Shown here: positions 1-64,000 of the stretch, piece by piece
Layout of the letters: every line of letters begins with the position of its first letter
Position numbering within the stretch: position 1 is the first letter of the stretch
Assembly: GCF_001955715.1 (NCBI RefSeq)
Contig: NZ_CP019239.1
Location: 3,906,001 to 3,970,000, forward strand
DNA from: Rhodoferax saidenbachensis
GTDB lineage: Bacteria; Pseudomonadota; Gammaproteobacteria; Burkholderiales; Burkholderiaceae_C
Direction of reading: 5' to 3'
DNA length: 64,000 bases
Program-made: the position numbers and the translations under genes
The notes under the pieces: model-generated
Told to the model about the DNA's origin: nothing
Seen by the model: the letters and a program-made list of their open reading frames with translations, nothing else
Database searches by the model: none

Positions 1-1286
1 GTGCGCGCCGGGTCACGTGGATCGAAGCCGACCGTTTCGCAGCGCAGGTTGGCCTGCTGGCCTGGTCGTCGCCCCGCTTCTACTACGCCGGAAAATTCGG
101 GTTCGACCCACGCTTTCTGCCGGACTACCTGCCCTGGTTCCGGGGTGCGTGGCGTGCTGCAACCGGTCGCGCCAAAAAGCTGCTGGTGCTGGATCTTGAT
201 GACACGCTGTGGGGCGGCACCATCGGTGACGATGGCCTGGAGGGCATCACCCTCGGTTCCGACCACGGCCCGAGTGGTGAAGCCTTTGCCGCCTGGCAGC
301 AGCACATTGCTGCGCTGGCCCGACGGGGCCTAGTGCTCGCCGTCTGCAGCAAGAATGCACCCGAACTCGCCGCCATCGGATTCGACCACGCCAGCAGCGC
401 CCTGCGCCGGGAAGATTTCGCCGCCTTCATCTGCAGTTGGGACGACAAGGCGAGCGGCCTGCAGCAGATTGCCGAAGCACTGTGCTTGGGTTTGGATGCC
501 ATGGTTTTCGTGGACGACAACCCGGCCGAACGCCTGCTGGTCCGGCAGCAATTGCCGCAAGTGGAAGTCATCGACATCGGCGGCGACCCCGCGCAATTCA
601 TCGACCGGCTGGAGGCGGGGCACTGGTTTGATCTGCAAAGTTATACAGACGCCGACTTTCACCGCAGCACAACCTATGCCGCGCGCAGCCAGGCACAGAT
701 CGCCCAGGCGGAAGCACCAGACCTCGCGTCTTATCTGCGCGCACTGGAAATGGTGGGGCGGCTGGCGCCTGCACTGCAGGCCGAACTGCCACGATTGGCC
801 CAGCTCGAACTCAAGACCAACCAGTTCAATGTGACCACACGGCGTTACAGCCAAACGCAGTTGGCTGCCTTCATGCAACAGCCTGACCGGCTGGTCCTGT
901 CGCTCCACCTGAAGGACCGGTTTGGTGACCACGGGCTAATAGGCACATTGATCGCGGTGCGGGAAGACAACGTGCTGAGAATTGACAGTTGGTTGCTGAG
1001 TTGCCGTGTGTTCTCGCGCACGGCCGAGCAATTCATGCTCGCAGGCCTGATGCGTTGGGCGCAACAACAGGGCGCAACAAGCCTGCTGGGCGAATACATT
1101 CCCACCGCCCGTAACGCGGTGGTCGCGGATCTGTATGCGCGGTTGGGGTTCACGGCCACTGGCGCAGACAAGCGCTTCTGGCAGCGCGACCTTGCGGCGC
1201 CACCCCACGACCTCCACTCCTTCATCTCCGCTGAGCCGGCCCCCTCCAGCCCGCCGAACACCCTCGTAAAAGATGCGCATGCCTGA
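1..1286 (+). CDS. FkbH-like HAD-family protein (5' end outside window)
   Basis: The reading frame is open from the first bases of the window, so the start lies upstream. The visible protein begins with the end of an SGNH-like N-terminal region, followed by the HAD motif LVLDLDDTLWGG near base 183 and a later VFVDDNPAER segment. The last 150 or so residues look like the GNAT-like domain found at the C-terminus of FkbH proteins (ELKTNQFNVTTRR). FkbH-family proteins activate glyceryl units on carrier proteins in polyketide pathways, and related proteins occur in polysaccharide and flagellin-glycan loci. The glycosyltransferases and methyltransferases downstream favour a glycan role here; the substrate is unknown. 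The 3' end overlaps the next gene by 14 bp, which implies a common transcript. Confidence 0.85.
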   Translation, partial: ARRVTWIEADRFAAQVGLLAWSSPRFYYAGKFGFDPRFLPDYLPWFRGAWRAATGRAKKLLVLDLDDTLWGGTIGDDGLEGITLGSDHGPSGEAFAAWQQHIAALARRGLVLAVCSKNAPELAAIGFDHASSALRREDFAAFICSWDDKASGLQQIAEALCLGLDAMVFVDDNPAERLLVRQQLPQVEVIDIGGDPAQFIDRLEAGHWFDLQSYTDADFHRSTTYAARSQAQIAQAEAPDLASYLRALEMVGRLAPALQAELPRLAQLELKTNQFNVTTRRYSQTQLAAFMQQPDRLVLSLHLKDRFGDHGLIGTLIAVREDNVLRIDSWLLSCRVFSRTAEQFMLAGLMRWAQQQGATSLLGEYIPTARNAVVADLYARLGFTATGADKRFWQRDLAAPPHDLHSFISAEPAPSSPPNTLVKDAHA

Positions 1287-2931
1287 TCACTCCCGTCACG
1301 AAATACTGGTCAAGTATGGTTTGAGCCTCGGCGTGTGGCCGATCGCATTTTTCTCACTGTTTCTTGCCATGACCGGCGTGTCTCGCGCGTTAGGAACGAT
1401 TGCGCCGCTCAGTACGGCCGCGCTGGCGTTCGTGGCTGCCGCCTGGGTCGTGCGTTGGACGCTGCAACCTCCCTGGCGGGTCTTGCTTACTTCCGCAGCC
1501 TCTGTGTTGTTGATGGCGCTGATCGCGGTTGTATGGGCCACCCTCTGGCGTGACATTTCGTTTGACGGGCAGGCCATCCACTTCCCAAGCGCACTGGAAA
1601 TATTGGACGGGCTCAACCCCGTCACCACCCGCCCCAGCATGTACTTCTCTGCGGTGTACCCCAACGGGCTCTGGACGCTGCAAGCCCTTTTTATTTCATT
1701 GACTTCCGGGTTTGAAGAGGGCAAGGCACCGGCCTGGATCATTGCGTTTTCGAGCATCCCCTTGATCACGGTGGCACTGCGCACATGGCATGGCGCCTGG
1801 ACGCGCAAGCTGGTGATTGCAGCTGTTCTTGTGCAGGTCAATCCGGTCATGCTGCTCCAACTGACTACTTTCGAGCTGGACGGCGTGGTGTATTCCCTGG
1901 CCGTGATCGCGGTCGCCGGCGCCATGTTGTTGCCGACCGCCTACCGCCGAACCGGTCTGGTCCTGGTTGCCGGTGCCAGCCTGCTGCTCATCAATACCAA
2001 GATCACAGGGCTGTATTGGGCCGGATGCATTGTGGCCACCACCTTGCTCCAGGAATGGCTGAGCCTCCGCAAACTGCCTACCCAGCTTGCCAGCACAGTG
2101 CTCTTGACGCTGGCCGTCTCTGTGGTGGTTGTGGGCTGGCGGCCCTATGCAACCGTACCCCTGGAAACCGGCAAGCTTTTTGGAGCCAGCACAGAAGTGG
2201 TTGCCGCACCGGCGAATCTGCGTGAGGCGGACCCTTTGACGAAGATGTCGTTCCTGCTGTTTGGCAAAAGCAGCAACCCCGTCGGCGCCGAGGTTGCGGA
2301 ACTGAAATGGCCCTGGTCGTTGTCGGCCAGCGAGTTCGTCTCCCTGTTTGACATCCGCATAGGTGGGTTCGGGCCGGGTTTTGGTTTGCTGACCCTTGGT
2401 GCGTTACTGGTAGGTGTCGCATCTACCAGACAAGCGCGGCGAGCTTGGGGTCAGGATAACGCCTGGCTGGGGCCTTTCTGGACAGGCGTCCTTGTTGCCG
2501 CAACGCTGCTGTTCCCGGTCTCCTGGTGGGCGCGCCTGGCTGCGCCTTTTTGGCTGGCCGTGGTGTTGCCTTTGCTGTGGAAGAGCACTCCGCCCACCAG
2601 CAAAACTCCTTCTGCATTGGTCATCCGCGCTGGTTGGGCACTTGCATTGGGCGGCTTCATTGTCACCAGTGTTGCCACCGTCTCTACCTTGCAGACAGTG
2701 CACGCGACAAACAACGCCATCTCGCGTGTGCTTGATGAGGTCGCGCTGCAAAACGCAGCTGTACGCATTGTTCCCGGTAACTCGCTGGACCAGGACCAAA
2801 CGCCCCTGATTTGGCAACAGCGCCTGATACGCGCCAGCATCTTCCCCCGAACAGGCGAGGCAACAGGCTGTCAACAGGACCTGTTTCCCATCGGCAGCGT
2901 GCGGCTTTGTATCGATCGAGATCGCCCCTGA
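1273..2931 (+). CDS. Polytopic membrane protein, GT-C glycosyltransferase-like
   Basis: The 552-residue protein has about ten to twelve hydrophobic segments spread over its length, beginning with VWPIAFFSLFLAMTGVSRAL. A hydrophilic loop after the third segment carries WRDISFDGQAIHF, the kind of acidic periplasmic loop seen in GT-C mannosyl- and arabinosyltransferase-like proteins. A second large loop lies around residues 295-345. I do not recognise the family with certainty. The location between an FkbH-like gene and a glycosyltransferase gene suggests transfer of a sugar from a lipid carrier, or another membrane step in glycan assembly. The ATG at 1273 overlaps the preceding gene; an alternative ATG lies six bases downstream. 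No strong Shine-Dalgarno is visible, which fits translational coupling. Confidence 0.7.
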   Translation: MRMPDHSRHEILVKYGLSLGVWPIAFFSLFLAMTGVSRALGTIAPLSTAALAFVAAAWVVRWTLQPPWRVLLTSAASVLLMALIAVVWATLWRDISFDGQAIHFPSALEILDGLNPVTTRPSMYFSAVYPNGLWTLQALFISLTSGFEEGKAPAWIIAFSSIPLITVALRTWHGAWTRKLVIAAVLVQVNPVMLLQLTTFELDGVVYSLAVIAVAGAMLLPTAYRRTGLVLVAGASLLLINTKITGLYWAGCIVATTLLQEWLSLRKLPTQLASTVLLTLAVSVVVVGWRPYATVPLETGKLFGASTEVVAAPANLREADPLTKMSFLLFGKSSNPVGAEVAELKWPWSLSASEFVSLFDIRIGGFGPGFGLLTLGALLVGVASTRQARRAWGQDNAWLGPFWTGVLVAATLLFPVSWWARLAAPFWLAVVLPLLWKSTPPTSKTPSALVIRAGWALALGGFIVTSVATVSTLQTVHATNNAISRVLDEVALQNAAVRIVPGNSLDQDQTPLIWQQRLIRASIFPRTGEATGCQQDLFPIGSVRLCIDRDRP

Positions 2932-2973
2932 AGCCCTGGGCGACGCGTGTGCTTCTAATATGATTGCCGCACC

Positions 2974-4878
2974 ATGCGTGTTCTCTTCGTCTCCAACTAT
3001 GCCCATCTGCCCGACATCACCGGAGGGCTTCAGACCACAACCCATGACCTGTGTCTGGCTATCAAGGCCATCGGCGGAGATGCTGCCGTCCTGTGTGGAC
3101 GGCTCGCCCGCGACAAGGACAGCCCAGAACTACCTGCCAGCGGCGATGAAAGCCTAGGCTATTTGGTACTGCGCGCCGACACGCCAGAACTCGCGCTGCC
3201 AATGGCTGCGGCCGCATGGGGTGCCGATGCCATTGTTGTACAAAGCGGCACGGCGCTGGCACCGATGGTGCTGGCCAGCCTTTCTTCCGGGCGCCCTACC
3301 GCCGTGTATTTACACAATGTAGAGACCCACCAACTGGCGGGCCACCTTGCGCCGGACCCGTCCCTGCTTTACCTGGCCAATTCGGATTTCACCGCGCAAC
3401 GCTGGCACGCCCTGTACGGCATCGACTGCGCGGTGATTCCACCCGTAATTGCTCAGGAGCCCTATCTGGTAGCACAAACAGGCGACAAGGTGCTGTTTGT
3501 CAATCCGATCCCTATCAAGGGCGTCGAGATGCTGTTCTCGCTGGCTGCGGCGTGTCCAGAACTTCCATTTCTGGTGATGGAAAGCTGGAACATCAATCCC
3601 CATTGGCGCGCTTACTGCCTTGACCGTGCCGCACAGTTGGGCAACATCGAGTGGCATAGACCCACCCAAGACATGCGCGAAGTATTTGCCCACTCGCGGC
3701 TGCTGCTCATGCCCTCGGTATGGGAAGAATCATTCGGTCGCACGGTGGTGGAGGCCCAGCTCAATGGCTTGCCGGTACTGGCCAGCAACCGTGGCGCCTT
3801 GCCCCAACTGGTGGGACAGGGCGGACACGTCCTGGCGCCAGAAGCCCCCATCCAAGAGTGGGCGCATGCGCTGCGGCAGCTTTACGACCCCGTGATCAGC
3901 GCCGTCCAGCGCGATGCGGCACAACGCCAGGCCATGCTCCATGTGACGTCTACACCCGTCATCGCAGGGCGGTTACTTAGCCTGTTGGCATTGCATGCCA
4001 GCCAGACCACGCGGGCAGCCGAAAGTCGACCCGCCCGCGCTTACGACGCTTCCGACATAGCGGTCCCACCCGTCGCCCATGCAGCCACGCCCGTTGTTTC
4101 GACCCCTTCGTTGCGGGAAATTTCACCACGCGCGCCACGCCGTGAAGATTGCGACTTCTACCATTCGTACACGTTGGCCGATGGCGAGGAAGTAACCGGC
4201 CAATGGGATTTGCGTCCAGACTCTTTCGCTTATTTGGGCGATACGGGAGTTACCGGGCAATCGGTCCTGGAAATTGGTCCTGCGAGTGGATTTTTGTCTT
4301 TCTACATGGAGGCTGCTGGCGCATCCGTCACCTGCTTGGAACCACCAATGTCGCATCTGTGGGATGTCGTTCCGTTCAAGGAATTCGACCACCAGGGCTG
4401 GCGTGACGAATTCACCAACACGATAGAGAAAGTGCGCAATTCGTTCTGGTACGTGCACCACCAAAACGCATCGAGGGTGAGGATGTTCGAAGGAGACCCG
4501 TATCTGCTTCCGGAAGACTTCGGCCCGTTCGACATCAGCCTGCTGGCCTCAATACTGCTGCATTGCCGCAGACCATTTGACATGTTGCAAAGCGTTGCAG
4601 AACGGACCCGTAGCACCATCATCGTCACAGAATTACACGATCCGACTCTGGGAGAAGAGCCTCTGTGCAGGCTGTTGCCACACACCGGGGTTAACCAAGT
4701 TCACACTTGGTGGCACTTCACGCCGCAGTTTTTCATATCGGCACTGGGTTTGCTCGGTTTCACGCAGTTCAGAGTGACATACCACACCCAAAAACAGCCC
4801 GCTGAAGATCGGGAAGTCCCGATGTTTACCGTGGTTTGTGAAAAGCCTTCCCCCTCCACAGGCGGTACGCTGGCGTGA
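2974..4878 (+). CDS. Glycosyltransferase family 4 fused to a SAM-dependent methyltransferase
   Basis: The 634-residue protein has two modules. Residues 1 to about 350 are a GT-B fold GT4-type glycosyltransferase: N-terminal MRVLFVSNYAHLPDITGG, and the donor-site segment ESFGRTVVEAQLNGLPVLAS near residues 252-271. After a Pro/Ala-rich linker (about 350-390), residues 400-620 form a class I methyltransferase with motif I VLEIGPASGFLSFY near residue 431 and an acidic motif II end CLEPP. The fusion suggests that one polypeptide adds and methylates a sugar, or methylates the glycan terminus. It starts 42 bp after the membrane protein gene, and its TGA overlaps the GTG of the next gene by four bases. 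The domain calls are firm; the sugar and acceptor are not known. Confidence 0.85.
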   Translation: MRVLFVSNYAHLPDITGGLQTTTHDLCLAIKAIGGDAAVLCGRLARDKDSPELPASGDESLGYLVLRADTPELALPMAAAAWGADAIVVQSGTALAPMVLASLSSGRPTAVYLHNVETHQLAGHLAPDPSLLYLANSDFTAQRWHALYGIDCAVIPPVIAQEPYLVAQTGDKVLFVNPIPIKGVEMLFSLAAACPELPFLVMESWNINPHWRAYCLDRAAQLGNIEWHRPTQDMREVFAHSRLLLMPSVWEESFGRTVVEAQLNGLPVLASNRGALPQLVGQGGHVLAPEAPIQEWAHALRQLYDPVISAVQRDAAQRQAMLHVTSTPVIAGRLLSLLALHASQTTRAAESRPARAYDASDIAVPPVAHAATPVVSTPSLREISPRAPRREDCDFYHSYTLADGEEVTGQWDLRPDSFAYLGDTGVTGQSVLEIGPASGFLSFYMEAAGASVTCLEPPMSHLWDVVPFKEFDHQGWRDEFTNTIEKVRNSFWYVHHQNASRVRMFEGDPYLLPEDFGPFDISLLASILLHCRRPFDMLQSVAERTRSTIIVTELHDPTLGEEPLCRLLPHTGVNQVHTWWHFTPQFFISALGLLGFTQFRVTYHTQKQPAEDREVPMFTVVCEKPSPSTGGTLA

Positions 4879-7800
4879 GCAACAACGGGGCAGTGCGCGC
4901 AACGGATTTGCTCAGTGAAGCATGGGATCGCTTCAAAAAGGGAGATGCCTCTGCGGCGTTGCAGCTGGCCAGACAAGCGATTTCTATTGGTGAAACGCCG
5001 CAGGCTGCCGCAGCATTGGGGTTCTTCCTGCTCGGAACAGGTCAGCTAGACGAAGCCCATGATGTGCTGCTGCCGGCATTGACGCGTACACCACGCTACG
5101 CCCCTTTGCACTGGTATGTGGGTCTGCTTTATCAGCAACGTGGTGACACCGTCATGGCCGCAGACGCCCTGCGCCGCGCCTGCCTTCTGGACGAAAGCCT
5201 GGATGAAGCGGCCTTTGCGTTGGCCTGGCTGTTGCACGGCCTGGGGCAGCTGCCAGAGGCCTTGGCATGGTCCCAGAGAGCACTGCAGACTGCCCGCCTG
5301 CCGCAGCGGGTGTTGCAGTTGGGATGGTTGCAGCAACAGTTGGGGAATATGCGCGACGCTGCGCTTCTGTATGAAGAAGCCATCGCTGCCTTTCCCCATG
5401 ACGCATCGGAACAACGCAGGCTCCATCTGCACCTCGCGCAGTGCCAGGTGGCCCTGCAGCAAACGGACCAAGCCGGAAAAACGCTGTATGAAGGTCTTGC
5501 CCGTGTTCCCGATGACGCTGAACTGACGACACAGCTTGCGTTGCACGAGTGGGACCAAGGCCGCACCGAACAGGCCATTGCGCTGGCGCGTGCCCAGACA
5601 CAAGCCCATCCCGAGCAGCCTGACGCCTGGTACCTTCTGGGCGTGTTGCAACACCGTGCAGGTGACCTGCGGGCGGCGGACAAAAGTTATAACGAAGTCC
5701 AACAACGGGATATGGAAAACGCGGGCGCGCTGTTGCGCCGTGCGCAGATCCAGGTGGGTTGGGGCGAGACTGAAGCGGCGCTCTGGCTATTGCAACAGGT
5801 GCGGCAACAGCCATCGCAATCCGCACCTGTGCAGGCCTTGATAGTGCAGGTTTTGCTTGACTTGAAACAGACACAGGAAGCGCGCAGACACGTGCTTTTA
5901 TTGCTGCGTGCGACCCCAACCGATAGCGATCTCTGGCGCCTGCTGGCTGTTGCTCATCTTCAGCGTGGCAAACATCGCCTTGCGCGGCGCGCACTGACAC
6001 GTGCTTTGCAGCAGGATGCGAGTAATACGGAAGCCTTGCGCACGCTGGGCTGGGTGGCACGGGAGCAAGGTGACCTGGCAACAGCACAAGATGCCGTGCG
6101 ACGCTTGCTGACGCAGACGCCTAACGATGCAGGCGCCAAGATTCAGGCGGCATTTGTATTCGCGGCCGCCAACCACCTGGCCGACGCCAGCCGTTTTGCG
6201 CAAGCCGCCGTGGCACACGCGCCTCAGAATGCCGAAGCCTGGCGCGCACTCTGTGATGTGCGCTACCGGCAGGGTCGACTGAGCGAAGCGGAAGCGGCCA
6301 TTGAGACAGCCCTTCATCTGCAACCGGACAACATCCACAGCCTGCGACAGCTGGGCTGGGTCATGCTGGCGAACAAGCGTCTGGGCCAGGCGCAACTGGC
6401 TTTTTTGCGTGTCCAGGCATTGGCTCCAGATGACCCGATACCTTTGCTGGAGCTTGCAGAGGTACGGCTGCGCGGGGGCGAGTTCACCCGTGGACTTGAA
6501 GCGGTCGATGAACTTTTGCGCCAACACCCAGCCCATTCAGCAGCCTTGCTGATGAAAGCCCGCCTGCTGACGGAGGGGTCCTGTCAACTTCCGAACGGGC
6601 AGGAGCGTGCACTCAGCGTTTGCCATCGCCTATTGAGTGACCGCCAGCGTATTGAAGAGACCGCAAAGGTGCTGGTACGCCTCGTGGGACTGGGCACAGT
6701 GGGTGCGCGCGCAGTCTTGGACTTGCTGTCACCGCGCGCGCGACAAACGGCCCTGCGCGATGCGCTGGCGGACGCCACTGCCCGCCACGGCCACACCTAC
6801 CTGGGCAGACTGGCCGGTGTTGCGGTGCAGGAATTCCCTCTCGATCCGTGGATTGCCACCGCAGCGCTCTACAACGCCTCCTTATCGGATACGTCTACCC
6901 CCCCATATCTGGCACTGGCTGCACGCGATTGGTACAGGACACTCAAACTGCGGGTTGGTTTGAGCAAGCTGAACCCGCCAACCCAGCCCTTCAGGCAGGG
7001 GGCACGCCTGCGCATCGCCTACATTGCGGGACAACTGCACCAGAGCCTGTTGCGCCGCGTATTGGCCAACCACGATCCAGAGCAAGCAGAGGTTTTTGTC
7101 TTCAGCAACCGCCCCCTGCCGTTGCTCCCGCCACACATCCATAGTGAGCCGCTGGTGCTTGAAACCCTGGCCACCTCCTGTGCGGCGCTCCAGATCGATG
7201 CGGTCATTGATGCAGGGGGTCTCCATCCTTTCGAAGGCCAGCTTGGTCTGCTGGAAGCGTATGCGCGTCGTCTGGCCCCCTTGCAGGCGGGCTGGCTCGG
7301 CTGCTGGGGCACGGCCGGAGGTCTGTTTGATGTTCTGTTGACCGACGCACAAGCCGTACCGGTCACGCACGATGCCCACTATGAGGAAGCGTTGTGGCGA
7401 ATCGACGGTGGCCAATGGTGCTGGGACCCACCCGTGCATGCGCCAGACACGCTCAATCCCCCTGCATTGCACAACGGCTTCGTCACCTTCGGTGTCACCG
7501 CGCGCGGGTTGCGCCTGAACCAGACCAGCCTTGAAACCTGGGCCCAAGTGGTCATGGCCACGCCGCGGTCTGAGATCCGCTTCATTGGTGAGGTCGCTGG
7601 CGACTGGCCGCAACGCGCGCAGATTCTGGAGGTTCTGCGCTCCAACGGCGTTGCTGATGCACGCGTGGCATTTGATCCTCCACGCAACTATGAAGGACTG
7701 TTGCAGTGGTTCCAGCAGGTTGATCTGGTACTTGACAGCTTCCCGAGCAACGGAGGATTGAGCCTGCTCGACCCGCTGTGGATGGGTGTGCCCGTGGTGA

Positions 7801-10082
7801 GCCGATCAGGCGACTGGGCGGGCGCGCGCCAGGCACTCTCCATCCTTACGGCACTCGGGCTGAAGGAGTGGGCGGCGGACACCAATGCCGCTTACGTCCA
7901 AATCGCCACCCGTCTTGCCTCCAACATCGAGGCACTCAGACATCACCGCACCACCTTGCGCTCACGCATGGTGAACTCGCCGCTGGTCGATGGGCGCCGT
8001 GTGGCAGCTCAGATAGAACGTGCCTGTAGAAACTTTCTGGACCATCTGTCCAAAGTCACCCTCAGTACCGATCCAAAAGACCACTTCCGTGCCTGGGCGC
8101 GGCGCGCGCTCCATGTATGGCTGGACAAACCCGCCCACCTGGATTTCCCTGAGATACCGGGCAGTGCAACGCCAGACCTGTCAGTGGTCGTTGTGCTCTA
8201 CAACCAGGCGGGGCTGACACACAAAACACTACAGGCACTGGCGGATCAACGGGGAATAACCTTCGAGACCATCATTGTGAACAACGCATCCAGCGATGAA
8301 ACCTTTTCGCTGCTGGAGCGTGTGCGCGGCGCACGCATTGTGTCGAATGCGCAGAATCTGGGTTTCCTGCTTGCCGCCAACCAAGCGGCTACGCTGGCCA
8401 GGGGACGCCATCTGGTGCTACTCAACAGTGATGCGGTCCTGCAGCAAGGCGCCTTGGCGGCCGCATGTACGCGGCTGGACGCCGAACCGGCCATAGGCGC
8501 ACTGGGAGGCCGTATCGTGCTGACCCGTGGAGGCCTCCAGGAAGCAGGCAACAGAATCTTCCGTGACGGTCGGACGGTGGGTATCGGCCGGGATGACAAC
8601 CCGTTTTGTCCCGCAGCCATGGCCAGTCGCGCCACCGACTATGTATCGGGCGTGCTTCTGGCGGTACCCATGCCGATCTGGCGCATGCTGGGTGGTTTTG
8701 ACGAAACATTCGCGCCAGCCTATTACGAAGATACAGACTTTTGCCTGCGCGTCTGGCAGGCGGGGTTTCGGGTGGTGTATGAGCCAGCGGTACTGGTGGA
8801 ACACTTGGAGTGGGGAAGCGCCACTGGCGACGAAGCACCAGGCCAGATGCGCAGCAACCAGAAGCTGTTCCTGGCCCGTCACAGCGCATGGCTGAAAAAT
8901 CAGCCGCTGGCCACACCACAACGCTTGGATGGTGACCGCTGGTGTTCACCGGAAGACTATCCACGCCGCCCCCGTGTTCTTATCATTGATAACGAGGTGC
9001 CGCACATGGTGAGGGGCGGCGGCCTGCCGCGCGCCCGATTGATGCTGCAGTCACTGCGCGACTGGCCAGTCACCTTCTTCCCGCTGTGGTTGGCCGAAGA
9101 TGATTGGCGGGATGTGTACGCGTCAGTACCACCGAGCACCGAAGTGATGCTGGGTTATGGCATGGGCCGGCTGGAATCCTTTCTCGAACAGCGTCGGGGC
9201 CTGTACGACGTACTGGTGGTCAGCCGCCCGCCCAACCTGGAGGCTTTGCTGCCTTTGCGCCAGCGCAGGCCGGAACTCTTCGCCAAAATGCGTTTGGTCT
9301 ATGACGCAGAGGCCTTGTTCGCGTTGCGCGAAATCGCAGAGGCCGCTGTCAAAGGCCTCCCTCTATCGCGGCACGCCGCGCAAGCGAAACTGGCTGCTGA
9401 AATTGCTTTGGCCAGAGGCGCAGACCAGGTACTCGTGGTGTCGGAACGCGATGCCAGCTGTTTCCGTGCCGCGGGCCATCAGGTGACGATTTTGAGCCAC
9501 GCGATCTCTGCACGCCGCTCGGCACCGGGCGCACAGCACCGCAGCGGACTGCTGTTCGTGGGCACCTTGCACCCCGACACGCCGAATGAAGATGGTCTGA
9601 TCTGGTTCATCGAACATGTCATGCCCCTTCTGCGCACCCTGCTGCCGCAGCCACCAGTCTTGTCTGTGGTGGGCATTAACCGCTCGCACCGAGTGAGCGC
9701 GCTGGCGAGTGAAGATGTGCATGTGCTGGGTCCCAAGGAGAACCTGGAGCCGCTGTACGACAGTGCCCGCGTCTTCGTCGCACCGGTACGGTTTGCGGGA
9801 GGCGTTCCCGCCAAGGTGATTGAGGCCGCCGCCCACGGACTTCCCGTCGTGGCGTCGGCCGTACTGGTGCGGCAGTTGGGCTGGGACGATGGAATCGACA
9901 TCCAGTCGGCGCGCAACGCCGAGGCTTTCGCACGCGGTATTGCGCGCCTTCTTCACGACGATGGACTGTGGCAAAGCCAGCAGCACGCGGCCTGGCAACA
10001 ATGCAACACCCGGTATGCCCCCGAACGCTTTGGCCATGCGCTGCAAACCGTGCTCAATGCACAGACACGGGAGTCGCGATGA
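4875..10082 (+). CDS. Giant TPR / OGT-like / GT2 / GT4 multimodular glycosyltransferase
   Basis: The 1735-residue protein has four visible parts. Residues about 10-570 are a long run of TPR-like helical repeats. Residues about 710-1060 resemble the O-GlcNAc transferase (GT41, SPINDLY) core, with LDSFPSNGGLSLLDPLWMG near 953, but the early catalytic segment is weakly conserved. Residues about 1100-1330 are a GT2 rhamnosyltransferase-like domain (VVVLYNQ, NNASSDET, then YYEDTDFCLRVW near 1284). Residues about 1365-1720 are a GT4-like domain ending in EAAAHGLPVVAS. A TPR-OGT core usually glycosylates proteins, and the added GT2 and GT4 modules could extend the sugar, making this a candidate one-chain glycoprotein glycan assembler. 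It starts with GTG in a GTGA overlap and ends in an ATGA overlap, so it is coupled to both neighbours. Confidence 0.88.
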   Translation: MSNNGAVRATDLLSEAWDRFKKGDASAALQLARQAISIGETPQAAAALGFFLLGTGQLDEAHDVLLPALTRTPRYAPLHWYVGLLYQQRGDTVMAADALRRACLLDESLDEAAFALAWLLHGLGQLPEALAWSQRALQTARLPQRVLQLGWLQQQLGNMRDAALLYEEAIAAFPHDASEQRRLHLHLAQCQVALQQTDQAGKTLYEGLARVPDDAELTTQLALHEWDQGRTEQAIALARAQTQAHPEQPDAWYLLGVLQHRAGDLRAADKSYNEVQQRDMENAGALLRRAQIQVGWGETEAALWLLQQVRQQPSQSAPVQALIVQVLLDLKQTQEARRHVLLLLRATPTDSDLWRLLAVAHLQRGKHRLARRALTRALQQDASNTEALRTLGWVAREQGDLATAQDAVRRLLTQTPNDAGAKIQAAFVFAAANHLADASRFAQAAVAHAPQNAEAWRALCDVRYRQGRLSEAEAAIETALHLQPDNIHSLRQLGWVMLANKRLGQAQLAFLRVQALAPDDPIPLLELAEVRLRGGEFTRGLEAVDELLRQHPAHSAALLMKARLLTEGSCQLPNGQERALSVCHRLLSDRQRIEETAKVLVRLVGLGTVGARAVLDLLSPRARQTALRDALADATARHGHTYLGRLAGVAVQEFPLDPWIATAALYNASLSDTSTPPYLALAARDWYRTLKLRVGLSKLNPPTQPFRQGARLRIAYIAGQLHQSLLRRVLANHDPEQAEVFVFSNRPLPLLPPHIHSEPLVLETLATSCAALQIDAVIDAGGLHPFEGQLGLLEAYARRLAPLQAGWLGCWGTAGGLFDVLLTDAQAVPVTHDAHYEEALWRIDGGQWCWDPPVHAPDTLNPPALHNGFVTFGVTARGLRLNQTSLETWAQVVMATPRSEIRFIGEVAGDWPQRAQILEVLRSNGVADARVAFDPPRNYEGLLQWFQQVDLVLDSFPSNGGLSLLDPLWMGVPVVSRSGDWAGARQALSILTALGLKEWAADTNAAYVQIATRLASNIEALRHHRTTLRSRMVNSPLVDGRRVAAQIERACRNFLDHLSKVTLSTDPKDHFRAWARRALHVWLDKPAHLDFPEIPGSATPDLSVVVVLYNQAGLTHKTLQALADQRGITFETIIVNNASSDETFSLLERVRGARIVSNAQNLGFLLAANQAATLARGRHLVLLNSDAVLQQGALAAACTRLDAEPAIGALGGRIVLTRGGLQEAGNRIFRDGRTVGIGRDDNPFCPAAMASRATDYVSGVLLAVPMPIWRMLGGFDETFAPAYYEDTDFCLRVWQAGFRVVYEPAVLVEHLEWGSATGDEAPGQMRSNQKLFLARHSAWLKNQPLATPQRLDGDRWCSPEDYPRRPRVLIIDNEVPHMVRGGGLPRARLMLQSLRDWPVTFFPLWLAEDDWRDVYASVPPSTEVMLGYGMGRLESFLEQRRGLYDVLVVSRPPNLEALLPLRQRRPELFAKMRLVYDAEALFALREIAEAAVKGLPLSRHAAQAKLAAEIALARGADQVLVVSERDASCFRAAGHQVTILSHAISARRSAPGAQHRSGLLFVGTLHPDTPNEDGLIWFIEHVMPLLRTLLPQPPVLSVVGINRSHRVSALASEDVHVLGPKENLEPLYDSARVFVAPVRFAGGVPAKVIEAAAHGLPVVASAVLVRQLGWDDGIDIQSARNAEAFARGIARLLHDDGLWQSQQHAAWQQCNTRYAPERFGHALQTVLNAQTRESR

Positions 10083-10924
10083 GCGCCCCGCATCCCCTGG
10101 AAGTGGAGGCCTTGCGGAAGTTTCGCCGCCTCACCGCCCAAGGAGACGACGCTGCGGCCCAGGACAGCCTGCGGGACGCACTGGTCCAGGAGGCCAACCT
10201 GCCCGGTGTGCACGTTGCACTTGCGCGGCTACGCTGGCCAGGGCCCGACTACCGGTTCTGGCTGGCCTGGTTTCACATCCATCTGGTGCCCAGGCTCTAT
10301 CTGGAAATCGGCGTGGAAAAGGGCGACTCCCTGGCGCTGGCTTTGCCTTCCACCCGGATCGTGGGTGTTGACCCTGCCCCCAAGGGAAACCCGCTAGACC
10401 GCTGCAAGGGTGCCGCGCGCCTGTACCGCCAGACCAGCGCTGCTTTTTTTGCAGCGGTACCGGCAGACAGCGGGCTGGAGCCCAACGGCCATGAGCTTGC
10501 ATTCATCGACGGCGACCACCACTTCGAAGCCGTGCTTGACGACTTCATCGCCGCGGAGCGTTACGCGGCGCCTCGCTCCGTGATATTGCTGCACGACACC
10601 TTGCCACTGAACTCTGCGACCGCGACACACGAACACCGTACTGGTTTCTACACGGGTGATGGGTGGAAAATCGTGCCATGCCTGCGGAGCCTGCGCCCCG
10701 ACCTGCACATCGTGACCCTGCCGACTGCACCCACTGGTTTGACCGTTGTGACGGGGCTCGATCCATCCAACCGTGTCCTGAGCGCCCGTCTGGGGCATAT
10801 CCATCAAGCCTATGCTTCTCTACCAGCCGACCGCGCAGTGGCTGCACCAGAGAGCGTCTTTCCACTGGGCCTCAACGATCCACAATGGATGGCGCGCTGG
10901 CTGCAGTCCGCACGCGGGCAATGA
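10079..10924 (+). CDS. Class I SAM-dependent methyltransferase (Methyltransf_24-like)
   Basis: The 281-residue protein carries the SAM-binding segment YLEIGVEKGDSLALALP followed by the acidic VGVDPAP, then FIDGDHHFEAVLDDF and VILLHDT. This pattern is typical of Methyltransf_24-type enzymes that modify sugars or polysaccharides. The start is the ATG at 10079, which overlaps the stop of the giant glycosyltransferase gene (ATGA); longer upstream readings lie inside that gene and have no ribosome binding site. The last 53 bp overlap the 3' end of a convergent methyltransferase gene on the other strand. The likely role is a methyl transfer in the same glycan pathway, and the acceptor is unknown. 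Confidence 0.83.
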   Translation: MSAPHPLEVEALRKFRRLTAQGDDAAAQDSLRDALVQEANLPGVHVALARLRWPGPDYRFWLAWFHIHLVPRLYLEIGVEKGDSLALALPSTRIVGVDPAPKGNPLDRCKGAARLYRQTSAAFFAAVPADSGLEPNGHELAFIDGDHHFEAVLDDFIAAERYAAPRSVILLHDTLPLNSATATHEHRTGFYTGDGWKIVPCLRSLRPDLHIVTLPTAPTGLTVVTGLDPSNRVLSARLGHIHQAYASLPADRAVAAPESVFPLGLNDPQWMARWLQSARGQ

Positions 10925-11843
10925 CGCACACAAGGTCCCGCTGCAACCGCCCTGCACGGAACAATTCCTCCTCTGCCTCCAGCAGACTGTGCAGATAAGG
11001 CTCCGCAGCAACGCTCTGGAAGTTCTGCGCAATATCCGCCAGAACCACACGCAAAAGCGCACCCCCGTAAGGGCGTTGCTCCAGTACCTCAAAATACGGA
11101 TCGAGCAAAGACAACAGCGCTGAAGAGCGCACAGCCTCACTGGGATCCACCGCAATGACCTCATCCACCGAAGGTCGCCAGATATTGGCCTTGACCCGGC
11201 CATCCAGCGTTGTACGAAGCTTGTCGGGCAGCAGGTCCAACAATTGATTCATGAACCGTACCTGATGCGCCGGATATTGAAACCGGTCAGGTCCCACATA
11301 CTCGTCCAGGTAAAACCAGCCCCCAGGGGCCAGTAGCGCCGCCACACTGGCATAAAGCTGTTCCAGTTCGGCGCAGTGGTGCACGCTGGAGACGCCCAGC
11401 ACGGCATCGAAGCTACTGGGCTCAAACCCTGACTGTCCGATGGGCAAGCGGTTCATATCAGCCTGGATGTATTGAATGGGTGCCCCCGCCACCGCAGCGT
11501 TTGCGCGCGCTACCTCCAGCACTTTGGCAGACAGGTCAATCGCCACAATCTCCTGGGCCCAACCGTTTTGAGCAATCTGTCTTTCGACATAGCCCTGACC
11601 ACACCCCAGGACCAGAACCCGCCGAAGCGGAACAGGCTGTCGCGCACGCACTGCCGTAAAAAACCACTCCAAAGGCGTGACGGATAAATTTCCAGTCACT
11701 TGCGCCTGCATACGGTCACTGACCGTCTGGAGATGCATCCATTGCAAGCCGTTCGCCACCCAGGTCGCAGGATCTCCCCAAACGGAATCCAGCCGACCCG
11801 CCAGATCGTGGTTGATATCCCCCGTGGTGTCGATATGTGACAT
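10872..11843 (-). CDS. Class I SAM-dependent methyltransferase
   Basis: The protein (about 323 residues) has motif I VLVLGCGQGYVERQI, motif II IVAIDLSAKVLEVA and AVLGVSSVHHCAELEQLY, followed by a LAPGGWFYLDEY segment. This is a Methyltransf_11/25-type fold. The reading frame stays open far upstream to 12560, but that part is antisense to a decayed plus-strand gene and shows no protein-like conservation, so I place the start at the ATG at 11843 (another ATG at 11858). Neither has a clear Shine-Dalgarno. The gene converges on the preceding methyltransferase with a 53-bp 3' overlap. It belongs to the group of methyltransferases at the end of the glycan locus. Confidence 0.75.
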   Translation of the reverse strand: MSHIDTTGDINHDLAGRLDSVWGDPATWVANGLQWMHLQTVSDRMQAQVTGNLSVTPLEWFFTAVRARQPVPLRRVLVLGCGQGYVERQIAQNGWAQEIVAIDLSAKVLEVARANAAVAGAPIQYIQADMNRLPIGQSGFEPSSFDAVLGVSSVHHCAELEQLYASVAALLAPGGWFYLDEYVGPDRFQYPAHQVRFMNQLLDLLPDKLRTTLDGRVKANIWRPSVDEVIAVDPSEAVRSSALLSLLDPYFEVLEQRPYGGALLRVVLADIAQNFQSVAAEPYLHSLLEAEEELFRAGRLQRDLVCVIARVRTAASAPSIVDR

Positions 11844-11898
11844 GAGACAAGTGTGCATGGAATACGCCGATGGATATTGTGGCGCAACAACTTGCAGA

Positions 11899-12470
11899 AT
11901 GCTGTCGGGATACCAGCAACAGACCACGGGCCGTGAGGCCCAGATGTTCGGCCCGGTGCCGAGCAGCGTGACAGCTATCGACATGCAGGAAGCTGCGCAA
12001 ATGGCCTTGTTGGAGCAGTTCGCACTTTTGTACGCAGACATGCCATTTGGGGAGCGGCACAAGCCCCGGGCTTCGCTATTATTTCGAAACCCCTGCAGCT
12101 GGTCGATATTGCGGTGTTCAAGCAGCTGGAGGCGAACGACGTGCTGTTCATCGACTCCACCCACGTTGGCAAGGTTGGCAGCGATGTCAACCGTCTGGTA
12201 TTCGAGATATTCCCATTGCTGGCACCGGGTGTCGTGATCCATTTGCACGATATCTTCTATCCGTTTGAGTATCCGAAGGAATGGATCTACGAAGGCCGCA
12301 CCTGGAACGAGGCTTACCTCATCCGCGCGTTCATGCAATACAACAGCCACTTCCGGGTCGAGCTGATGAATACGTTCATGACGCATTTTCACCGGGAGTT
12401 CTTTGAAACCAAAATGCCTTTGTGCCTGCGCAATACGGGAGCCAGCCTTTGGCTGCGCAAGCTCCGCTAA
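11899..12470 (+). pseudogene. Decayed methyltransferase gene (Methyltransf_24 type)
   Basis: Three pieces of one protein family are visible in three plus-strand frames. The first, up to about base 12065, encodes LLEQFALLYADMPFGE. A one-base shift near 12065 leads to PGLRYYFETP in the next frame. From about 12096 a third frame encodes NDVLFIDSTHVGKVGSDVN, then HLHDIFYPFEYPKEW and the C-terminus NTGASLWLRKLR. As I recall the family, the stretch that should lie between FETP and the third piece contains the SAM-binding glycine motif, and it is missing. So the gene has both a frameshift and an internal deletion of roughly a hundred codons. Its original start is uncertain. It lies between live methyltransferase genes and was probably once part of the same pathway. 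Confidence 0.75.
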
Positions 12471-12474
12471 AAAC

Positions 12475-13149
12475 TCATGACTGCGGTTTGGAGTGCCCTG
12501 TGAGGAGGTGCAACTTGGCCCCATCCTCAGATGCGGTGTGGGGATTCTGGATACCTTCAACCCCGTATCGGCGGCCGTTCATGTAACGGTCGAGGCCATC
12601 CAGCATACGCGCAGCATGGCGATCTACGCAGGCCACATTCTTGACGAACACTGCGATGAAGTCATTCCAGACATCAAGACGCTGGTAGGTGGTGAACGAC
12701 TCCAGCAGGGCTGGCTGGTAACCCGATCTGTTTGCCCAACGCACTAACGCGTCCCCTGCATCGGGATAAAACCGCCAGCAGTCCACGGGGTAGCGATGGA
12801 AATCGCCGTTCGAGGGCGCATTCAGATAAAACAGGCCATGGGGCTTGAGCACCCTAAGGATTTCATTGAACATCAGCCAGAACATCTCGATGTGTTCGAA
12901 GCACGAACTGCTGACCACCACATCCGCCGTGCCATCGGCAAACGGCAGTTGGTAGGGGTCTTCCAGTACCAGGTCAACGCCCCGGCCTGCAACGAAATCC
13001 AGGCCTAAATACCGCGCACCGGGCGGCACCAGTTGCCGCAAAGAGCCATTGACATCCTGGGCACCAATGTCAAGCACCAGCGTGTCTGAACCCGCTTCCA
13101 GATAGGTCGCAAAGAAAAGTTTCCCATTGTCTAGCGCGCTCGGATGCAT
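12475..13149 (-). CDS. SAM-dependent methyltransferase (Methyltransf_11)
   Basis: The 224-residue protein has TLVLDIGAQDVNGSLRQL as motif I, then YLGLDFVAGRGVDLVLED, ADVVVSSSCFEHIEMFW and LRVLKPHGLFYLNAPS. These match small class I methyltransferases of the Methyltransf_11 type. The start codon at 13149 has an AGGAAA Shine-Dalgarno about seven bases upstream, in the 14-bp gap after the preceding methyltransferase gene, so the two form an operon. It converges on the methyltransferase pseudogene with a four-base gap. A role in glycan methylation is inferred only from location. Confidence 0.82.
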   Translation of the reverse strand: MHPSALDNGKLFFATYLEAGSDTLVLDIGAQDVNGSLRQLVPPGARYLGLDFVAGRGVDLVLEDPYQLPFADGTADVVVSSSCFEHIEMFWLMFNEILRVLKPHGLFYLNAPSNGDFHRYPVDCWRFYPDAGDALVRWANRSGYQPALLESFTTYQRLDVWNDFIAVFVKNVACVDRHAARMLDGLDRYMNGRRYGVEGIQNPHTASEDGAKLHLLTGHSKPQS

Positions 13150-13163
13150 TGCTTTTTTCCTGT

Positions 13164-14288
13164 TCAGTCGTCTGTGCGACGTCGAAGCAGCACGACATCC
13201 TGATTGCCAGCCGTACCTTCAATGATGTCGAGTACGTCAAACCACCTCGACCACCGCACCATGATGTAGTCCGGAGAATGCATTACGTTGCGATAGTAGG
13301 AAGCATCTGCAACCACTTCCTGCAATTGGCTATTTGCACCTGCATCGAAGAAGCCACTGCGATGCACTTCGAGATGAAGTTCGGGCGGCGTGCGATAGAG
13401 CGCCATTTGTGCCAGCCCCTGAACCGACAGCATGAGCAAGGCGTTCGGACGTGTAATGCGGCGCAACTCCGCAAGCCAGGCATCTTGCACAACCTCATCA
13501 AGATGCGTCAGGACTGACAACCCCAAAACCAGATCAAAAGCGGCCTCTGGAAAGGATGTCGGTGGCATCAGATCGACCTGCATAAAGCGGGCACCGGGTA
13601 TCGTTCGCGCACAACTTGCAATGTTGTCTGCATCGATGTCGATGCCAGTCACCGACGGTGACAAAAGAGACAGGTATCTGCTCAGACGCCCCGCCCCACA
13701 TCCCCAGTCGAGAATCGACTCAAAAGACGATAGCGGCCGCTCAAACCGCTCCAACAGCAGTTGCTCAAAGCGCTTAACGATAGTGGCTCCGCCAAGCAGA
13801 AATGCGCGCTGGTCGCCATTGCCGATAACCCGCTCGATCTGCGCGAGCGATGGCATATCCTGCTCACGTGCCGGATCTGCAACATACCAGGCCGTTCGGT
13901 ATGACAACCGGTGCTCACCAAACCGTCCTGTTACGTTCAAGCGGGCAAAACCCTCCGGAAACATACTCTGCCCGTTGGTCTTTCGATGCCAGCAGTGAAA
14001 GCGCGAAACGGCTGCGCCAGGCACATCGCCAAATGGGACCAGCAGGTCGGGCGAAGCAAGCGACCACGCAACCTGTTCAAAATCAACACCGTTGATCAAA
14101 ACACGCCGCTGATCATGGCTATCCCAAACTGACAGTGCCCATCCCGACACCGTGATTCGATCCTCCTCGACAACAATGCTGTCCGGCATCCACCGCAGAT
14201 GTTTGGCGGCGGCCAACTGGATGTCTGCCTGGTAAATGTTCATGGGCGATGTGTCATAGGCCTCGTCGGCAGGGGCATGTGCGTTCAA
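13164..14288 (-). CDS. SAM-dependent methyltransferase with unknown N-terminal domain
   Basis: The protein has 374 residues. Residues 1 to about 170 contain a mostly beta-type segment (ITVSGWALSVWDSH, RVLINGVDFEQVAW) that I do not recognise; it could be a carbohydrate-binding or recognition domain. Residues about 185-340 form a class I methyltransferase: ILDWGCGAGRLSRYL, then TGIDIDADNIASCA and FDLVLGLSVLTHLDEVVQDA. The start at 14288 is the first ATG; a second ATG 45 bp downstream (MNIYQADIQ) is also possible. It is the first gene of a two-gene minus-strand unit and is divergent from the ubiA-like gene, so the region 14289-14434 should hold promoters for both directions. Confidence 0.8.
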   Translation of the reverse strand: MNAHAPADEAYDTSPMNIYQADIQLAAAKHLRWMPDSIVVEEDRITVSGWALSVWDSHDQRRVLINGVDFEQVAWSLASPDLLVPFGDVPGAAVSRFHCWHRKTNGQSMFPEGFARLNVTGRFGEHRLSYRTAWYVADPAREQDMPSLAQIERVIGNGDQRAFLLGGATIVKRFEQLLLERFERPLSSFESILDWGCGAGRLSRYLSLLSPSVTGIDIDADNIASCARTIPGARFMQVDLMPPTSFPEAAFDLVLGLSVLTHLDEVVQDAWLAELRRITRPNALLMLSVQGLAQMALYRTPPELHLEVHRSGFFDAGANSQLQEVVADASYYRNVMHSPDYIMVRWSRWFDVLDIIEGTAGNQDVVLLRRRTDD

Positions 14289-14434
14289 CTATACCGTAGG
14301 GGATACGCCCCCAACGGCCCCCAAGCCACATGCAAATACCGAGAGGCGGTGGCTACAATGCCTCCACGTGTGCCTGCACTTGCGCGCATCCCGCAAAGCG
14401 CATCAACGGCCTGTGCCGAAGTTCAACTGGAGTT

Positions 14435-15910
14435 GTGTTGCACCCGCCTGCTCTTGTCGCCTCGCCGCCTGGCGAATACGCAGAACCGCCCTTGGTGGTT
14501 GATCTCGACGGAACACTGATTCGCACCGATATGCTCCATGAATCGGCCGTGCGACTCTTTCGCACTAGCCCGCTTTCGGTGCTGCAAATCCCCCTCTGGC
14601 TGATACGCGGCAAGGCGGCCATGAAACAGTGGCTTGCTAAAAAAACACCGTTCGACGCAAGCCTTCTGCCTTACAACGAGCCGTTCCTCAACTGGTTGCG
14701 GCTGCAGCGTCAAAGCGGCCGATCGCTGATTCTGTGCACCGCGTCGGATCTGCGGCAGGCCCGCAATATCGCTGCTCATTGCGCCCTGTTCGACGAGGTG
14801 ATCGCCAGCGACGGTGCGGTCAATAGGGCCGGGCAACAGAAGGCCGACACCTTGACTGCACGCTTCGGCGCGACAGGGTTTGATTACGCAGGCAACGCTT
14901 TAGCGGACCTGCCGGTCTGGCGCGCGGCACGCCGGGGCATTGTGGTGAACGCCACGCCAAAGATATTGGCGCAGGCGCGGGATGCCTGTGCGATTGAACA
15001 GGTTTTTCCACCCGAACGCCCGCGCCTCGCCACATGGTGCAGTGCCTTGCGTGTGCACCATTGGGCAAAAAATGCACTGCTCTTTGTTGCCCTGTTTGCG
15101 GCGCACCAGATAGGCGACATGCATGCCTGGGCATTGCTGGTGATGGCTTTCGCGGCTTTCAGTCTGTGTGCGTCTTCCGTCTACATCGCCAACGACCTGA
15201 TGGATCTCGAGAATGACCGGCGACATCCGCGAAAGCGCGCCCGTCCTTTTGCTGCAGGCGCACTGCCCGTCGCCCAAGGCGTGCTACTGATTCCCCTGTT
15301 GGCGCTGGCCAGCCTTGCGTTGTCGGTACCGGTAGGGCCAGCTTTTGTGGGATGGCTCAGCACCTACTTCGCCCTGACCTGGCTGTACTCCTGCTGGCTC
15401 AAACGTGTCGTGCTGATCGACTGTCTGACCCTGGCGACACTGCACATGCTGCGCGTCATTGCAGGCGCTGCAGTCATTGGCGTACCGATGTCGTTCTGGT
15501 TACTTGCGTTCTCGTTTTTTCTGTTTCTCTCGCTGGCATTTGTAAAACGGTATGCCGAATTGCACCAGCCGATGTCTGCAGGGGCGTCTGAGGCCCCTGG
15601 GCGCGGCTACGTTTCTGCCGATGCACCCATGATTCAACTGTTCGGCGTTGTATCCGGCTACTGCGCAGTGCTGGTCTTGGCGCTGTACCTCAACAGCGAA
15701 GCCATCGTGCGCCTGTACAAAACACCAGAGCTGGTGTGGATCGCCGTACCGGTGACGCTGTTCTGGATCAGCTGGATCTGGCTGCGCGCGTTCCGCGGCG
15801 AGATGCACGATGACCCGCTGGTCTTTGCATTCCGGGACAAGGCGAGTCTGCTTTCCGCAGCACTCTTTGGCATGGCGCTGGTGCTGGGAAGCCAGACGCT
15901 CCCATGGTGA
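14435..15910 (+). CDS. UbiA-family prenyltransferase with N-terminal HAD domain (DPPR synthase-like)
   Basis: The protein has a HAD phosphatase-like domain at its N-terminus (PPLVVDLDGTLIRTD, then LILCTASD) followed by a UbiA domain with about eight membrane segments and the Asp-rich motif YIANDLMDLENDRRHPRKRA. The HAD-UbiA arrangement is typical of decaprenyl-phosphate 5-phosphoribosyltransferase-like proteins, where the HAD part could remove the 5-phosphate. The two following genes encode DprE1- and DprE2-like enzymes, which strongly supports a polyprenyl-phosphoryl ribose to arabinose pathway. I favour a GTG start at 14435 (or TTG at 14438) behind GGAG at 14429; an ATG at 14330 would add a poorly conserved Cys- and Gly-rich stretch with no ribosome binding site. 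The gene overlaps the next by seven bases. Confidence 0.83.
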   Translation: MLHPPALVASPPGEYAEPPLVVDLDGTLIRTDMLHESAVRLFRTSPLSVLQIPLWLIRGKAAMKQWLAKKTPFDASLLPYNEPFLNWLRLQRQSGRSLILCTASDLRQARNIAAHCALFDEVIASDGAVNRAGQQKADTLTARFGATGFDYAGNALADLPVWRAARRGIVVNATPKILAQARDACAIEQVFPPERPRLATWCSALRVHHWAKNALLFVALFAAHQIGDMHAWALLVMAFAAFSLCASSVYIANDLMDLENDRRHPRKRARPFAAGALPVAQGVLLIPLLALASLALSVPVGPAFVGWLSTYFALTWLYSCWLKRVVLIDCLTLATLHMLRVIAGAAVIGVPMSFWLLAFSFFLFLSLAFVKRYAELHQPMSAGASEAPGRGYVSADAPMIQLFGVVSGYCAVLVLALYLNSEAIVRLYKTPELVWIAVPVTLFWISWIWLRAFRGEMHDDPLVFAFRDKASLLSAALFGMALVLGSQTLPW

Positions 15911-17199
15911 AAGTCGCATCCTGGGGGCGCCTCGCTGCGGAGCCCCACTATCTGCAGCCACTGCTGCGCCAGCACATGGATGCACTGCGATTGCCCCCTG
16001 GCAATCGCGGCCTGGCCCACGGCCTGGGCCGGAGCTACGGTGACGTTGGCCTGAATCCTGGCGGAACACTCTGGACCACCACGCACCTGGACCGGTTCGT
16101 GTCGTGGGACGATAAGACCGGTGTGTTGACCTGCGAGGCAGGGGTAAGTCTGGGCGATATCCAGGATCTGTTCATCCCACGCGGCTGGATGTTACCCGTG
16201 GTTCCCGGCACCCGGTTTGTCACGGTGGGCGGGGCCATTGCCAATGATGTGCACGGCAAAAATCACCATCGGCAGGGCAGCTTCGGCGACCACGTGCATG
16301 AGGTGCGCCTGCTGCGCACCGATGGCGAGGTATTGCAATGCGGCCCCGCGTTGCGAAACGACTGGTTTGCCGCAACGGTCGGTGGTCTGGGCCTGACAGG
16401 TGTCATCACCCATGCGACGCTCGCCTTGCAGCGCGTTCAAGGCCCCTGGCTGGAAGCCCAGAACATGGCCTATGCCGGGCTCGATGAATTCTTCTCGCTG
16501 GCGGATGCGTCCGTTGCCGGATGGGAACACACCGTGGCATGGATAGACTGCCTGTCCGGCCGTAAGGCGCGTGGCATTTTCATGCGGGCGAATCCGGCAT
16601 CTGGCACGGAAGGGAAGGTGCCCACGGACCGCAGGTTTACGCTGGCTTATACCCCGCCGGTGTCACCCATCAACCGCTTCAGCCTGGGTGCGCTCAATGC
16701 GGCTTACTTTCACCTGAATCGGCGCAACACTGAGCGGCGTATGCACTACACCGCGTTTTTTCACCCACTGGATCGACTGCAAGGCTGGAACCTGATGTAC
16801 GGCCCCAAAGGCTTCTACCAGTACCAGTGCGTCATACCGCGCCAATGGGGGAAAGACGCACTGCAAACCATACTGCGCGAAATTCGCAGCAGCGGTGAAG
16901 GCTCATTCCTGAGTGTGCTCAAGACCTTCGGTGACCGCACCGCCCCCGGCATGCTGAGTTTTGCGCAGCCCGGCGTCACACTGGCCCTCGATTTCCCGAA
17001 CCATGGCGATGCCACGCAGCGCCTGTTCACACGTCTGGACAGCATCGTGCAACATGCGGGAGGCCGTCTGTACCCCGCCAAGGACGCACGCATGCCACGC
17101 AGCGTGTTCGAGGCCGGTTTTCCCAAGCTGCAGGAGTTCATGCAGTATCGGGACCCGGGAATCAGTTCAGCATTTTCACGCCGCACCATGGGGAGTTGA
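15904..17199 (+). CDS. DprE1-like FAD-dependent oxidoreductase
   Basis: The 431-residue protein has the FAD-binding type 4 fold. Diagnostic segments are GLGRSYGDVGL near residue 41, VPGTRFVTVGGAIANDVHGK, and NHHRQGSFGDHVHEV, all typical of decaprenylphosphoryl-ribose 2-oxidase. In the conserved segment PGVTLALDFPN (about residue 357), the position of the mycobacterial Cys387, target of benzothiazinones, appears to be alanine; this alignment is from memory. The enzyme should oxidise the 2-hydroxyl of the lipid-linked ribose, and the next gene product should reduce it to arabinose. The ATG lies inside the end of the ubiA-like gene, so the two are coupled. Confidence 0.85.
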   Translation: MVKVASWGRLAAEPHYLQPLLRQHMDALRLPPGNRGLAHGLGRSYGDVGLNPGGTLWTTTHLDRFVSWDDKTGVLTCEAGVSLGDIQDLFIPRGWMLPVVPGTRFVTVGGAIANDVHGKNHHRQGSFGDHVHEVRLLRTDGEVLQCGPALRNDWFAATVGGLGLTGVITHATLALQRVQGPWLEAQNMAYAGLDEFFSLADASVAGWEHTVAWIDCLSGRKARGIFMRANPASGTEGKVPTDRRFTLAYTPPVSPINRFSLGALNAAYFHLNRRNTERRMHYTAFFHPLDRLQGWNLMYGPKGFYQYQCVIPRQWGKDALQTILREIRSSGEGSFLSVLKTFGDRTAPGMLSFAQPGVTLALDFPNHGDATQRLFTRLDSIVQHAGGRLYPAKDARMPRSVFEAGFPKLQEFMQYRDPGISSAFSRRTMGS

Positions 17200-17203
17200 C
17201 ACC

Positions 17204-17959
17204 GTGCCGCAGTCTCACACGTTCATCGTCATTGTGGGTGCCACCTCGGCCATCGCCGAGCATTGCGCACGCCAGTGGCTCCAGCAGAGGCCTGTCCGGC
17301 TGCTTTTGATGGGGCGCAACCAGGAGCGGACCGATTCCATCGCCACTGACCTGCGCATTCGCAGCCCATTGTCTCGTATCGAAACCATGGTGGGTGACTT
17401 TGAATCGGCGGCGTCCATCACCAGTCTGGTAAAGGCAGCCACGGCGCAGGAAGTACCTGACATGGTTTTGATTGCCCACGGGGCGCTGCCGGATCAGCAG
17501 GCTTGCCAGCAGGACCTGACGCAGGCGCAGGCGGCGATTCGGGTGAATGCCATCTCTCCCGTACTGTTCGCAGAGGCCTTTGTGGACGGGATGGAGCGCG
17601 CCGGCAAAGGCACGCTGGGCATCATCGGCTCTGTGGCCGGTGATCGCGGGCGGAAATCCAACTACGTGTATGGCGCTGCCAAAGGGCTTGTAGAGCGTTA
17701 TGCCGAGGGCCTGCAGCACCGCCTTGCGGCAACGGGTGTGAAAGTCGTTTTAATCAAACCGGGCCCCACGGATACGCCCATGACAGCCCAGCTGAAATCC
17801 ATGGGCACGCCGTTGGCAGACCCTGCTGCGGTGGCCCGCGCCATCGTGCGTGGCATGGCGCGCGGTCGGCCTGTGGTCTACGCACCGGCAAAGTGGGCAC
17901 TGGTCATGTTGCTCCTGCGCCATCTCCCACGCTTTGTCTTTCACCGGCTCAATATCTGA
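17204..17959 (+). CDS. DprE2-like short-chain dehydrogenase/reductase
   Basis: The protein (251 residues) is an SDR with the cofactor segment IVGATSAIAEHCARQW near the N-terminus, the catalytic Ser in IIGSVAGDRGRKSNY and the YGAAKG motif holding the Tyr and Lys. The position directly after a DprE1-like gene points to the second half of the epimerisation of polyprenyl-phosphoryl ribose. The GTG start at 17204 has GGGGAG about eight bases upstream; the frame is open further upstream but only antisense-like sequence lies there. It is the last gene of the three-gene unit and is followed by a convergent region with small hairpins. Confidence 0.85.
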   Translation: MPQSHTFIVIVGATSAIAEHCARQWLQQRPVRLLLMGRNQERTDSIATDLRIRSPLSRIETMVGDFESAASITSLVKAATAQEVPDMVLIAHGALPDQQACQQDLTQAQAAIRVNAISPVLFAEAFVDGMERAGKGTLGIIGSVAGDRGRKSNYVYGAAKGLVERYAEGLQHRLAATGVKVVLIKPGPTDTPMTAQLKSMGTPLADPAAVARAIVRGMARGRPVVYAPAKWALVMLLLRHLPRFVFHRLNI

Positions 17960-17994
17960 CTGACCGGGGTTCAACCGCCGTACACAAGGCTATG

Positions 17995-18041
17995 CACTGA
18001 TTTCTCAGTGTCGCCGCCCAGACCTGGGGCACACACAGGTC
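17995..18041. terminator. Two small hairpins in a convergent intergenic region
   Basis: CACTGA and TCAGTG (17995-18010, loop TTTC) and GACCTG and CAGGTC (18021-18041) are perfect six-base inverted arms between the end of the SDR gene and the end of the FecR gene. They lack a T-run, so they may be factor-dependent stops or chance structures. Confidence 0.3.
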
Positions 18042-18068
18042 ATGCACGGTGGTTGGCGTCTGAGAGAC

Positions 18069-18911
18069 TCAGGATGAGGTTGGTACGTTGCCAGCAGCCA
18101 GGATATTTCTAAGCGTCTGGCTTGGGTTACTGCCCACATTGGTATCGACGGCATTCTTCAAGCGGTCAGGGGAGAGACTACCTCCCGGAGTATTTGCCCC
18201 TCCCGGAACATTCCCCGTCGACAGCAGTTGCCCAGGAGGAGCGCCTCCAGGTTGTTGGGTACCTGGGTTATTGTTAGGCGGACTCTCCAGTCGCCGCAGC
18301 TGATTACTGAGTTCGCCGACCGTAATTCTGCGTGGCTCCGAAAAGCCGCTACCGGAAATGTCGGCACCAAAGCCTGCCCGGGTAATGGTCTGCCTATTGC
18401 CTTGGCTGTCGGTCAAGCTCATCCCCTGACCGAAGAGAAAGGTTCCGCTGGCTTTCTGACCATCCGTCTCGACATTGCTGATACCCCCGCGAATTCCGAT
18501 GGTTGCCGTGTTCGTGCGCACCAAGGTTTCCGACTTCTTGCTGATGAAACCACCCACCACGCGCAGCAGGCCCTTGGTCATGTCGATCAGCAGGTTGCCA
18601 TCTTTGGTCTGCCTGTTGAACCGGTACTCGGCAATCACAATCTCGGAGTTAGGACCGAGGGTCAAGGCCGACTGGTCCGAGAACAACACGTGCAAGCTCT
18701 GCTTCGGCCCCGTGGTGAGCTTTTGCCCGCTTGCACTCTCGATATAAATCGGTGTACTGGTGGAGGTGGTTGGTGTGCCCTGTGTGACGGTGGTGAGCAC
18801 CGCCGTCTGGCGGGTGGCAGGGTTGGCGGGCGCCTGCCCCATGGCCGTGGGCAGGGCAGCACCAGTCAGCGCGGCGGCAAGCCACCAGTCTTTGTTAATC
18901 GGCGGGCTCAT
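18069..18911 (-). CDS. Secreted FecR-domain protein
   Basis: The 280-residue protein has an N-terminal hydrophobic export signal (WWLAAALTGAALPTAMG) and a FecR-type domain around residues 55-165, including FSDQSALTLGPNSEIVI, NLLIDMTKGLLRVVGG and TNTATIGIRGG. The C-terminal 80 residues are rich in Gly, Pro and Asn and are probably disordered. There is no transmembrane anti-sigma segment, so this is not a classical iron-dicitrate FecR regulator. It belongs to the periplasmic or surface FecR group often paired with outer-membrane TPR barrels, which is just what lies upstream. A GAGGAG Shine-Dalgarno stands in the ten-base gap between the two genes. Role unknown. Confidence 0.8.
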   Translation of the reverse strand: MSPPINKDWWLAAALTGAALPTAMGQAPANPATRQTAVLTTVTQGTPTTSTSTPIYIESASGQKLTTGPKQSLHVLFSDQSALTLGPNSEIVIAEYRFNRQTKDGNLLIDMTKGLLRVVGGFISKKSETLVRTNTATIGIRGGISNVETDGQKASGTFLFGQGMSLTDSQGNRQTITRAGFGADISGSGFSEPRRITVGELSNQLRRLESPPNNNPGTQQPGGAPPGQLLSTGNVPGGANTPGGSLSPDRLKNAVDTNVGSNPSQTLRNILAAGNVPTSS

Positions 18912-18921
18912 CGTGTACTCC

Positions 18922-20298
18922 TCAGAAGCTGCGAATCACGGTGCCGGAAAGCATCGTATTCTGGTAACGGTAATTGGGCAGGTTGGCCTGGTTGCGGCTG
19001 TGTTCTGCAGCAAGCACCAGGGACCACAGGGGCGCCAGCGACACCGTGTTGTTGACGCCTATACGCCACTCATTGTCCTTGCGTGTCTCTGTTGGGCTCA
19101 CGCCCGGGTTGGGCACGCTGTACGAGCGCTCCAGTGCGCCGATCCAGAAGGCCGTGGTCCAGTACTCGCCCTTGGACAGCGGACTGGCGTAGCTGGTGGA
19201 GTAGGTCACACGGATTTCATTCGAATCGGAATCGTGGATATTGCGCTCGGCCCGGTTGCGGCGCATGGCGTACTCCCCGATGATCAGCTGGCCTGCGCCC
19301 AGATCCTGGCTCACGCGTGCGACAAACCCGTACAGGTGGCCATTCTGCTGATCTGCATTGGCAATATCCGCGCGGTTGGCAAACTCGCGGCGCTGGTCGT
19401 CCAGCGTGAACTGGTAAAGCGTTTTCTCCTGGGGTTGCCAGTTCAAATCCAGTCCATACCCTTGATTCGTCAGGTATTGCCGCCCCTGGGTCACCAGATT
19501 GGCCAGGAGGATATACGGACGCAAGGTCAAGCCCGGCGCCTGGGTTGGCAGGGGCTTGAATTGCAGGCCCGTGTTCAGGTCCAGCATCTGCAAGTCATAC
19601 GGTTTGCTCACACCCGCCACCGGGTCACCGGAAGAGGAGCTGTAGTCCACCACATAGGCACCGAAACTCGAAACAATGGCGGCCGAGTTCTGGCTCTCCA
19701 GGTCATAGAAGTGGTTCAGCCGCACACCCACAGCGAGATCTTGATCGGCAGAAGGTTTGTCGGCATTTGCCACTGCAACCAGGGCACCCGCGGACAGCAC
19801 CTGGGCATCGTCGGTCTGGTAGGTGGGGTTGGTCTGGTGGCGCACGCCCAGCGTCAGCGCACCGCTGAACTGATTGCGCTTGTTGCGTTTGAGGGTATCG
19901 GCCAGCAGTGACTCTGCCAGGCTGCGGTTGCTGCCTTGCAACCGCGCATCGGCTACCGCGTCGCGCAACATGCTCTCGGCCATGGCGTAGGAACCCATGC
20001 GGTAATAAAGAACACCAACGTCAACGCGCACTTCGGGGGGGGCCTGCGGGTCCAGCAGCAGCCGTTCCAGCGCGGCCACGCCACCTTCGTAATTCCCTGC
20101 TTGCACAAGCAACTGGGCGTATTTGGACCAGCCCGTCAAATCCTGCGGTTGCTGGAAGACCTGGCGAAAGGCTTCGTCCGTCTGGCGCTCCAACGCCTCT
20201 GCAGTGTTGCTTTGGGCCGTGGCACTGACGCAGGCCAGAAGCCCCAGGGCTCCAACCAGGACCCGCAAGGGCATATTACGTTCAGGTGAATGCGGCAT
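18922..20298 (-). CDS. Outer-membrane beta-barrel protein with N-terminal TPRs
   Basis: The protein has 458 residues. A signal peptide (VLVGALGLLACVSATAQS) is followed by TPR-like helices at about residues 35-150 (YAQLLVQAGNYEGGVAALER) and then a long alternating beta region that ends in a terminal phenylalanine, the usual signature of an outer-membrane barrel. The layout resembles SLAM-like or DUF560-like proteins that move or assemble surface proteins. Its partner gene, ten bases downstream, encodes a secreted FecR-domain protein that could be its client or ligand. The start at 20298 has AGGGGT eight bases upstream; a second ATG lies at 20274. The function is inferred from architecture only. 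Confidence 0.75.
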   Translation of the reverse strand: MPHSPERNMPLRVLVGALGLLACVSATAQSNTAEALERQTDEAFRQVFQQPQDLTGWSKYAQLLVQAGNYEGGVAALERLLLDPQAPPEVRVDVGVLYYRMGSYAMAESMLRDAVADARLQGSNRSLAESLLADTLKRNKRNQFSGALTLGVRHQTNPTYQTDDAQVLSAGALVAVANADKPSADQDLAVGVRLNHFYDLESQNSAAIVSSFGAYVVDYSSSSGDPVAGVSKPYDLQMLDLNTGLQFKPLPTQAPGLTLRPYILLANLVTQGRQYLTNQGYGLDLNWQPQEKTLYQFTLDDQRREFANRADIANADQQNGHLYGFVARVSQDLGAGQLIIGEYAMRRNRAERNIHDSDSNEIRVTYSTSYASPLSKGEYWTTAFWIGALERSYSVPNPGVSPTETRKDNEWRIGVNNTVSLAPLWSLVLAAEHSRNQANLPNYRYQNTMLSGTVIRSF

Positions 20299-20399
20299 AT
20301 TTACGACCCCCTATCAGTGCTCATGTGTTTGCAACTCTTGACAGTTTACCGGGAAAACAAATCAAAACCACCACCTGCAACCCTCCTCCGGCAGAGGGG

Positions 20400-21581
20400 T
20401 TAGACCGGCATCGCCGAAGGCAGGTTCTGCAAGAGCAAACGCTGTACGTTGCCACCCATGATGGCGCGAACATCGGCTTCGCTGAAACCGGCTTGCAGCA
20501 GGGCATTGGTGAGCTGGGGCAGGCCGGTCACGTCAAACGGTGTTTGTGTTGCGCCATTGAAGTCCGAACCAAGCGCCACGTGCGCCACACCGACCTTGTC
20601 CACCGCATAACGAATGGCTTTGACGATGCTGGGCATGTCGGGCGTGCAGACCGCGCCGTCCCAGTAGCCAATGCCCACCACGCCGCCGGTAGCTGCGATG
20701 CGGCGCAGGTGGTCATCAGTCAGGTTACGCGGACCGGGACAGGTTCCGGCCACACCAGTGTGCGATACCAGCACCGGGCGCGTGGCCATGGCCAACACAT
20801 CTTCAATGACAGGCTTGGAGGCGTGGGCCAAGTCAATCAGCATGCCCTTGGATTCGAGCCGGGTCACCACTTCGCGACCGAAGGGCGTCAGACCGCCTTT
20901 TTTCACACCATGGGCCGAGCCACCCACCTCGTTGTCAAAAAAGTGCGTGAGGCCGGTGATACGAAAGCCTGCGTCGTACAAACGATCTACATTTTCCAGC
21001 TTGCCCTCCAGTGGGTGCAGGCCTTCGGTGGCCAGCACGGCGGCCATGCGGGTCGGGTCTTGGGTCCAGGCCTGCACAAAGGCCTCCATGTCCTGGCGGC
21101 TTTGCACAAACACCATACGCCCCTGGCTGTCAGCGGCGGTCCGTTGCAGCTTCTGCGCCTGGTAGAGCGCGCGCTCCAGCAGGCTGTTCCAGGTGGCCAC
21201 GGGCCAGCGCTGGGCCATGACCAGCATGGTGATGCTGTCGGTATCGCCGCTGTTGCTGTCGTAGTTCATGCCCTTGGGCGTTTTGGTCACCGTGGCAAAG
21301 ACCTGCAGGCCCATATGCCCTTCGAGCTGGCGTGGCAGGTCGGAGTGGCCGCGGGTGTAGCGCTGCAGCAAGTCGCGGTTCCACAGCAGCGCGTCGTCGT
21401 GCAGATCGGCCACGAACAGGGTTTTGTGCAGTACGTCGCCGCGCTCACCCGCCGTGTAGGGGCCGGGCTGCAGTACGCGGTTCATCTGTCCATCCACATA
21501 GGCAGGTACGTTGAAAAACACTGCCAGCCCCACCACGACCAGCACAGCCGCGCCGGTCAGCCATTTCTTACCACGTGTCAT
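20400..21581 (-). CDS. Membrane dipeptidase, peptidase family M19
   Basis: The 393-residue protein begins with a single membrane segment (GAAVLVVVGLAVFF), so it is probably anchored with its catalytic part in the periplasm. Metal-site motifs of renal-dipeptidase-like enzymes are all present: VADLHDDAL, ATEGLHPLEG, LTHFFDN, DLAHAS, VSHTGV and LGSDFNG. The enzyme should hydrolyse dipeptides with a zinc pair, with tolerance for D-residues at the C-terminal position. It starts one base after the stop of a small hypothetical gene, so the two are probably co-translated. Confidence 0.9.
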   Translation of the reverse strand: MTRGKKWLTGAAVLVVVGLAVFFNVPAYVDGQMNRVLQPGPYTAGERGDVLHKTLFVADLHDDALLWNRDLLQRYTRGHSDLPRQLEGHMGLQVFATVTKTPKGMNYDSNSGDTDSITMLVMAQRWPVATWNSLLERALYQAQKLQRTAADSQGRMVFVQSRQDMEAFVQAWTQDPTRMAAVLATEGLHPLEGKLENVDRLYDAGFRITGLTHFFDNEVGGSAHGVKKGGLTPFGREVVTRLESKGMLIDLAHASKPVIEDVLAMATRPVLVSHTGVAGTCPGPRNLTDDHLRRIAATGGVVGIGYWDGAVCTPDMPSIVKAIRYAVDKVGVAHVALGSDFNGATQTPFDVTGLPQLTNALLQAGFSEADVRAIMGGNVQRLLLQNLPSAMPV

Positions 21582-21582
21582 G

Positions 21583-21903
21583 TCACTCCAGTCTGTGTAA
21601 TGCGGCCAGATTGATCAGCGCGGACAACACCTCGGACTTGAAGCCCACGCGTTTTTCGCCCTCTTTGTAACCGCTCAGAATCAGGGACTGCAGGTATTCC
21701 GTGCAGTCCTTGTGGCCCCAGAATTTTTCGATGGACAGGGCAATGCGGATATGGTGCTCCGCGATGATGGCCATTTCGTTGTCGATGCGGGCCTGCAGCG
21801 GCCGCTCATGCAGGGGCATGGGGCGCGTGGGCAGGTCCTCTTCTTCCCAGCTCAAGGAGGGGAAGCCGGTTTCTTGGAATTTGGAATCTTTTGGATCGGG
21901 CAC
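21583..21903 (-). CDS. Small conserved hypothetical protein
   Basis: The predicted product has 106 residues with an acidic N-terminus (FPSLSWEEEDLPTRPMPLHE) and a helical C-terminal part (EHHIRIALSIEKFWGHKDC). No signal peptide or membrane segment is visible, so it should be cytoplasmic. I do not recognise the family. It sits between a serine hydrolase gene (39-bp gap) and the dipeptidase gene (one-base gap), which points to co-expression with the dipeptidase. The start used is a GTG with no clear Shine-Dalgarno; an internal ATG at 21819 would give a 78-residue form. Confidence 0.6.
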   Translation of the reverse strand: MPDPKDSKFQETGFPSLSWEEEDLPTRPMPLHERPLQARIDNEMAIIAEHHIRIALSIEKFWGHKDCTEYLQSLILSGYKEGEKRVGFKSEVLSALINLAALHRLE

Positions 21904-21942
21904 TATGAATTCGGGCAGGACGCAGGTTTCGCGCCAATATGC

Positions 21943-23367
21943 CTATTTTGGCAGGGCCGACAGCACGTCCGCCAACAATTTACATTCATCGTAGGGGCCA
22001 TGGATCCAGCCCATGCGCACCACCACTGCGTCTTTGGAAGGTACCACCGCCACCACCTGGCCCCAATGCCCGCCCATGGCGACCATGTCTTCGGGCACCC
22101 CGGGGTAGGCCTTGCAGTCGCCCGCCTGGCGGTTGCCGTAGAGCCAGCTCATGGCGCCGTAGCCCCGGCCATCGCCCCCTGCCGTGGCGGGGGTACTGGC
22201 GCGTTTCAGCCAGCCCGGCGGCAGCACCTGCTTGCCATCCCACTGGCCGTCCTGCAATACCAGTTGGCCCAGCCGCGCCCAGTCACTCACACTGGCCCAC
22301 ATATAGGAGGAGCCAACCCAGGTGCCGCTGGCATCGGTTTCCAGGGTGGCGGAGCGGGCGCCAATGGGGTCAAACAGCGCCGTGCGCGGGTATTTCCAGT
22401 AGGTTTCGTCTTTGTCGAAGCGGCCCCGGTCCACAGCGGCCAGCAAATTGGCCGTGGCGCTCAGGTAGCGCCAGCGCGTGCCGGGCGCGGCTTCCGCCGG
22501 ATGGGCCGCCGCCCAGGCCGCGGTGTCATTCGCACCCCACAACATCTGTGGCACGGAGCCCCAGGGGTTGTAGTCTTCGGTACTCTTGAGCCCGTCACGC
22601 ATGTAAAGCAGGTCTGACACCTTAATGTCTTTGCGGCCATCCTTGCGCCAGTCTTCCACCCAGGCTGGCGCACGGCCTGCGGGGAAGGCGTCGACCACAG
22701 GCCCGTCCAGCGGCAGCCCGGCCTCAGCCGCCAGCTTGTGGGTCAGCATGCCGGTGATGGTCTTGGTCATGGACCAGCCGTGCAGCGGTGTGCCCGGGGC
22801 CAGACCGGGTGCATCGCGCAGCAACAGCAGGCGGCCGTGTTGCACCACGGCCAGGCCGCGTGCATTCGCACCATTCGGGTCACCGGCGCCGACAAAGGCG
22901 GCTTCTGCCACCTGCTGCAGTTTTCCCACATCTACACCCGGGCCCCACTGGTCTGCTGGCACCGCCACATCACCGGCCGGCCAGGGCCGGTTAGGGTCTA
23001 TGCCGGGTTGGTACGCACGGGCCTGCGGATCGGATTCGGCGCCCACCACACAACCGCGGTCGCGCAAAAGCGCGGCACGGCGCGTCACCAGACCGGCAAA
23101 ACGGGCCGTGACGGTGTGGTTGGGTTCGTCGATGGAAATGCGGATGGCCTGGAGCACCGGGCTGGCGGGCAAGACCTCTTCGGCCATCAGGTTGGCCAGC
23201 GGGCGCCCGGCCACAAAGGCAGCAGAGCAAATGCCCTTGGCCGCCATGCCCGCTGCATTTTGCGGAATGCCAAAGTAAAACAAGCCGCCTACGACCAATG
23301 CGGGCAAGCCAAGGACCACGCCCCCGGCTACCACCGCCACACGTTTGAAGCCCCGTATCTGCGCCAT
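21943..23367 (-). CDS. Membrane-anchored serine hydrolase, beta-lactamase class C-like family
   Basis: The 474-residue protein has one N-terminal membrane segment (VAVVAGGVVLGLPALVVGGLF) and a large extracytoplasmic beta-lactamase-like domain. The active-site tetrad SMTK follows LHGW; a Tyr-Ser pair stands in RYLSATANLL; and GGHWGQ near the end fits the third motif. Such proteins are usually esterases, DD-peptidases or 6-aminohexanoate-dimer hydrolase-like enzymes rather than antibiotic resistance factors. The neighbours are a peptidase and a small hypothetical gene on the same strand. The substrate is unknown. Confidence 0.82.
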   Translation of the reverse strand: MAQIRGFKRVAVVAGGVVLGLPALVVGGLFYFGIPQNAAGMAAKGICSAAFVAGRPLANLMAEEVLPASPVLQAIRISIDEPNHTVTARFAGLVTRRAALLRDRGCVVGAESDPQARAYQPGIDPNRPWPAGDVAVPADQWGPGVDVGKLQQVAEAAFVGAGDPNGANARGLAVVQHGRLLLLRDAPGLAPGTPLHGWSMTKTITGMLTHKLAAEAGLPLDGPVVDAFPAGRAPAWVEDWRKDGRKDIKVSDLLYMRDGLKSTEDYNPWGSVPQMLWGANDTAAWAAAHPAEAAPGTRWRYLSATANLLAAVDRGRFDKDETYWKYPRTALFDPIGARSATLETDASGTWVGSSYMWASVSDWARLGQLVLQDGQWDGKQVLPPGWLKRASTPATAGGDGRGYGAMSWLYGNRQAGDCKAYPGVPEDMVAMGGHWGQVVAVVPSKDAVVVRMGWIHGPYDECKLLADVLSALPK

Positions 23368-23444
23368 GCTTGCCTCCGGTTTTTATTGGAAACCATGGTA
23401 ACCGGTACACCAGCAGGGTCACGGTGTGCGGGCACAATGGGCCC

Positions 23445-24938
23445 ATGTCTTATCTGCCACCTTTCACCGCCCCCATGCGTTTCACCGATCCGGCCGCTGC
23501 GCTGGCCCAGGTGGCGCATATTTACGACACCGGCATTGCCCACCTGCGCGAAGCCATGCAGCGCTTTGTCGCAGGCGACGACAGCTTCGCCCATGTGCGT
23601 GCCTGTTACCCGCTGGTGCGCATCCACACCGACACGGTGTCGCGCAAGCCAGGCTCCGAGAGCGCGCGACTGAGTTTCGGCTTTGTCGCCGGACCCGGAC
23701 GCTTTGAGACCACCCTCACACGCCCCGACCTGTACCGCGGTTACTACCTGGAACAGTTCAAGCTGCTGCTGCAAAACCACGGCGTTGAGCTGGAGGTGGG
23801 CACCAGCAGCCAGCCGATTCCCGTGCACTTCTCGTTTGCCGAACACGACCACGTGGAAGGCACGATGAACGCCGAGCGCCGCATGCGCATGCGCGATGTG
23901 TTTGACCTGCCGGACCTAGCCGCCATGGACGACGGCATTGCCAACGGCACCTACGAGCCCAAGCCGGGCGAGCCGCAACCCCTGTCGCTGTTCACCGCGC
24001 CACGCGTGGACTATTCGCTGCACCGCCTGCGCCACTACACCGGCACCGGGCCGGAGCACTTCCAGAACTTTGTGCTGTTCACCAACTACCAGTTCTACAT
24101 CGACGAGTTCATCGCCCTGGGCCGCGCCGCCATGGCCGACCCCAACAGCGGATACGTCGCCTTTGTGGAACCCGGCAACATGGTGACGCGGCGCGTGGGC
24201 TTACCTGCGCAAGCGGTCGACGCACTGGGCGTGGCGCCACCGCGCCTGCCGCAAATGCCGGGCTACCACCTGGTGCGCGACGACAACGCGGGCATCACCA
24301 TGGTCAACATCGGCGTGGGCCCGGCCAACGCCAAAAACATCACCGACCACATTGCCGTGCTGCGCCCACACGCCTGGATCATGCTGGGCCACTGCGCTGG
24401 CCTGCGCAACAGCCAGCAACTGGGCGACTACGTGCTGGCCCACGGTTATGTGCGCGAAGACCATGTGCTGGACGAAGAACTGCCGCTGTGGGTGCCCATC
24501 CCTGCACTGGCTGAAATCCAGGTGGCACTGGAGCAGGCCGTGGCCGACGTGACCCAGGTCAAGGGCGCGGCGCTCAAAAGCATCATGCGCACCGGCACCG
24601 TGGCCAGCACCGACAACCGCAACTGGGAGCTGCTGCCCGACAACCAGCCCCAGCGCCGCTTCAGCCAGAGCCGCGCGGTGGCGCTGGACATGGAAAGCGC
24701 CACCATTGCGGCCAATGGTTTCCGCTTTCGTGTGCCCTACGGCACCCTGCTGTGTGTGAGCGACAAGCCGCTGCACGGCGAAATCAAGCTGCCCGGCATG
24801 GCCAACCATTTTTACCGTGAGCGGGTGGACCAGCATTTGCGCATCGGCATGCGGGCTATAGAGCTGCTGCGGGCGCAGGGCGTGGACCAGTTGCACAGCC
24901 GCAAGCTGCGCAGCTTTGCCGAGGTGGCCTTCCAATAA
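23445..24938 (+). CDS. amn: AMP nucleosidase
   Basis: The 497-residue protein is close to the length of E. coli Amn. The N-terminal half (FTAPMRFTDPAAALAQVAHI, HVRACYPLVRI) is the Amn-specific domain, and the C-terminal half has the nucleoside phosphorylase fold with IMLGHCAGLRNSQQLGDYVL and AVALDMESATIAANGFRF. The enzyme cleaves AMP to adenine and ribose 5-phosphate and helps control adenylate pools. The start is the ATG at 23445 (MSYLPPF); the frame extends upstream without conserved sequence. It is divergent from the serine hydrolase gene and precedes the sigma factor gene on the same strand by 79 bp. Confidence 0.92.
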   Translation: MSYLPPFTAPMRFTDPAAALAQVAHIYDTGIAHLREAMQRFVAGDDSFAHVRACYPLVRIHTDTVSRKPGSESARLSFGFVAGPGRFETTLTRPDLYRGYYLEQFKLLLQNHGVELEVGTSSQPIPVHFSFAEHDHVEGTMNAERRMRMRDVFDLPDLAAMDDGIANGTYEPKPGEPQPLSLFTAPRVDYSLHRLRHYTGTGPEHFQNFVLFTNYQFYIDEFIALGRAAMADPNSGYVAFVEPGNMVTRRVGLPAQAVDALGVAPPRLPQMPGYHLVRDDNAGITMVNIGVGPANAKNITDHIAVLRPHAWIMLGHCAGLRNSQQLGDYVLAHGYVREDHVLDEELPLWVPIPALAEIQVALEQAVADVTQVKGAALKSIMRTGTVASTDNRNWELLPDNQPQRRFSQSRAVALDMESATIAANGFRFRVPYGTLLCVSDKPLHGEIKLPGMANHFYRERVDQHLRIGMRAIELLRAQGVDQLHSRKLRSFAEVAFQ

Positions 24939-24981
24939 AGCCAGAGAAGGCAGGCAAAACCCAGCTATCTTCTTTAAGTCC

Positions 24982-25009
24982 TCAAGCCTGTGCCCCAAAA
25001 GGCCGATCA
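24982..25009 (+). promoter_or_regulatory. Putative sigma-28 promoter upstream of the FliA-like gene
   Basis: TCAAGCCT (24982-24989), 12 bases, then GCCGATCA (25002-25009) resembles the flagellar sigma consensus (TAAAGTTT, 11 bases, GCCGATAA), with seven of eight matches in the downstream box. It ends nine bases before the ATG of the FliA-like gene, so a transcript from it would be almost leaderless. It would make the sigma factor drive its own gene. Confidence 0.4.
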
Positions 25010-25017
25010 CCGCTTGT

Positions 25018-25791
25018 ATGCCCAAGCACCTCACCGCCCTGGATGCCAAACAGCACCCGCTGATTGAGGCACAGATCCGCCTGGTGGAGCGCATTGCTTA
25101 CGGCATGGCGCGCCGCCTGCCGGTCAGCGTGGACCGGGCCGATCTGGTCCAGGACGGTTTGCTGGGACTGTCCGAAGCCATCCTGCGCTGGACCCACCAG
25201 ACCAATGGGGCGCACTTCGAGAACTACATGGCGCTGCGCGCACACGGCGCCATGCTGGACGGATTGCGCACGCTGGACCACGGCAGCCGCAAGGTGCGCC
25301 GGGACATGCGCCGTATCGAGCTGGCCATCCAGCACCTGGAACACCAGCACGGCCGGGCGCCGCGTGAGCAGGAGGTCGCCCAACTGCTCGACATGCCGCT
25401 GCGGGAATACCAAAGCACCCTGCAGGAGGCCCATGGCTACCTGCTGATTTCGCTGGACGATATTGGTGGTGACAACGCTGAGGCCTATCTGGACCAGTGC
25501 ATTGCAGAAAATGCAGACCCGCTGGTCGTGCTGGAGCGCTCGGCCCTGCGCCAGGCACTGGCCATGGCCATCACCCGGCTGCCCGCGCAAAAGCAGGAGC
25601 TGCTGACGCTGTATTACGAGAAGGGCCTCAAGATGCACGAAATCGGCAAGGCCCTGCGCCTGACCGAAGCCCGCATCTCGCAGCTGCACACCCAGACCAT
25701 CGCGCAATTGCGCGCAGTCATCGTCGAAGGCACCATGGCCACCCTGCTCAAGCCGCGCAGCAAGCGGCGCGAAGCAACTTTGGCGACCTGA
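25018..25791 (+). CDS. fliA: FliA/WhiG-family RNA polymerase sigma factor
   Basis: The 257-residue protein has complete sigma-70 regions 2, 3 and 4. Region 2 holds RLVERIAYGMARRLPVSVDR and ADLVQDGLLGLSEAILRW. LRAHGAMLDGLRTLDHGSRK resembles the FliA RGAMLDELRSRDW segment. Region 3 follows (GRAPREQEVAQLLDM), then region 4 with EKGLKMHEIGKALRLTEARI and SQLHTQTIAQLR. The factor would direct late flagellar and chemotaxis genes, but no flagellar gene is in the window. The ATG at 25018 has no Shine-Dalgarno and sits nine bases behind a putative sigma-28 promoter. The stop codon directly abuts the convergent purT stop, with no base between. Confidence 0.82.
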   Translation: MPKHLTALDAKQHPLIEAQIRLVERIAYGMARRLPVSVDRADLVQDGLLGLSEAILRWTHQTNGAHFENYMALRAHGAMLDGLRTLDHGSRKVRRDMRRIELAIQHLEHQHGRAPREQEVAQLLDMPLREYQSTLQEAHGYLLISLDDIGGDNAEAYLDQCIAENADPLVVLERSALRQALAMAITRLPAQKQELLTLYYEKGLKMHEIGKALRLTEARISQLHTQTIAQLRAVIVEGTMATLLKPRSKRREATLAT

Positions 25792-27018
25792 TCAGGCCTT
25801 GCGCGGCTTGACGCGGGAAGCCGCCAGCTTGGCGTTGGTGCGCGCCACTTCCACATCGGCATCAAACGCCAGCGCCACACCCATGCGGCGCTTGGTGAAG
25901 CTCTCCGGCTTGCCAAACAGGCGGATGTCGGTGTTGGGCACCTGCAGGGCGTCGGCCACGCCGTCAAACACGATGCCGTGGGCCTCCACACCGCCATAGA
26001 TCACGGCGCTGGCGCCCGGGCTCTTAAGTGCGGTGTTGACCGGCAGGCCCAGGATGGCACGCGCGTGCAGCTCAAACTCGTTTTGCCACTGGGTGATCAT
26101 GGTCACCATGCCGGTGTCGTGCGGGCGGGGGCTCACTTCGCTGAACCAGACGTCCTCACCCTTCACAAACAGCTCCACGCCAAACAGGCCCATGCCCGCA
26201 GGCTTGCCGTCCAGCCCCTGGCCCAGGTTGTCGGTCACGGTCTTGGCGATGTGCTGTGCCCGCTCCAGCGCCTTGGGGTGCATGGGGTGCGGCTGCCAGC
26301 TCTCCACATAGTCACCGCTGACCTGCACATGGCCAACCGGATCGCAGAACTGGGTCTGGATACTGCCGTCCGCACCGCGGGCGCGCACGGTCAGCAAGGT
26401 GATCTCGTAGTCGAAATCGATAAATCCTTCGACGATGATGCGGCCATGGCTCACCCGGCCACCGGCCATGGCGTAGTCCCAGGCTTTTTGCACGTCGGCC
26501 GGGCCGTCGATCTTGCTTTGGCCCTTGCCCGAGCTGCTCATCACCGGTTTGACGATACAGGGGTAACCAATGCCCGCGTCGATAGCGGCTTGCAGCTCGG
26601 CCAGCGAGTCGCAAAACTTGTACGGGCTGGTAGCCAGGCCCAGCGTTTCAGCGGCCAGGCGGCGGATACCCTCACGGTCCATCGTCAGGCGCGCGGCGCG
26701 GGCCGTGGGCACGACCTTCACAACGCCCGCCGCTTCCAGTTCCTGCAACATGGGCGTGGCAATGGCTTCGATCTCGGGCACCACCCAGTCGGGCTTTTCC
26801 TTTTCGATCAGCGCCTTGAGCTGTGCCGGATCACTCATGGTGATGGTGCGCGCGTGATGGGCAACTTGCTGGCCGGGCGCGTTCTCGTAGCGGTCCACCG
26901 CAATCGTTTCCACACCCAGGCGCTGCAGCGCAATCAAGACTTCCTTGCCCAGTTCGCCGCTGCCCAGCAGCATGACTTTGGTGGCTTGGGGGGTGTTGGG
27001 GGTGCCGAAGGTGGTCAT
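25792..27018 (-). CDS. purT: Formate-dependent phosphoribosylglycinamide formyltransferase
   Basis: The 408-residue protein matches PurT in length and motifs: [20 protein letters not shown] at the N-terminus, the ATP-grasp segments [17 protein letters not shown] and [16 protein letters not shown], and [16 protein letters not shown]. It uses ATP and formate to make formyl-GAR in purine synthesis, a folate-independent alternative to PurN. The start used is the ATG at 27018 (MTTFGTP); the frame remains open upstream to 27297 but runs antisense through the ABC gene. It ends tail to tail with the sigma factor gene. Confidence 0.95.
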
Positions 27019-27093
27019 GGGAAGGGTGTCCTGCAATGGAGGGGTAAAAGGAAGCGGCAAGTTTAATTCGTGCCGCTGCGCGACAATGGCGCC

Positions 27094-28032
27094 ATGTCTA
27101 GCACCCCCCACCCCGCCCCGCTTCTGCAGGTCCAGAACCTCTCCAAACGCTACGGCAATACGGAGGTCGTCAAAGACCTGTCCTTTGACATTGCGCCCGG
27201 TGAATGCCTGGGCGTGATTGGCCCCAACGGGGCCGGTAAAACCACCACCATCCGTATGTGCCTGGGGCTCACTGCCCCGGATGGCGGCGCCATCCATGCC
27301 AACACCCTGCAGATGCCGCGCGATGCGCTGGCCATCAAGGCTCGCTGGGGTGTGGTGAGCCAGATGGACACACTGGACCCGGACTTCAGTTGCGCCGAAA
27401 ACCTGCTGGTTTACGGCCGTTACTTCGGCATGAAAGATGCGCAGATCAAGGCGCGCATTCCCTCACTGCTGGAGTTTGCCTCCCTGTCGCACAAGGCCGA
27501 TGCCCGGCCCGGTGAACTCTCGGGTGGCATGAAACGCCGCCTCTCACTGGCCCGCGCTTTGGTCAACGACCCGCAGCTGTTGCTGCTGGACGAGCCCACC
27601 ACTGGGCTGGACCCGCAGGCGCGCCACCTGATGTGGGAGCGCCTGCAACTGCTGTTGCAACAGGGCAAGTCCATCCTGCTGACCACCCACTTCATGGACG
27701 AGGCCGAACGCCTGTGCTCCCGCCTGCTGGTGCTGGACCACGGAAAGAAAATTGCCGAGGGCAAGCCGCGTGACCTGATCGCCGAACACCTGGAACCCGA
27801 TGTGGTCGAGGTGTACGGCGTAGGCGCCCTGGCGCTGGTGGACAGCCCGCTGCGCGCCCGTGCCTCACGCGTGGAAGTCAGCGGTGAGACGGTATTTTTC
27901 TACACCGCCAACGCGGGCGTGCTGCTGCAGGCGCTGGGCGCCCACCCGCAGTTGCGCACCCTGCACCGCCCCGCCAACCTTGAAGACCTGTTCCTCAAAC
28001 TCACCGGACGCCAGATCCGCGAAGAAGGATAG
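27094..28032 (+). CDS. ABC transporter ATP-binding protein, NodI/drug-exporter type
   Basis: The 312-residue protein has a full ABC ATPase domain: Walker [11 protein letters not shown], the signature [15 protein letters not shown], Walker [14 protein letters not shown] and the H-loop [13 protein letters not shown]. The C-terminal 80 residues form the extra domain seen in NodI, CcmA and DrrA-type exporters. With the permease seven bases downstream it forms an exporter of the ABC-2 class, probably for a lipid-linked or hydrophobic substrate. I use the ATG at 27094 (MSSTPHP), because an in-frame ATG at 27070 has no ribosome binding site. Confidence 0.9.
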
Positions 28033-28035
28033 ACC

Positions 28036-28090
28036 GCTATGAATTCAATAGCTGATCACGCGCAATCCACGGGGGCTACAGGCCAAAAAC
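28036..28090 (+). repeat. Short interspersed element, copy 1 (contains a start codon)
   Basis: GCTAT, seven bases, ATAGCTG, then CGCGCA-like sequence, then GGGGGCTACAGGCC and an A-run. It is the first of six copies of a family described under findings. The ATG of the ABC permease lies inside its left arm, and it encodes residues 1 to about 17 of that protein. Confidence 0.75.
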
Positions 28091-28884
28091 CCTCTTCCAT
28101 CTGGCGCGCACCCCGACTTTCCATGCGCTTCTGGCCGGTGTTTCTGCGCAACCTGCTGGTCTGGCGCAAGCTGGCCATTCCCAGCCTGGTGGGCAATATC
28201 GCCGAGCCGCTGATGTGGCTGGTGGCCTTTGGTTACGGCATGGGCGCGCTGGTGGGCCAGGTGCAGGTGGATGGCACGGCCGTGCCCTACATCCTGTTTC
28301 TGGCCAGCGGCTCGATCTGCATGAGCGCCATGCAGGCGGCGTCGTTCGAGGCGCTGTACTCAGCCTTCTCGCGCATGCACGTGCAAAAGACCTGGGACGG
28401 CATCATGAACGCACCCGTGGGCCTGGACGACATCGTGCTGGCGGAGATGTTGTGGGCGGCTTTCAAGTCGCTGTTCACGGTGACCGCCATCCTGGGCGTG
28501 ATGTTGGCACTGCAGATCAGCCATTCGCCAAAGCTGCTGGTGGCCTGGCCCATCCTGCTGGGTGTGGGTATCACCTTCAGTTGCATGGCGCTGGTGTTCA
28601 ACGCGCTGGCCAAGGGCTACGACTTTTTCACCTACTACTTCACGCTGTTCCTCACGCCCATGATGTTTTTGAGCGGCGTGTTTTTCCCGCTGGAGCAACT
28701 GCCCCCGGTGGTGCGCGTGGTGGCCGACTGGCTGCCGCTGTCCAATGCCGTGGCACTGGTGCGCCCGCTGTTCATGGACCAGTGGCCCACGGATGTGCTG
28801 CGCCATGCGCTGGTGCTGGTGGTTTATACGGTGGTGTCGTTCTGGGTGGCGCTGGCCCTCACGCGCAAGCGCTTCCGGCTGTGA
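28039..28884 (+). CDS. ABC-2 type permease, NodJ family
   Basis: The 281-residue protein has six membrane segments, the first around NIAEPLMWLVAFGYGMGALV and the last VLVVYTVVSFWVALALT. It carries the NodJ/ABC-2 features YILFLASGSICMSAMQAASF and LTPMMFLSGVFFPLEQLP. With the upstream ATPase it forms an exporter. The first 17 or so residues (MNSIADHAQSTGATGQK) are encoded by a copy of the interspersed element, so the original protein probably began near the SMRFWPVF segment. A GAAGGAT Shine-Dalgarno at 28024-28030 serves the present start. Confidence 0.9.
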   Translation: MNSIADHAQSTGATGQKPSSIWRAPRLSMRFWPVFLRNLLVWRKLAIPSLVGNIAEPLMWLVAFGYGMGALVGQVQVDGTAVPYILFLASGSICMSAMQAASFEALYSAFSRMHVQKTWDGIMNAPVGLDDIVLAEMLWAAFKSLFTVTAILGVMLALQISHSPKLLVAWPILLGVGITFSCMALVFNALAKGYDFFTYYFTLFLTPMMFLSGVFFPLEQLPPVVRVVADWLPLSNAVALVRPLFMDQWPTDVLRHALVLVVYTVVSFWVALALTRKRFRL

Positions 28885-28896
28885 CGTTCCATTTTT

Positions 28897-28902
28897 TATA
28901 AT
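28897..28902 (+). promoter_or_regulatory. Possible -10 box (TATAAT)
   Basis: A perfect TATAAT lies in an AT-rich patch nine bases before the ATG at 28911. No good -35 hexamer stands at the right distance, so this may only be a weak or regulated promoter for the split-barrel gene pair. Confidence 0.3.
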
Positions 28903-28910
28903 TCCGCGGG

Positions 28911-29420
28911 ATGAGCACGCCATCGATCCTGCTGCCGCCGGAACTGATCGCCCTGATTGCGGGTGGCATTTCGACCATCGTCAGTTCTGCAGATGCAGCC
29001 CTGCGCCCCAGCATCATGCGTGCCGTGGGCAGCACCATCACCCCTGATGGCCGCACGGTGACCGTGTATCTGGCCCGTCGGCAGTCGCGCCAATTGCTGC
29101 AGGACCTCGCCGCGACCGGACGCATTGCCGTCGTGTTCAGCCAGCCCTACAGCCACCGCACCCTGCAGCTCAAGGCAGACAGCGTGCGGACCCGCCCGAT
29201 GGAAGACGCCGACCAGGCGACGCTTGCCCAATATTTGCAGGGCATGGAACAGGAAGTTACCCGCGTCGGGTTCAACCCCAGCTTCACACACGCCATGCTG
29301 GCTTATGCCCAGGCGGACGTCGTCTCCGTGAGTTTTGAACCCACCGAGGCGTTTGACCAGACCCCGGGACCACGCGCTGGTGAGCGTTTGGGGGCGATAC
29401 CCGAGGCTGACATCCCATGA
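28911..29420 (+). CDS. FMN-binding split-barrel protein (pyridoxamine 5'-phosphate oxidase-like)
   Basis: The 169-residue protein has an N-terminal helix (LLPPELIALIAGGISTIVSS) followed by a split-barrel core with TVTVYLARRQSRQLLQDLA and IAVVFSQPYSHRTLQLKA, typical of PNPOx-like flavin reductases or binding proteins. The exact reaction is unknown. The gene overlaps the following GAF-containing gene by four bases (ATGA), so the two products are made together and may form a redox or ligand-sensing pair. It starts 26 bp after the ABC permease gene and may also be read from that operon. Confidence 0.75.
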   Translation: MSTPSILLPPELIALIAGGISTIVSSADAALRPSIMRAVGSTITPDGRTVTVYLARRQSRQLLQDLAATGRIAVVFSQPYSHRTLQLKADSVRTRPMEDADQATLAQYLQGMEQEVTRVGFNPSFTHAMLAYAQADVVSVSFEPTEAFDQTPGPRAGERLGAIPEADIP

Positions 29421-30757
29421 GTGGTTTGACACTTGGCGCAGTGCGCGCCTCGCTCCAGGGAGCCATTCCTACCGTGATGGCAACCTGTTCCAGCGACGGG
29501 GTGCCCAATGTGGCCTATATCTCGCAGGCCTTTTATGTGGACGAGCGGCATCTGGCGCTCTCGTTCCAGTTTCTGAACAAGACGCGCCAGAACATTCTGG
29601 CCAACCCGCACGCCAGCTTGCTGGTGCTGCACCCTGTCACGGCGCAGTTCCACCGCATCAACATCCGTTATCTGCGCACGGAAACCCAAGGCCCGCTGTA
29701 TGAAAGCATGAAGGCCCAGCTGGCGGGCATTGCCTCACACACCGGCATGGCCAGTGTCTTTCACCTGCGCGGGTCTGACATTTACGAAGTGCAAAACATT
29801 GATGCCATGGACTGCGACACCCTGCCAGAACCGGCACCGCAGTTCAATATGCTGAGCGCCGTGCGGCGTTCCAGCGAACGGCTGGCGCGCTGCAGTTCAC
29901 TGGACGAACTGCTCAATGCCACGCTGATCTCGCTGACGGACTTCGTGGGCGTGCGCCACGCCATGGTGCTGATGCTGGACCCGGTGACACAACGCCTGTA
30001 CACCGTCGCCAGCTGTGGCTACGCCTGCTCGGGCATTGGCTCCGAGATTGACATGGGGGACGGCGTCATCGGTGTGGCCGCGCGCGAGCGCACGCCGGTC
30101 AGCATCATGCACATGACCAATGCCTACCAGTACAGCTCGGCCATACGCAGCAGCCTGCAAGCCAGCAGCCCCGGCCTGGCGCTGGAGGCCGACATTCCCT
30201 GGCCAGGTCTCAGCGCCCCGCACAGCCAGTTGGCCGTGCCCATCCAGTCGGCGGGCAGGTTGCTGGGAGTCTTGTTCGTCGAGAGCCAGAACGATATGGA
30301 ATTCGGTTTTGAAACCGAAGACGTGCTGGTGGCCGTGGCGGGGCATCTGGGCGCGGGCATTGATCTGATGCAGGACGATCCGGATGCGATCGATGTCTCG
30401 CCCTTGAGTGGAGCTCCATCGGTCTCTGGAGGGCAGCCGCTGCAGATACGCCACTTCAACGCCAACGGCAGCGTTTTCATCGACGGCGACTACCTGATCA
30501 AAGGTGTCGCCGGGGCCATTTTCTGGAAACTGGTGCGCGATTTCACCGCACACGGGCGCACAGAGTTCACCAACCGCGAATTGCGCCTGGACCCGGACCT
30601 GGGCCTGCCCGATGTCACCGACAACCTGGAAGCCCGGCTGGTGCTGCTGCAGCGCCGGTTAAACGAACATGCCACGCCCATCCGCATCGAGAAGACCGGG
30701 CGCGGGCGCTTCAGGCTGAATGTTCAGCGCCCGCTGGAGCTGCTCGAAGCCACCTGA
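29417..30757 (+). CDS. Split-barrel / GAF / winged-helix-like sensor protein
   Basis: The protein has 446 residues. Residues 1-130 form a PNPOx-like split barrel (GAIPTVMATCSSDGVPNVAY, SFQFLNKTRQNILANPHA). Residues about 155-320 form a GAF domain (SLDELLNATLISLTDFVGVR, DMGDGVIGVAARERTPVSI, SQLAVPIQSAGRLLGVLFVE). Residues about 340-440 (LIKGVAGAIFWKLVRDF, FTNRELRLDPDLGLPDV) look like a winged-helix effector domain of the kind used in signalling. This suggests a flavin- or ligand-responsive regulator whose partner is the split-barrel protein encoded just upstream. The specific signal is unknown. The gene ends six bases before a convergent membrane protein gene. Confidence 0.75.
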   Translation: MSGLTLGAVRASLQGAIPTVMATCSSDGVPNVAYISQAFYVDERHLALSFQFLNKTRQNILANPHASLLVLHPVTAQFHRINIRYLRTETQGPLYESMKAQLAGIASHTGMASVFHLRGSDIYEVQNIDAMDCDTLPEPAPQFNMLSAVRRSSERLARCSSLDELLNATLISLTDFVGVRHAMVLMLDPVTQRLYTVASCGYACSGIGSEIDMGDGVIGVAARERTPVSIMHMTNAYQYSSAIRSSLQASSPGLALEADIPWPGLSAPHSQLAVPIQSAGRLLGVLFVESQNDMEFGFETEDVLVAVAGHLGAGIDLMQDDPDAIDVSPLSGAPSVSGGQPLQIRHFNANGSVFIDGDYLIKGVAGAIFWKLVRDFTAHGRTEFTNRELRLDPDLGLPDVTDNLEARLVLLQRRLNEHATPIRIEKTGRGRFRLNVQRPLELLEAT

Positions 30758-30763
30758 TCCGAT

Positions 30764-31150
30764 TCACGCCCAGGCATCGCGGCTGGCCACTGCCATGAAA
30801 AACATCAGCACGGCGCCCAGCAACACGGCGATCGATGCAATGCCCAGGACAGGCTCCAGCCGATCCACGGGAACCAACCCGCCGTACAGAAGAAACAGGC
30901 CTACACACATACCCAGCACACCCACCTGGTGTGCGATCAGCTGCAGTTTTGCCAACAGCGGCATGGATGCATCCAGCCAGAGCTTGTGCATCACGCCATA
31001 GAGAAACGACGTCACAAATCCCAGCAGCAGCACATGCGCATGGGTCACATGCTGTGCGTGGTTTTGCGAAGCCGCCATGTAAATGCCCAAAACCATGCCG
31101 GCGATGGCGTAGGCCAGTGCCCAGAGCAGGTACTTTCTGTCAGTTTTCAT
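30764..31150 (-). CDS. Small four-helix membrane protein
   Basis: The 128-residue protein has four predicted membrane helices and a conserved histidine pattern, NHAQHVTHAHVLLLGF, in the first loop and second helix. The pattern resembles a miniature of the heme-copper oxidase or NnrS type, so heme or metal binding is possible but unproven. Related small proteins are often mislabelled as TonB-dependent receptors; this one is too short to be such a receptor. An AAGGAAT Shine-Dalgarno stands before the start, and the gene follows the hemerythrin-like gene by 34 bp, so a shared role in oxygen or nitric oxide biology is plausible. Confidence 0.75.
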   Translation of the reverse strand: MKTDRKYLLWALAYAIAGMVLGIYMAASQNHAQHVTHAHVLLLGFVTSFLYGVMHKLWLDASMPLLAKLQLIAHQVGVLGMCVGLFLLYGGLVPVDRLEPVLGIASIAVLLGAVLMFFMAVASRDAWA

Positions 31151-31184
31151 CGATATTCCTTGGTAAAAAAACGAATTTCTCGGT

Positions 31185-31925
31185 TCAAACCTGAACCAGA
31201 CCGGGTGCCGGCGCGATACCCAGGCCTCGGGTCAGCTTGGCCCACTCGGGCACAGTCAAATGGGGTTGAACAACCTCCAGCGCCGCGGCGAACGCGGTAG
31301 CGGGGGCATGCGCCTGCATGTCGGACAACATGGCCACCCGCTCGGCAGGGTTCATGTAGGGCACCATCCAGCGCAGGATGAACATCATGTCGGCCGGCAG
31401 AATGGAGGCCACCAGTTTGTTGTGGATTTCAACCAGCTCCGCATCGGTATACCGTGCCCACAATACGGCGTTGAGGACTGTTTCTTCCACATGCATGTGC
31501 TGAAAGTTCTCAGCCACGAATAGCGCCAGATCGCGGTACAGCGCCAGCACCGCGGGGGCCGCGCCCCGGGTGTCCGGCGAGGACCAGAGCGCGGCCACGG
31601 CACTTTTGATGTCGTCAATGTGCCGCTGGTGGTCCTGGTGCTCATGGTCGATTACTTCGCTGCCGCCAGGCGCACGGGCTTCCACCGCTGCGTGGACAAA
31701 GCGGTTTTCATGGGCAATGTGCAAGGCACAAAAGTCCAGCAGCTCCAGCACCCGGCCTGTGACAGTGGCCAAGTCTGCGGTGTCCGTTGGGTCCATGCGG
31801 CCGACCGCCACCAGCGTGTCGGCCATCAGCGCGCGCAGCGCCTTATGGATGCCGGTGTACATATCCACGCGCGCGGTGCGCTGGGCCACTGCGACTGCAT
31901 GGTGTTCCTGAGTATTGTTTTTCAT
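31185..31925 (-). CDS. Hemerythrin-like HHE-domain protein
   Basis: The 246-residue protein has an HHE cation-binding pattern: IHKALRALM near residue 30, HIAHENRFVHAAVEA, VIDHEHQDHQRHIDDI and NFQHMHVEETVLNAVLW. These His and Glu residues fit a di-iron hemerythrin-like site. Such proteins bind oxygen or nitric oxide or guard iron-sulfur clusters. The C-terminal third (MFILRWMVPYMNPAERVAML) is typical of the larger HHE proteins. I use the ATG at 31925 (MKNNTQEHH), since the upstream extension has no conserved residues. It is divergent from a binding-protein gene across a 202-bp AT-rich regulatory region. Confidence 0.8.
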   Translation of the reverse strand: MKNNTQEHHAVAVAQRTARVDMYTGIHKALRALMADTLVAVGRMDPTDTADLATVTGRVLELLDFCALHIAHENRFVHAAVEARAPGGSEVIDHEHQDHQRHIDDIKSAVAALWSSPDTRGAAPAVLALYRDLALFVAENFQHMHVEETVLNAVLWARYTDAELVEIHNKLVASILPADMMFILRWMVPYMNPAERVAMLSDMQAHAPATAFAAALEVVQPHLTVPEWAKLTRGLGIAPAPGLVQV

Positions 31926-32035
31926 GGTGAGACTTCTTTTTCGGGCAAATTGCGCCCTGTACAAGCGACGGCCAGAAGCGCCCCATGCGCCATTGACCGT
32001 GGAAAGAAGTCTAAAAATCCGGCCCGTTTTTCGTT

Positions 32036-32092
32036 GTTAAATATTGCTTAAGAGTTTCTTAAAAAATCCTTAAATAGACAGTTTGATATTCT
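32036..32092 (+). promoter_or_regulatory. Four direct half-sites at 11-bp spacing, PmrA/OmpR-family-like operator
   Basis: GTTAAA (32036), CTTAAG (32047), CTTAAA (32058) and CTTAAA (32069) repeat with exactly 11 bp between starts. CTTAA(G/T) half-sites separated by five bases are the known PmrA/BasR box, and 11-bp direct repeats are typical for OmpR/PhoB-family regulators. A TATTCT -10-like box follows at 32087-32092, which puts the last half-site at the -35 position of the gene starting at 32128. Confidence 0.55.
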
Positions 32093-32127
32093 TCCGAGCA
32101 TTCCCGGCCTCCTTGTTTGAAATTGCC

Positions 32128-32928
32128 ATGTCCCTCGCCCGCATCGCATCCGTCCTGTTGCTGTTCTGCACACAAGCGGTGCTCGCAGCGGAACCAGCAC
32201 CATTGCGCTGGTGCTATGAGGACATTGCCGCAAAACCCTGGACTCTGCCCAACGAAAACGGCCTAAACGCCCTGCTGCTCAAACGCGTGGAAAAAATGCT
32301 GGGTGAGCGTTTTGTCTATGTCGCACGCCCCTGGAAACGCTGCCTGGAGGAAATGCGCCGCGGCGATTTTGACGGCATTTTTGCCGCAGCAGACTCGGAG
32401 GAACGGCGCACCTTCGGAGTGTTCCCCACCCTGCCCAACGGCGAAGCCGACCCGACCCGGGCGCTGCATGAAGATGTATTCCAAGTCTTCCTGCGCAAGG
32501 ACGGTGCAGCCTCTTGGGACGGCAAACTGCTCCAGGTCCCCAGCAACGGCGTGCTGGTGCAGCGTGGTTATGTGATTGGCGGAGTGTTGCGCGAGCGCGG
32601 ATTCGACGTGCGCGAAGTGACCAATTCCGCAGCGGATGGGCTGCGCCAGCTCGCCGCCGGCATGTTTGACGTGGCTGTCCTCCAGGGGCTGGAGTCCGAC
32701 GTCTTGCTGAGATCACACACCACGTGGTCGGCAAAAGTCACCAAGGCCCCGATGCCTTACGCCACCCGGCCCATGTACCTGTTTGTAGGCACCGCCGTCT
32801 ATGAACGCGACCCCAAACGCATAGAAACGATCTGGGCTTCCATCGCCGCCATCCGCAAAACACCCGCTTACCGCACCCAGGAGACCAAAGCCCTGCGCCA
32901 GTTGACGCAACTGAAGGCGCACGACTAA
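32128..32928 (+). CDS. Periplasmic solute-binding-like protein (SBP family 3 fold)
   Basis: The 266-residue protein has a clear signal peptide ([20 protein letters not shown]). The mature part begins [19 protein letters not shown] and continues with [21 protein letters not shown], a pattern like polar amino acid-binding proteins that lack a cognate transporter. No ABC partner gene is nearby, so it may be a sensor or scavenging protein. The ATG at 32128 is preferred because it begins the signal peptide; an upstream TTG at 32083 falls in the promoter area. The four 11-bp half-sites lie directly upstream, so a two-component regulator probably controls it. Confidence 0.75.
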
Positions 32929-32938
32929 ACGCGTTGGC

Positions 32939-34534
32939 TCAGGCCGTTGGCGCGGCCCGGATCATGTCGGCAGCCTTCTCGGCAATCATGATGGTCGGGG
33001 CATTGGTGTTGCCACTGACCACCCGCGGCATGATGGAGGCATCCACCACCCGCAGGCCCTGGATGCCATGCACGCGCAGTTCGTGGTCCACCACATCCAG
33101 ATCCCCTTTGCCCATGCGGCAGGTACCCACCGGGTGGTACACCGTGTCGGCATGGTCGCGGATGAACTGCTCGATCTGAAAGTCACCGACCGCCTGGGCG
33201 GAAGCCGCGATCTCCTTGCCACCCTGGCTGGCCAGCGCCGGTTGTTGCAGCAGATGGCGCATGATCTTGAAGCCACGCACCAGCCGCTCCACATCGTCGC
33301 GGGCGCCCAGGAAGTTGGGATCAATCAGCGGCGCGGCGAACGGGTCTTTGCTGGCCAGTTGCACGCTGCCCCGGCTCACCGGTCGCAGCAGGCACACATG
33401 GCAGGAGTAGCCATGGCCCAGCACTGTGGTGCGGCCGTGGTCCACCAGCTTGGCAATGGCAAAGTGCAACTGCAGATCCGGCGTGCGCTCCTGCGGCTGG
33501 CTTTTGATGAAGCCACCCGCCTCGGCAAAGTTGGTGGTCAGCAAACCCGTGCGTTTGCCACGCCATTCAAAAATGCCCTTGATCACATTGGCGATGCCCG
33601 TCAGCGAAATCCCAAACGTCTGTTTCAGATGCGGCGCGTTCACCACCTGCACGATGTCAATATGGTCATGCAGATTCTGGCCGACACCGGGCAAGTCGTG
33701 CAGCGGTGCAATGCCTTTTTCCAGCAGGTGTTTGTGGGGGCCGATGCCCGAGAGCATGAGAATTTGCGGCGACTGCAATGCTCCCGCACATAGCAACACT
33801 TCCTTGTTGGCGCGCAACTGCATCGTCTGGCCGTCCTGCACAAACTCCACACCCACGGCACGTTTGCGCTCCAGTAGGATGCGTGTGGTGTGCGCGCCGG
33901 TGAACACGCGCAGGTTGGGTCGGTCCAGGTTCGACGTGAGGTAGCCCTTGGCCGCGCTGAAGCGTTCGCCGTTCTTGTGCGTGACCTGGTAAACGCCCAC
34001 ACCTTCCTGGTCAGCGCCATTGAAGTCGGGGTTGTGCTTGAAACCTGCTTGCCGGCCGGCCTCTATAAACACCGGCCCCAAGTCGTTCGGGCTGGTGAGG
34101 TCCTGCACATGCAGCGGGCCGCCGCGGCCATGGAACACATCCGCGCCGCGCGCATTGTCTTCGGCCTTTTTGAAATACGGCAGCACCTCGTCATACGACC
34201 AGCCGGGGTTGCCCTCGGCCGCCCAATGGTCGTAGTCCTCGCGCTGGCCGCGGATGTAGATCATCGCGTTGATGGAGCTGGAACCGCCCAGCACCTTGCC
34301 GCGTGGCTGGTAGCCGCGCCGCCCGTTCAGGCCGGGCTGCACCGCGGTCTCAAATTTCCAGTTGGCATCGCCGTTTTTGGCAATCACCGCCAGGCCAGCG
34401 GGGCAGTGGATAAAAACACTTTTGTCCGCAGGGCCGGCTTCGAGCAGCGCCACCGTGGTGTCCGGGTCTTCGCTCAGGCGCGCCGCCAGAACGCAACCTG
34501 CCGAGCCGCCGCCAACAATGATGTAGTCAAACAT
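32939..34534 (-). CDS. GMC-family FAD-dependent oxidoreductase (choline/alcohol dehydrogenase type)
   Basis: The 531-residue protein starts with the FAD Rossmann motif [18 protein letters not shown]. It has the two GMC signatures, around [20 protein letters not shown] and [18 protein letters not shown], and the C-terminal catalytic His region [10 protein letters not shown]. This is the size and layout of choline dehydrogenase, AlkJ and related alcohol dehydrogenases. No betaine aldehyde dehydrogenase gene or betI is adjacent, so I do not name it betA. A strong AGGAGG Shine-Dalgarno stands before the ATG. The gene is divergent from ohrR and its stop is near the convergent binding-protein gene. 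Confidence 0.9.
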
Positions 34535-34622
34535 GGAAAGGTCTCCTCCTGAAGGGTGGCGAACCTTAGCCCAGGGACATGGGCATTGCCAAGCCCGGTT
34601 TACCCGGATGACGGGGTTTTCA

Positions 34623-34658
34623 AATTAAATTGCACACAATTTAATTGTTCGATATAAT
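34623..34658 (+). promoter_or_regulatory. ohrR promoter with OhrR operator palindrome
   Basis: A perfect inverted repeat, AATTAAATTG (34623-34632) and CAATTTAATT (34637-34646) around CACA, overlaps a -35 box TTGCAC (34630-34635). Seventeen bases later stands a perfect -10 TATAAT (34653-34658), seven bases before the ohrR ATG. AT-rich palindromes of this type are bound by OhrR/MarR-family proteins, so autorepression is expected. Confidence 0.8.
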
Positions 34659-34664
34659 TCAGCC

Positions 34665-35144
34665 ATGCTTCGCAAAGTCACTACCCCTACTGCCGATCCC
34701 GCGCTGTTGCTGGACAACCAGTTGTGCTTTGCCCTGTATTCCGCTTCCCTGGCCATGACCAAGCTGTACAAGCCGTTGCTGGAAACGCTGGCGCTGACCT
34801 ACCCGCAGTACCTCGTCATGCTGGTGCTGTGGGAGCGCGATGGCCTCACCGTCTCCAGCCTGGGCGAACGCCTGACCCTGGACTCCGGCACCCTGACCCC
34901 CTTGCTCAAACGCCTGGAACAGGCCGGCCTGCTGTCGCGCCAGCGCTCCGCCGAAGACGAGCGCCAGGTGCTGGTGTCTCTGACGCCTGAAGGCCGCAAG
35001 CTCAAAACCAAAGCCGCCGCCATTCCCGGCTGCGTGGTCGAGGCAGCCGCCTGCCCCATTCCCGAATTGATGGCGTTGACGCGCCAGGTGCAGACCCTGC
35101 GCCAGCGTCTGACTGCGCCGCCCACTCCTCTCATCGCTTCTTAA
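34665..35144 (+). CDS. ohrR: OhrR, MarR-family organic peroxide sensor
   Basis: The 159-residue protein is a MarR-type winged helix: [20 protein letters not shown] at the N-terminus contains the conserved reactive Cys of OhrR proteins, followed by [40 protein letters not shown] and the wing [19 protein letters not shown]. Organic hydroperoxides oxidise the Cys and release DNA. An additional Cys pair near residues 120-130 ([10 protein letters not shown]) might serve in disulfide formation in a 2-Cys mechanism. The gene lies 41 bp upstream of ohr on the same strand, and the operator palindrome sits in its own promoter. Confidence 0.93.
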
Positions 35145-35185
35145 CCCGCTTCAACCTGAAGCTTTTAACTCCCAAGGAAAACACC

Positions 35186-35602
35186 ATGGCCCAGCTCGAA
35201 AAAGTTCTCTACACCGCCCGCGCCCACACCACCGGCGGCCGTGACGGCGCCTCCAAGACTGATGACGGCCGTCTGGACGTCACCCTGTCTTCCCCCGGCA
35301 CCTCCGGCACCGGCACCAACCCCGAACAACTGTTCGCCGCGGGTTACTCTGCCTGCTTCATCGGTGCGATGAAGGCCGTTGCCGGCAAGATGAAAGTCAC
35401 GCTGCCCGCAGACCTGTCCATCGACGCCGAAGTCGACCTGGGCCCGATCCCGAACGCCTACGGCATCGCCGCACGCCTCAATATCAGCCTGCCCGGCATG
35501 GACCGCGCAGCCGCCCAGAGCCTGGTCGACGCAGCACACCAAGTGTGCCCCTACTCCAACGCCACCCGCGGCAACATTGACGTGACCATCACCCTGGTCT
35601 AA
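35186..35602 (+). CDS. ohr: Organic hydroperoxide resistance protein Ohr
   Basis: The 138-residue protein is a thiol peroxidase of the OsmC/Ohr family. The two catalytic cysteines stand in [15 protein letters not shown] and [13 protein letters not shown]; the start [18 protein letters not shown] is typical of Ohr. The enzyme reduces fatty-acid and other organic hydroperoxides using lipoylated proteins as electron donors. An AAGGAAAA Shine-Dalgarno precedes the ATG. It is transcribed behind ohrR and ends before an intrinsic-type hairpin. Confidence 0.96.
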
Positions 35603-35625
35603 GCGTCCCGACTCTGTCGCCCAGG

Positions 35626-35662
35626 CGGCCAGGTTCCCTTGTGGGGCCTGGCCGTTTCCTTT
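35626..35662 (+). terminator. Intrinsic terminator after ohr
   Basis: CGGCCAGG (35626-35633) and CCTGGCCG (35647-35654) form a strong stem, followed by a T-rich tract (TTTCCTTT). It sits 24 bases past the ohr stop and before the next gene start. Confidence 0.65.
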
Positions 35663-35674
35663 ATGGTGGTGTCT

Positions 35675-36799
35675 ATGCACACCTCCGACTTTCAGGTCCG
35701 CAAAGACCAGCTCGCCACCACCCGATTCCAGACCCACACAGCCGCACCTTTGGGCGAAGGCCAGATCCGCGTAGCCATTGACCGCTTCGCGCTGACGTCC
35801 AACAACATCACCTACGCCGCGTTTGGTGATGCGATGAACTACTGGCGCTTCTTCCCCGTCACGGGCGAAGACGGCGCAGAAGACCCGGCCTGGGGCCGCA
35901 TACCGGTCTGGGGCTTCGGCACCGTGCGTGAATCCACCCATGCCGGCGTGGCAGTGGGTGAGCGCCTTTACGGTTACTTCCCCATGTCCACCGCAGTGGT
36001 GCTGACACCCGGCAAGGTGACGCCGCTGTCGTTCATGGACAACGCGCCGCATCGCGCTGAACTGCACGCGGTCTACAACCAGTACACCCGTACCGGCACC
36101 GACCCCTTCTACAGCGCCGACACCGAAGACCTGCAGGCGCTGTTGCGCCCGCTGTACATCACCTCGTGGCTGATTGACGATTTCCTGGCCGACAACGCCT
36201 GGTTTGGTGCGGCATCGCGGCCCGGCCAGCGCGCCGTGTTGCTGCTCTCCAGCGCATCCAGCAAAACCGCCTACGGCACGGCCTTCCGGATGGCCCAACG
36301 CGAGGGCGTGGAAGTGGTTGGCCTCACCTCGCCAGGCAATGTGGCCTTTTGCGAAGGCCTGGGGTGTTACGACCGCGTGCTGACCTACGCGCAACTGGAA
36401 CAGGTGGCGGCAGACGCACCCTGCATTTATGTGGACTTTGCCGGCAACGCCGCGTTTCGCAAGGCCGTGCACACCCATTGCCAAAATCTGGCTTTCAGCA
36501 GCTCGATTGGCGGCACCCACGTGGCGGCACTGGGTGGCGGGCGCGACCTGCCCGGCCCCAAACCCACGCTGTTTTTCGCGCCGGCGCAGATCAAGAAACG
36601 CAGCGCCGAGTGGACCCCACAGGGGCTGAACGAACGTCTGGTGCAGTCCTGGCACGGCTTTGTGCGCACCGTGGCAGACCCCCACCGCCCCTGGCTCACC
36701 GTACAGCACCACCAGGGTGCCGACGCCGTGCAGGCCGCCTACGCCCGCGTGCTGGAAGGCACGGGCGACGCGCAGCTGGGCCACATCCTGTCGCTATAG
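35675..36799 (+). CDS. DUF2855 family protein (MDR-like)
   Basis: The 374-residue protein contains LGEGQIRVAIDRFALTSNNI and WGFGTVRESTHAGVAVGERL, patterns found in medium-chain reductase-like DUF2855 proteins, then AVLLLSSASSKTAYGTAF, where a nucleotide-binding glycine motif would be expected in a real MDR. The usual GxGxxG is replaced by SSASSKTAYG, so NADPH use is uncertain. The enzymatic function is unknown. I choose the ATG at 35675; ATG 35663 is possible, and the more upstream frame lies inside the ohr terminator. It follows ohr on the same strand but beyond that terminator. Confidence 0.8.
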   Translation: MHTSDFQVRKDQLATTRFQTHTAAPLGEGQIRVAIDRFALTSNNITYAAFGDAMNYWRFFPVTGEDGAEDPAWGRIPVWGFGTVRESTHAGVAVGERLYGYFPMSTAVVLTPGKVTPLSFMDNAPHRAELHAVYNQYTRTGTDPFYSADTEDLQALLRPLYITSWLIDDFLADNAWFGAASRPGQRAVLLLSSASSKTAYGTAFRMAQREGVEVVGLTSPGNVAFCEGLGCYDRVLTYAQLEQVAADAPCIYVDFAGNAAFRKAVHTHCQNLAFSSSIGGTHVAALGGGRDLPGPKPTLFFAPAQIKKRSAEWTPQGLNERLVQSWHGFVRTVADPHRPWLTVQHHQGADAVQAAYARVLEGTGDAQLGHILSL

Positions 36800-36820
36800 G
36801 GCCATGCTGAACAAACACCT

Positions 36821-36870
36821 CCGTTCACCCTGAGCCTGTCGAAGCCCCTCGACGGGCTCAGGGTGAACGG
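36821..36870. repeat. REP-like palindrome, 22-bp arms
   Basis: Arms at 36821-36842 and 36849-36870 pair over 22 bases with one mismatch and a six-base loop. The arms contain CACCCTGAGCCTGTCGA and its complement, a repeat sequence that recurs in altered form at 54282-54409. It lies between the DUF2855 gene and the phosphoesterase gene. Confidence 0.75.
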
Positions 36871-36939
36871 ATCGCTGCTGCAAATTTGACGTCAGCCGGC
36901 TGCGGCATGATGCAGGGCTAACACCCCGAGAGAGACACG

Positions 36940-37695
36940 ATGCGACTGGCCCTGCTGTCCGATATCCACGGCAATCTTCAGGCGCTCGAAGCCTGCCTGG
37001 CCCATGCGCGCGCGCAGCATGCGCAGCGTTTTGCCGTGCTTGGCGATCTGGTGGGTTATGGCGCCGCCCCTTCCGCCGTGGTGGACCGCATCCGGCTGCT
37101 CACCGAAGAAGGCGCCCTGGTGCTGCAGGGCAACCACGATGCCATGGCCGTGGACCCGCCCGCCGAGGTCAAGACCGTGGGCGACAGCACCGCCCTGTGG
37201 ACCCATGAGCAGCTCAGCGACGACCAACTGGCCTGGCTACAGGCCCTGCCGCTCACGCTGCAGTTGGATACGGTGCTGCTGGTGCACGCCAGTGCCAACG
37301 ACCCCGAACTCTGGCGCTACGTCTACGACCAGCGCGCCGCCACCGCCAGCCTGGATGCAGCCACCGACGGCTGGCCCGGTGTGCGCTATGTGTTTGGCGG
37401 GCACGTGCATGAGCAAAACCTGTACTACCGCGGCGCCGACACCGGGCTCATGAAATTCACACCCCTGCCCGGTGTGCCCATACCGGTGCCCAGACACCGG
37501 CAGTGGCTGGGCACCATAGGCTCGGTCGGTCAGCCGCGCGACGGCAAACCGCTGTCCATGTACGCGCTGCTGGACACCGAGCGCAGCCAGCTCACCTTCC
37601 ACCGCGTGCCCTACGACCACCAGGCCGCCGCCACCGCCATCCGCGCGGCCGGCCTGCCCGAGTTTTTTGCCGAACGGCTGGAGCGCGGACGATGA
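36940..37695 (+). CDS. Metallophosphoesterase (calcineurin-like)
   Basis: The 251-residue protein carries the full metal-site set of the family: LLSDIHGNLQALE at the N-terminus, GDLVGYGAAP, LQGNHDAMA, VHASANDP and FGGHVHEQN. YfcE/MJ0936-like enzymes with this pattern are phosphodiesterases, and some relatives are protein phosphatases of the bis(5'-nucleosyl) or PPP type. The stop overlaps the ATG of a kinase gene (ATGA), so a kinase and a possible phosphatase are made in a fixed ratio. Its substrate is unknown, but the coupling suggests that it counteracts the kinase. Confidence 0.88.
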   Translation: MRLALLSDIHGNLQALEACLAHARAQHAQRFAVLGDLVGYGAAPSAVVDRIRLLTEEGALVLQGNHDAMAVDPPAEVKTVGDSTALWTHEQLSDDQLAWLQALPLTLQLDTVLLVHASANDPELWRYVYDQRAATASLDAATDGWPGVRYVFGGHVHEQNLYYRGADTGLMKFTPLPGVPIPVPRHRQWLGTIGSVGQPRDGKPLSMYALLDTERSQLTFHRVPYDHQAAATAIRAAGLPEFFAERLERGR

Positions 37696-39209
37696 AACTG
37701 CTGGAGCCTGGCGCCGTCCTTGATGGCTTCACCATCGAAGAGTGCATCCACTCAGGGGGCATGGCGCACATCTACCGCGTGCGTTACGCCCAGGATCGCC
37801 CCGGCCCGGGTTTTGCCATGGCCATGAAGATTCCACGTATGACAGCGGGCGATGGTGCCGAGAACATCGTGAGCTTCGAGATCGAGTGCCAGATCATGCA
37901 GGTGCTCACCGGTAGCCATGTGCCGCGTTTTGTCGCCGCCGGGGACCTAGTGCATGTGCCCTACCTGGTCATGGAGTACGTCACCGGCCACACGCTGCAG
38001 CACTGGCTGGACGCGGAAGAACGCCCCAACGTGGACGAGGTGGCCCGCCTGGGCACAGCCATGGCCCATGCCGCCCACGCGCTGCACCAGCAAAACACCG
38101 TCCACTTGGACCTCAAACCCGCCAACGTGTTGTTCCGCCCCGATGGCAGCGCGGTGCTGCTGGACTTTGGCCTGTCCTGCCACGCGCATTACCCCGACCT
38201 GCTGGCCGAGCAATTGCGCAAGGCCGTGGGCTCGCCCGCCTGGATCGCACCCGAGCAGGTGGTGGGTGTGCGCGGCGACCCGCGCAGCGACATCTTTGCC
38301 ATCGGTGTGATGCTCTACGAGTTGTGCACGGGCGAGCTTCCGTTTGGCACACCGCAAACCACCGGCGGCCTGCGCCAGCGCCTGTGGATGGACCCGCCGC
38401 CGCCACGCAAGCTGCGCCCTGAGGTGCCGGAGTGGCTGCAGGAAGTGGTGTTGCGCTGCCTGGAACCGGAAGCGCGCAAACGTTATCCGTCTGCCGCACA
38501 TCTGGCGTTTGACCTGAGCAACCCGGAGCAGGTGCAGATCACCGCGCGCGGGCGCAACATCCAGGGTACCGGCTTTGGCACGCACTTCAAGCGCTGGATC
38601 AAGGCCGCGGGCATGCATTACCAGCCCAGCCCGCTGCCGGCCCAGCAAATCGACGAAGTGCCCATCGTCATGGTGGCCGTGCCGCACAAGGACGTGACCG
38701 ATTCCACGCTGTACTCGCTGCGCCAGGCCGTGGCGCGTGCGCTCGGCAACCGCCCCGGTGCGCGGCTGGCCTGCGTGACGGTGATTTCCTCCAGCCTGGG
38801 CAGCAGCACCGATGCAGAGAGCAGCGAAACTACTGTCCACCGGCGCTACCTCACGGCCCTGCGCCAGTGGGTGCAGCCGCTGGAACAGCCGGGCCACCAG
38901 ATCTCCTGCCACGTGCTGGAGTCGGGCGACGTGGCCCAGGCCCTGCTGGACTACGCCACCGGCAACCAGGTCAGCGTGATCGTGATGGGCGCCGCCACGC
39001 ATGGCCTCAAAACCCAGCGTTTTATCGCCACGGTGCCGATCAAGGTGGCGATGGACGCCCCCTGCACGGTGATCCTGGTCAAGCAGGTGCTGCCGTTTGA
39101 GCTGCTCGGCGAGAAGCCCCAACGGAGCAATGACGGATATTCAGACTCGGATTCGGACACGCCAGCAAGCAATGGGCTCTACGGCGACGACTTGGGTCCG
39201 CTAGGCTAG
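37692..39209 (+). CDS. Ser/Thr protein kinase fused to a UspA domain
   Basis: The protein has 505 residues. Residues 10-280 form a Hanks-type kinase: Gly loop HSGGMAHIYRV, the ATP Lys in FAMAMKIP, catalytic loop TVHLDLKPANVLF, DFG in VLLDFGLS and the P+1/APE region SPAWIAPEQV. The catalytic HRD is HLD, making it a non-RD kinase. After a linker (about 290-320), residues 325-480 form a universal stress protein domain with VIVMGAATHGLKTQRFIATV and CTVILVKQ. Usp domains bind ATP or AMP, so the kinase may respond to energy state. It starts with ATG in an ATGA overlap with the phosphoesterase gene; the frame upstream of 37692 lies inside that gene. Confidence 0.88.
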   Translation: MKLLEPGAVLDGFTIEECIHSGGMAHIYRVRYAQDRPGPGFAMAMKIPRMTAGDGAENIVSFEIECQIMQVLTGSHVPRFVAAGDLVHVPYLVMEYVTGHTLQHWLDAEERPNVDEVARLGTAMAHAAHALHQQNTVHLDLKPANVLFRPDGSAVLLDFGLSCHAHYPDLLAEQLRKAVGSPAWIAPEQVVGVRGDPRSDIFAIGVMLYELCTGELPFGTPQTTGGLRQRLWMDPPPPRKLRPEVPEWLQEVVLRCLEPEARKRYPSAAHLAFDLSNPEQVQITARGRNIQGTGFGTHFKRWIKAAGMHYQPSPLPAQQIDEVPIVMVAVPHKDVTDSTLYSLRQAVARALGNRPGARLACVTVISSSLGSSTDAESSETTVHRRYLTALRQWVQPLEQPGHQISCHVLESGDVAQALLDYATGNQVSVIVMGAATHGLKTQRFIATVPIKVAMDAPCTVILVKQVLPFELLGEKPQRSNDGYSDSDSDTPASNGLYGDDLGPLG

Positions 39210-39255
39210 TCGTACGACCCGGCAGCGCATTTGGCGCACCGACGACAATCGGTGC

Positions 39256-40365
39256 ATGCCCCACGCTTTTGAAACACTGACCCCCGACCTGGTACTGGAC
39301 GCGCTGGAGGGCGTGGGCCTGCGCGGTGATGGACGGCTGACCGCACTGTCCTCCTACGAGAACCGGGTCTACCAGGTGCAGCTCGAAGACGGCACGGCGG
39401 TGGTCGCCAAGTTCTACCGGCCCGAGCGCTGGAGCGACGCGCAGATCCAGGAAGAACACGACTTTGCGGCCGAGCTGATGGCCGAGGACATTCCGGTCAT
39501 CGGGCCGCTGGTGCTACAAGGGCAACTCGCCGCCGGGCCGCCCCAAGGCGAGTTGGCCCCCTCGGGGGGCAGCGACCCGCGCAGCGGCGGAGCGTGGGGG
39601 CCACGCACTCTGCACCACTTTGGCGGCTTTGCTTTCAGCGTGAGCCCACGCCGTGGCGGGCGCCCGCCCGAGCTGGACGACGGCGAGGTGCTGGAGTGGA
39701 TTGGCCGCTTTCTCGCTCGCATCCACGCCGTGGGTGCCAAGCGCCCGTTTGTGCACCGCCCCGCGCTGGACGTGCAGACCTTTGCCATCGAACCCATGCA
39801 GTGGCTGCTGACCCACAACATGGTGCCGCTGGATGTGCAAAGTGCCTGGACCAAAGCCTGCCAGGACGCTATTGATTTAATAGCTGGTCGCGCAGACATG
39901 GCGGGGGCTACAGGCCAAAACAAGTCCAATGCCAGCGGTATACGCCAGTTGCGCCTGCATGGCGACTGCCACCCCGGCAACATCCTCTGGACGCCCACCG
40001 ACGCCGCGGCCGCCGCAGGCCCGGGACCGCACTTTGTCGACCTGGACGACGCACGCACCGGCCCCGCCGTGCAGGACCTGTGGATGCTGCTCAGCGGTGA
40101 CCGCCAGCAGCGCACCCGCCAATTGGGCATGCTGGTGGACGGCTACGAACAGTTCCGCGAATTTGACCGCACCGAACTGGCGTTGATTGAACCGCTGCGC
40201 ACGCTGCGCCTGATCCACTACAGCGCCTGGCTCGCACGGCGCTGGAGCGACCCGACCTTTCCGGCCAACTTCCCGTGGTTTGGCTCCAGCGACTACTGGC
40301 AGGGCCAGGTGCTGATGCTGGAAGAGCAGATGGAAGCGATGCAAGAAGACCCGCTGGTGGTCTGA
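39256..40365 (+). CDS. srkA: SrkA-like stress response kinase with two repeat-encoded insertions
   Basis: The 369-residue protein resembles SrkA/YihE (about 328 residues in E. coli), an APH-fold Ser/Thr kinase that protects cells during stress. Catalytic segments are LRLHGDCHPGNILW, FVDLDDARTGPAVQDLWMLL and SAWLARRWSDPTFPANFPWF. Two stretches have no counterpart as I recall the family. Residues around 90-116 (PPQGELAPSGGSDPRSGGAW) are encoded by a GC-rich repeat. Residues around 205-221 (AIDLIAGRADMAGATGQ) are encoded by the 50-bp interspersed element. Together they match the excess length. Both keep the frame and fall in loop regions before the catalytic loop. It is the third gene of a phosphoesterase, kinase-Usp, SrkA series. 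Confidence 0.88.
   Translation: MPHAFETLTPDLVLDALEGVGLRGDGRLTALSSYENRVYQVQLEDGTAVVAKFYRPERWSDAQIQEEHDFAAELMAEDIPVIGPLVLQGQLAAGPPQGELAPSGGSDPRSGGAWGPRTLHHFGGFAFSVSPRRGGRPPELDDGEVLEWIGRFLARIHAVGAKRPFVHRPALDVQTFAIEPMQWLLTHNMVPLDVQSAWTKACQDAIDLIAGRADMAGATGQNKSNASGIRQLRLHGDCHPGNILWTPTDAAAAAGPGPHFVDLDDARTGPAVQDLWMLLSGDRQQRTRQLGMLVDGYEQFREFDRTELALIEPLRTLRLIHYSAWLARRWSDPTFPANFPWFGSSDYWQGQVLMLEEQMEAMQEDPLVV
39522..39604 (+). repeat. GC-rich repeat, copy A, in frame inside the srkA-like gene
   Basis: It contains GGCCGCCCCAAGGCGAGTTG, then CCCCCTCGGGGGGCAGCGAC and GGAGCGTGGGGGCC. Related sequence in the opposite orientation is found at 60778-60928 and 63466-63570. Here it encodes about 27 residues with no stop codon. 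Confidence 0.75.
39868..39920 (+). repeat. Short interspersed element, copy 2, in frame inside the srkA-like gene
   Basis: GCTATTGATTTAATAGCTG at the left, CGCGCA, then GGGGGCTACAGGCC and AAAA at the right. Same strand as the gene; encodes AIDLIAGRADMAGATGQ. Confidence 0.8.
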
Positions 40366-40461
40366 GCGGCAAGACCAGCGTCTGCGCCAAAGCGCCGTGC
40401 GTGGACGCCACGTGCCGGGTGTCGCCCCGTACCGTATTCCATGGCGCAGACCATCCAAATT

Positions 40462-40516
40462 GCTACTGAATATATAGCTGATTGCGCAACCCCAGAAAGG
40501 GCTACAGGCCTTTTTT
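40462..40516 (+). repeat. Short interspersed element, copy 3 (contains a stop codon)
   Basis: GCTACTGAATATATAGCTG, TTGCGCA, then GGGCTACAGGCC and a T-run, between the srkA-like and PAP2 genes. The minus-strand PAP2 gene ends inside it; the element supplies its last Gly-Leu and the TAG. Confidence 0.75.
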
Positions 40517-41317
40517 ACTCATAAAACTGCGTTGCACAAAGCCCAGCAACGCAACCAGCACCACAACCGCCAGCAGATACTGCACAGGCTGGTTTTCGGC
40601 AAAATCGAGCGCGTCTGTCACGAGGGTGTAGCCCGCCGCAACCACCAGCAGCGCAACCGTACGCAGCGCCCAGCTCTGCGCCTGGTACCAGGCCGCGGGC
40701 ACCCGTTGCAACAACAGCTGCCCCAACAGCCCGCTGAGCAGACCCAGCGCGGCACCCACCATCACGTCACCGGGCCAGTGCGCCCCCACGGCAATGCGTG
40801 ACAGACCCGCACCGGCGGCCAACAGCAACAACCAAGCATGGCGCCACCGGCGTGCCACAGGCAGTGCAAAGTAGATGCCACTGGCCACGGCAAAAGCGGT
40901 GAGCGTGTGCCCCGAAGGCATGGACACGTTGTGCAGCAGCTCGCCAACGATGCGCATCTGCGCGTTGTCCACCTCGGCCGCAGGGCGCGGGCTCTCAATG
41001 AAGAACTTGCCGGTGCGCGCAAACACGATAGCAAACGGCGCAGCACACAACCAGGCCCACAACAGGCGCGGCGCCAGCACCAGCAGCGGTGCCGTCACGC
41101 CCAGAATGCCCCAGGCATTGCCCAGCAATGACAAACCGGTCCACACCGGCGCAGCAACCGGGGCACACCAGCGGTTGATCGCCAGGAACAGCCCGGGCTC
41201 GGTCCAGTGCAGCCACAGCGGCGCCGACACCCCAAAAATCACCAGCGGCAGCCACCAGACCCAACGGGGCACGGTGGGCGTTGCAGGGACAGCGGACACG
41301 GGTTGCGATGTAGACAT
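40502..41317 (-). CDS. PAP2-family membrane phosphatase
   Basis: The 271-residue protein has five to six membrane segments and the three-part PAP2 phosphatase signature: KFFIESPRPAA, NVSMPSGHTLTAFA and SRIAVGAHWPGDVMVG. Such enzymes remove phosphate from undecaprenyl diphosphate, phosphatidic acid or lipid A. The preceding gene, 13 bases upstream, encodes an ArnT-like GT39 transferase, so a role in lipid carrier recycling or lipid A trimming is plausible. The last residues (KKGL) and the stop are formed by a copy of the interspersed element, so the original C-terminus may have been different. Confidence 0.87.
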   Translation of the reverse strand: MSTSQPVSAVPATPTVPRWVWWLPLVIFGVSAPLWLHWTEPGLFLAINRWCAPVAAPVWTGLSLLGNAWGILGVTAPLLVLAPRLLWAWLCAAPFAIVFARTGKFFIESPRPAAEVDNAQMRIVGELLHNVSMPSGHTLTAFAVASGIYFALPVARRWRHAWLLLLAAGAGLSRIAVGAHWPGDVMVGAALGLLSGLLGQLLLQRVPAAWYQAQSWALRTVALLVVAAGYTLVTDALDFAENQPVQYLLAVVVLVALLGFVQRSFMSKKGL

Positions 41318-41330
41318 GGGAGACAGAAGT

Positions 41331-42830
41331 TCAGGGGGCGGTTTTCAGGCGCGGTTGCGGATCACCCGACCAGCCCTGACACGCATAAAACCAGAAACGG
41401 GACAGCGGCCGTCCCAGACGCACGACGTCCTGAGTGTCCAACAAGGTGCAGCTGGCAAAACCGTGGGGCGCCAGCGGTACGTCGTAGCTCATCTGCGACC
41501 AGTCCACCAACAGGGTGTTACCGCCCTGCGGCAGGTCGCCGGCCCACCAGTCGAACTGGTCGTAACGGTCTTCCAGCACATGCACCGGCAGTGGCCGCGC
41601 ATACCAGCCCAGGCGGCTGGCCAGCGTCCAGTTTTGTACCGCCACACTGGTCAACTGGTGTTCTTGCGCCAGCACACGGGCACGCTGCCCGGCCTGCTGC
41701 CAGCCATGCAGGTCGGCAAACGGATTGGGGGCGTCACCAGCCTGCATCTGCGCAGCAGGCAGCAGTGGTACACCGCCACTGGCCATCAGGCCCATGAAGC
41801 CTGCGCACAGCAGCGCCTGCACGGCCACCAGCAGACCCACCCAGATGCGCCCGCGCCGTTGCACGACCTGGGCCAGCGCCACGCCGGCAAACGGGGCCAG
41901 GGCCACCCAAGCCGGCGCCGTCCAGTGCGGCAGACTGGAGCCACCGCCCGCCAGGGTCGCCAGCACAACAAACGGAATGGCAAACCACAATCCCAGTGTG
42001 CGCAACGCCCGAGCCGTACGCCGCACACCGGATGCGCCCCATAGCAGCAATGGCCCGAACACCAACACTTGCAACAGCAAAAAGCGCAGCACATGAACGA
42101 ACTGCCAGGTGCTGCCAGCGCCATGCTGCGCCTGGTAGGTGAAAGAGATCCACTGGTTCTGCGCGTTCCACACCAGTACCGGCAGCACCAGCAGCAGCGC
42201 CACACCCACGGCAACCCAGGGCCACGGGTTGCGCAGCAGGCGCACGCCGTGGGCGCCGAGCAGGCAGGCGGCCACCGCGAGTGCCGCAAAAATGGCGGTG
42301 TACTTGGACAAGCCCGCCAGCCCCAGCAGCAGGCCCAGCAGGAGCCAGGGCCCGGGGCGCTGCACGGTGTTGGCATCCATCAACGCCAGGGTTTGCAACA
42401 TCAGCGCCGCGGTGAAGAACATCAGCAAACTGTCGGGCAACAGCCCAACGCCCAGCACATGCAGCAAGGGGGCCAGCGCCAGCGCCAGCACGGCCCAGAA
42501 CCCGGCAGACTCCCCATGCAAGCGCACGGCAATGCGGTGCACCAGCAAGGCGGTGCCCAGCCACAACAGCTCGGGAATCAGGCGCAACACCGCAGTAGGT
42601 GCGTCCAGTGCCACCAGCGGCCACTGCAGCCAGCCCACCAGCGGCGGATGGTCGAAATAACTCAGCGCGAGGTGCGTGGCATACAGCGCGTAGTGCGCCT
42701 CGTCCACCGACAGCCCGCTACTGGCACCCAGCGCGACATGCAGCAGACACACCAGCGCCAGCAACCAACGCAGGTTCCAGGGGGCAGAAAAAAGGGCGGG
42801 AGGCAGGCGCACAGGTCGGCAACTAGGCAA
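41331..42830 (-). CDS. GT39-family lipid-linked glycosyltransferase, ArnT/PMT-like
   Basis: The 499-residue protein has about ten to twelve membrane segments and the GT39 signature in its first periplasmic loop (GLSVDEAHYALYATHLALSY followed by FDHPPLVGWLQWP) with the catalytic acidic pair. A soluble C-terminal part of about 120 residues follows (HGWQQAGQRARVLAQEHQL). The family takes sugars from undecaprenyl phosphate to lipid A or proteins. The start is uncertain: a TTG at 42830 gives the length quoted and a GTG at 42812 is six residues shorter; neither has a good Shine-Dalgarno. The PAP2 gene follows 13 bases later and should be in the same operon. Confidence 0.85.
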   Translation of the reverse strand: MPSCRPVRLPPALFSAPWNLRWLLALVCLLHVALGASSGLSVDEAHYALYATHLALSYFDHPPLVGWLQWPLVALDAPTAVLRLIPELLWLGTALLVHRIAVRLHGESAGFWAVLALALAPLLHVLGVGLLPDSLLMFFTAALMLQTLALMDANTVQRPGPWLLLGLLLGLAGLSKYTAIFAALAVAACLLGAHGVRLLRNPWPWVAVGVALLLVLPVLVWNAQNQWISFTYQAQHGAGSTWQFVHVLRFLLLQVLVFGPLLLWGASGVRRTARALRTLGLWFAIPFVVLATLAGGGSSLPHWTAPAWVALAPFAGVALAQVVQRRGRIWVGLLVAVQALLCAGFMGLMASGGVPLLPAAQMQAGDAPNPFADLHGWQQAGQRARVLAQEHQLTSVAVQNWTLASRLGWYARPLPVHVLEDRYDQFDWWAGDLPQGGNTLLVDWSQMSYDVPLAPHGFASCTLLDTQDVVRLGRPLSRFWFYACQGWSGDPQPRLKTAP

Positions 42831-42889
42831 AAGGACAGGCCCGCAGTCTAAACTGCAGAGCTATCTCCCCTACCCAAACAAGGAACCCC

Positions 42890-43081
42890 ATGCCCACTTA
42901 CCACGTTGAAATGTTTGAAGGCCGCACGCCGGAGCAGAAAAAGAAGCTGGTGGAGGAAGTCACCCGGGTCACGGTGGAAGTGCTGGGCTGCTCACCCGAG
43001 GCCGTGGACATTGTGATTGCCGAGGTGAAAAAGGAAAACTGGGCCACCGGCGGCAAGTTGTGGAACGAGCCGCGGCCATAA
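42890..43081 (+). CDS. 4-oxalocrotonate tautomerase-like protein
   Basis: The 63-residue protein has the tautomerase layout: Pro directly after the initiator Met (MPTYHVEMFEGRTPEQKKKL), a helix KLVEEVTRVTVEVLGC and the C-terminal VDIVIAEVKKENWATGG. After Met removal Pro1 is the general base of 4-oxalocrotonate tautomerase and its relatives. The real substrate is unknown, since no meta-cleavage genes are present. An AAGGAA Shine-Dalgarno stands six bases before the ATG. Confidence 0.9.
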   Translation: MPTYHVEMFEGRTPEQKKKLVEEVTRVTVEVLGCSPEAVDIVIAEVKKENWATGGKLWNEPRP

Positions 43082-43149
43082 AGTAAAAGTAGCAAGCACG
43101 AACCGATTTCGCATAAGCTGCGCGGCCCGCCCCGGAGTAAACTGTTTCC

Positions 43150-44040
43150 ATGTGCCAACTCCTGGGTATGAACAGCCATTTGCCGGCCAGCCTGACGCTG
43201 AGCTTTACCGGCTTTTCGCAGCGCGGCGGTTGCACCGACCACCACGCAGACGGCTGGGGCATCGCATTCTTCGAGAGTGAGGGAGACCTGCCCGGCAAGG
43301 CCGCCCGGCATTTTGTCGACAAGGAAAGCGCATCCACCTCGCCCATTGCGAAGATGCTCAAGTCCTACCCCATCAAGAGCCACAACGTGGTGGCCCACGT
43401 GCGCAAGGCCACGGTGGGCGCGGTCACGCTGGAAAACTGCCATCCATTCACACGCGAACTGTGGGGCCGCTACTGGGTGTTTGCCCACAACGGTGATCTC
43501 AAGGAATTCAACCCACCGCTGCACGGCAGCTTCAAACCGGTTGGCACCACCGACAGCGAACTGGCATTTTGCTGGCTGCTGCAGGAGCTCAACAAATCAC
43601 ACGCCTCCGTGCCCAGTGTCGAAGAACTAACCAGCACCCTGGCCGAACTGGTGCCCAAAATCGCACGGCACGGCACCTTCAATTTTTTGCTGAGCAATGG
43701 CCAGGCCCTGTGGGCACACGCCAGCACCAAGCTGTGTTACGTGGTGCGCCAGCACCCCTTCAGCCATGTACAACTCAAGGACGAAGATGTGACGGTGGAC
43801 CTGTCCGAACTCAACGGCCCGGAAGACCGGCTGGTGATCGTGGTGACCGAGCCGCTCACCACCAACGAAAACTGGGTGGCCATGGAAGCCGGTGAACTGC
43901 AGGCGTTTGTCGACGGCCGCCCCTTGAGCCGCGCGGTCTGCAAAACCACGCTGATTGCGGCCGCGGCAGCGGCCGCCGCCCTGCGCGAAGCAGAAGAGGC
44001 TGCGAAAGCCGCAGCCCGGGCGGTACCGGCTGCGGCTTGA
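43150..44040 (+). CDS. Class II glutamine amidotransferase (YafJ-like)
   Basis: The 296-residue protein starts MCQLLGMN, so Cys2 becomes the N-terminal nucleophile after Met removal. Other Ntn-amidotransferase features follow: HHADGWGIAFFESEGD, VVAHVRKATVGAV, CHPFTRELWGRYWVFAHNGD and PVGTTDSELAFCWLL. These match the YafJ/DUG3-like group. The acceptor half-reaction is not known; DUG3-like proteins in yeast take part in glutathione breakdown, which is of interest because gsh genes lie 670 bp away. The last 30 residues are Ala-rich and probably helical or disordered. Confidence 0.88.
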   Translation: MCQLLGMNSHLPASLTLSFTGFSQRGGCTDHHADGWGIAFFESEGDLPGKAARHFVDKESASTSPIAKMLKSYPIKSHNVVAHVRKATVGAVTLENCHPFTRELWGRYWVFAHNGDLKEFNPPLHGSFKPVGTTDSELAFCWLLQELNKSHASVPSVEELTSTLAELVPKIARHGTFNFLLSNGQALWAHASTKLCYVVRQHPFSHVQLKDEDVTVDLSELNGPEDRLVIVVTEPLTTNENWVAMEAGELQAFVDGRPLSRAVCKTTLIAAAAAAAALREAEEAAKAAARAVPAAA

Positions 44041-44070
44041 GGCTTCAAGGGGCCACTGGCCCGTCAGCCC

Positions 44071-44637
44071 TCAGGGTTTGCAGCCGTACTGGCCTTTTTT
44101 CACATTCTCAAAGTAGCTCAGGTCGCCGCGGCAAACCGGTTTGTCCGCAGGAAATGCCGTGCCGGCTTTGGCTGCACAAGTGAAAGTGCCGGTCTTGGTA
44201 TTGAGCTTGCCAGAGAGTTTCCAGCCTGTGCCGCAAACGTCTGCGGGCTTCAAGGCCGTAGGCTTGGCGGACAACGCCGGGCCCGTCACGGTGATGTCCA
44301 CCGCACGCTCCTGGCCACCGCAGTTGGGGTGGTTTTGCACATTGCGCCCGCCGAGCGTCACATGGTACGTGCCCGGTTTGTCATAGGTGTGGGTAAGCAC
44401 CAGGGGGACCGGGTTATTCACGTCGCTGACGCCATCTTTGCCACTGCCATCACCAAACCCGACCACAAAGCCACAGTAGTTGGCGTTGAGCACATCGATG
44501 TTGGCGCTGATGGTGACTGGGTCACCCACCTTGGCAGTCATGGGATTGGCCGTGATCGCCCCCAGGACCTGCGCTTGTGCCGACGCGACCAGGATGCCTG
44601 CACCGAGCAGCGCACCCACTTTGAATTTGATTTGCAT
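44071..44637 (-). CDS. Secreted protein with PKD-like domain
   Basis: The 188-residue protein has a signal peptide (FKVGALLGAGILVASAQAQV). A PKD-like beta domain spans about residues 25-115, with VGDPVTISANIDVLNANYCG, VVGFGDGS and HTYDKPGTYHVTLGG. The C-terminal part has several Cys residues (PADVCGTGWKLSG, TFTCAAKAG, KPVCRGD) that may form disulfides in the periplasm. The start is the ATG at 44637, which has an AAGGAGAC Shine-Dalgarno; the longer reading lacks one. The function is unknown. It follows gshB on the same strand across a 68-bp gap and is convergent with the amidotransferase gene. Confidence 0.75.
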   Translation of the reverse strand: MQIKFKVGALLGAGILVASAQAQVLGAITANPMTAKVGDPVTISANIDVLNANYCGFVVGFGDGSGKDGVSDVNNPVPLVLTHTYDKPGTYHVTLGGRNVQNHPNCGGQERAVDITVTGPALSAKPTALKPADVCGTGWKLSGKLNTKTGTFTCAAKAGTAFPADKPVCRGDLSYFENVKKGQYGCKP

Positions 44638-44705
44638 GACTTGTCTCCTTGCGTAAAGCGCCACTGCCTGACATGGCAGCACCGCTGCCCGCCTATTGTG
44701 CGCGT

Positions 44706-45674
44706 TCAGCGTGCCAAAGCAAGCACTGCCGCTTCCAGCGCATCCACAAACATCGCAGGCACATCAAAGCCGGTCTGGTCATGGATTTCCTGGAAACAGG
44801 TCGGGCTGGTGACATTGATCTCGGTGAGACTGTCGCCAATCACGTCCAGCCCCACGAGCAACAATCCGCGCGCGGCCAGGATAGGCCCCAGCGCCTCGGC
44901 AATACGCCGGTCATCCGCGCTCAGCGGCAGGGCCACGCCCTTGCCACCGGCGGCCAGGTTGCCACGCACCTCACCACCCTGCGGGATACGCGCCAGGCAG
45001 AACGGCACAGGTTTGCCCCCGATGACCAGCACACGTTTGTCACCTTCGCTGATGGCGGGCAGAAACTTCTGCACCATCAGGGTCTGGGCGCCGTCCTTGT
45101 TGAGCGTCTCGATGATGCCGCCCAGATTCAGGCCATCGTCCTTGACACGGAAGATGCCCATGCCGCCCATGCCATCCAGCGGTTTCAGGATGATGTCGCG
45201 GTGCTCTGCGTGGAAGGCACGCACAGCGTCCGGCACACGCGTAACCAGCGTAGGGCCGATGAACTGCGGGAACTCCAGAATCGCCAGTTTCTCGGGGTGG
45301 TCGCGCAGCGCACGGGGCTTGTTGAAGACCTTGGCGCCTTCGCGCTCGGCCTGCTCCAGCAGATGGGTGGCGTAGAAAAATTCACTGTCGAACGGCGGGT
45401 CCTTGCGCATGACCACGGCGCCAAAGTCCTTGACCTCCCACACCGCAGGCGCGGCCTCGGTAAACCAGACATCGGGCTGGCCCGTAAGCGTGAGGGCACG
45501 CACGCGCGCCTGCACGCTCCCACCGCGCTGCCACACCAGCTGGCGCGGCTCACACGCGAAGATGCGGTGGCCGCGGCGCTGGGCCTCGCGCATCATCGAG
45601 AACGTGGTGTCCTTGTAGATCTTGAACGACTCCAGCGGGTCGGCCACAAACAAAATGTCCAGGGGTGTTTTCAT
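44706..45674 (-). CDS. gshB: Glutathione synthetase
   Basis: The 322-residue protein matches bacterial GshB: DILFVADPLESFKIYKDTTF at the N-terminus, FFYATHLLEQAEREGAKVFN, the ATP-grasp segment DIILKPLDGMGGMGIFRV and LVGLDVIGDSLTEINVTSP at the metal site. It joins gamma-glutamylcysteine and glycine. The start codon overlaps the benE stop (ATGA), so it is coupled to a transporter gene; gshA lies further upstream on the same strand, separated by kup and benE. Confidence 0.95.
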   Translation of the reverse strand: MKTPLDILFVADPLESFKIYKDTTFSMMREAQRRGHRIFACEPRQLVWQRGGSVQARVRALTLTGQPDVWFTEAAPAVWEVKDFGAVVMRKDPPFDSEFFYATHLLEQAEREGAKVFNKPRALRDHPEKLAILEFPQFIGPTLVTRVPDAVRAFHAEHRDIILKPLDGMGGMGIFRVKDDGLNLGGIIETLNKDGAQTLMVQKFLPAISEGDKRVLVIGGKPVPFCLARIPQGGEVRGNLAAGGKGVALPLSADDRRIAEALGPILAARGLLLVGLDVIGDSLTEINVTSPTCFQEIHDQTGFDVPAMFVDALEAAVLALAR

Positions 45675-46888
45675 GCTTTGGATTTTCCGAAATGTTGTAC
45701 CAGGAGCGCCAGTGCGCCAGCGACCACGCCCCAGAAGGCCGAACCTACGCCCGCAATGACCACGCCACTGAGTGTGACCAGAAAAGTGATGAGCGCAGCT
45801 TCGCGGTTGGTGTCGTCCTTCAGTGCCGCCGTTAAAGCACCGCCAATGGTGCCCAGCAAAGCCAGCCCCGCAATCGCGGCCACCAGCTCTTTGGGGAATG
45901 CCGTCAGCACACCGGTGATGGCAGCGCCAAACAGGCCGATCACCAGGTAGATGGCGCCACACGATACGGCCGCGGTGTAGCGGCGGTCCGGGTTGGCGTG
46001 TGCTTCGGGCCCCATGCAGATCGCTGCAGTAATAGCGCTGAGGTTGATGGCGAATGCGCCAAACGGCGCCAGCACCAGCGTGGCCAGCCCGGTGAGCGTG
46101 ATGACCTTGGAGATGGGAATGCCCGCATCACCCCCTTGCGCACGGCGGTCGGCATAGCCCGCAGCCTGGATGGCCGCCACGCCCGGCAGGTTCTGCGAGG
46201 CCATGGTCACGACAAACAGCGGCAGCGACAGGCTGATGAAGGCTGCCACCGAAAACTGCGGGGCCACAAATACCGGCCATGTGATACCAAAAGCAATGTC
46301 CACCGGCTTGAAACCTGCGCCAACAGCTACGAAAACAATAGCAACCAGCAGGGTCAGCGGCACCGCGTAACGCGGCATGAAACGCTTGCCCAGCAAATAC
46401 GCCAGCACCATGGTGGCGACCAGCGGCAAGGCGGTTTGCGCAGCACCAAAACCGGACAGACCAAACCGCGCCAGCACGCCGGCCAGCAGCGCCGAGGCCA
46501 GCGCCAGCGGAATGCGGTTCATCACGCGCTCAAACCAGCCGGTGGCGCCCACCAGCGTAATCAACAGCGCGCACAGGATAAAAGCGCCCACGGCGTCGGC
46601 CATGTTGAAGCCACCGGCCAGACCGGCCGAGGCCAGCACCGCTGCGCCCGGTGTGCTCCAGGCCACCATCACGGGCTTCTTGAGCCACAGCGAGGGCACC
46701 AGGGTGCACAGCCCCATGCCAATGCTCAGCGCCCACATCCACGAGGCGATGATTTCAGGGCTGGCACCAAAGGCCTGTGCGGCCTGGAAAACGATGGCAA
46801 CGGAACTGGTGAAACCGACAAGCACGGCCACAAAACCGGCGGTCGCCGCCGAGAGGCTGAGGTCTTTGAAAAATTGCATGCGGGCCAT
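45671..46888 (-). CDS. benE: BenE-family benzoate/H+ symporter-like protein
   Basis: The 405-residue protein has about eleven to twelve membrane segments and the BenE pattern: AGFVAVLVGFTSSVAIVFQA near the N-terminus, WSTPGAAVLASAGL, ASQNLPGVAAIQAAGY and PFGAFAINLSAITAAICMG. Family members import benzoate, but many have no tested substrate. No benzoate degradation gene is in the window, so the substrate here is open. It lies 43 bp after kup and overlaps gshB by four bases. Confidence 0.88.
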   Translation of the reverse strand: MARMQFFKDLSLSAATAGFVAVLVGFTSSVAIVFQAAQAFGASPEIIASWMWALSIGMGLCTLVPSLWLKKPVMVAWSTPGAAVLASAGLAGGFNMADAVGAFILCALLITLVGATGWFERVMNRIPLALASALLAGVLARFGLSGFGAAQTALPLVATMVLAYLLGKRFMPRYAVPLTLLVAIVFVAVGAGFKPVDIAFGITWPVFVAPQFSVAAFISLSLPLFVVTMASQNLPGVAAIQAAGYADRRAQGGDAGIPISKVITLTGLATLVLAPFGAFAINLSAITAAICMGPEAHANPDRRYTAAVSCGAIYLVIGLFGAAITGVLTAFPKELVAAIAGLALLGTIGGALTAALKDDTNREAALITFLVTLSGVVIAGVGSAFWGVVAGALALLVQHFGKSKA

Positions 46889-46931
46889 TGTGACACCGCA
46901 TGCATGCCCTTGATGGGCGGTGCGGTACCCG

Positions 46932-48800
46932 CTAAATTTCGATCTTCGAGCCCAGCTCCACCACCGAGTTGTTGGGCAAGTTCAGGAAGTCGGCCGCGCC
47001 ACTGGCGTTGTGGTGCATCTGCGCAAACAGTTTTTCGCGCCAGGGCGCCATGCCGTCGCCCAGCGTGGGCACCACGGTGTCGCGCGAAAGGAAGTAGCTG
47101 GTTGTCATGGCTTCCAGCTCACAGCCCCGGCCCTTGATCTGCTGCAGTGCCTTGGGGATGTCAGGGTCGTTCTTGAAACCGTAGTGCAACACCACCTGCC
47201 AGCAGTCATGGCCCAGGGATTCGATCTGCAAGCGTTTATCCATGCCGATCCACGGGATCTCGTGGTTGCGTACGGTGACAAACAGGTTGTTGGCGTGCAG
47301 CACCTTGTTGTGTTTGAGGTTGTGCAGCAGCGCGTTCGGCACGGTGCCGACCTCAGAGGTCAGGAACACCGCGGTACCTTCCACACGAACGGGCGGCACC
47401 ACAAACACGGCTTCCAGAAAACTCTTGAGGTCGATCGCGTCAGCGCGCAGCTTGGCATTGAGCAGGTGGCGGCCATCTTTCCAGGTCATCATGAGTGTGA
47501 AGATGGCACCGCCAATCATCAGCGGGAACCAGCCGCCGTCAAACAGCTTGAGCAGGTTGGATGCCCAGAAGGCAAAGTCCACCACAAAGAAGAAACCGGT
47601 CGCCGCCACGCACAGCCACAGCGGGTACTTCCAGCTGTAGCGCACGACGTAGAAGGTCAGCACCGTGGTGATCAGCATGTCGGTGCACACGGCAATACCG
47701 TAGGCACCGGCCAGGTTGCTGGACGACTTGAACATCACCACCGCCAGTGCGATGGCCACAAACAAGCCCCAGTTCACAAACGGCAGGTAGACCTGCCCGG
47801 TGTCGCGCACGCTGGTGTGTTCGATCTGCAAACGCGGCAGGTAGCCGAGCTGGATGACCTGCTTGGTCACCGAGAAAGCGCCCGAGATCAGCGCCTGCGA
47901 CGCGATCACCGTGGCCATGGTGGCCAGGATGACCAGGGGGATCAGCGCCCAGTCGGGCGCCATCAGGAAGAACGGGTTTTTGACGGCTGCCGGGTTTTGC
48001 AACAGCAGCGCACCTTGGCCAAAATAATTGATCACGAGCGCCGGCATGACCACCGAAAACCAGGCCAGGCGGATCGGCTTTTTGCCGAAGTGGCCCATAT
48101 CGGCATACAACGCTTCGGCCCCCGTGACGCACAAGACCACAGCGCCCAGGATGATGAAGGTGATGCCCGGGTTGTTCCACATGAAGCCCAGCGCGTAGTG
48201 CGGGCTGATGGCCCACAGGATTTCCGGGTGGTCCACGATGTGCATCGCGCCCAGCAGCGCCAGCACGGTAAACCACACCAGCGTGATGGGGCCAAAAAAC
48301 TTGCCAATGCCGCTGGTGCCACGTTTCTGGACAAAAAACAGGCCAAACAGGATCAGCAGCGTGATGGGGATAACAAATTTCTTGGAGGCCGGCGTGATGA
48401 CCTCCAGGCCTTCCACCGCCGACAGCACCGAGATGGCCGGGGTGATGACACCGTCACCGTAAAAAAGGCAGGTGCCAAAGATGCCCACGATCAGCAGCAC
48501 GCGCCGCAACTGGGGCCGGTGTTTGACCGACATGGAGGCCAGCGCCAGCATGGCGACCAGCCCGCCCTCGCCGTTGTTGTCGGCCCGCAGCACCAGCACC
48601 ACGTACTTGATGGAGACGATGACCGTCAGCGTCCAGAAGAAGATGGACAGGATGCCGTAGACATTGTCGGTGGTGAAGGGCACATGGCCGGAGCCAAAGA
48701 CCTCTTTCATCGCGTACAGGACACTGGTACCGATGTCTCCGTAGACGACACCGATGGCGCCGAGGGTGAGCGCCGCGAGAGACGATTTGGATGCTGACAC
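46932..48800 (-). CDS. kup: Low-affinity potassium uptake protein Kup
   Basis: The 622-residue protein has the Kup/HAK length and sequence: [20 protein letters not shown] at the N-terminus, followed by about twelve membrane segments with [20 protein letters not shown] and [21 protein letters not shown] cytoplasmic C-terminal domain of about 150 residues ends in [16 protein letters not shown]. It imports potassium with protons. It lies between gshA (160 bp upstream) and benE (43 bp downstream), inside a unit that also makes glutathione. Confidence 0.95.
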
Positions 48801-48960
48801 AAAATCACCCGGCTGCAGCCTGCCGCCGGGGTCCGTTCCATTTGGGATCGCTATTTTGCGCCCGGCCAGCCCCCTCGCCGGGCTGAAAAGGGCTATTTTT
48901 CATGCCCTTCAAAGGATGTTGCAGTGCAGCAACCCGGCCCTTGACAGGCCGCGTCGGAAC

Positions 48961-50244
48961 CTAGCTGTACTGCTCGGCTTCGGGGTCGGTGGCTTCCAGC
49001 TCGTAGCTGGCGGCCAGCATGGCCAGGCGGCCGATCACGCCGTACATGTAGAAGCGGTTGGGCGCGCTGGCACCGGGTTTGATGCCTGGCTGAGGTAAGT
49101 GCGTACTCTCGGCAAAAGCCAGCGGAACGTAGCTGGAGCCTGGTGCGTTGAGGCTTTCGTCCACACCCCGCTCGGCATGCACGCGGTAAAAACCGCCCAC
49201 CACGTAACGGTCCATCATGTAGACCACGGGCTCGGCCACGGCGTCGTTCATGCGTTCGTTGGTCAGCACACCTTCCTGGATGATCAGTTCGCAGGGGCCT
49301 TGCAGGCTGGTCTTGCCGGCCATGGTGCCGCGCAGGGTGGCCAACTCTTTGGCATCGCGCACGGTCATGATGCCCATGCCGCTGCTGCTGTTGTCGGCCT
49401 TGACGATGACAAACGGCTTTTCCTTGATGCCGTATTCCTTGTATTTCTTCTTGACCTTGGTCAGCATCGCGTCCACCCGGCTGGTCAGCGCGTCCAGACC
49501 GGCGGGGCTGCCGCAATCCACGCTCTCGCACTTGTCGAACATCGGGTTGATCAGCCAAGGGTCCACACCAATCAACTTGCCAAAACGCTTGGACACTTCT
49601 TCGTAACACTTGAAGTGGGTGCTCTTGCGCCGCGTGGCCCAGGCCGCGTGCAGGGGCGGCAGCAGGTATTGCTCGTGCAGGTCTTCCAAGATGCCTGGCA
49701 CACCGGCGCTCAGGTCGGTGTTGAGCAGGATGGTGCAGGGATCAAAGTCCTTGACGCCCAAGCGCCCTTTGGTGCGCACCACAGGCTCCAGCGTGATGGA
49801 CTCGCCGCCGGGCAGTTCGATCACCGTGCTTTTCTTGACGTCCGGACTGATGGAGCCAATGCGCACATTGAGTCCCGCCATGTGGAAGATGCGGCGCAAC
49901 TGGGCCAGATTGCTCAGGTAGAAGGTGTTGCGCGTGTTGTTCTCAGGAACGATCAGCAGGTTGCGCGCCTCGGGGCAGATTTTCTCAATCGCCGCCATGG
50001 CCGCCTGCACCGCCAGCGGCAGCATGGATGGGGTCAGGTTGTTCCAGCCACCGGGGAACAGGTCGGTATCGACCGGCGCCAGCTTGAAGCCGGCATTGCG
50101 CACGTCGACCGCGGAATAGAAGGGCGGTGTGTGCTCCATCCACTCCAGGCGAAACCAGCGCTCGATGGCGGGCATGGAGTCCAGCACGCGCTGCTCCAAC
50201 TCATTGATGGGGCCGGTAAGGGCAGTGACGAGGTGCGGGACCAT
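48961..50244 (-). CDS. gshA: Glutamate-cysteine ligase, proteobacterial GshA type
   Basis: The 427-residue protein matches the betaproteobacterial GshA family (distinct from E. coli GshA): AIERWFRLEWMEHTPPFYSA, LAPVDTDLFPGGWNNL, then the ATP-binding segments PFVIVKADNSSSGMGIMTVR and YMMDRYVVGGFYRVHAERGV. It makes gamma-glutamylcysteine, the first step of glutathione synthesis. The start is the ATG at 50244. The 116-bp region upstream separates it from proA and should hold its promoter. It is the first gene of a gshA, kup, benE, gshB series. Confidence 0.93.
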   Translation of the reverse strand: MVPHLVTALTGPINELEQRVLDSMPAIERWFRLEWMEHTPPFYSAVDVRNAGFKLAPVDTDLFPGGWNNLTPSMLPLAVQAAMAAIEKICPEARNLLIVPENNTRNTFYLSNLAQLRRIFHMAGLNVRIGSISPDVKKSTVIELPGGESITLEPVVRTKGRLGVKDFDPCTILLNTDLSAGVPGILEDLHEQYLLPPLHAAWATRRKSTHFKCYEEVSKRFGKLIGVDPWLINPMFDKCESVDCGSPAGLDALTSRVDAMLTKVKKKYKEYGIKEKPFVIVKADNSSSGMGIMTVRDAKELATLRGTMAGKTSLQGPCELIIQEGVLTNERMNDAVAEPVVYMMDRYVVGGFYRVHAERGVDESLNAPGSSYVPLAFAESTHLPQPGIKPGASAPNRFYMYGVIGRLAMLAASYELEATDPEAEQYS

Positions 50245-50360
50245 ACAGCGCTTTCAAATAGGGAGACCCATTTTAGGGGTCGCACCTAGATGATGATTCG
50301 CGGCCGGATTTCAAGTCCGCAGGATTCGCCCTGCAAGCAGCACTTCGCCGACGCGCGTCG

Positions 50361-51695
50361 TCAGACGCGCACCTCCCCGTCCCCCAGCACCACGTACTTC
50401 AGCGACGTCAGCCCCTCAATGCCCACGGGACCGCGGGCGTGGAACTTGTCGGTGCTGATGCCGATCTCCGCGCCCAAGCCAAACTCGAAACCATCGGCAA
50501 AACGCGTGCTGGTGTTGACCATCACGCTGGCTGAGTCCACCTCACGCAGGAATCGCTGCGCGTGCATGTGGTCGCGCGTGAGGATGGCGTCGGTGTGGTG
50601 GCTGCTGTACTGGTTGATGTGGGCAATGGCTTCGTCAATGCCCTCCACCACCTTGATGCTGATGATGGGCGCCAGGTACTCCTCGAACCAGTCGCTCTCT
50701 TGCGCCGGCACTAGCTTGGGCTCCAAAATTGCTCCTGGTTTGATAGCTGCTTGCGCACTACCCATGGGGGCTAGAGGCACTTTTTGCTTCAAAATGGCCA
50801 GCGCTTCGGGGTCGCAGCGCATCTCAACGCCTTTGGCGGCGTAGACCGCGCCGATCAACGGCAGGAACTCCGCCGCCGCACCGCGCGCGACCAGCAGGCC
50901 TTCGGCGGCGTTGCAGGGGCTGTATTTGTTGGTCTTGGCGTTGTCCGCCACCTTGACCGCCATGGCGATGTCGCAGGGGTCGTCCACATACACATGGCAG
51001 TTGCCGTCCAGGTGTTTGATGACCGGCACCTTGGCGTCGCGGCTGATGCGCTCGATCAGGCCCTTGCCACCGCGCGGGATGATCACATCCACATACTGCG
51101 GCATGGCAATGAGCTGCCCCACCACTTCGCGGTCGGTGGTCTGCACCAGCTGCACCGCGTCGGCGGGCAAGCCGCTTTCCACCAGCGCCTGCTGCACCAG
51201 CTTGGCCAGTGCCTTGTTGGAGTCAATCGCCTCGGAGCCGCCGCGCAGGATGCAGGCATTGCCGCTTTTGATCGACAGGCTGGCCGCCTCAATCGTCACA
51301 TTCGGGCGGCTCTCGAAAATCATGCCGAACACGCCAATCGGCACCCGCATCTGCCCCACGCGGATGCCGCTGGGCTGCTGCTTCATGCCAATGATTTCGC
51401 CAATCACATCCGCCATCGCCGCCAGTTGCTCGCAGCCTTGCGCACAGGTCTCCAGCACCTTGGGCGTCAATTTCAGCCGGTCCACCATGGGCGCGGACAG
51501 GCCATTGGCCATAGCCCGCTCGATGTCCTTGGCGTTGTCCACCTGCAGGGCGGCTGTGTTCTCGCGCAACAGCCGCGCCAGGGTGCGAAGCGCTACGTTT
51601 TTAGTAGCTGACTGCGCGCGCGCCATAAGGGCAGAAGCCACTTTTGCCTGTGAACCCAGGGCGTGGGTGTATTCGGTGATGTTGGTCGCATTCAT
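50361..51695 (-). CDS. proA: Gamma-glutamyl phosphate reductase with two element-derived segments
   Basis: The 444-residue protein is ProA (417 in E. coli). Typical features are [52 protein letters not shown] and [11 protein letters not shown], where the catalytic Cys stands; the C-terminus has [20 protein letters not shown]. It makes glutamate semialdehyde for proline. The segment [20 protein letters not shown] is encoded by a copy of the interspersed element and looks like an insertion of about 19 residues against E. coli ProA. Near the N-terminus, [17 protein letters not shown] is encoded by a second copy, yet there the length fits E. coli. The frame is intact and all active-site motifs remain. 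Confidence 0.94.
50731..50785 (+). repeat. Short interspersed element, copy 4, in frame inside proA
   Basis: GCTCCTGGTTTGATAGCTG, TTGCGCA, then GGGGGCTAGAGGCA and a T-run. It is antisense to proA and encodes the inserted [14 protein letters not shown] region in the minus direction. Confidence 0.8.
51592..51646 (+). repeat. Short interspersed element, copy 5 (divergent), near the 5' end of proA
   Basis: GCTAC and GTAGC form the left hairpin around seven bases, followed by CTGACTGCGCG, then GGGCAGAAGCCACTTTT. It aligns with copy 4 at most core positions but is more diverged. It is antisense to proA. Confidence 0.6.
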
Positions 51696-51774
51696 GGGGG
51701 GATTTTCGCAGATTGCAACTGTTGACTTACATGTGCTTTCAGTCCGAAGGTCAAAAACTGCTCTGGTTGCGCAT

Positions 51775-52950
51775 TCAGCTACGCTGCGACACTAATTTCT
51801 GAAGCTCTACCTTAGATGTCTCATCAAGAAGATCAAAAACTGTCTTTCCATCCATTCTTTTGTGTCTCGCATCTGCGCCAGCCGATAGCAACAACGCAGC
51901 GATTTCACGAAATGCAGTCATATTGAAGCTGCCTGCTGCCCACATCAAAGGCGTTGCGCCATCACCATCAAACTGATTGGGATTGGCCCCGCTATCCATT
52001 AGTAGCCTGACGGCATTCGTGTTTCCTTTGCCAGAGGCAATCATCAGAGCGCTCACCCCGCCATGGGTCTGGGCATTCACATTTGCGCCTTTCTCCAATA
52101 GCTTCTTAATAACAAAGCCACGTACTTCTTTTCGCCCTTGTCCTATGTCGCCCTCACCCACGGCGTACATCAATGTCGTTTGTCCAGATGCATTAATAGC
52201 TTTCGCGTCTGCTCCCACATCCAAAAGCATTGTTGTTAGACCGAAGTCACCAACTGTAGACGTCCCCTCCGATTTCAACGCAAGCAGCAGAGGGGACTCA
52301 CCCCGCTTATTTTGGACGTTGACATTGGCACCGCGCTGAATGAGCGCATTCATTACATCCATGCGTCCATATTGGGTGGCAAACAGCAGTGCACTAGTGC
52401 CTTCTGAATCCAAATCGTTAACCGCGATACCGTTTTCCAGAAGAAAATCGACCATTTGAGGGTGTGTCACCCAAAACAATGCCGTCTCCCCATTTCGAGT
52501 CTTCGCTTGGACATTTGCTCCGGCAGCAATCAATTTCTTTACAAGCGGCAATGGAGCGTCCTCTTTGTTCACAGCATCCATCAATGCCGTCCAACCGTCC
52601 TTTGCCGAAATATTGACATTCACTTTTTTTGCCAAGAATGCATCCACCAACTGTGAATCTCCAAAGCGGCGGATAACCAACATCAGTGGCGTTTGACCAT
52701 TGACCGGGCTTACTCCTGCAGGATCTCCGCCATTTGCCAATAAGAGTTCAATAGCTGACTTTGGCGCAGCAAAGCATGCAGAAAAGAACAGACTGACTCC
52801 GAAGGCATTTTTTTGATTGGGGTCTTCCCCTTTTTGCAGCAGCTCTCGAATTTTTTCACCATCTCCACGCAACACGGCTTCACCAAGCGTTTGTGCATTC
52901 AACGTGAACGTTATGAGCGCCGCCATGCAAAAAAATACGAATTTATTCAT
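51775..52950 (-). CDS. Periplasmic ankyrin-repeat protein
   Basis: The 391-residue protein has a signal peptide ([17 protein letters not shown]) and about nine to ten ankyrin repeats over the rest, such as [40 protein letters not shown] and [20 protein letters not shown]. Ankyrin proteins bind other proteins; secreted bacterial ones can protect against oxidative stress or mediate interactions with other cells. The gene and its flanks are visibly richer in A and T than all neighbours. It sits between proA and holA, which are usually close neighbours in this family, so it looks like an acquired insertion. The partner is unknown. Confidence 0.85.
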
Positions 52951-53131
52951 GTCAACTTGCCTTTGAGAGGTCTCAATATATTGCTTACGGACCTAGACGT
53001 CCGGTGTGGGCTGCAGAAGTTGCTACGCACCAATCTCAGTATTTGCCAATTAACGGCAGCACTGTAAAAGTGCTACTTTACTTACGTAGCGTTGGTAAAA
53101 GAGAGCGAAGCCAATACTCCTTACCCATCAA

Positions 53132-54232
53132 TTAGCGCGAACGGTTTTGGAAATTCCCGGCACCCGCAGGCGCCACCGCACACAGGCCACACAGCTGCAA
53201 CGCCAACCGATGCAGTGCCTGCCAGCCCGTGGTCGGCCAGTCGGGCTGTTTGAGGCCTTTGACAATGCCGTCCACCACGTGCGCGGACTGCAGCAGTTCG
53301 GCCAACTTGCTTTCCGACAAACGTGGCAGCACGCGCTCAAACAGGCGTTCGCGCGGGCCCCAGATACGGTTCTCGCGCAGGGCCATAGGCAGGGGTCGGC
53401 CTTCGGCGATGGCGTCTTTCACGCGTTTCAAGGCGCGGATGTCTTCGGCCAGTGTGTAGTGCACCAGCACCTCGGCTTCGCCTTCGGCCTGCAGGCCGTC
53501 GAGCATGCGCTGCACGCGCTGGGCTTGGCCAGCCAGTACGGCTTCGCTGAGTTTGAACACGTCGTAACGCGCGACATTGAGCACGGCGCTTTCCACCTGT
53601 TCGAACGTCAACACACCACCATTGGCTTCGGCAGGAAACAGCAGCCCGAGTTTCTGGATTTCCTGGTGCGCGGCGAGCAGGTTGCCTTCCACACGGTCGG
53701 CGAAAAACTGCAGCGTGCGCTGGCCTTGTTCACCAGGCTCCACACGCTGACCCTGCGCACCCAGGCGTTGGGCGATCCAGGTGGGCAGCGCATTACGCTC
53801 CACCGGACTCACTTCCAGCGTGACACCGTTGCCATCCAGTGCGCCGAACCAGGCGCTGGATTTGGTCATCTTGTCCAGGCGCGGCAGCAACACGATGGTG
53901 AGCAACGTGTCGTTGCCCTGCGCCGCAACGGCTAACTGCTGCAAGGCAACGCTGCCATCCTTGCCGGGCTTGCCACTGGGGATGCGGATTTCAACGATTT
54001 GTTTGTCGGCAAACAGGCTCAGACTGCCGCCTGCGGCCAGCACTTCGCTCCAGTCGAAGTGGGCACCGGCCACAGTGTGTGAGGTGCGTTCGGTGTAGCC
54101 CTGTTCGCGCGCCACGGCGCGGATGGCATCGAGCGCTTCCTGCTGCAGCAGCGGTTCGTCGCCGTGCAGCGTGTACAGGCTTTTGAGCCCGCGTTGCAGG
54201 TGGTTGGTGAGCTGGTTGGCGCCGATTTGCAT
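53132..54232 (-). CDS. holA: DNA polymerase III subunit delta
   Basis: The 366-residue protein matches HolA: GLKSLYTLHGDEPLLQQEAL at the N-terminus, ADKQIVEIRIPSGKPGKDGS, RLGAQGQRVEPGEQGQRTLQ, and FADRVEGNLLAAHQEIQKLG, typical of the delta subunit. It opens the sliding clamp within the clamp loader. The gene lies in the usual region next to leuS and lptE, but a repeat-rich stretch and the arginase-cyclodeaminase pair now separate it from them. The 181-bp region downstream (52951-53131) is AT-rich and has small hairpins at AGCACT and AGTGCT but no gene. Confidence 0.93.
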   Translation of the reverse strand: MQIGANQLTNHLQRGLKSLYTLHGDEPLLQQEALDAIRAVAREQGYTERTSHTVAGAHFDWSEVLAAGGSLSLFADKQIVEIRIPSGKPGKDGSVALQQLAVAAQGNDTLLTIVLLPRLDKMTKSSAWFGALDGNGVTLEVSPVERNALPTWIAQRLGAQGQRVEPGEQGQRTLQFFADRVEGNLLAAHQEIQKLGLLFPAEANGGVLTFEQVESAVLNVARYDVFKLSEAVLAGQAQRVQRMLDGLQAEGEAEVLVHYTLAEDIRALKRVKDAIAEGRPLPMALRENRIWGPRERLFERVLPRLSESKLAELLQSAHVVDGIVKGLKQPDWPTTGWQALHRLALQLCGLCAVAPAGAGNFQNRSR

Positions 54233-54281
54233 GGTGCGAGTTTACAAGGCGCTCATCATTGAAGATAGGACTACGACCCCC

Positions 54282-54409
54282 TTCGTTCGGGCTGAGCTTG
54301 TCGAAACCCTCAACAAGGCTTGGCTCGTCAACGCTGTGTTTCGACAAGCGCAACGCGAACGGATTGCATCAGAAGAGCACCGAGGCTTCGACAGGCTCAG
54401 CCCAAACGG
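54282..54409. repeat. REP-like repeat cluster between arginase and holA genes
   Basis: Three related units lie here: CGTTCGGGCTGAGCTTGTCG near 54285, a diverged TTTCGACAAGCGCAACGCGA near 54339, and CTTCGACAGGCTCAGCCCAA near 54386 in the opposite sense. They match the arms of the palindrome at 36821-36870. The surrounding 197-bp intergenic region has nothing else that I can recognise. Confidence 0.7.
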
Positions 54410-54429
54410 AGGTATGTGTCCGCGCCGCC

Positions 54430-55338
54430 TCAAGCCGCCAGTTCGAGTGTGCTGGCAGCCGGGGCCAATGCGGCGCACACCAGTTGCGTCGCCGCCTGGG
54501 CCGTGCGGCCGCCAAAGTCGCGCAGCGGGTTGTATTCGGTCAGCTCCATGGCGACAAAGCTCGGGTCTTGGCTGCAACCGGCCAGAACTTGCAACGCATC
54601 GGCCAGGCGGATGCCAGTTTCCACGGGTGTGCCGGTACCGGGCGCGTCCAGCGGGTCCAGGCCATCGAGGTCGAAGCTGATGCCCCAGCCCGCGGTACTG
54701 GCCTGCACACGTTGGCGCGCTTCTTCAAAACATGCGGCAAAGCCGCGCTCCAGCACCTCGGGCATGAACATCACACGCACGTTGAGTTGCGCCAACAGGT
54801 CGACTTCTGCCGGTTCGTAGCTGCGCGCGCCAATCACCACCACGTTCTGCGGTAAGAGCTTGCCCCTCCAGCCATACAGGCCGGTCATGCCTTCGGAGCC
54901 ATGGCCCAGCAGTGCCGCTAGCGGCATACCGTGCGGCGCCTGGCTGTCGGAGGTGTCGGGCGTGTGCGCGTCCAGATGCGCGTCGATCCAGATCAGGCCC
55001 AGCGTGCCTTGTGGCCGCAATGTTTCGGCCACTGCGCTCCAAGTGCCTACAGCGCAGGAATGGTCGCCACCGACGACCAGTGGTTGTTGACCCAGGTGCA
55101 GCACCTTTTCCACTGCGGTGGCCAGTTCTCCGGAAAACGCTTCAATCGCGCCCAGGCGGCTGGTGGCCAGGCGTGGCTGCGCGGTGACGCTCTCGCCCCA
55201 AGTGACGGTACGGCCGGTGGCGGCCAGGCCCTGCGCGATGCCGTGTTCACGCAGCGCAGCAGCACCCCACTTGCAACCGCCATCGCTGGCGCCCTCGCCG
55301 ACTTCGGCGCCAATCAGGTGCAGTACGCGGGCGTTCAT
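54430..55338 (-). CDS. Arginase
   Basis: The 302-residue protein has the manganese-site motifs of the ureohydrolase family: VVGGDHSCAVGTW, WIDAHLDAHTPDTSD with APHGMPLAALLGHGS, and SFDLDGLDPLDAPGTGTPV. The pattern is nearer to arginase than to agmatinase or guanidinobutyrase. It splits arginine into ornithine and urea. The ATG overlaps the stop of the ornithine cyclodeaminase gene by four bases, so the two enzymes, which are successive in arginine breakdown to proline, are co-translated. Its start at 55338 is preferred over a longer reading without a ribosome binding site. Confidence 0.9.
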   Translation of the reverse strand: MNARVLHLIGAEVGEGASDGGCKWGAAALREHGIAQGLAATGRTVTWGESVTAQPRLATSRLGAIEAFSGELATAVEKVLHLGQQPLVVGGDHSCAVGTWSAVAETLRPQGTLGLIWIDAHLDAHTPDTSDSQAPHGMPLAALLGHGSEGMTGLYGWRGKLLPQNVVVIGARSYEPAEVDLLAQLNVRVMFMPEVLERGFAACFEEARQRVQASTAGWGISFDLDGLDPLDAPGTGTPVETGIRLADALQVLAGCSQDPSFVAMELTEYNPLRDFGGRTAQAATQLVCAALAPAASTLELAA

Positions 55339-56387
55339 GCGGCTTTGCGCAGCACAGGGCGTGCGGCGGTGGCACAACCAAACAGGTCCTTGGGGTCTTT
55401 CAGATCCGGCACCAGGTCAACCGTGCTACCGATGCCGAGCTTCTGCGCCAACTGGTGCACATAACGCAAGGCAGAGAGGTCTTCCAGCGCAAAACCAACC
55501 GAGTCAAACAGCGTGACTTGCTCTGCGTTGTCACGGCCCACTTGGGTACCCGCCAACACTTTCCACAAAGGATAGGTCTGGAAGTCCGCAGGCATTTGCT
55601 GCAGCTCGCCTTCCACGCGGGTCTGTGGCTCAAACTCCACGAACACCTTGGCACGGTCGAGGATGCTGGCCTGCAGTTCGGTCTTGCCGGGGCAGTCGCC
55701 GCCCACGGCGTTGAGGTGCATGCCGGGTTCGATCATGTCGGCGGTGAGGATGGTGGCGTTGGTCTTGTCGGCGGTGACCGTGGTCACGATGTCGGCGCTC
55801 TGTACGGCTTCGCGCGTGGAGGCGCAGCGCACGATTTTGAGCGCGCCGCTGTCGGTAAAGGGACGCAGGTTGGCGACCATCTTGTCGGTGGCTTGGCTGT
55901 CCACATCAAACACACGCAGCGTGGTGATGCCCAACTGGGTCATGAACGCAATGGCCTGGAACTCGCTTTGCGAGCCGTTGCCAATCAAGGCCATGGTCTT
56001 GCTGTTTGGGCGCGCCAGCGCCTTGGCCGCAATGGCCGATGTGGCGGCGGTGCGCAGTGCAGTGGTGATGGTCAACTCGCTGAGCAGTTCGGGGTAACCG
56101 GTGGCCACGTCGGCCAGCACACCAAAAGCCATCACGGTGGACAGGCCCTGCAGCGGGTTCTTGGGGTGGCCATTGACGTACTTGAACGCGTACAACGCGT
56201 CATCCGACACGGGCATCAGCTCGATCACGCCGTTGGTGCTGTGGTTGGCCGTGCGCGGAGATTTGTCAAAGTCTTCCCAGCGCAGAAAGTCTTCGCGAAG
56301 GGTATCGGCCATCTCGGCCATCATGCGGGCCGCGCCGTGTTGCAAAACCAGTTGCTGCATGTCCGCAACGTCGATGTAGCGTGTCAT
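55335..56387 (-). CDS. Ornithine cyclodeaminase
   Basis: The 350-residue protein belongs to the ornithine cyclodeaminase/mu-crystallin family: ELMPVSDDALYAFKYVNGHP, TALRTAATSAIAAKALARPN, NAD-binding MALIGNGSQSEFQAIAFM, and GMHLNAVGGDCPGKTEL. It converts ornithine to proline and ammonia with bound NAD. A CAGGAGA Shine-Dalgarno precedes the ATG. It is the first gene of a two-gene arginine-to-proline unit and follows an Lrp-type regulator gene after a 142-bp region with two palindromes. Confidence 0.93.
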   Translation of the reverse strand: MTRYIDVADMQQLVLQHGAARMMAEMADTLREDFLRWEDFDKSPRTANHSTNGVIELMPVSDDALYAFKYVNGHPKNPLQGLSTVMAFGVLADVATGYPELLSELTITTALRTAATSAIAAKALARPNSKTMALIGNGSQSEFQAIAFMTQLGITTLRVFDVDSQATDKMVANLRPFTDSGALKIVRCASTREAVQSADIVTTVTADKTNATILTADMIEPGMHLNAVGGDCPGKTELQASILDRAKVFVEFEPQTRVEGELQQMPADFQTYPLWKVLAGTQVGRDNAEQVTLFDSVGFALEDLSALRYVHQLAQKLGIGSTVDLVPDLKDPKDLFGCATAARPVLRKAA

Positions 56388-56464
56388 GACGCATCTCCTG
56401 AAGTATTCAGAAAATTGTAGGTTTGGGGGTACGACAGCAGCCGACGAAGCGGGTGCCGTAAAGG

Positions 56465-56510
56465 GCGCAAAACGCTGGCTTTGCGCGAGACAACTTCCGT
56501 TTCGGAAGTT
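56465..56510. promoter_or_regulatory. Two adjacent palindromes between the lrp-like and cyclodeaminase genes
   Basis: GCGCAAA and TTTGCGC (56465-56486) and, six bases on, AACTTCCG and CGGAAGTT around TTT (56492-56510) are perfect inverted repeats. They could be binding sites for the Lrp-type regulator controlling ocd and arginase, or hairpins ending the lrp transcript; there is no long T-run on the minus strand. Confidence 0.45.
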
Positions 56511-56529
56511 TTGTGCAAAAGGCCGCGGT

Positions 56530-57009
56530 TCAGGCCCGGTCGCGGACCATCAGCGGAAAGCCCGCGAATTCCTTGACCGTTTGCAGCTCGGTGCTGGTGA
56601 CCACCTTGTCGATGCCCAGGCCTACATCGTCAATCCAGGTGTTGGTGAGGTCGCGGTAGTGTGCCAGATCACGGCATGCCAAGCGCACCAGGTAGTCGTA
56701 GCGGCCGCTCACCAGGTAACAGGCAATCACCTCGGGACAGGCCACCATGGCCTGCTCAAAGCGTTGCACGGAGGCCTGGCGCTGGTCCTTGAGCGCGATC
56801 TCGGCGAACACCGAGACATGTTCGCCCAAAGCTGCGCGGTGCAGCATGGCGCGGTAGCCTTCGATCAGGCCATCTTCTTCGAGCCGGCGCACGCGGTTGA
56901 GCGTGGCGCGGGCCGACAAGTTGACCACCTCGGACAGCGCCTGCGCGCTCATGCGGCCATCGCGTTGCAGCAGCTCCAGCAGGGTTTGGTCCACACGGTC
57001 AAACTGCAC
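56530..57009 (-). CDS. Lrp/AsnC-family transcriptional regulator
   Basis: The 159-residue protein has an N-terminal helix-turn-helix (DQTLLELLQRDGRMSAQALS, LSARATLNRVRRLEEDGLI) and a C-terminal RAM ligand domain (FAEIALKDQRQASVQRFEQA, VSGRYDYLVRLACRDLAHYR). Such proteins sense amino acids and control their catabolism. Its place beside arginase and cyclodeaminase genes suggests arginine or ornithine as the signal. It starts with GTG four bases after lptE, so it may also be carried on the leuS-lptE transcript. The palindromes downstream of it are candidate sites. Confidence 0.9.
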   Translation of the reverse strand: MQFDRVDQTLLELLQRDGRMSAQALSEVVNLSARATLNRVRRLEEDGLIEGYRAMLHRAALGEHVSVFAEIALKDQRQASVQRFEQAMVACPEVIACYLVSGRYDYLVRLACRDLAHYRDLTNTWIDDVGLGIDKVVTSTELQTVKEFAGFPLMVRDRA

Positions 57010-57013
57010 GGGG

Positions 57014-57517
57014 CTACTGCTCCAGGCTTTTCACGGCAGCCAGGCGGCGCAACAACTGCTGCACGATGTCGGTCTGCATGTCGCGGTACAGCAAGCTTTC
57101 TTCGGCCTCTTTGGCCAGCACTGCAGATTCGTTGAAGCTGATGTCACGCTGTTGCACGATTTCAGTGGGGGCGATCAACTCGCGCCCCAGGGGGGTACGC
57201 AGGCGAAAGCGCACCCGTGTGCGCAACTGGAACTCGCGCACCTGGCCCGAGGCGTTCACACCCACCACGGTCTTCTCGCGCAGCTCCTGCAGGATGTCCA
57301 GAATCACATCGGGCGCGGGTTGCCCTGCTGCTGCAGGCGCCACAGGGCGCACCATGCCACCCAGGTAACGTGCCATATCGGTGGCCACACCACCACCGTT
57401 CTCCGGCGTGACAGCAATGGTCTGGAATACAAACGTTTGTTTGCTGCGCAACTGGAAGCCGCAGCCCGGCAGCAGGCTGGCAACCAGGACTAGTGTGAGC
57501 AGACTGCGGCGCTGCAT
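57014..57517 (-). CDS. lptE: LPS-assembly lipoprotein LptE
   Basis: The 167-residue protein has a lipoprotein signal with lipobox LLPGCGFQLR, followed by the LptE-type sequence FVFQTIAVTPENGGGVATDM and TRVRFRLRTPLGRELIAP. LptE plugs the LptD barrel in the outer membrane for lipopolysaccharide insertion. It follows leuS by one base, the usual arrangement, and precedes the Lrp-type regulator gene by four bases. Confidence 0.92.
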   Translation of the reverse strand: MQRRSLLTLVLVASLLPGCGFQLRSKQTFVFQTIAVTPENGGGVATDMARYLGGMVRPVAPAAAGQPAPDVILDILQELREKTVVGVNASGQVREFQLRTRVRFRLRTPLGRELIAPTEIVQQRDISFNESAVLAKEAEESLLYRDMQTDIVQQLLRRLAAVKSLEQ

Positions 57518-57518
57518 G

Positions 57519-60269
57519 TCAGATCACCACGTTGACCAGACGGCCGGGGACCACGACGACCTTCTTGGCCGGTGCACCTGCCGCAAATTGCACAAAGGTG
57601 TCGCAGGCCAGGGCCAGCTTCTCAATAGCCGCCTTGTCCGCGCCCGACGGCACCAGCACCGAGCCACGCAGCTTGCCGTTGATCTGCAGCACCAGTTCGA
57701 TCTCGTCCTGCTGCAAAGCGGAATCATCCACCTGTGGCCAGGGCGCGTCGAGAATATCGCCCAACGCGCCCGCATAGCCCAGCTCGGCCCAGAGGGCGTG
57801 CGCAAGGTGCGGCGTAGCCGGGTACAGGCAGCGCAACAGGATGCCGAAGCCTTCGATCACCGCAACCTGACCGTCTGCCGAGTCCAGCGCCTTGAAGTCT
57901 TCCAGCGCGTTGATCATCTTCATGGCGCCAGAGACCACGGTGTTGTACTGCATGCGCTGGTAGTCGTAATCCACCTGCTTGAGCACGGTGTGCATTTCCA
58001 GACGCAGGGCCTTGGCTTCCTTGCTGAATTCAACATCTTTCAGTCCTGTAGCCCCCGCAGTGCTTGCGCGAGCAGCTCCTGAATCCATAGCAGATAACTT
58101 GTAGCCGAAGTTCCACACGCGGCGCAGGAAACGGTAGCTACCTTCCACTGCGGCGTCGTTCCACTCCAGCGTGGCCTCGGGCGGTGCGGTGAACATGGTG
58201 TAAAGGCGCGCAGTGTCGGCGCCGTACTTGGCGATCAGCGCCTGCGGGTCGACACCGTTGTTCTTGGACTTGGACATGGTGCCCACGCCCTCGTAGTCAA
58301 TGGGTGTGCCCACGAGCAAATCGCCCACCGCATTGATGAGCTTGGCGCCAACGATCTTGCCGGCCGCGTCAAACACATGTTCCACGTCGTGCGGCCAAAA
58401 GTACTCCTTGCCACCCTTGTCGGTGCGGCGCGAGTAGATGTGGTTCAGCACCATGCCCTGCGTGAGCAATTTGGTGAAAGGTTCGTCCACCTTCACAAGC
58501 CCCAGGTCGCGCATGACCTTGGTCCAGAAACGTGCGTACAGCAAGTGCAGGATGGCGTGTTCGATACCGCCGATGTACTGGTCCATGCCACTGCCACCGG
58601 TGGCCAGGTTCTGATCGCGCATCCAGTAGTCGGTGCCACCCGCCACCATCGCATCGGTGTTGTGCGGGTCGCAGTAGCGCATGAAGTACCAGGACGAATC
58701 CACAAAGGTGTCCATGGTGTCGGTTTCGCGCCGTGCCGCCTTGCCGCAAATAGGGCAGACCACACCGGCGTGGAAACCTTCGTGTTTGTGCAGCGGGTTG
58801 CCGGAGCCATCGGGAATGCAATCCATCGGCAGCACTACCGGCAGGTCTTTTTCCGGCACCGGCACCGCGCCGTGTTCATCACAATGGATGATGGGAATCG
58901 GCGTGCCCCAGTAACGCTGGCGGCTCACGCCCCAGTCGCGCAGGCGCCAGGTGGTTTTCTTCTCGCCCAGCCCCAGGGCGGCCAATGCCTTGGCCACCGC
59001 GTTGACCGCTTCCTTGTACGACAGGCCGCTGAACACATCAGAGTTGACGGTCACACCGCGTTGCTTGTCGCCATACCAGTCCTGCCACTGCGCGTGGTCG
59101 TAGGTCAAGCCGTCTACATGCACCACATCGTGGATAGGCAGGTTGTATTTCTTGGCAAACGCGAAGTCGCGCTCGTCGTGTGCAGGCACGCCCATCACGG
59201 CGCCATCGCCGTAACCCATGAGCACATAGTTGCCAACCCAGACGTCGATGGCGCGGCCGGTCAGCGGATGTGTGACCTGCAGGCCCGTGGGCATGCCCAG
59301 TTTTTCCTTGACGGCCAGTTCGGCCTCGGTGGTACCACCGGCCTTGCACTCCTCAATGAAGGCGGCCAGCTTGGCATTGGACTGGGCAGCGTGCACCGCC
59401 AACGGATGCTCCGGCGCCACAGCACAGAAGGTCACGCCCATGATGGTGTCGGCACGTGTGGTGAACACGTACATGCGGCCCGACGCGCCTGCGGGTGCGT
59501 CTACCGATGACCCGATCAACGCACCGGTATCGTCCTTGATGTCGTGGGTAAACGCAAAACGCACGCCTTCGCTCTTGCCAATCCAGTTTTCCTGCATCAG
59601 CTTCACGCGCTCGGGCCAACCTGGCAGGCCGTCTTGCACCTGGCCCAACAGCTCTTGCGCGTAGTCGGTGATCTTCAGGTAGTAGCCGGGGATCTCGCGC
59701 TTCTCTACCGTGGCACCGGTGCGCCAGCCCTTGCCGTCGATGACCTGCTCGTTGGCCAGCACGGTCTGGTCCACCGGGTCCCAGTTGACGATCTGGGTCT
59801 TGCGGTAGGCAATGCCCTTTTCCAGCATTTTGAGGAACAGCCACTGGTTCCACTTGTAATACTGCGGGTCACACGTTGCCACTTCACGTGACCAGTCAAT
59901 CGCCAGGCCCATGGCCTGCATCTGGCTCTTCATGTAGGCGATGTTTTCGTAGGTCCACTTGGCAGGTGGCACGCCGTTTTTCAGTGCCGCATTTTCAGCC
60001 GGCAGGCCAAACGCATCCCAGCCCATGGGCATCAACACGTTGTAGCCGTTCATGCGCAGGTAACGCGTGAGCATGTCGTTGATCGTGTAGTTGCGCACAT
60101 GGCCCATGTGGAGTTTGCCGCTGGGGTAAGGCAGCATGGAGCAGGCGTAGAACTTCTTCTTGGACGCGTCTTCGATCACACGGTAGGCATCGCGGCCATT
60201 CCACAAAGGCTGCGCCCAATGCGCATGGGCGGCTTTTTCAACGTCGAGGTGCTGGTATTTGTCTTGCAT
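57519..60269 (-). CDS. leuS: Leucyl-tRNA synthetase with one element-derived segment
   Basis: The 916-residue protein has the class I motifs in [20 protein letters not shown] (HIGH-type) and [14 protein letters not shown] (KMSKS-type), the editing domain with [19 protein letters not shown], and the anticodon-binding helices after about residue 730. It charges tRNA-Leu. In the helical region, the segment [18 protein letters not shown] is encoded by a copy of the interspersed element; against E. coli LeuS, as I recall it, there are about nine extra residues there. The frame is intact. It lies in the conserved exbD, leuS, lptE order and is the longest gene of the block. Confidence 0.96.
58039..58091 (-). 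repeat. Short interspersed element, copy 6, in frame inside leuS
   Basis: On the minus strand: GCTATGGATTCAGGAGCTG, CTCGCGCA, then GCGGGGGCTACAGGAC. It has the same orientation as leuS and encodes [17 protein letters not shown]. Confidence 0.78.
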
Positions 60270-60338
60270 GGGGAACGGGGCAGCGCAGGGGCCGCCAGAA
60301 GAAAGGCTTGTTGTTGCCGATTTTAGGCGCTGTACGGC

Positions 60339-60776
60339 TCAGTTCGGCGCAGGCGCAAGCGGTGTTGGTGTTTCGGTCACAAAGCCGATGCGGTTGAGAC
60401 CGGCCTTCTGGACTACGCCCATCACCTCGGCCACCCGTCCATAGGGCACCGTGGTGTCGGCGCGCAGTTGGACTTCGGTATCGGGGTTTTGCTGCGCGGA
60501 TTGCTTCAGGCGGGCTTCCAGTGCATCGCCCACCAGCGGCTTGTCATCCACAAACACCTGGCCCGACTTGTCCACCGTCAGGCTGACGAACTTGGGCGCA
60601 TCCATGTTGCTGGCGCCTTCTGCCTTGGGCAGATCGACCTTGAGCGCGCTGACCATCAGGGGTGCCGTGATGATGAAGATGACGACCAGCACCAACATCA
60701 CGTCCACCAGCGGCGTCATGTTGATCTCGCTCATGGGCTGTGGGCCCTGGGTGCGTTCAAGACGGCCGAAAGTCAT
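60339..60776 (-). CDS. exbD: ExbD/TolR-family biopolymer transport protein
   Basis: The 145-residue protein has one N-terminal membrane helix with the essential Asp (NMTPLVDVMLVLVVIFIITA) and a periplasmic domain with LPKAEGASN and PDTEVQLRADTTVPYGRVAE, typical of ExbD/TolR. With ExbB it uses the proton gradient to energise TonB or Tol. The start is the ATG at 60776; an open frame continues upstream into a GC-rich repeat, which also supplies the G-rich ribosome binding region. The 154 bp between exbB and exbD are almost wholly repeat. Confidence 0.9.
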   Translation of the reverse strand: MTFGRLERTQGPQPMSEINMTPLVDVMLVLVVIFIITAPLMVSALKVDLPKAEGASNMDAPKFVSLTVDKSGQVFVDDKPLVGDALEARLKQSAQQNPDTEVQLRADTTVPYGRVAEVMGVVQKAGLNRIGFVTETPTPLAPAPN

Positions 60777-60777
60777 G

Positions 60778-60928
60778 TGGCCCCCACGCTCCACCCACGC
60801 ACGGCCTGCAGGCCGTGCTGGGCGTATTGCCACAACGTGAGCGCATCTGCGACAGCAGATGCGTGAGCGGGTCGCTGCCCCCCGAGGGGGCTAACTCGCC
60901 TTGGGGCGGCCCGGCGGCGAGTTGCTGC
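60778..60928 (-). repeat. GC-rich repeat, copy B, between exbB and exbD
   Basis: In the minus direction it reads like copy A: CGCCCCAAGGCGAGTT, CCCCCTCGGGGGGCAGCGAC and, at the far end, GGAGCGTGGGGGCC. Between these parts stand two nested palindromes, CACGGCCTGCAGGCCGTG (60800-60817) and the arms CGCATCTGC and GCAGATGCG (60842-60863). Confidence 0.75.
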
Positions 60929-60930
60929 GT

Positions 60931-61578
60931 TCATGGCTTGGTCTGGCTCAACAGGAGTTCACGCAAATCCAGCGCAAACCCCTCCAGATCGGCTTCAATC
61001 CGGCCAATGAAACGGCCCAGGATGTTGTAGCCCAGCACCGCGGGTATGGCCACTGCCAGTCCGGCGGCCGTCATGATCAAGGCCTCACCCACAGGGCCGG
61101 ACACCTGATCAATGCTGATCTGGCCAGTACCGGCAATGCCGATCAGCGCATGGTAGATGCCCCATACCGTGCCCAGTAAACCGACAAAAGGCGCGGTGGA
61201 GCCCACCGTGGCCAGCAAGACCTGGCCGGACTGCAGCTTGCGCAATACGCCGTGCAGGGCATCCCGCAATACGCGGGTCAGCTGTTGGGATCGGTCGCCC
61301 GCAGCGCCCAGTGTTCCGGTCTGCTGCACCTGGGTGGCTTGCACCAGGGGCAGCACCAGCGCTTCGCGGTCAAACGCCGGCAAGGTGCGCAAGGCGTCGT
61401 CCATCGCAGGCGCCTGCCAGAAGGCGGCTGTGCTGCGGGCGACATCCGTATGGGCACGCTGTAGCAACCACGACTTCCACAGGATCACGACCCAGCTGCA
61501 CACCGACATGCACAGCAACACCACCGCCACCGCGCTGCTCACGGCATCACCCTTGAACAGCAGGCCCATCACAGTCAT
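60931..61578 (-). CDS. exbB: ExbB/TolQ/MotA-family proton channel protein
   Basis: The 215-residue protein has three membrane helices: [40 protein letters not shown] and [20 protein letters not shown]. The last two carry the conserved Thr and small residues of the ExbB proton path. With ExbD it energises TonB-dependent uptake or the Tol system. Its ATG overlaps the dapB stop by four bases, and exbD follows after the repeat copy B. Confidence 0.92.
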
Positions 61579-62378
61579 TTCAGGCCGAGCACGTCAAACA
61601 TGTCGAACAAGCCGGACTTTTGCGTCGCCAGAAAACGCACGGCGCGCAGGCTGCCCTGGGCGTAGGTGGCCCGGCTGGAGGACTTGTGGGAAATCTCGAT
61701 GCGTTCACCGGTGCCGGCAAACAGCACCGTGTGGTCACCCACGATGTCCCCCCCGCGGATAGTGGCAAAACCAATGGAAGACGGATCGCGCTCACCGGTC
61801 ACACCTTCACGGGCGTACACCGCGCAGTCCTTCAAATCGCGGCCCAGCGCCCCGGCAATCACCTCGCCCATCTTGAGTGCCGTGCCCGAAGGCGCATCGA
61901 CCTTATGGCGGTGGTGTGCCTCGACGATTTCAATGTCGTAACCCGTGGCCAGCGCCTTGGCAGCCATTTCGAGCAGCTTGAGCGTGACGTTCACGCCCAC
62001 ACTCATGTTGGGCGCCATCATGATCGGAATGTCGCGCGCGATGGCAGCGATTTCTGCCTTTTGCGCCTCGGCAAAACCGGTGGTGCCAATGACCGCGGCT
62101 ACACCCAGTTCGCGGCACACGTACAAGTGTGCCAAGGTGCCCTCGGGCCGTGTAAAGTCAATCACCACCTGGCTGGACTGCAGGCCTTCGCGGATATCGG
62201 AAGTGATCAGCACCCCCGTGGGGTGGCCCGCAAATGCACCGGCGTCTGTGCCCACGGCCGGGCTGGCGGCAACGTCCAGCGCCCCCGTAAGCACACAATC
62301 GCCGGCCGCCTGAACGGCCTCAATCAACATATGGCCCATGCGGCCGGAAGCGCCAGCAATGGCAATTTTGTGGGTCAT
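61575..62378 (-). CDS. dapB: 4-hydroxy-tetrahydrodipicolinate reductase
   Basis: The 267-residue protein has the DapB motifs: N-terminal [18 protein letters not shown] for NAD(P)[36 protein letters not shown] and the substrate-site [20 protein letters not shown]. It works in lysine and diaminopimelate synthesis. It lies 32 bp after bamE and is coupled to exbB by a four-base overlap, an arrangement common to this bacterial family. Confidence 0.96.
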
Positions 62379-62410
62379 GTTCCCTGTCCTGTACGCAGTC
62401 GTGGGGAGCC

Positions 62411-62950
62411 CTAACGGGTAGCGGGCTCGAGGGGCGGGTAATTGGCGGGGGTCGCTGGCACCACGGGTGCCGGAGTCGGCTGTGTGGCTGCCGGGAATTT
62501 TTCCAGGCTACCGGCTGGCGCTTGCAGCGCAGGCAAAGGGCCGGGATTGGCCTGGGACTTCAGGGTTGCCGCGAATTCGGATTCGCTGGGCAGCTCATCT
62601 GCCTCGATGCGTTCCAGCACATCGTCCTTGAAGAACACAGTCACTTTGCGCGACTGGGGCTCCGCCCCCTGGCGGCGCAGAGTAAACACATAGTCCCAAC
62701 GCTCAGCGTGGAACACGCTGGTGAGCAGCGGGGTGCCCAATACGTCGCGCACCGTCATCCGCGGCATGCCGGGCTTGAGAACGGCCAGTTGTTCACGCGT
62801 CACCACGTTGCCCTGCACGACATCAATTTTGTAGGGCGAGACAGTGGTCATCAACTGGCTGGTCGGTGGCAGGCTTTTGCACGCCGCCAGACCCAGACAG
62901 GCAAGCCCCAACAAGAGGAAGATGCGGCGCTGGCGAGGGAGTTCAGACAT
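62411..62950 (-). CDS. bamE: Outer membrane assembly lipoprotein BamE
   Basis: The 179-residue protein has a lipoprotein signal ([17 protein letters not shown]) and the BamE core, with [40 protein letters not shown] and [13 protein letters not shown]. It belongs to the complex that inserts outer-membrane proteins. The C-terminal 60 residues are Pro- and Ala-rich, longer than in E. coli BamE. The start at 62950 begins the signal peptide; the longer open frame upstream runs antisense through fur. The gene is divergent from fur. Confidence 0.92.
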
Positions 62951-62978
62951 GGAGGTGTAGGGGCGATATGATCGCGTC

Positions 62979-62984
62979 ATTGTA
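62979..62984 (-). promoter_or_regulatory. Possible bamE -10 box (TACAAT)
   Basis: TACAAT on the minus strand stands 29 bases before the bamE start in the 84-bp divergent region with fur. No convincing -35 hexamer lies at 16-18 bases. Confidence 0.3.
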
Positions 62985-63034
62985 GCGGTTGACGCTCTGC
63001 CAACCGCCCTAGCCCCTGCGCCGGAACACCGCCC

Positions 63035-63463
63035 ATGACCAACATTGACGAACTGAAAAGTACCGGACTCAAAGCCACTGGCCCCCGGCTCAAAATTCTG
63101 GAAGTATTCCAGCGCGGCACCCAGCGCCATATGACGGCGGAAGACGTGTTTCGCGTGCTGTTGCAGGAACATGCCGATGTGGGCCTGGCCACGGTTTACC
63201 GGGTGCTGACCCAGTTTGAGCAGGCCAGCATCCTGAGTCGCAGCCATTTTGAATCGGGCAAGGCGGTCTACGAACTCAACGAAGGACAACACCACGACCA
63301 CTTGGTGTGCCTGGACTGCGGCAAGGTGGAAGAGTTTTACGACGCGGAAATCGAGAAACGCCAGCACGCAGTGGCCAAGGCCAAAGGTTTCTCCATCGCT
63401 GACCACGCGCTGAGTCTTTACGCGACCTGCACCAAAGACAAGTGCCCTAACAAAACGAAATAA
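63035..63463 (+). CDS. fur: Ferric uptake regulator Fur
   Basis: The 142-residue protein has the Fur layout: winged helix with [20 protein letters not shown] and [20 protein letters not shown], then the metal domain [20 protein letters not shown] with the Cys pair and [15 protein letters not shown] with the second pair. It represses iron uptake genes when iron-loaded. The gene is divergent from bamE, as in many betaproteobacteria, and its stop is followed within three bases by a GC-rich repeat. Confidence 0.97.
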
Positions 63464-63465
63464 GA

Positions 63466-63570
63466 GCCCCCACGCTCCGCCGCTGCGCGGGTCTCTGCCC
63501 TAATTTCCCTGTCGGGGCTGACCGCCAAGCGGCTCAGACGCCTTGGGGCGGCCCAGCGGCAAATTGCCTT
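63466..63570 (-). repeat. GC-rich repeat, copy C, after fur
   Basis: It has the ends of copies A and B (GCCCCCACGCTCCGCCGCTG at the left and CGCCTTGGGGCGGCCCAGCG at the right, plus strand), but the middle has a different sequence. It fills most of the 148 bp between fur and the hprK end. Confidence 0.65.
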
Positions 63571-63589
63571 CTCTCCGATGGAAGAGTAG

Positions 63590-63612
63590 GCGCCTTTTTC
63601 GTGAAAAGGCGC
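63590..63612. terminator. Hairpin between fur and hprK
   Basis: GCGCCTTTT (63590-63598) and AAAAGGCGC (63604-63612) pair perfectly around TCGTG. The A/T part of the stem could give a U-tract in either direction, so it may end both fur and hprK transcripts. The hprK stop codon overlaps its edge. Confidence 0.6.
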
Positions 63613-64000
63613 TACCCGCCTTTTTCCATCGCCTTGCGATGCCGCTCGACAAATTCCTGGTACGTGTCGATGCCACGCAGTTGCAGGATGGTGTTACGCA
63701 CGGCAGCCTCCACCAGCACCGCAATATTGCGCCCCGCCACCACCTGGATCACCACCTTGCGCACGGGCACGCCCAGTACGTCCTGGGTCAGCGGCTCGTA
63801 GGGGATGCGCTCGTACTCACGCTCCAGAGTCTCGCGGCGCACCAGGTGCACGATCAGCTTGAGGCGCATCTTGCGGCGCACTGCGGTCTCACCAAAGATG
63901 CCGCGGATATCGAGCAGGCCGATGCCGCGCACTTCCAGCAGGTTTTGCAGCAACTCCGGGCAGCGTCCTTCAATCGTGGTCTGGTTGATGCGAAACAGGT
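63612..64000 (-). CDS. hprK: HPr kinase/phosphorylase, C-terminal part (start outside window)
   Basis: The minus-strand frame is open from the window edge to the TAG at 63614-63612. The visible residues [20 protein letters not shown] and [20 protein letters not shown] are the signature of HprK after the Walker region, and the end [19 protein letters not shown] is also typical. The enzyme phosphorylates Ser46 of HPr and reverses it; in betaproteobacteria it usually stands with ptsN and rapZ and acts in regulation rather than sugar uptake. The ATP-binding loop lies outside the window. Confidence 0.93.

Follow-up and report, generated by a model that had tools for sequence, protein, structure and literature searches.

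A dispersed repeat of about 69 bp in Rhodoferax saidenbachensis as a possible long DNA recognition motif

A stretch of 64,000 nucleotides from Rhodoferax saidenbachensis (hereafter the window) carries seven copies of a dispersed repeat which is quite possibly, and as yet tentatively, a DNA recognition motif of considerable length (~69 bp) and not a base-paired or recently mobile element. At three sites within genes, namely in benE, in mutL and at the proA N-terminus, the copies arose in place, and in forming without insertion the repeat resembles a scattered recognition signal more closely than it does a jumping element. The best reading of the motif, drawn by analogy, is that it may behave like DNA uptake sequences: a putative protein would read it, and its copies would be retained, in the manner of those sequences, through selection or through biased recombination (molecular drive). 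As to its function, uptake is a first guess, considerably more apt to be wrong than right. A length of ~69 bp is unusual for a recognition site.

First of all, the consensus unit measures ~69 bp, where a sequence-only reading of the window had proposed 50–55 bp. The parts of the unit are, in order, GCTAY-N7-RTAGC, TGCTTGCGCA, a loosely conserved spacer and GGGCTANAGGC; the motif has A/T tracts at its two ends, and 21 columns are strongly conserved. At least 224 matches to a 36-base pattern (up to three mismatches) were found in the own genome against 0 in the reversed control. A 464-kb sample of this genome, which includes a region (L179) chosen as already known to be dense, holds 65 copies, with none above 0 in the reversed control, and by extrapolation the genome total would be ~600. 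Counts per 20 kb in this genome are not overdispersed, and the top matrix score in 63 motif-free loci (1.15 Mb) was 18.0. When 85 own copies were compared, fixed and free columns were found adjacent to each other; since the copies used to train the matrix were found by pattern, fixed columns within the pattern are partly ascertained, while columns 5–8 are not. No near-identical pairs or subfamilies exist among the 85 copies, and the spread of copy-to-copy similarity is a little broader than the broadest of 200 shuffles, which counts against a recognition motif. No matches were found in phages or in one plasmid record, and among the open-licence papers searched none was found to describe the motif sequence. 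A review cites a paper on Polaromonas JS666 for MITEs.

In the window, the six copies reported earlier lie at the positions given for them and all stand above chance under a first matrix built from 30 genome copies (one being the window's 39864 copy), the top score in 30 shuffled windows being −4.9; the scores below are given in bits for the first and then the second matrix. The copy at 28032..28100 (+; 48.0 and 58.8) lies at the 5′ end of a gene for an ABC-2 permease (Pfam ABC2_membrane), whose longest ORF, 28039–28884, starts within the copy, and could provide the permease N-terminus (MNSIADHAQ...) from a putative start codon. The copy at 39864..39932 (+; 63.8 and 68.0) lies within an APH-family kinase gene (39256–40365, +), on the same strand and in frame. 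At 40458..40526 (+; 69.5 and 70.2) the copy is mostly intergenic, and it encodes the final codons and the stop of a gene of the PAP2 family (40502–41317, −), at whose 3′ end it lies. The proA gene (50361–51695, −) holds two copies on its opposite strand, one in mid-gene at 50727..50795 (+; 74.8 and 73.1) and one in the N-terminal region at 51588..51656 (+; 28.5 and 36.5), which has the lowest first-matrix score of the six, yet above chance, and is no insertion. The copy at 58027..58095 (−; 58.4 and 67.8), within leuS (57519–60269, −), same strand and in frame, is common to several genera. A seventh copy, at 46278..46346 (−) within a BenE-family transporter gene (45671–46888, −), had been overlooked; it scores 10.6 and 31.0, and up to 66.9 in orthologues. 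The family, its two orientations and its tolerance within genes in open frames are borne out; of the six copies said to overlap coding DNA, four lie wholly in genes, 40458 is mostly intergenic and 28032 sits at a putative gene start.

Whether copies were inserted or formed in place can be read from orthologues with and without the motif (interval counts are loci, some genomes appearing twice, for example L219/L237 and L223/L235 at mutL, L187/L197 at the M20 peptidase gene). Of nine sites within genes, three (benE, mutL and the proA N-terminus) are length-neutral, the motif-less orthologues being equally long and carrying the same protein segment, an outcome which the earlier reading had itself named as refuting it; these copies therefore formed in place and cannot be insertions. 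The benE interval has the same length with the motif (11 loci) and without it (9 loci); the proA N-terminal interval is 81 nt in 11 loci with the motif and 3 without. Length-neutral sites give gap-free alignments to PDB 4ghk and 7p8v, the proA N-terminal copy region aligning to 4ghk. At the remaining in-gene sites the gain is less than the full 69 bp. The proA mid-gene interval measures 69–93 nt with the motif and mostly 27 without; this segment is missing from most relatives and gaps appear in its alignment to 4ghk. In the APH-family kinase gene the interval is 81 nt with the motif (9 loci) and 63 in the single locus without. The leuS interval is mixed: 24/26 loci with the motif are at 81 nt, and those without it range over 42–93 nt, 17/61 being at 81.

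The main rival, which we regard as a substantial but lesser possibility, is old mobile palindromic DNA, similar to a Rickettsia palindromic element or a REP, whose units entered genes and intergenic DNA long ago and have since decayed, the in-gene survivors being those with open frames. It draws on the motif-less orthologues that are shorter at proA mid-gene and in the M20 peptidase gene; these, with the shorter ones at miaA, also uphold part of the earlier idea of an inserted protein-coding palindrome. It draws as well on two of three intergenic sites, where the own genome has gained +57 to +83 nt as if by insertion, gains that also count against a recognition motif. In-gene REPs have been described before (PMC3733652). 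The three in-place sites cannot be reconciled with insertion, and the absence of near-identical copies argues against it too. Flanking direct repeats are no commoner at the copies than at random spans, so the target duplication expected by the earlier reading is not seen. Decay from one master should also hit all columns equally, and the observed columns are unequal. Between the genomes G156 and G208, every mappable copy but one is common to both and no clean gain or loss was found among the mappable copies (8/25 and 2/18 copies could not be mapped).

The motif is kept at the nucleotide level. Synonymous codon identity exceeds that of the flanks at 8/9 in-gene sites, and amino acid identity is below that of the flanks at 7/9. 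The conserved columns change more slowly than the flanks in five of seven pairs (against G199, G183, G164, G150 and G175); they are no slower against G125 and G197, nor between G156 and G208, which counts against a recognition motif. In this test sites were dropped if the partner scored <20 or was unmapped, leaving, of 10, all 10 for G199 and G183, 9 for G150 and G175, 8 for G125, 7 for G164 and 6 for G197. Constraint on the conserved columns and on synonymous codons is thus seen in several lineages, and relaxation in others.

The earlier reading had the element living inside coding sequence, where it is in fact depleted: 21/65 copies of the 464-kb sample lie in genes against 77% expected at random positions (genes were called by our own codon-usage script, which trims starts). 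Copies are enriched in intergenic DNA and beside gene ends, and those in genes keep one phase per strand (8/8 on the same strand, 12/13 on the opposite strand); the enrichment also speaks for old mobile DNA, and the frames are those to be expected of its survivors. Convergent gaps hold 12/42 intergenic copies against 26/183 of all gaps, 2/44 copies without two flanking genes being left out. This preference, together with a G/C arm that has an A/T tract behind it, is what would be seen if the element acted at the RNA level, for instance as a terminator or a processing signal; we consider that explanation very unlikely, since tandem gaps show no orientation preference (11 copies along transcription, 15 against), both orientations occur within genes, no consensus fold was found, two small right-hand stems fit 51/85 own copies and 24/103 copies from other genomes, and Rfam at gathering scores gave zero matches in the window. 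What was described earlier as a left hairpin is an inverted repeat, and each of its arms changes without regard to the other: in 66 copies 87.9% of cells were paired against 89.1% in shuffled ones, with 485/500 shuffles as high. A maintained hairpin is ruled out by the independent arms, the lack of covariation and the lack of a consensus fold.

In the sampled regions the motif strand lies on the lagging-strand side at 43:22 (p = 0.013, 65 copies), or 39:22 (p = 0.04) once the hand-picked region L179 is left out; genes in the same sample are 183:183. Such a bias would suit templated replacement, a process likened to short-patch illegitimate recombination: a single strand of motif DNA would pair with a partly similar site during replication and either overwrite that site or make it longer, which would account at once for in-place and lengthened sites. 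It is nevertheless improbable: mosaics derived from the host should have different free columns at different sites, and yet these columns are the same in every copy; the bias is weak and the single-strand source is hypothetical.

The motif occurs in other Comamonadaceae, as had been supposed; it is nearly all-or-none by genome, with variants (137 candidates per genome were scored, so that the figures indicate presence and not number). The own genome has a single Y1_Tnp gene, at whose 3′ end there is, as in G199, a weak copy of the motif, and some copies carry GTAG on the reverse strand, which would fit a GTAG-type REP moved by this one Y1 (RAYT-type) transposase. Yet Y1_Tnp occurs in 12/13 motif-rich and 12/12 motif-poor (0–4 matches) genomes of the genus, the motif-rich G196 (at least 90 matches) lacks it, none of 28 other Y1 loci scanned has a copy at the 3′ end, and the tag is found in 33/85 own copies and 19/103 copies from other genomes, so that this is the least likely account of all. 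A RAYT partner is disfavoured by the phyletic pattern and by the unfixed tag. GTAG REP/REPIN sequences resemble the motif in high copy number, in lying close to the ends of genes and within convergent gaps, and in occasional occurrence in genes, which include DNA repair and tRNA-related genes (PMC3733652); they differ from it in having a fixed GTAG tag, arm covariation and a Y1_Tnp association. Rickettsia palindromic elements, as a review describes them (PMC10969869), likewise place repeats in frame within unrelated protein genes, but RPE-1 is there given as ~150 bp; the motif is shorter, its pairing is not maintained and three in-gene copies are non-insertions.

For the recognition-motif reading the closest parallels are DUS (Neisseriaceae) and USS (Pasteurellaceae), which, like the motif, occur in many copies on both strands, are enriched between genes, form lineage dialects, are borne by conserved genes where these are permissive and are kept at the nucleotide level. 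Their cores are about 9–12 bp, against ~69 bp here, where 21 columns are strongly conserved, and the motif has fewer copies per kb. To our knowledge it is several times longer than any uptake sequence. A ComEC match is present in 36/37 genomes whatever the motif count, was not found in the motif-rich G175 and is split into three frames in G003. ComEC does not track the motif, which is a difference from DUS and USS and may count against the reading, but as a marker of uptake it is uninformative.

Under the recognition-motif reading, several hundred copies, scattered along the chromosome and maintained as nucleotide sequence, would arise where the host tolerates them (intergenic DNA or variable protein loops), and also in place, by changes in coding sequence that was similar to the motif beforehand. 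A more specific version is conceivable, if on the whole doubtful: a giant protein-read signal, uptake-like or chromosome-marking, would have spread in dialects through the Comamonadaceae by molecular drive and rewritten codons of mutL, benE and proA in place. An in-gene repeat, then, need not be inserted, because a long motif can form in a conserved gene with its length unchanged, partly by synonymous change, and this suggests that families of "protein-coding palindromes" need an orthologue length comparison before being called mobile. If a protein does read the motif, many environmental betaproteobacteria would have sites marked, in their hundreds, by an uncharacterised system.

It has been reported (PMC2397512) that DUS often arise by recombination and are rare in acquired DNA. 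Motif copies number zero in G208 L258–L260 (60 kb, low G+C) and in G000 L178; region L180 (G+C 0.567) has six, and in G156 the motif density is equal in aligned and unaligned DNA.

All six motif copies that the sequence-only reading described in the window are present (28032–28100, 39864–39932, 40458–40526, 50727–50795 and 51588–51656 on the plus strand; 58027–58095 on the minus strand), and a 69-column matrix adds a seventh at 46278–46346 (minus strand), inside a BenE-family transporter gene. The unit, defined from 30 genome copies (including that at 39864) and five further window copies oriented alike, is about 69 bp long, beginning 17 bases ahead of TAGCTG and ending 51 past its first base. 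It opens with an A/T-rich stretch, followed by GCTAY, seven bases free to vary, RTAGC and TGCTTGCGCA; after a weakly conserved spacer come GGGGGCTANAGGCC, nATTT and an AAAT-containing tail. On the whole chromosome (a single contig of 4.26 Mb), 224 sites match a 36-base pattern with at most three mismatches, and none match the reversed pattern. In a 464-kb sample (the window plus 20 stretches of 20 kb), 65 copies reach at least 30 bits with the matrix, and the reversed sample gives no score above 0.

Nine in-gene sites were compared for interval length in motif-bearing and motif-free loci, and the idea of an inserted element stands for some sites only. At benE (11 loci with, 9 without), mutL (8 and 11) and the proA N-terminus (51588–51656; 11 and 3), the interval measures 81 nt whether or not the motif is present, with single readings of 80 and of 87 as exceptions. 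Over the motif stretches, ProA and MutL give gap-free protein alignments with PDB 4ghk and 7p8v, and in benE the peptide LVAIVFVAAR is identical in genome G199 (locus L113, motif present) and Variovorax (L089, motif absent here), with different codons. At these three sites, motif-free orthologues carry the same protein segment, an outcome that the sequence-only reading had itself named as speaking against its element. Elsewhere the interval grows: at the proA mid-gene site (50727–50795) from 27 nt in 33 of 49 motif-free loci to 69–93 with the motif, in the M20 peptidase gene from 33–42 to 66–81, in a methyltransferase gene from 66–69 to 78–81, in miaA from 54–78 to 81, and in a kinase gene from 63 (one locus) to 81. 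The leuS site (58027–58095, minus strand) is mixed, with 24 of 26 motif loci at 81 and motif-free loci at 42–93 (17 of 61 at 81); its copy is common to other genera and looks old. Of three intergenic sites, the first is 57–82 nt longer here than in G167, G181, G203 and G175, all without this copy (G175 is nevertheless motif-rich), the second exceeds its counterparts in G181 and G167 by 66 and 83 nt, and the third exceeds those in G167, G181 and G203 by only 8–28 nt. Judged by these lengths, insertion-like gains are therefore real, but the benE, mutL and proA N-terminal copies did not arise by insertion. Since such gains are seen, old mobile DNA of the REP type is a possible origin of the copies, and passages of PMC3733652 already describe REPs that lie within genes, including several repair genes.

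Nothing points to recent copying. In a set of 85 copies from this genome, the most similar pair at the 27 variable columns reaches 0.78 (shuffled columns: 0.70 on average, 0.78 at most); its members, L168:4182 and L168:8119, are separated by 4 kb, with one between genes and the other in an Asp/Glu racemase-family gene, and may be a local duplication. Some shared ancestry among the copies is possible, because the similarity spread (0.106) slightly exceeds that of all 200 shuffles (0.097 at most). Flanking direct repeats of at least 6 bp accompany 9 of 65 copies, against 12% of random spans. Between genomes G156 and G208 (93–95% identical), 17/17 mappable G156 copies and 15/16 mappable G208 copies are shared; opposite the sole unshared one (L257:3782), G156 has about 800 nt instead, by eye seemingly encoding a PEP-CTERM-like protein.

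Synonymous codon identity exceeds that of the flanks at eight of the nine in-gene sites (benE, 0.80 versus 0.51), the proA N-terminus being the exception (0.63 versus 0.65); it is matched by 0–2 of about 136 flank windows at four sites and by 15–62 at the other five. Amino acid identity is below the flanks at seven of nine. Compared with G199, conserved columns have changed less than flanks (17/210 versus 296/1572); this also applies to G183, G164, G150 and G175, but not to G125 (33/168 versus 254/1277) or G197. In the G156–G208 pair, conserved columns and flanks differ equally often (23/357 versus 84/1359), and variable columns more often (52/442). By these alignments, the motif is kept at the nucleotide level, though not everywhere. 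It also introduces rare codons such as ATA and TTA into host genes (4% of Ile and 0.9% of Leu codons in the sampled genes).

The hairpin proposed for the left arms did not hold up. Arm columns 9 and 17 occur as Y and R in all four combinations, 87.9% of cells are paired in 66 copies against 89.1% after shuffling (485 of 500 shuffles as high), and RNAalifold gives no consensus structure of the motif (−0.25 kcal/mol). Since the arms show no maintained pairing, a dyad read by a protein fits better than a stem.

With gene boundaries called for this analysis, 33 of the 65 copies fall between genes, as do 15% of random positions; 21 are within genes, against 77% of random positions, and the other 11 overlap either a gene end or an uncertain 5′ extension. 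Inside genes, 8/8 same-strand copies share one phase and 12/13 opposite-strand copies another; hosts include mutL, miaA, leuS, proA, NAD-dependent DNA ligase, hemD and a fused aroA-cmk, a single 668-aa frame (L167:16633–18639, minus strand) with EPSP synthase and cytidylate kinase matches, whose aroA part contains the copy. Convergent gaps (26/183) hold 12 of 42 gap copies and divergent gaps (42/183) hold 4; in tandem gaps, 11 lie along transcription and 15 opposed. Copy numbers per 20-kb region show no overdispersion (mean 2.84 and variance 2.14 over 19 regions), and a weak excess lies on the lagging-strand side (43:22; genes 183:183).

Similar sequences do occur in other Comamonadaceae, as the sequence-only reading suggested: of 150 genomes in the family, 44 contain matches to the 36-base pattern, and the variants differ by genome. 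In 37 chosen genomes, with no more than 137 candidates scored in each, a sequence-only profile has at least 90 matches in 20, 1–4 in three and none in 14; in 63 named loci without a copy (1.15 Mb), the highest score is 18.0. With one strong copy as query, a single record matched among 72,556 from plasmids (it comes from Rhodoferax antarcticus) and none among 50,697 from phages. For acquired-looking DNA the results are mixed: L180 holds six copies, aligned and unaligned DNA of G156 are equal in copy density, and no copy occurs in L178 or in 60 kb of G208 (L258–L260), all of them stretches of low G+C (0.53–0.56).

A motif read by a protein and maintained by selection or biased recombination would account for the mix of fixed and free columns, for sites formed in place, for copies in open frames and permissive loops, and for the even spread and the dialects. 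DNA uptake sequences are the closest known parallel in behaviour: passages of Treangen et al. (PMC2397512) locate them in permissive regions of the core genome and argue that in many cases they arise by recombination, and Bakkali (PMC1939737) models gradual molecular drive. An uptake role for the motif is conjectural; ComEC was found in 36 of 37 genomes, motif present or absent, and the only genome with no ComEC match is rich in the motif. Spread by a RAYT (Y1_Tnp) transposase is disfavoured by comparisons of Y1_Tnp presence and of Y1 loci with the motif. Weak and moderate copies lie at the 3′ end of this gene here (L031:1105–1173) and in G199 (L142:1111–1179), and none in the other 28 loci scanned.

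Open-licence literature, searched by taxon, by name and by sequence string, yielded no description of the motif, and for the same terms passages of the Rhodoferax ferrireducens genome paper (PMC2755013) mention a CRISPR array alone. Other repeats were noticed too: leuS of L033, L043 and L058 carries a different one with CCCCCCGAGGGGG, an in-frame protein insert near residue 790 of the window protein. Near residue 385, variable in-frame inserts lie at one place in L047, L055, L056, L071, L075, L077, L084, L096, L098 and other loci, several having a stretch like SYAS.KSSPGA in common. A second repeat type lies within mutL at L174:3921–3980, with many more matches in G114 and G005.
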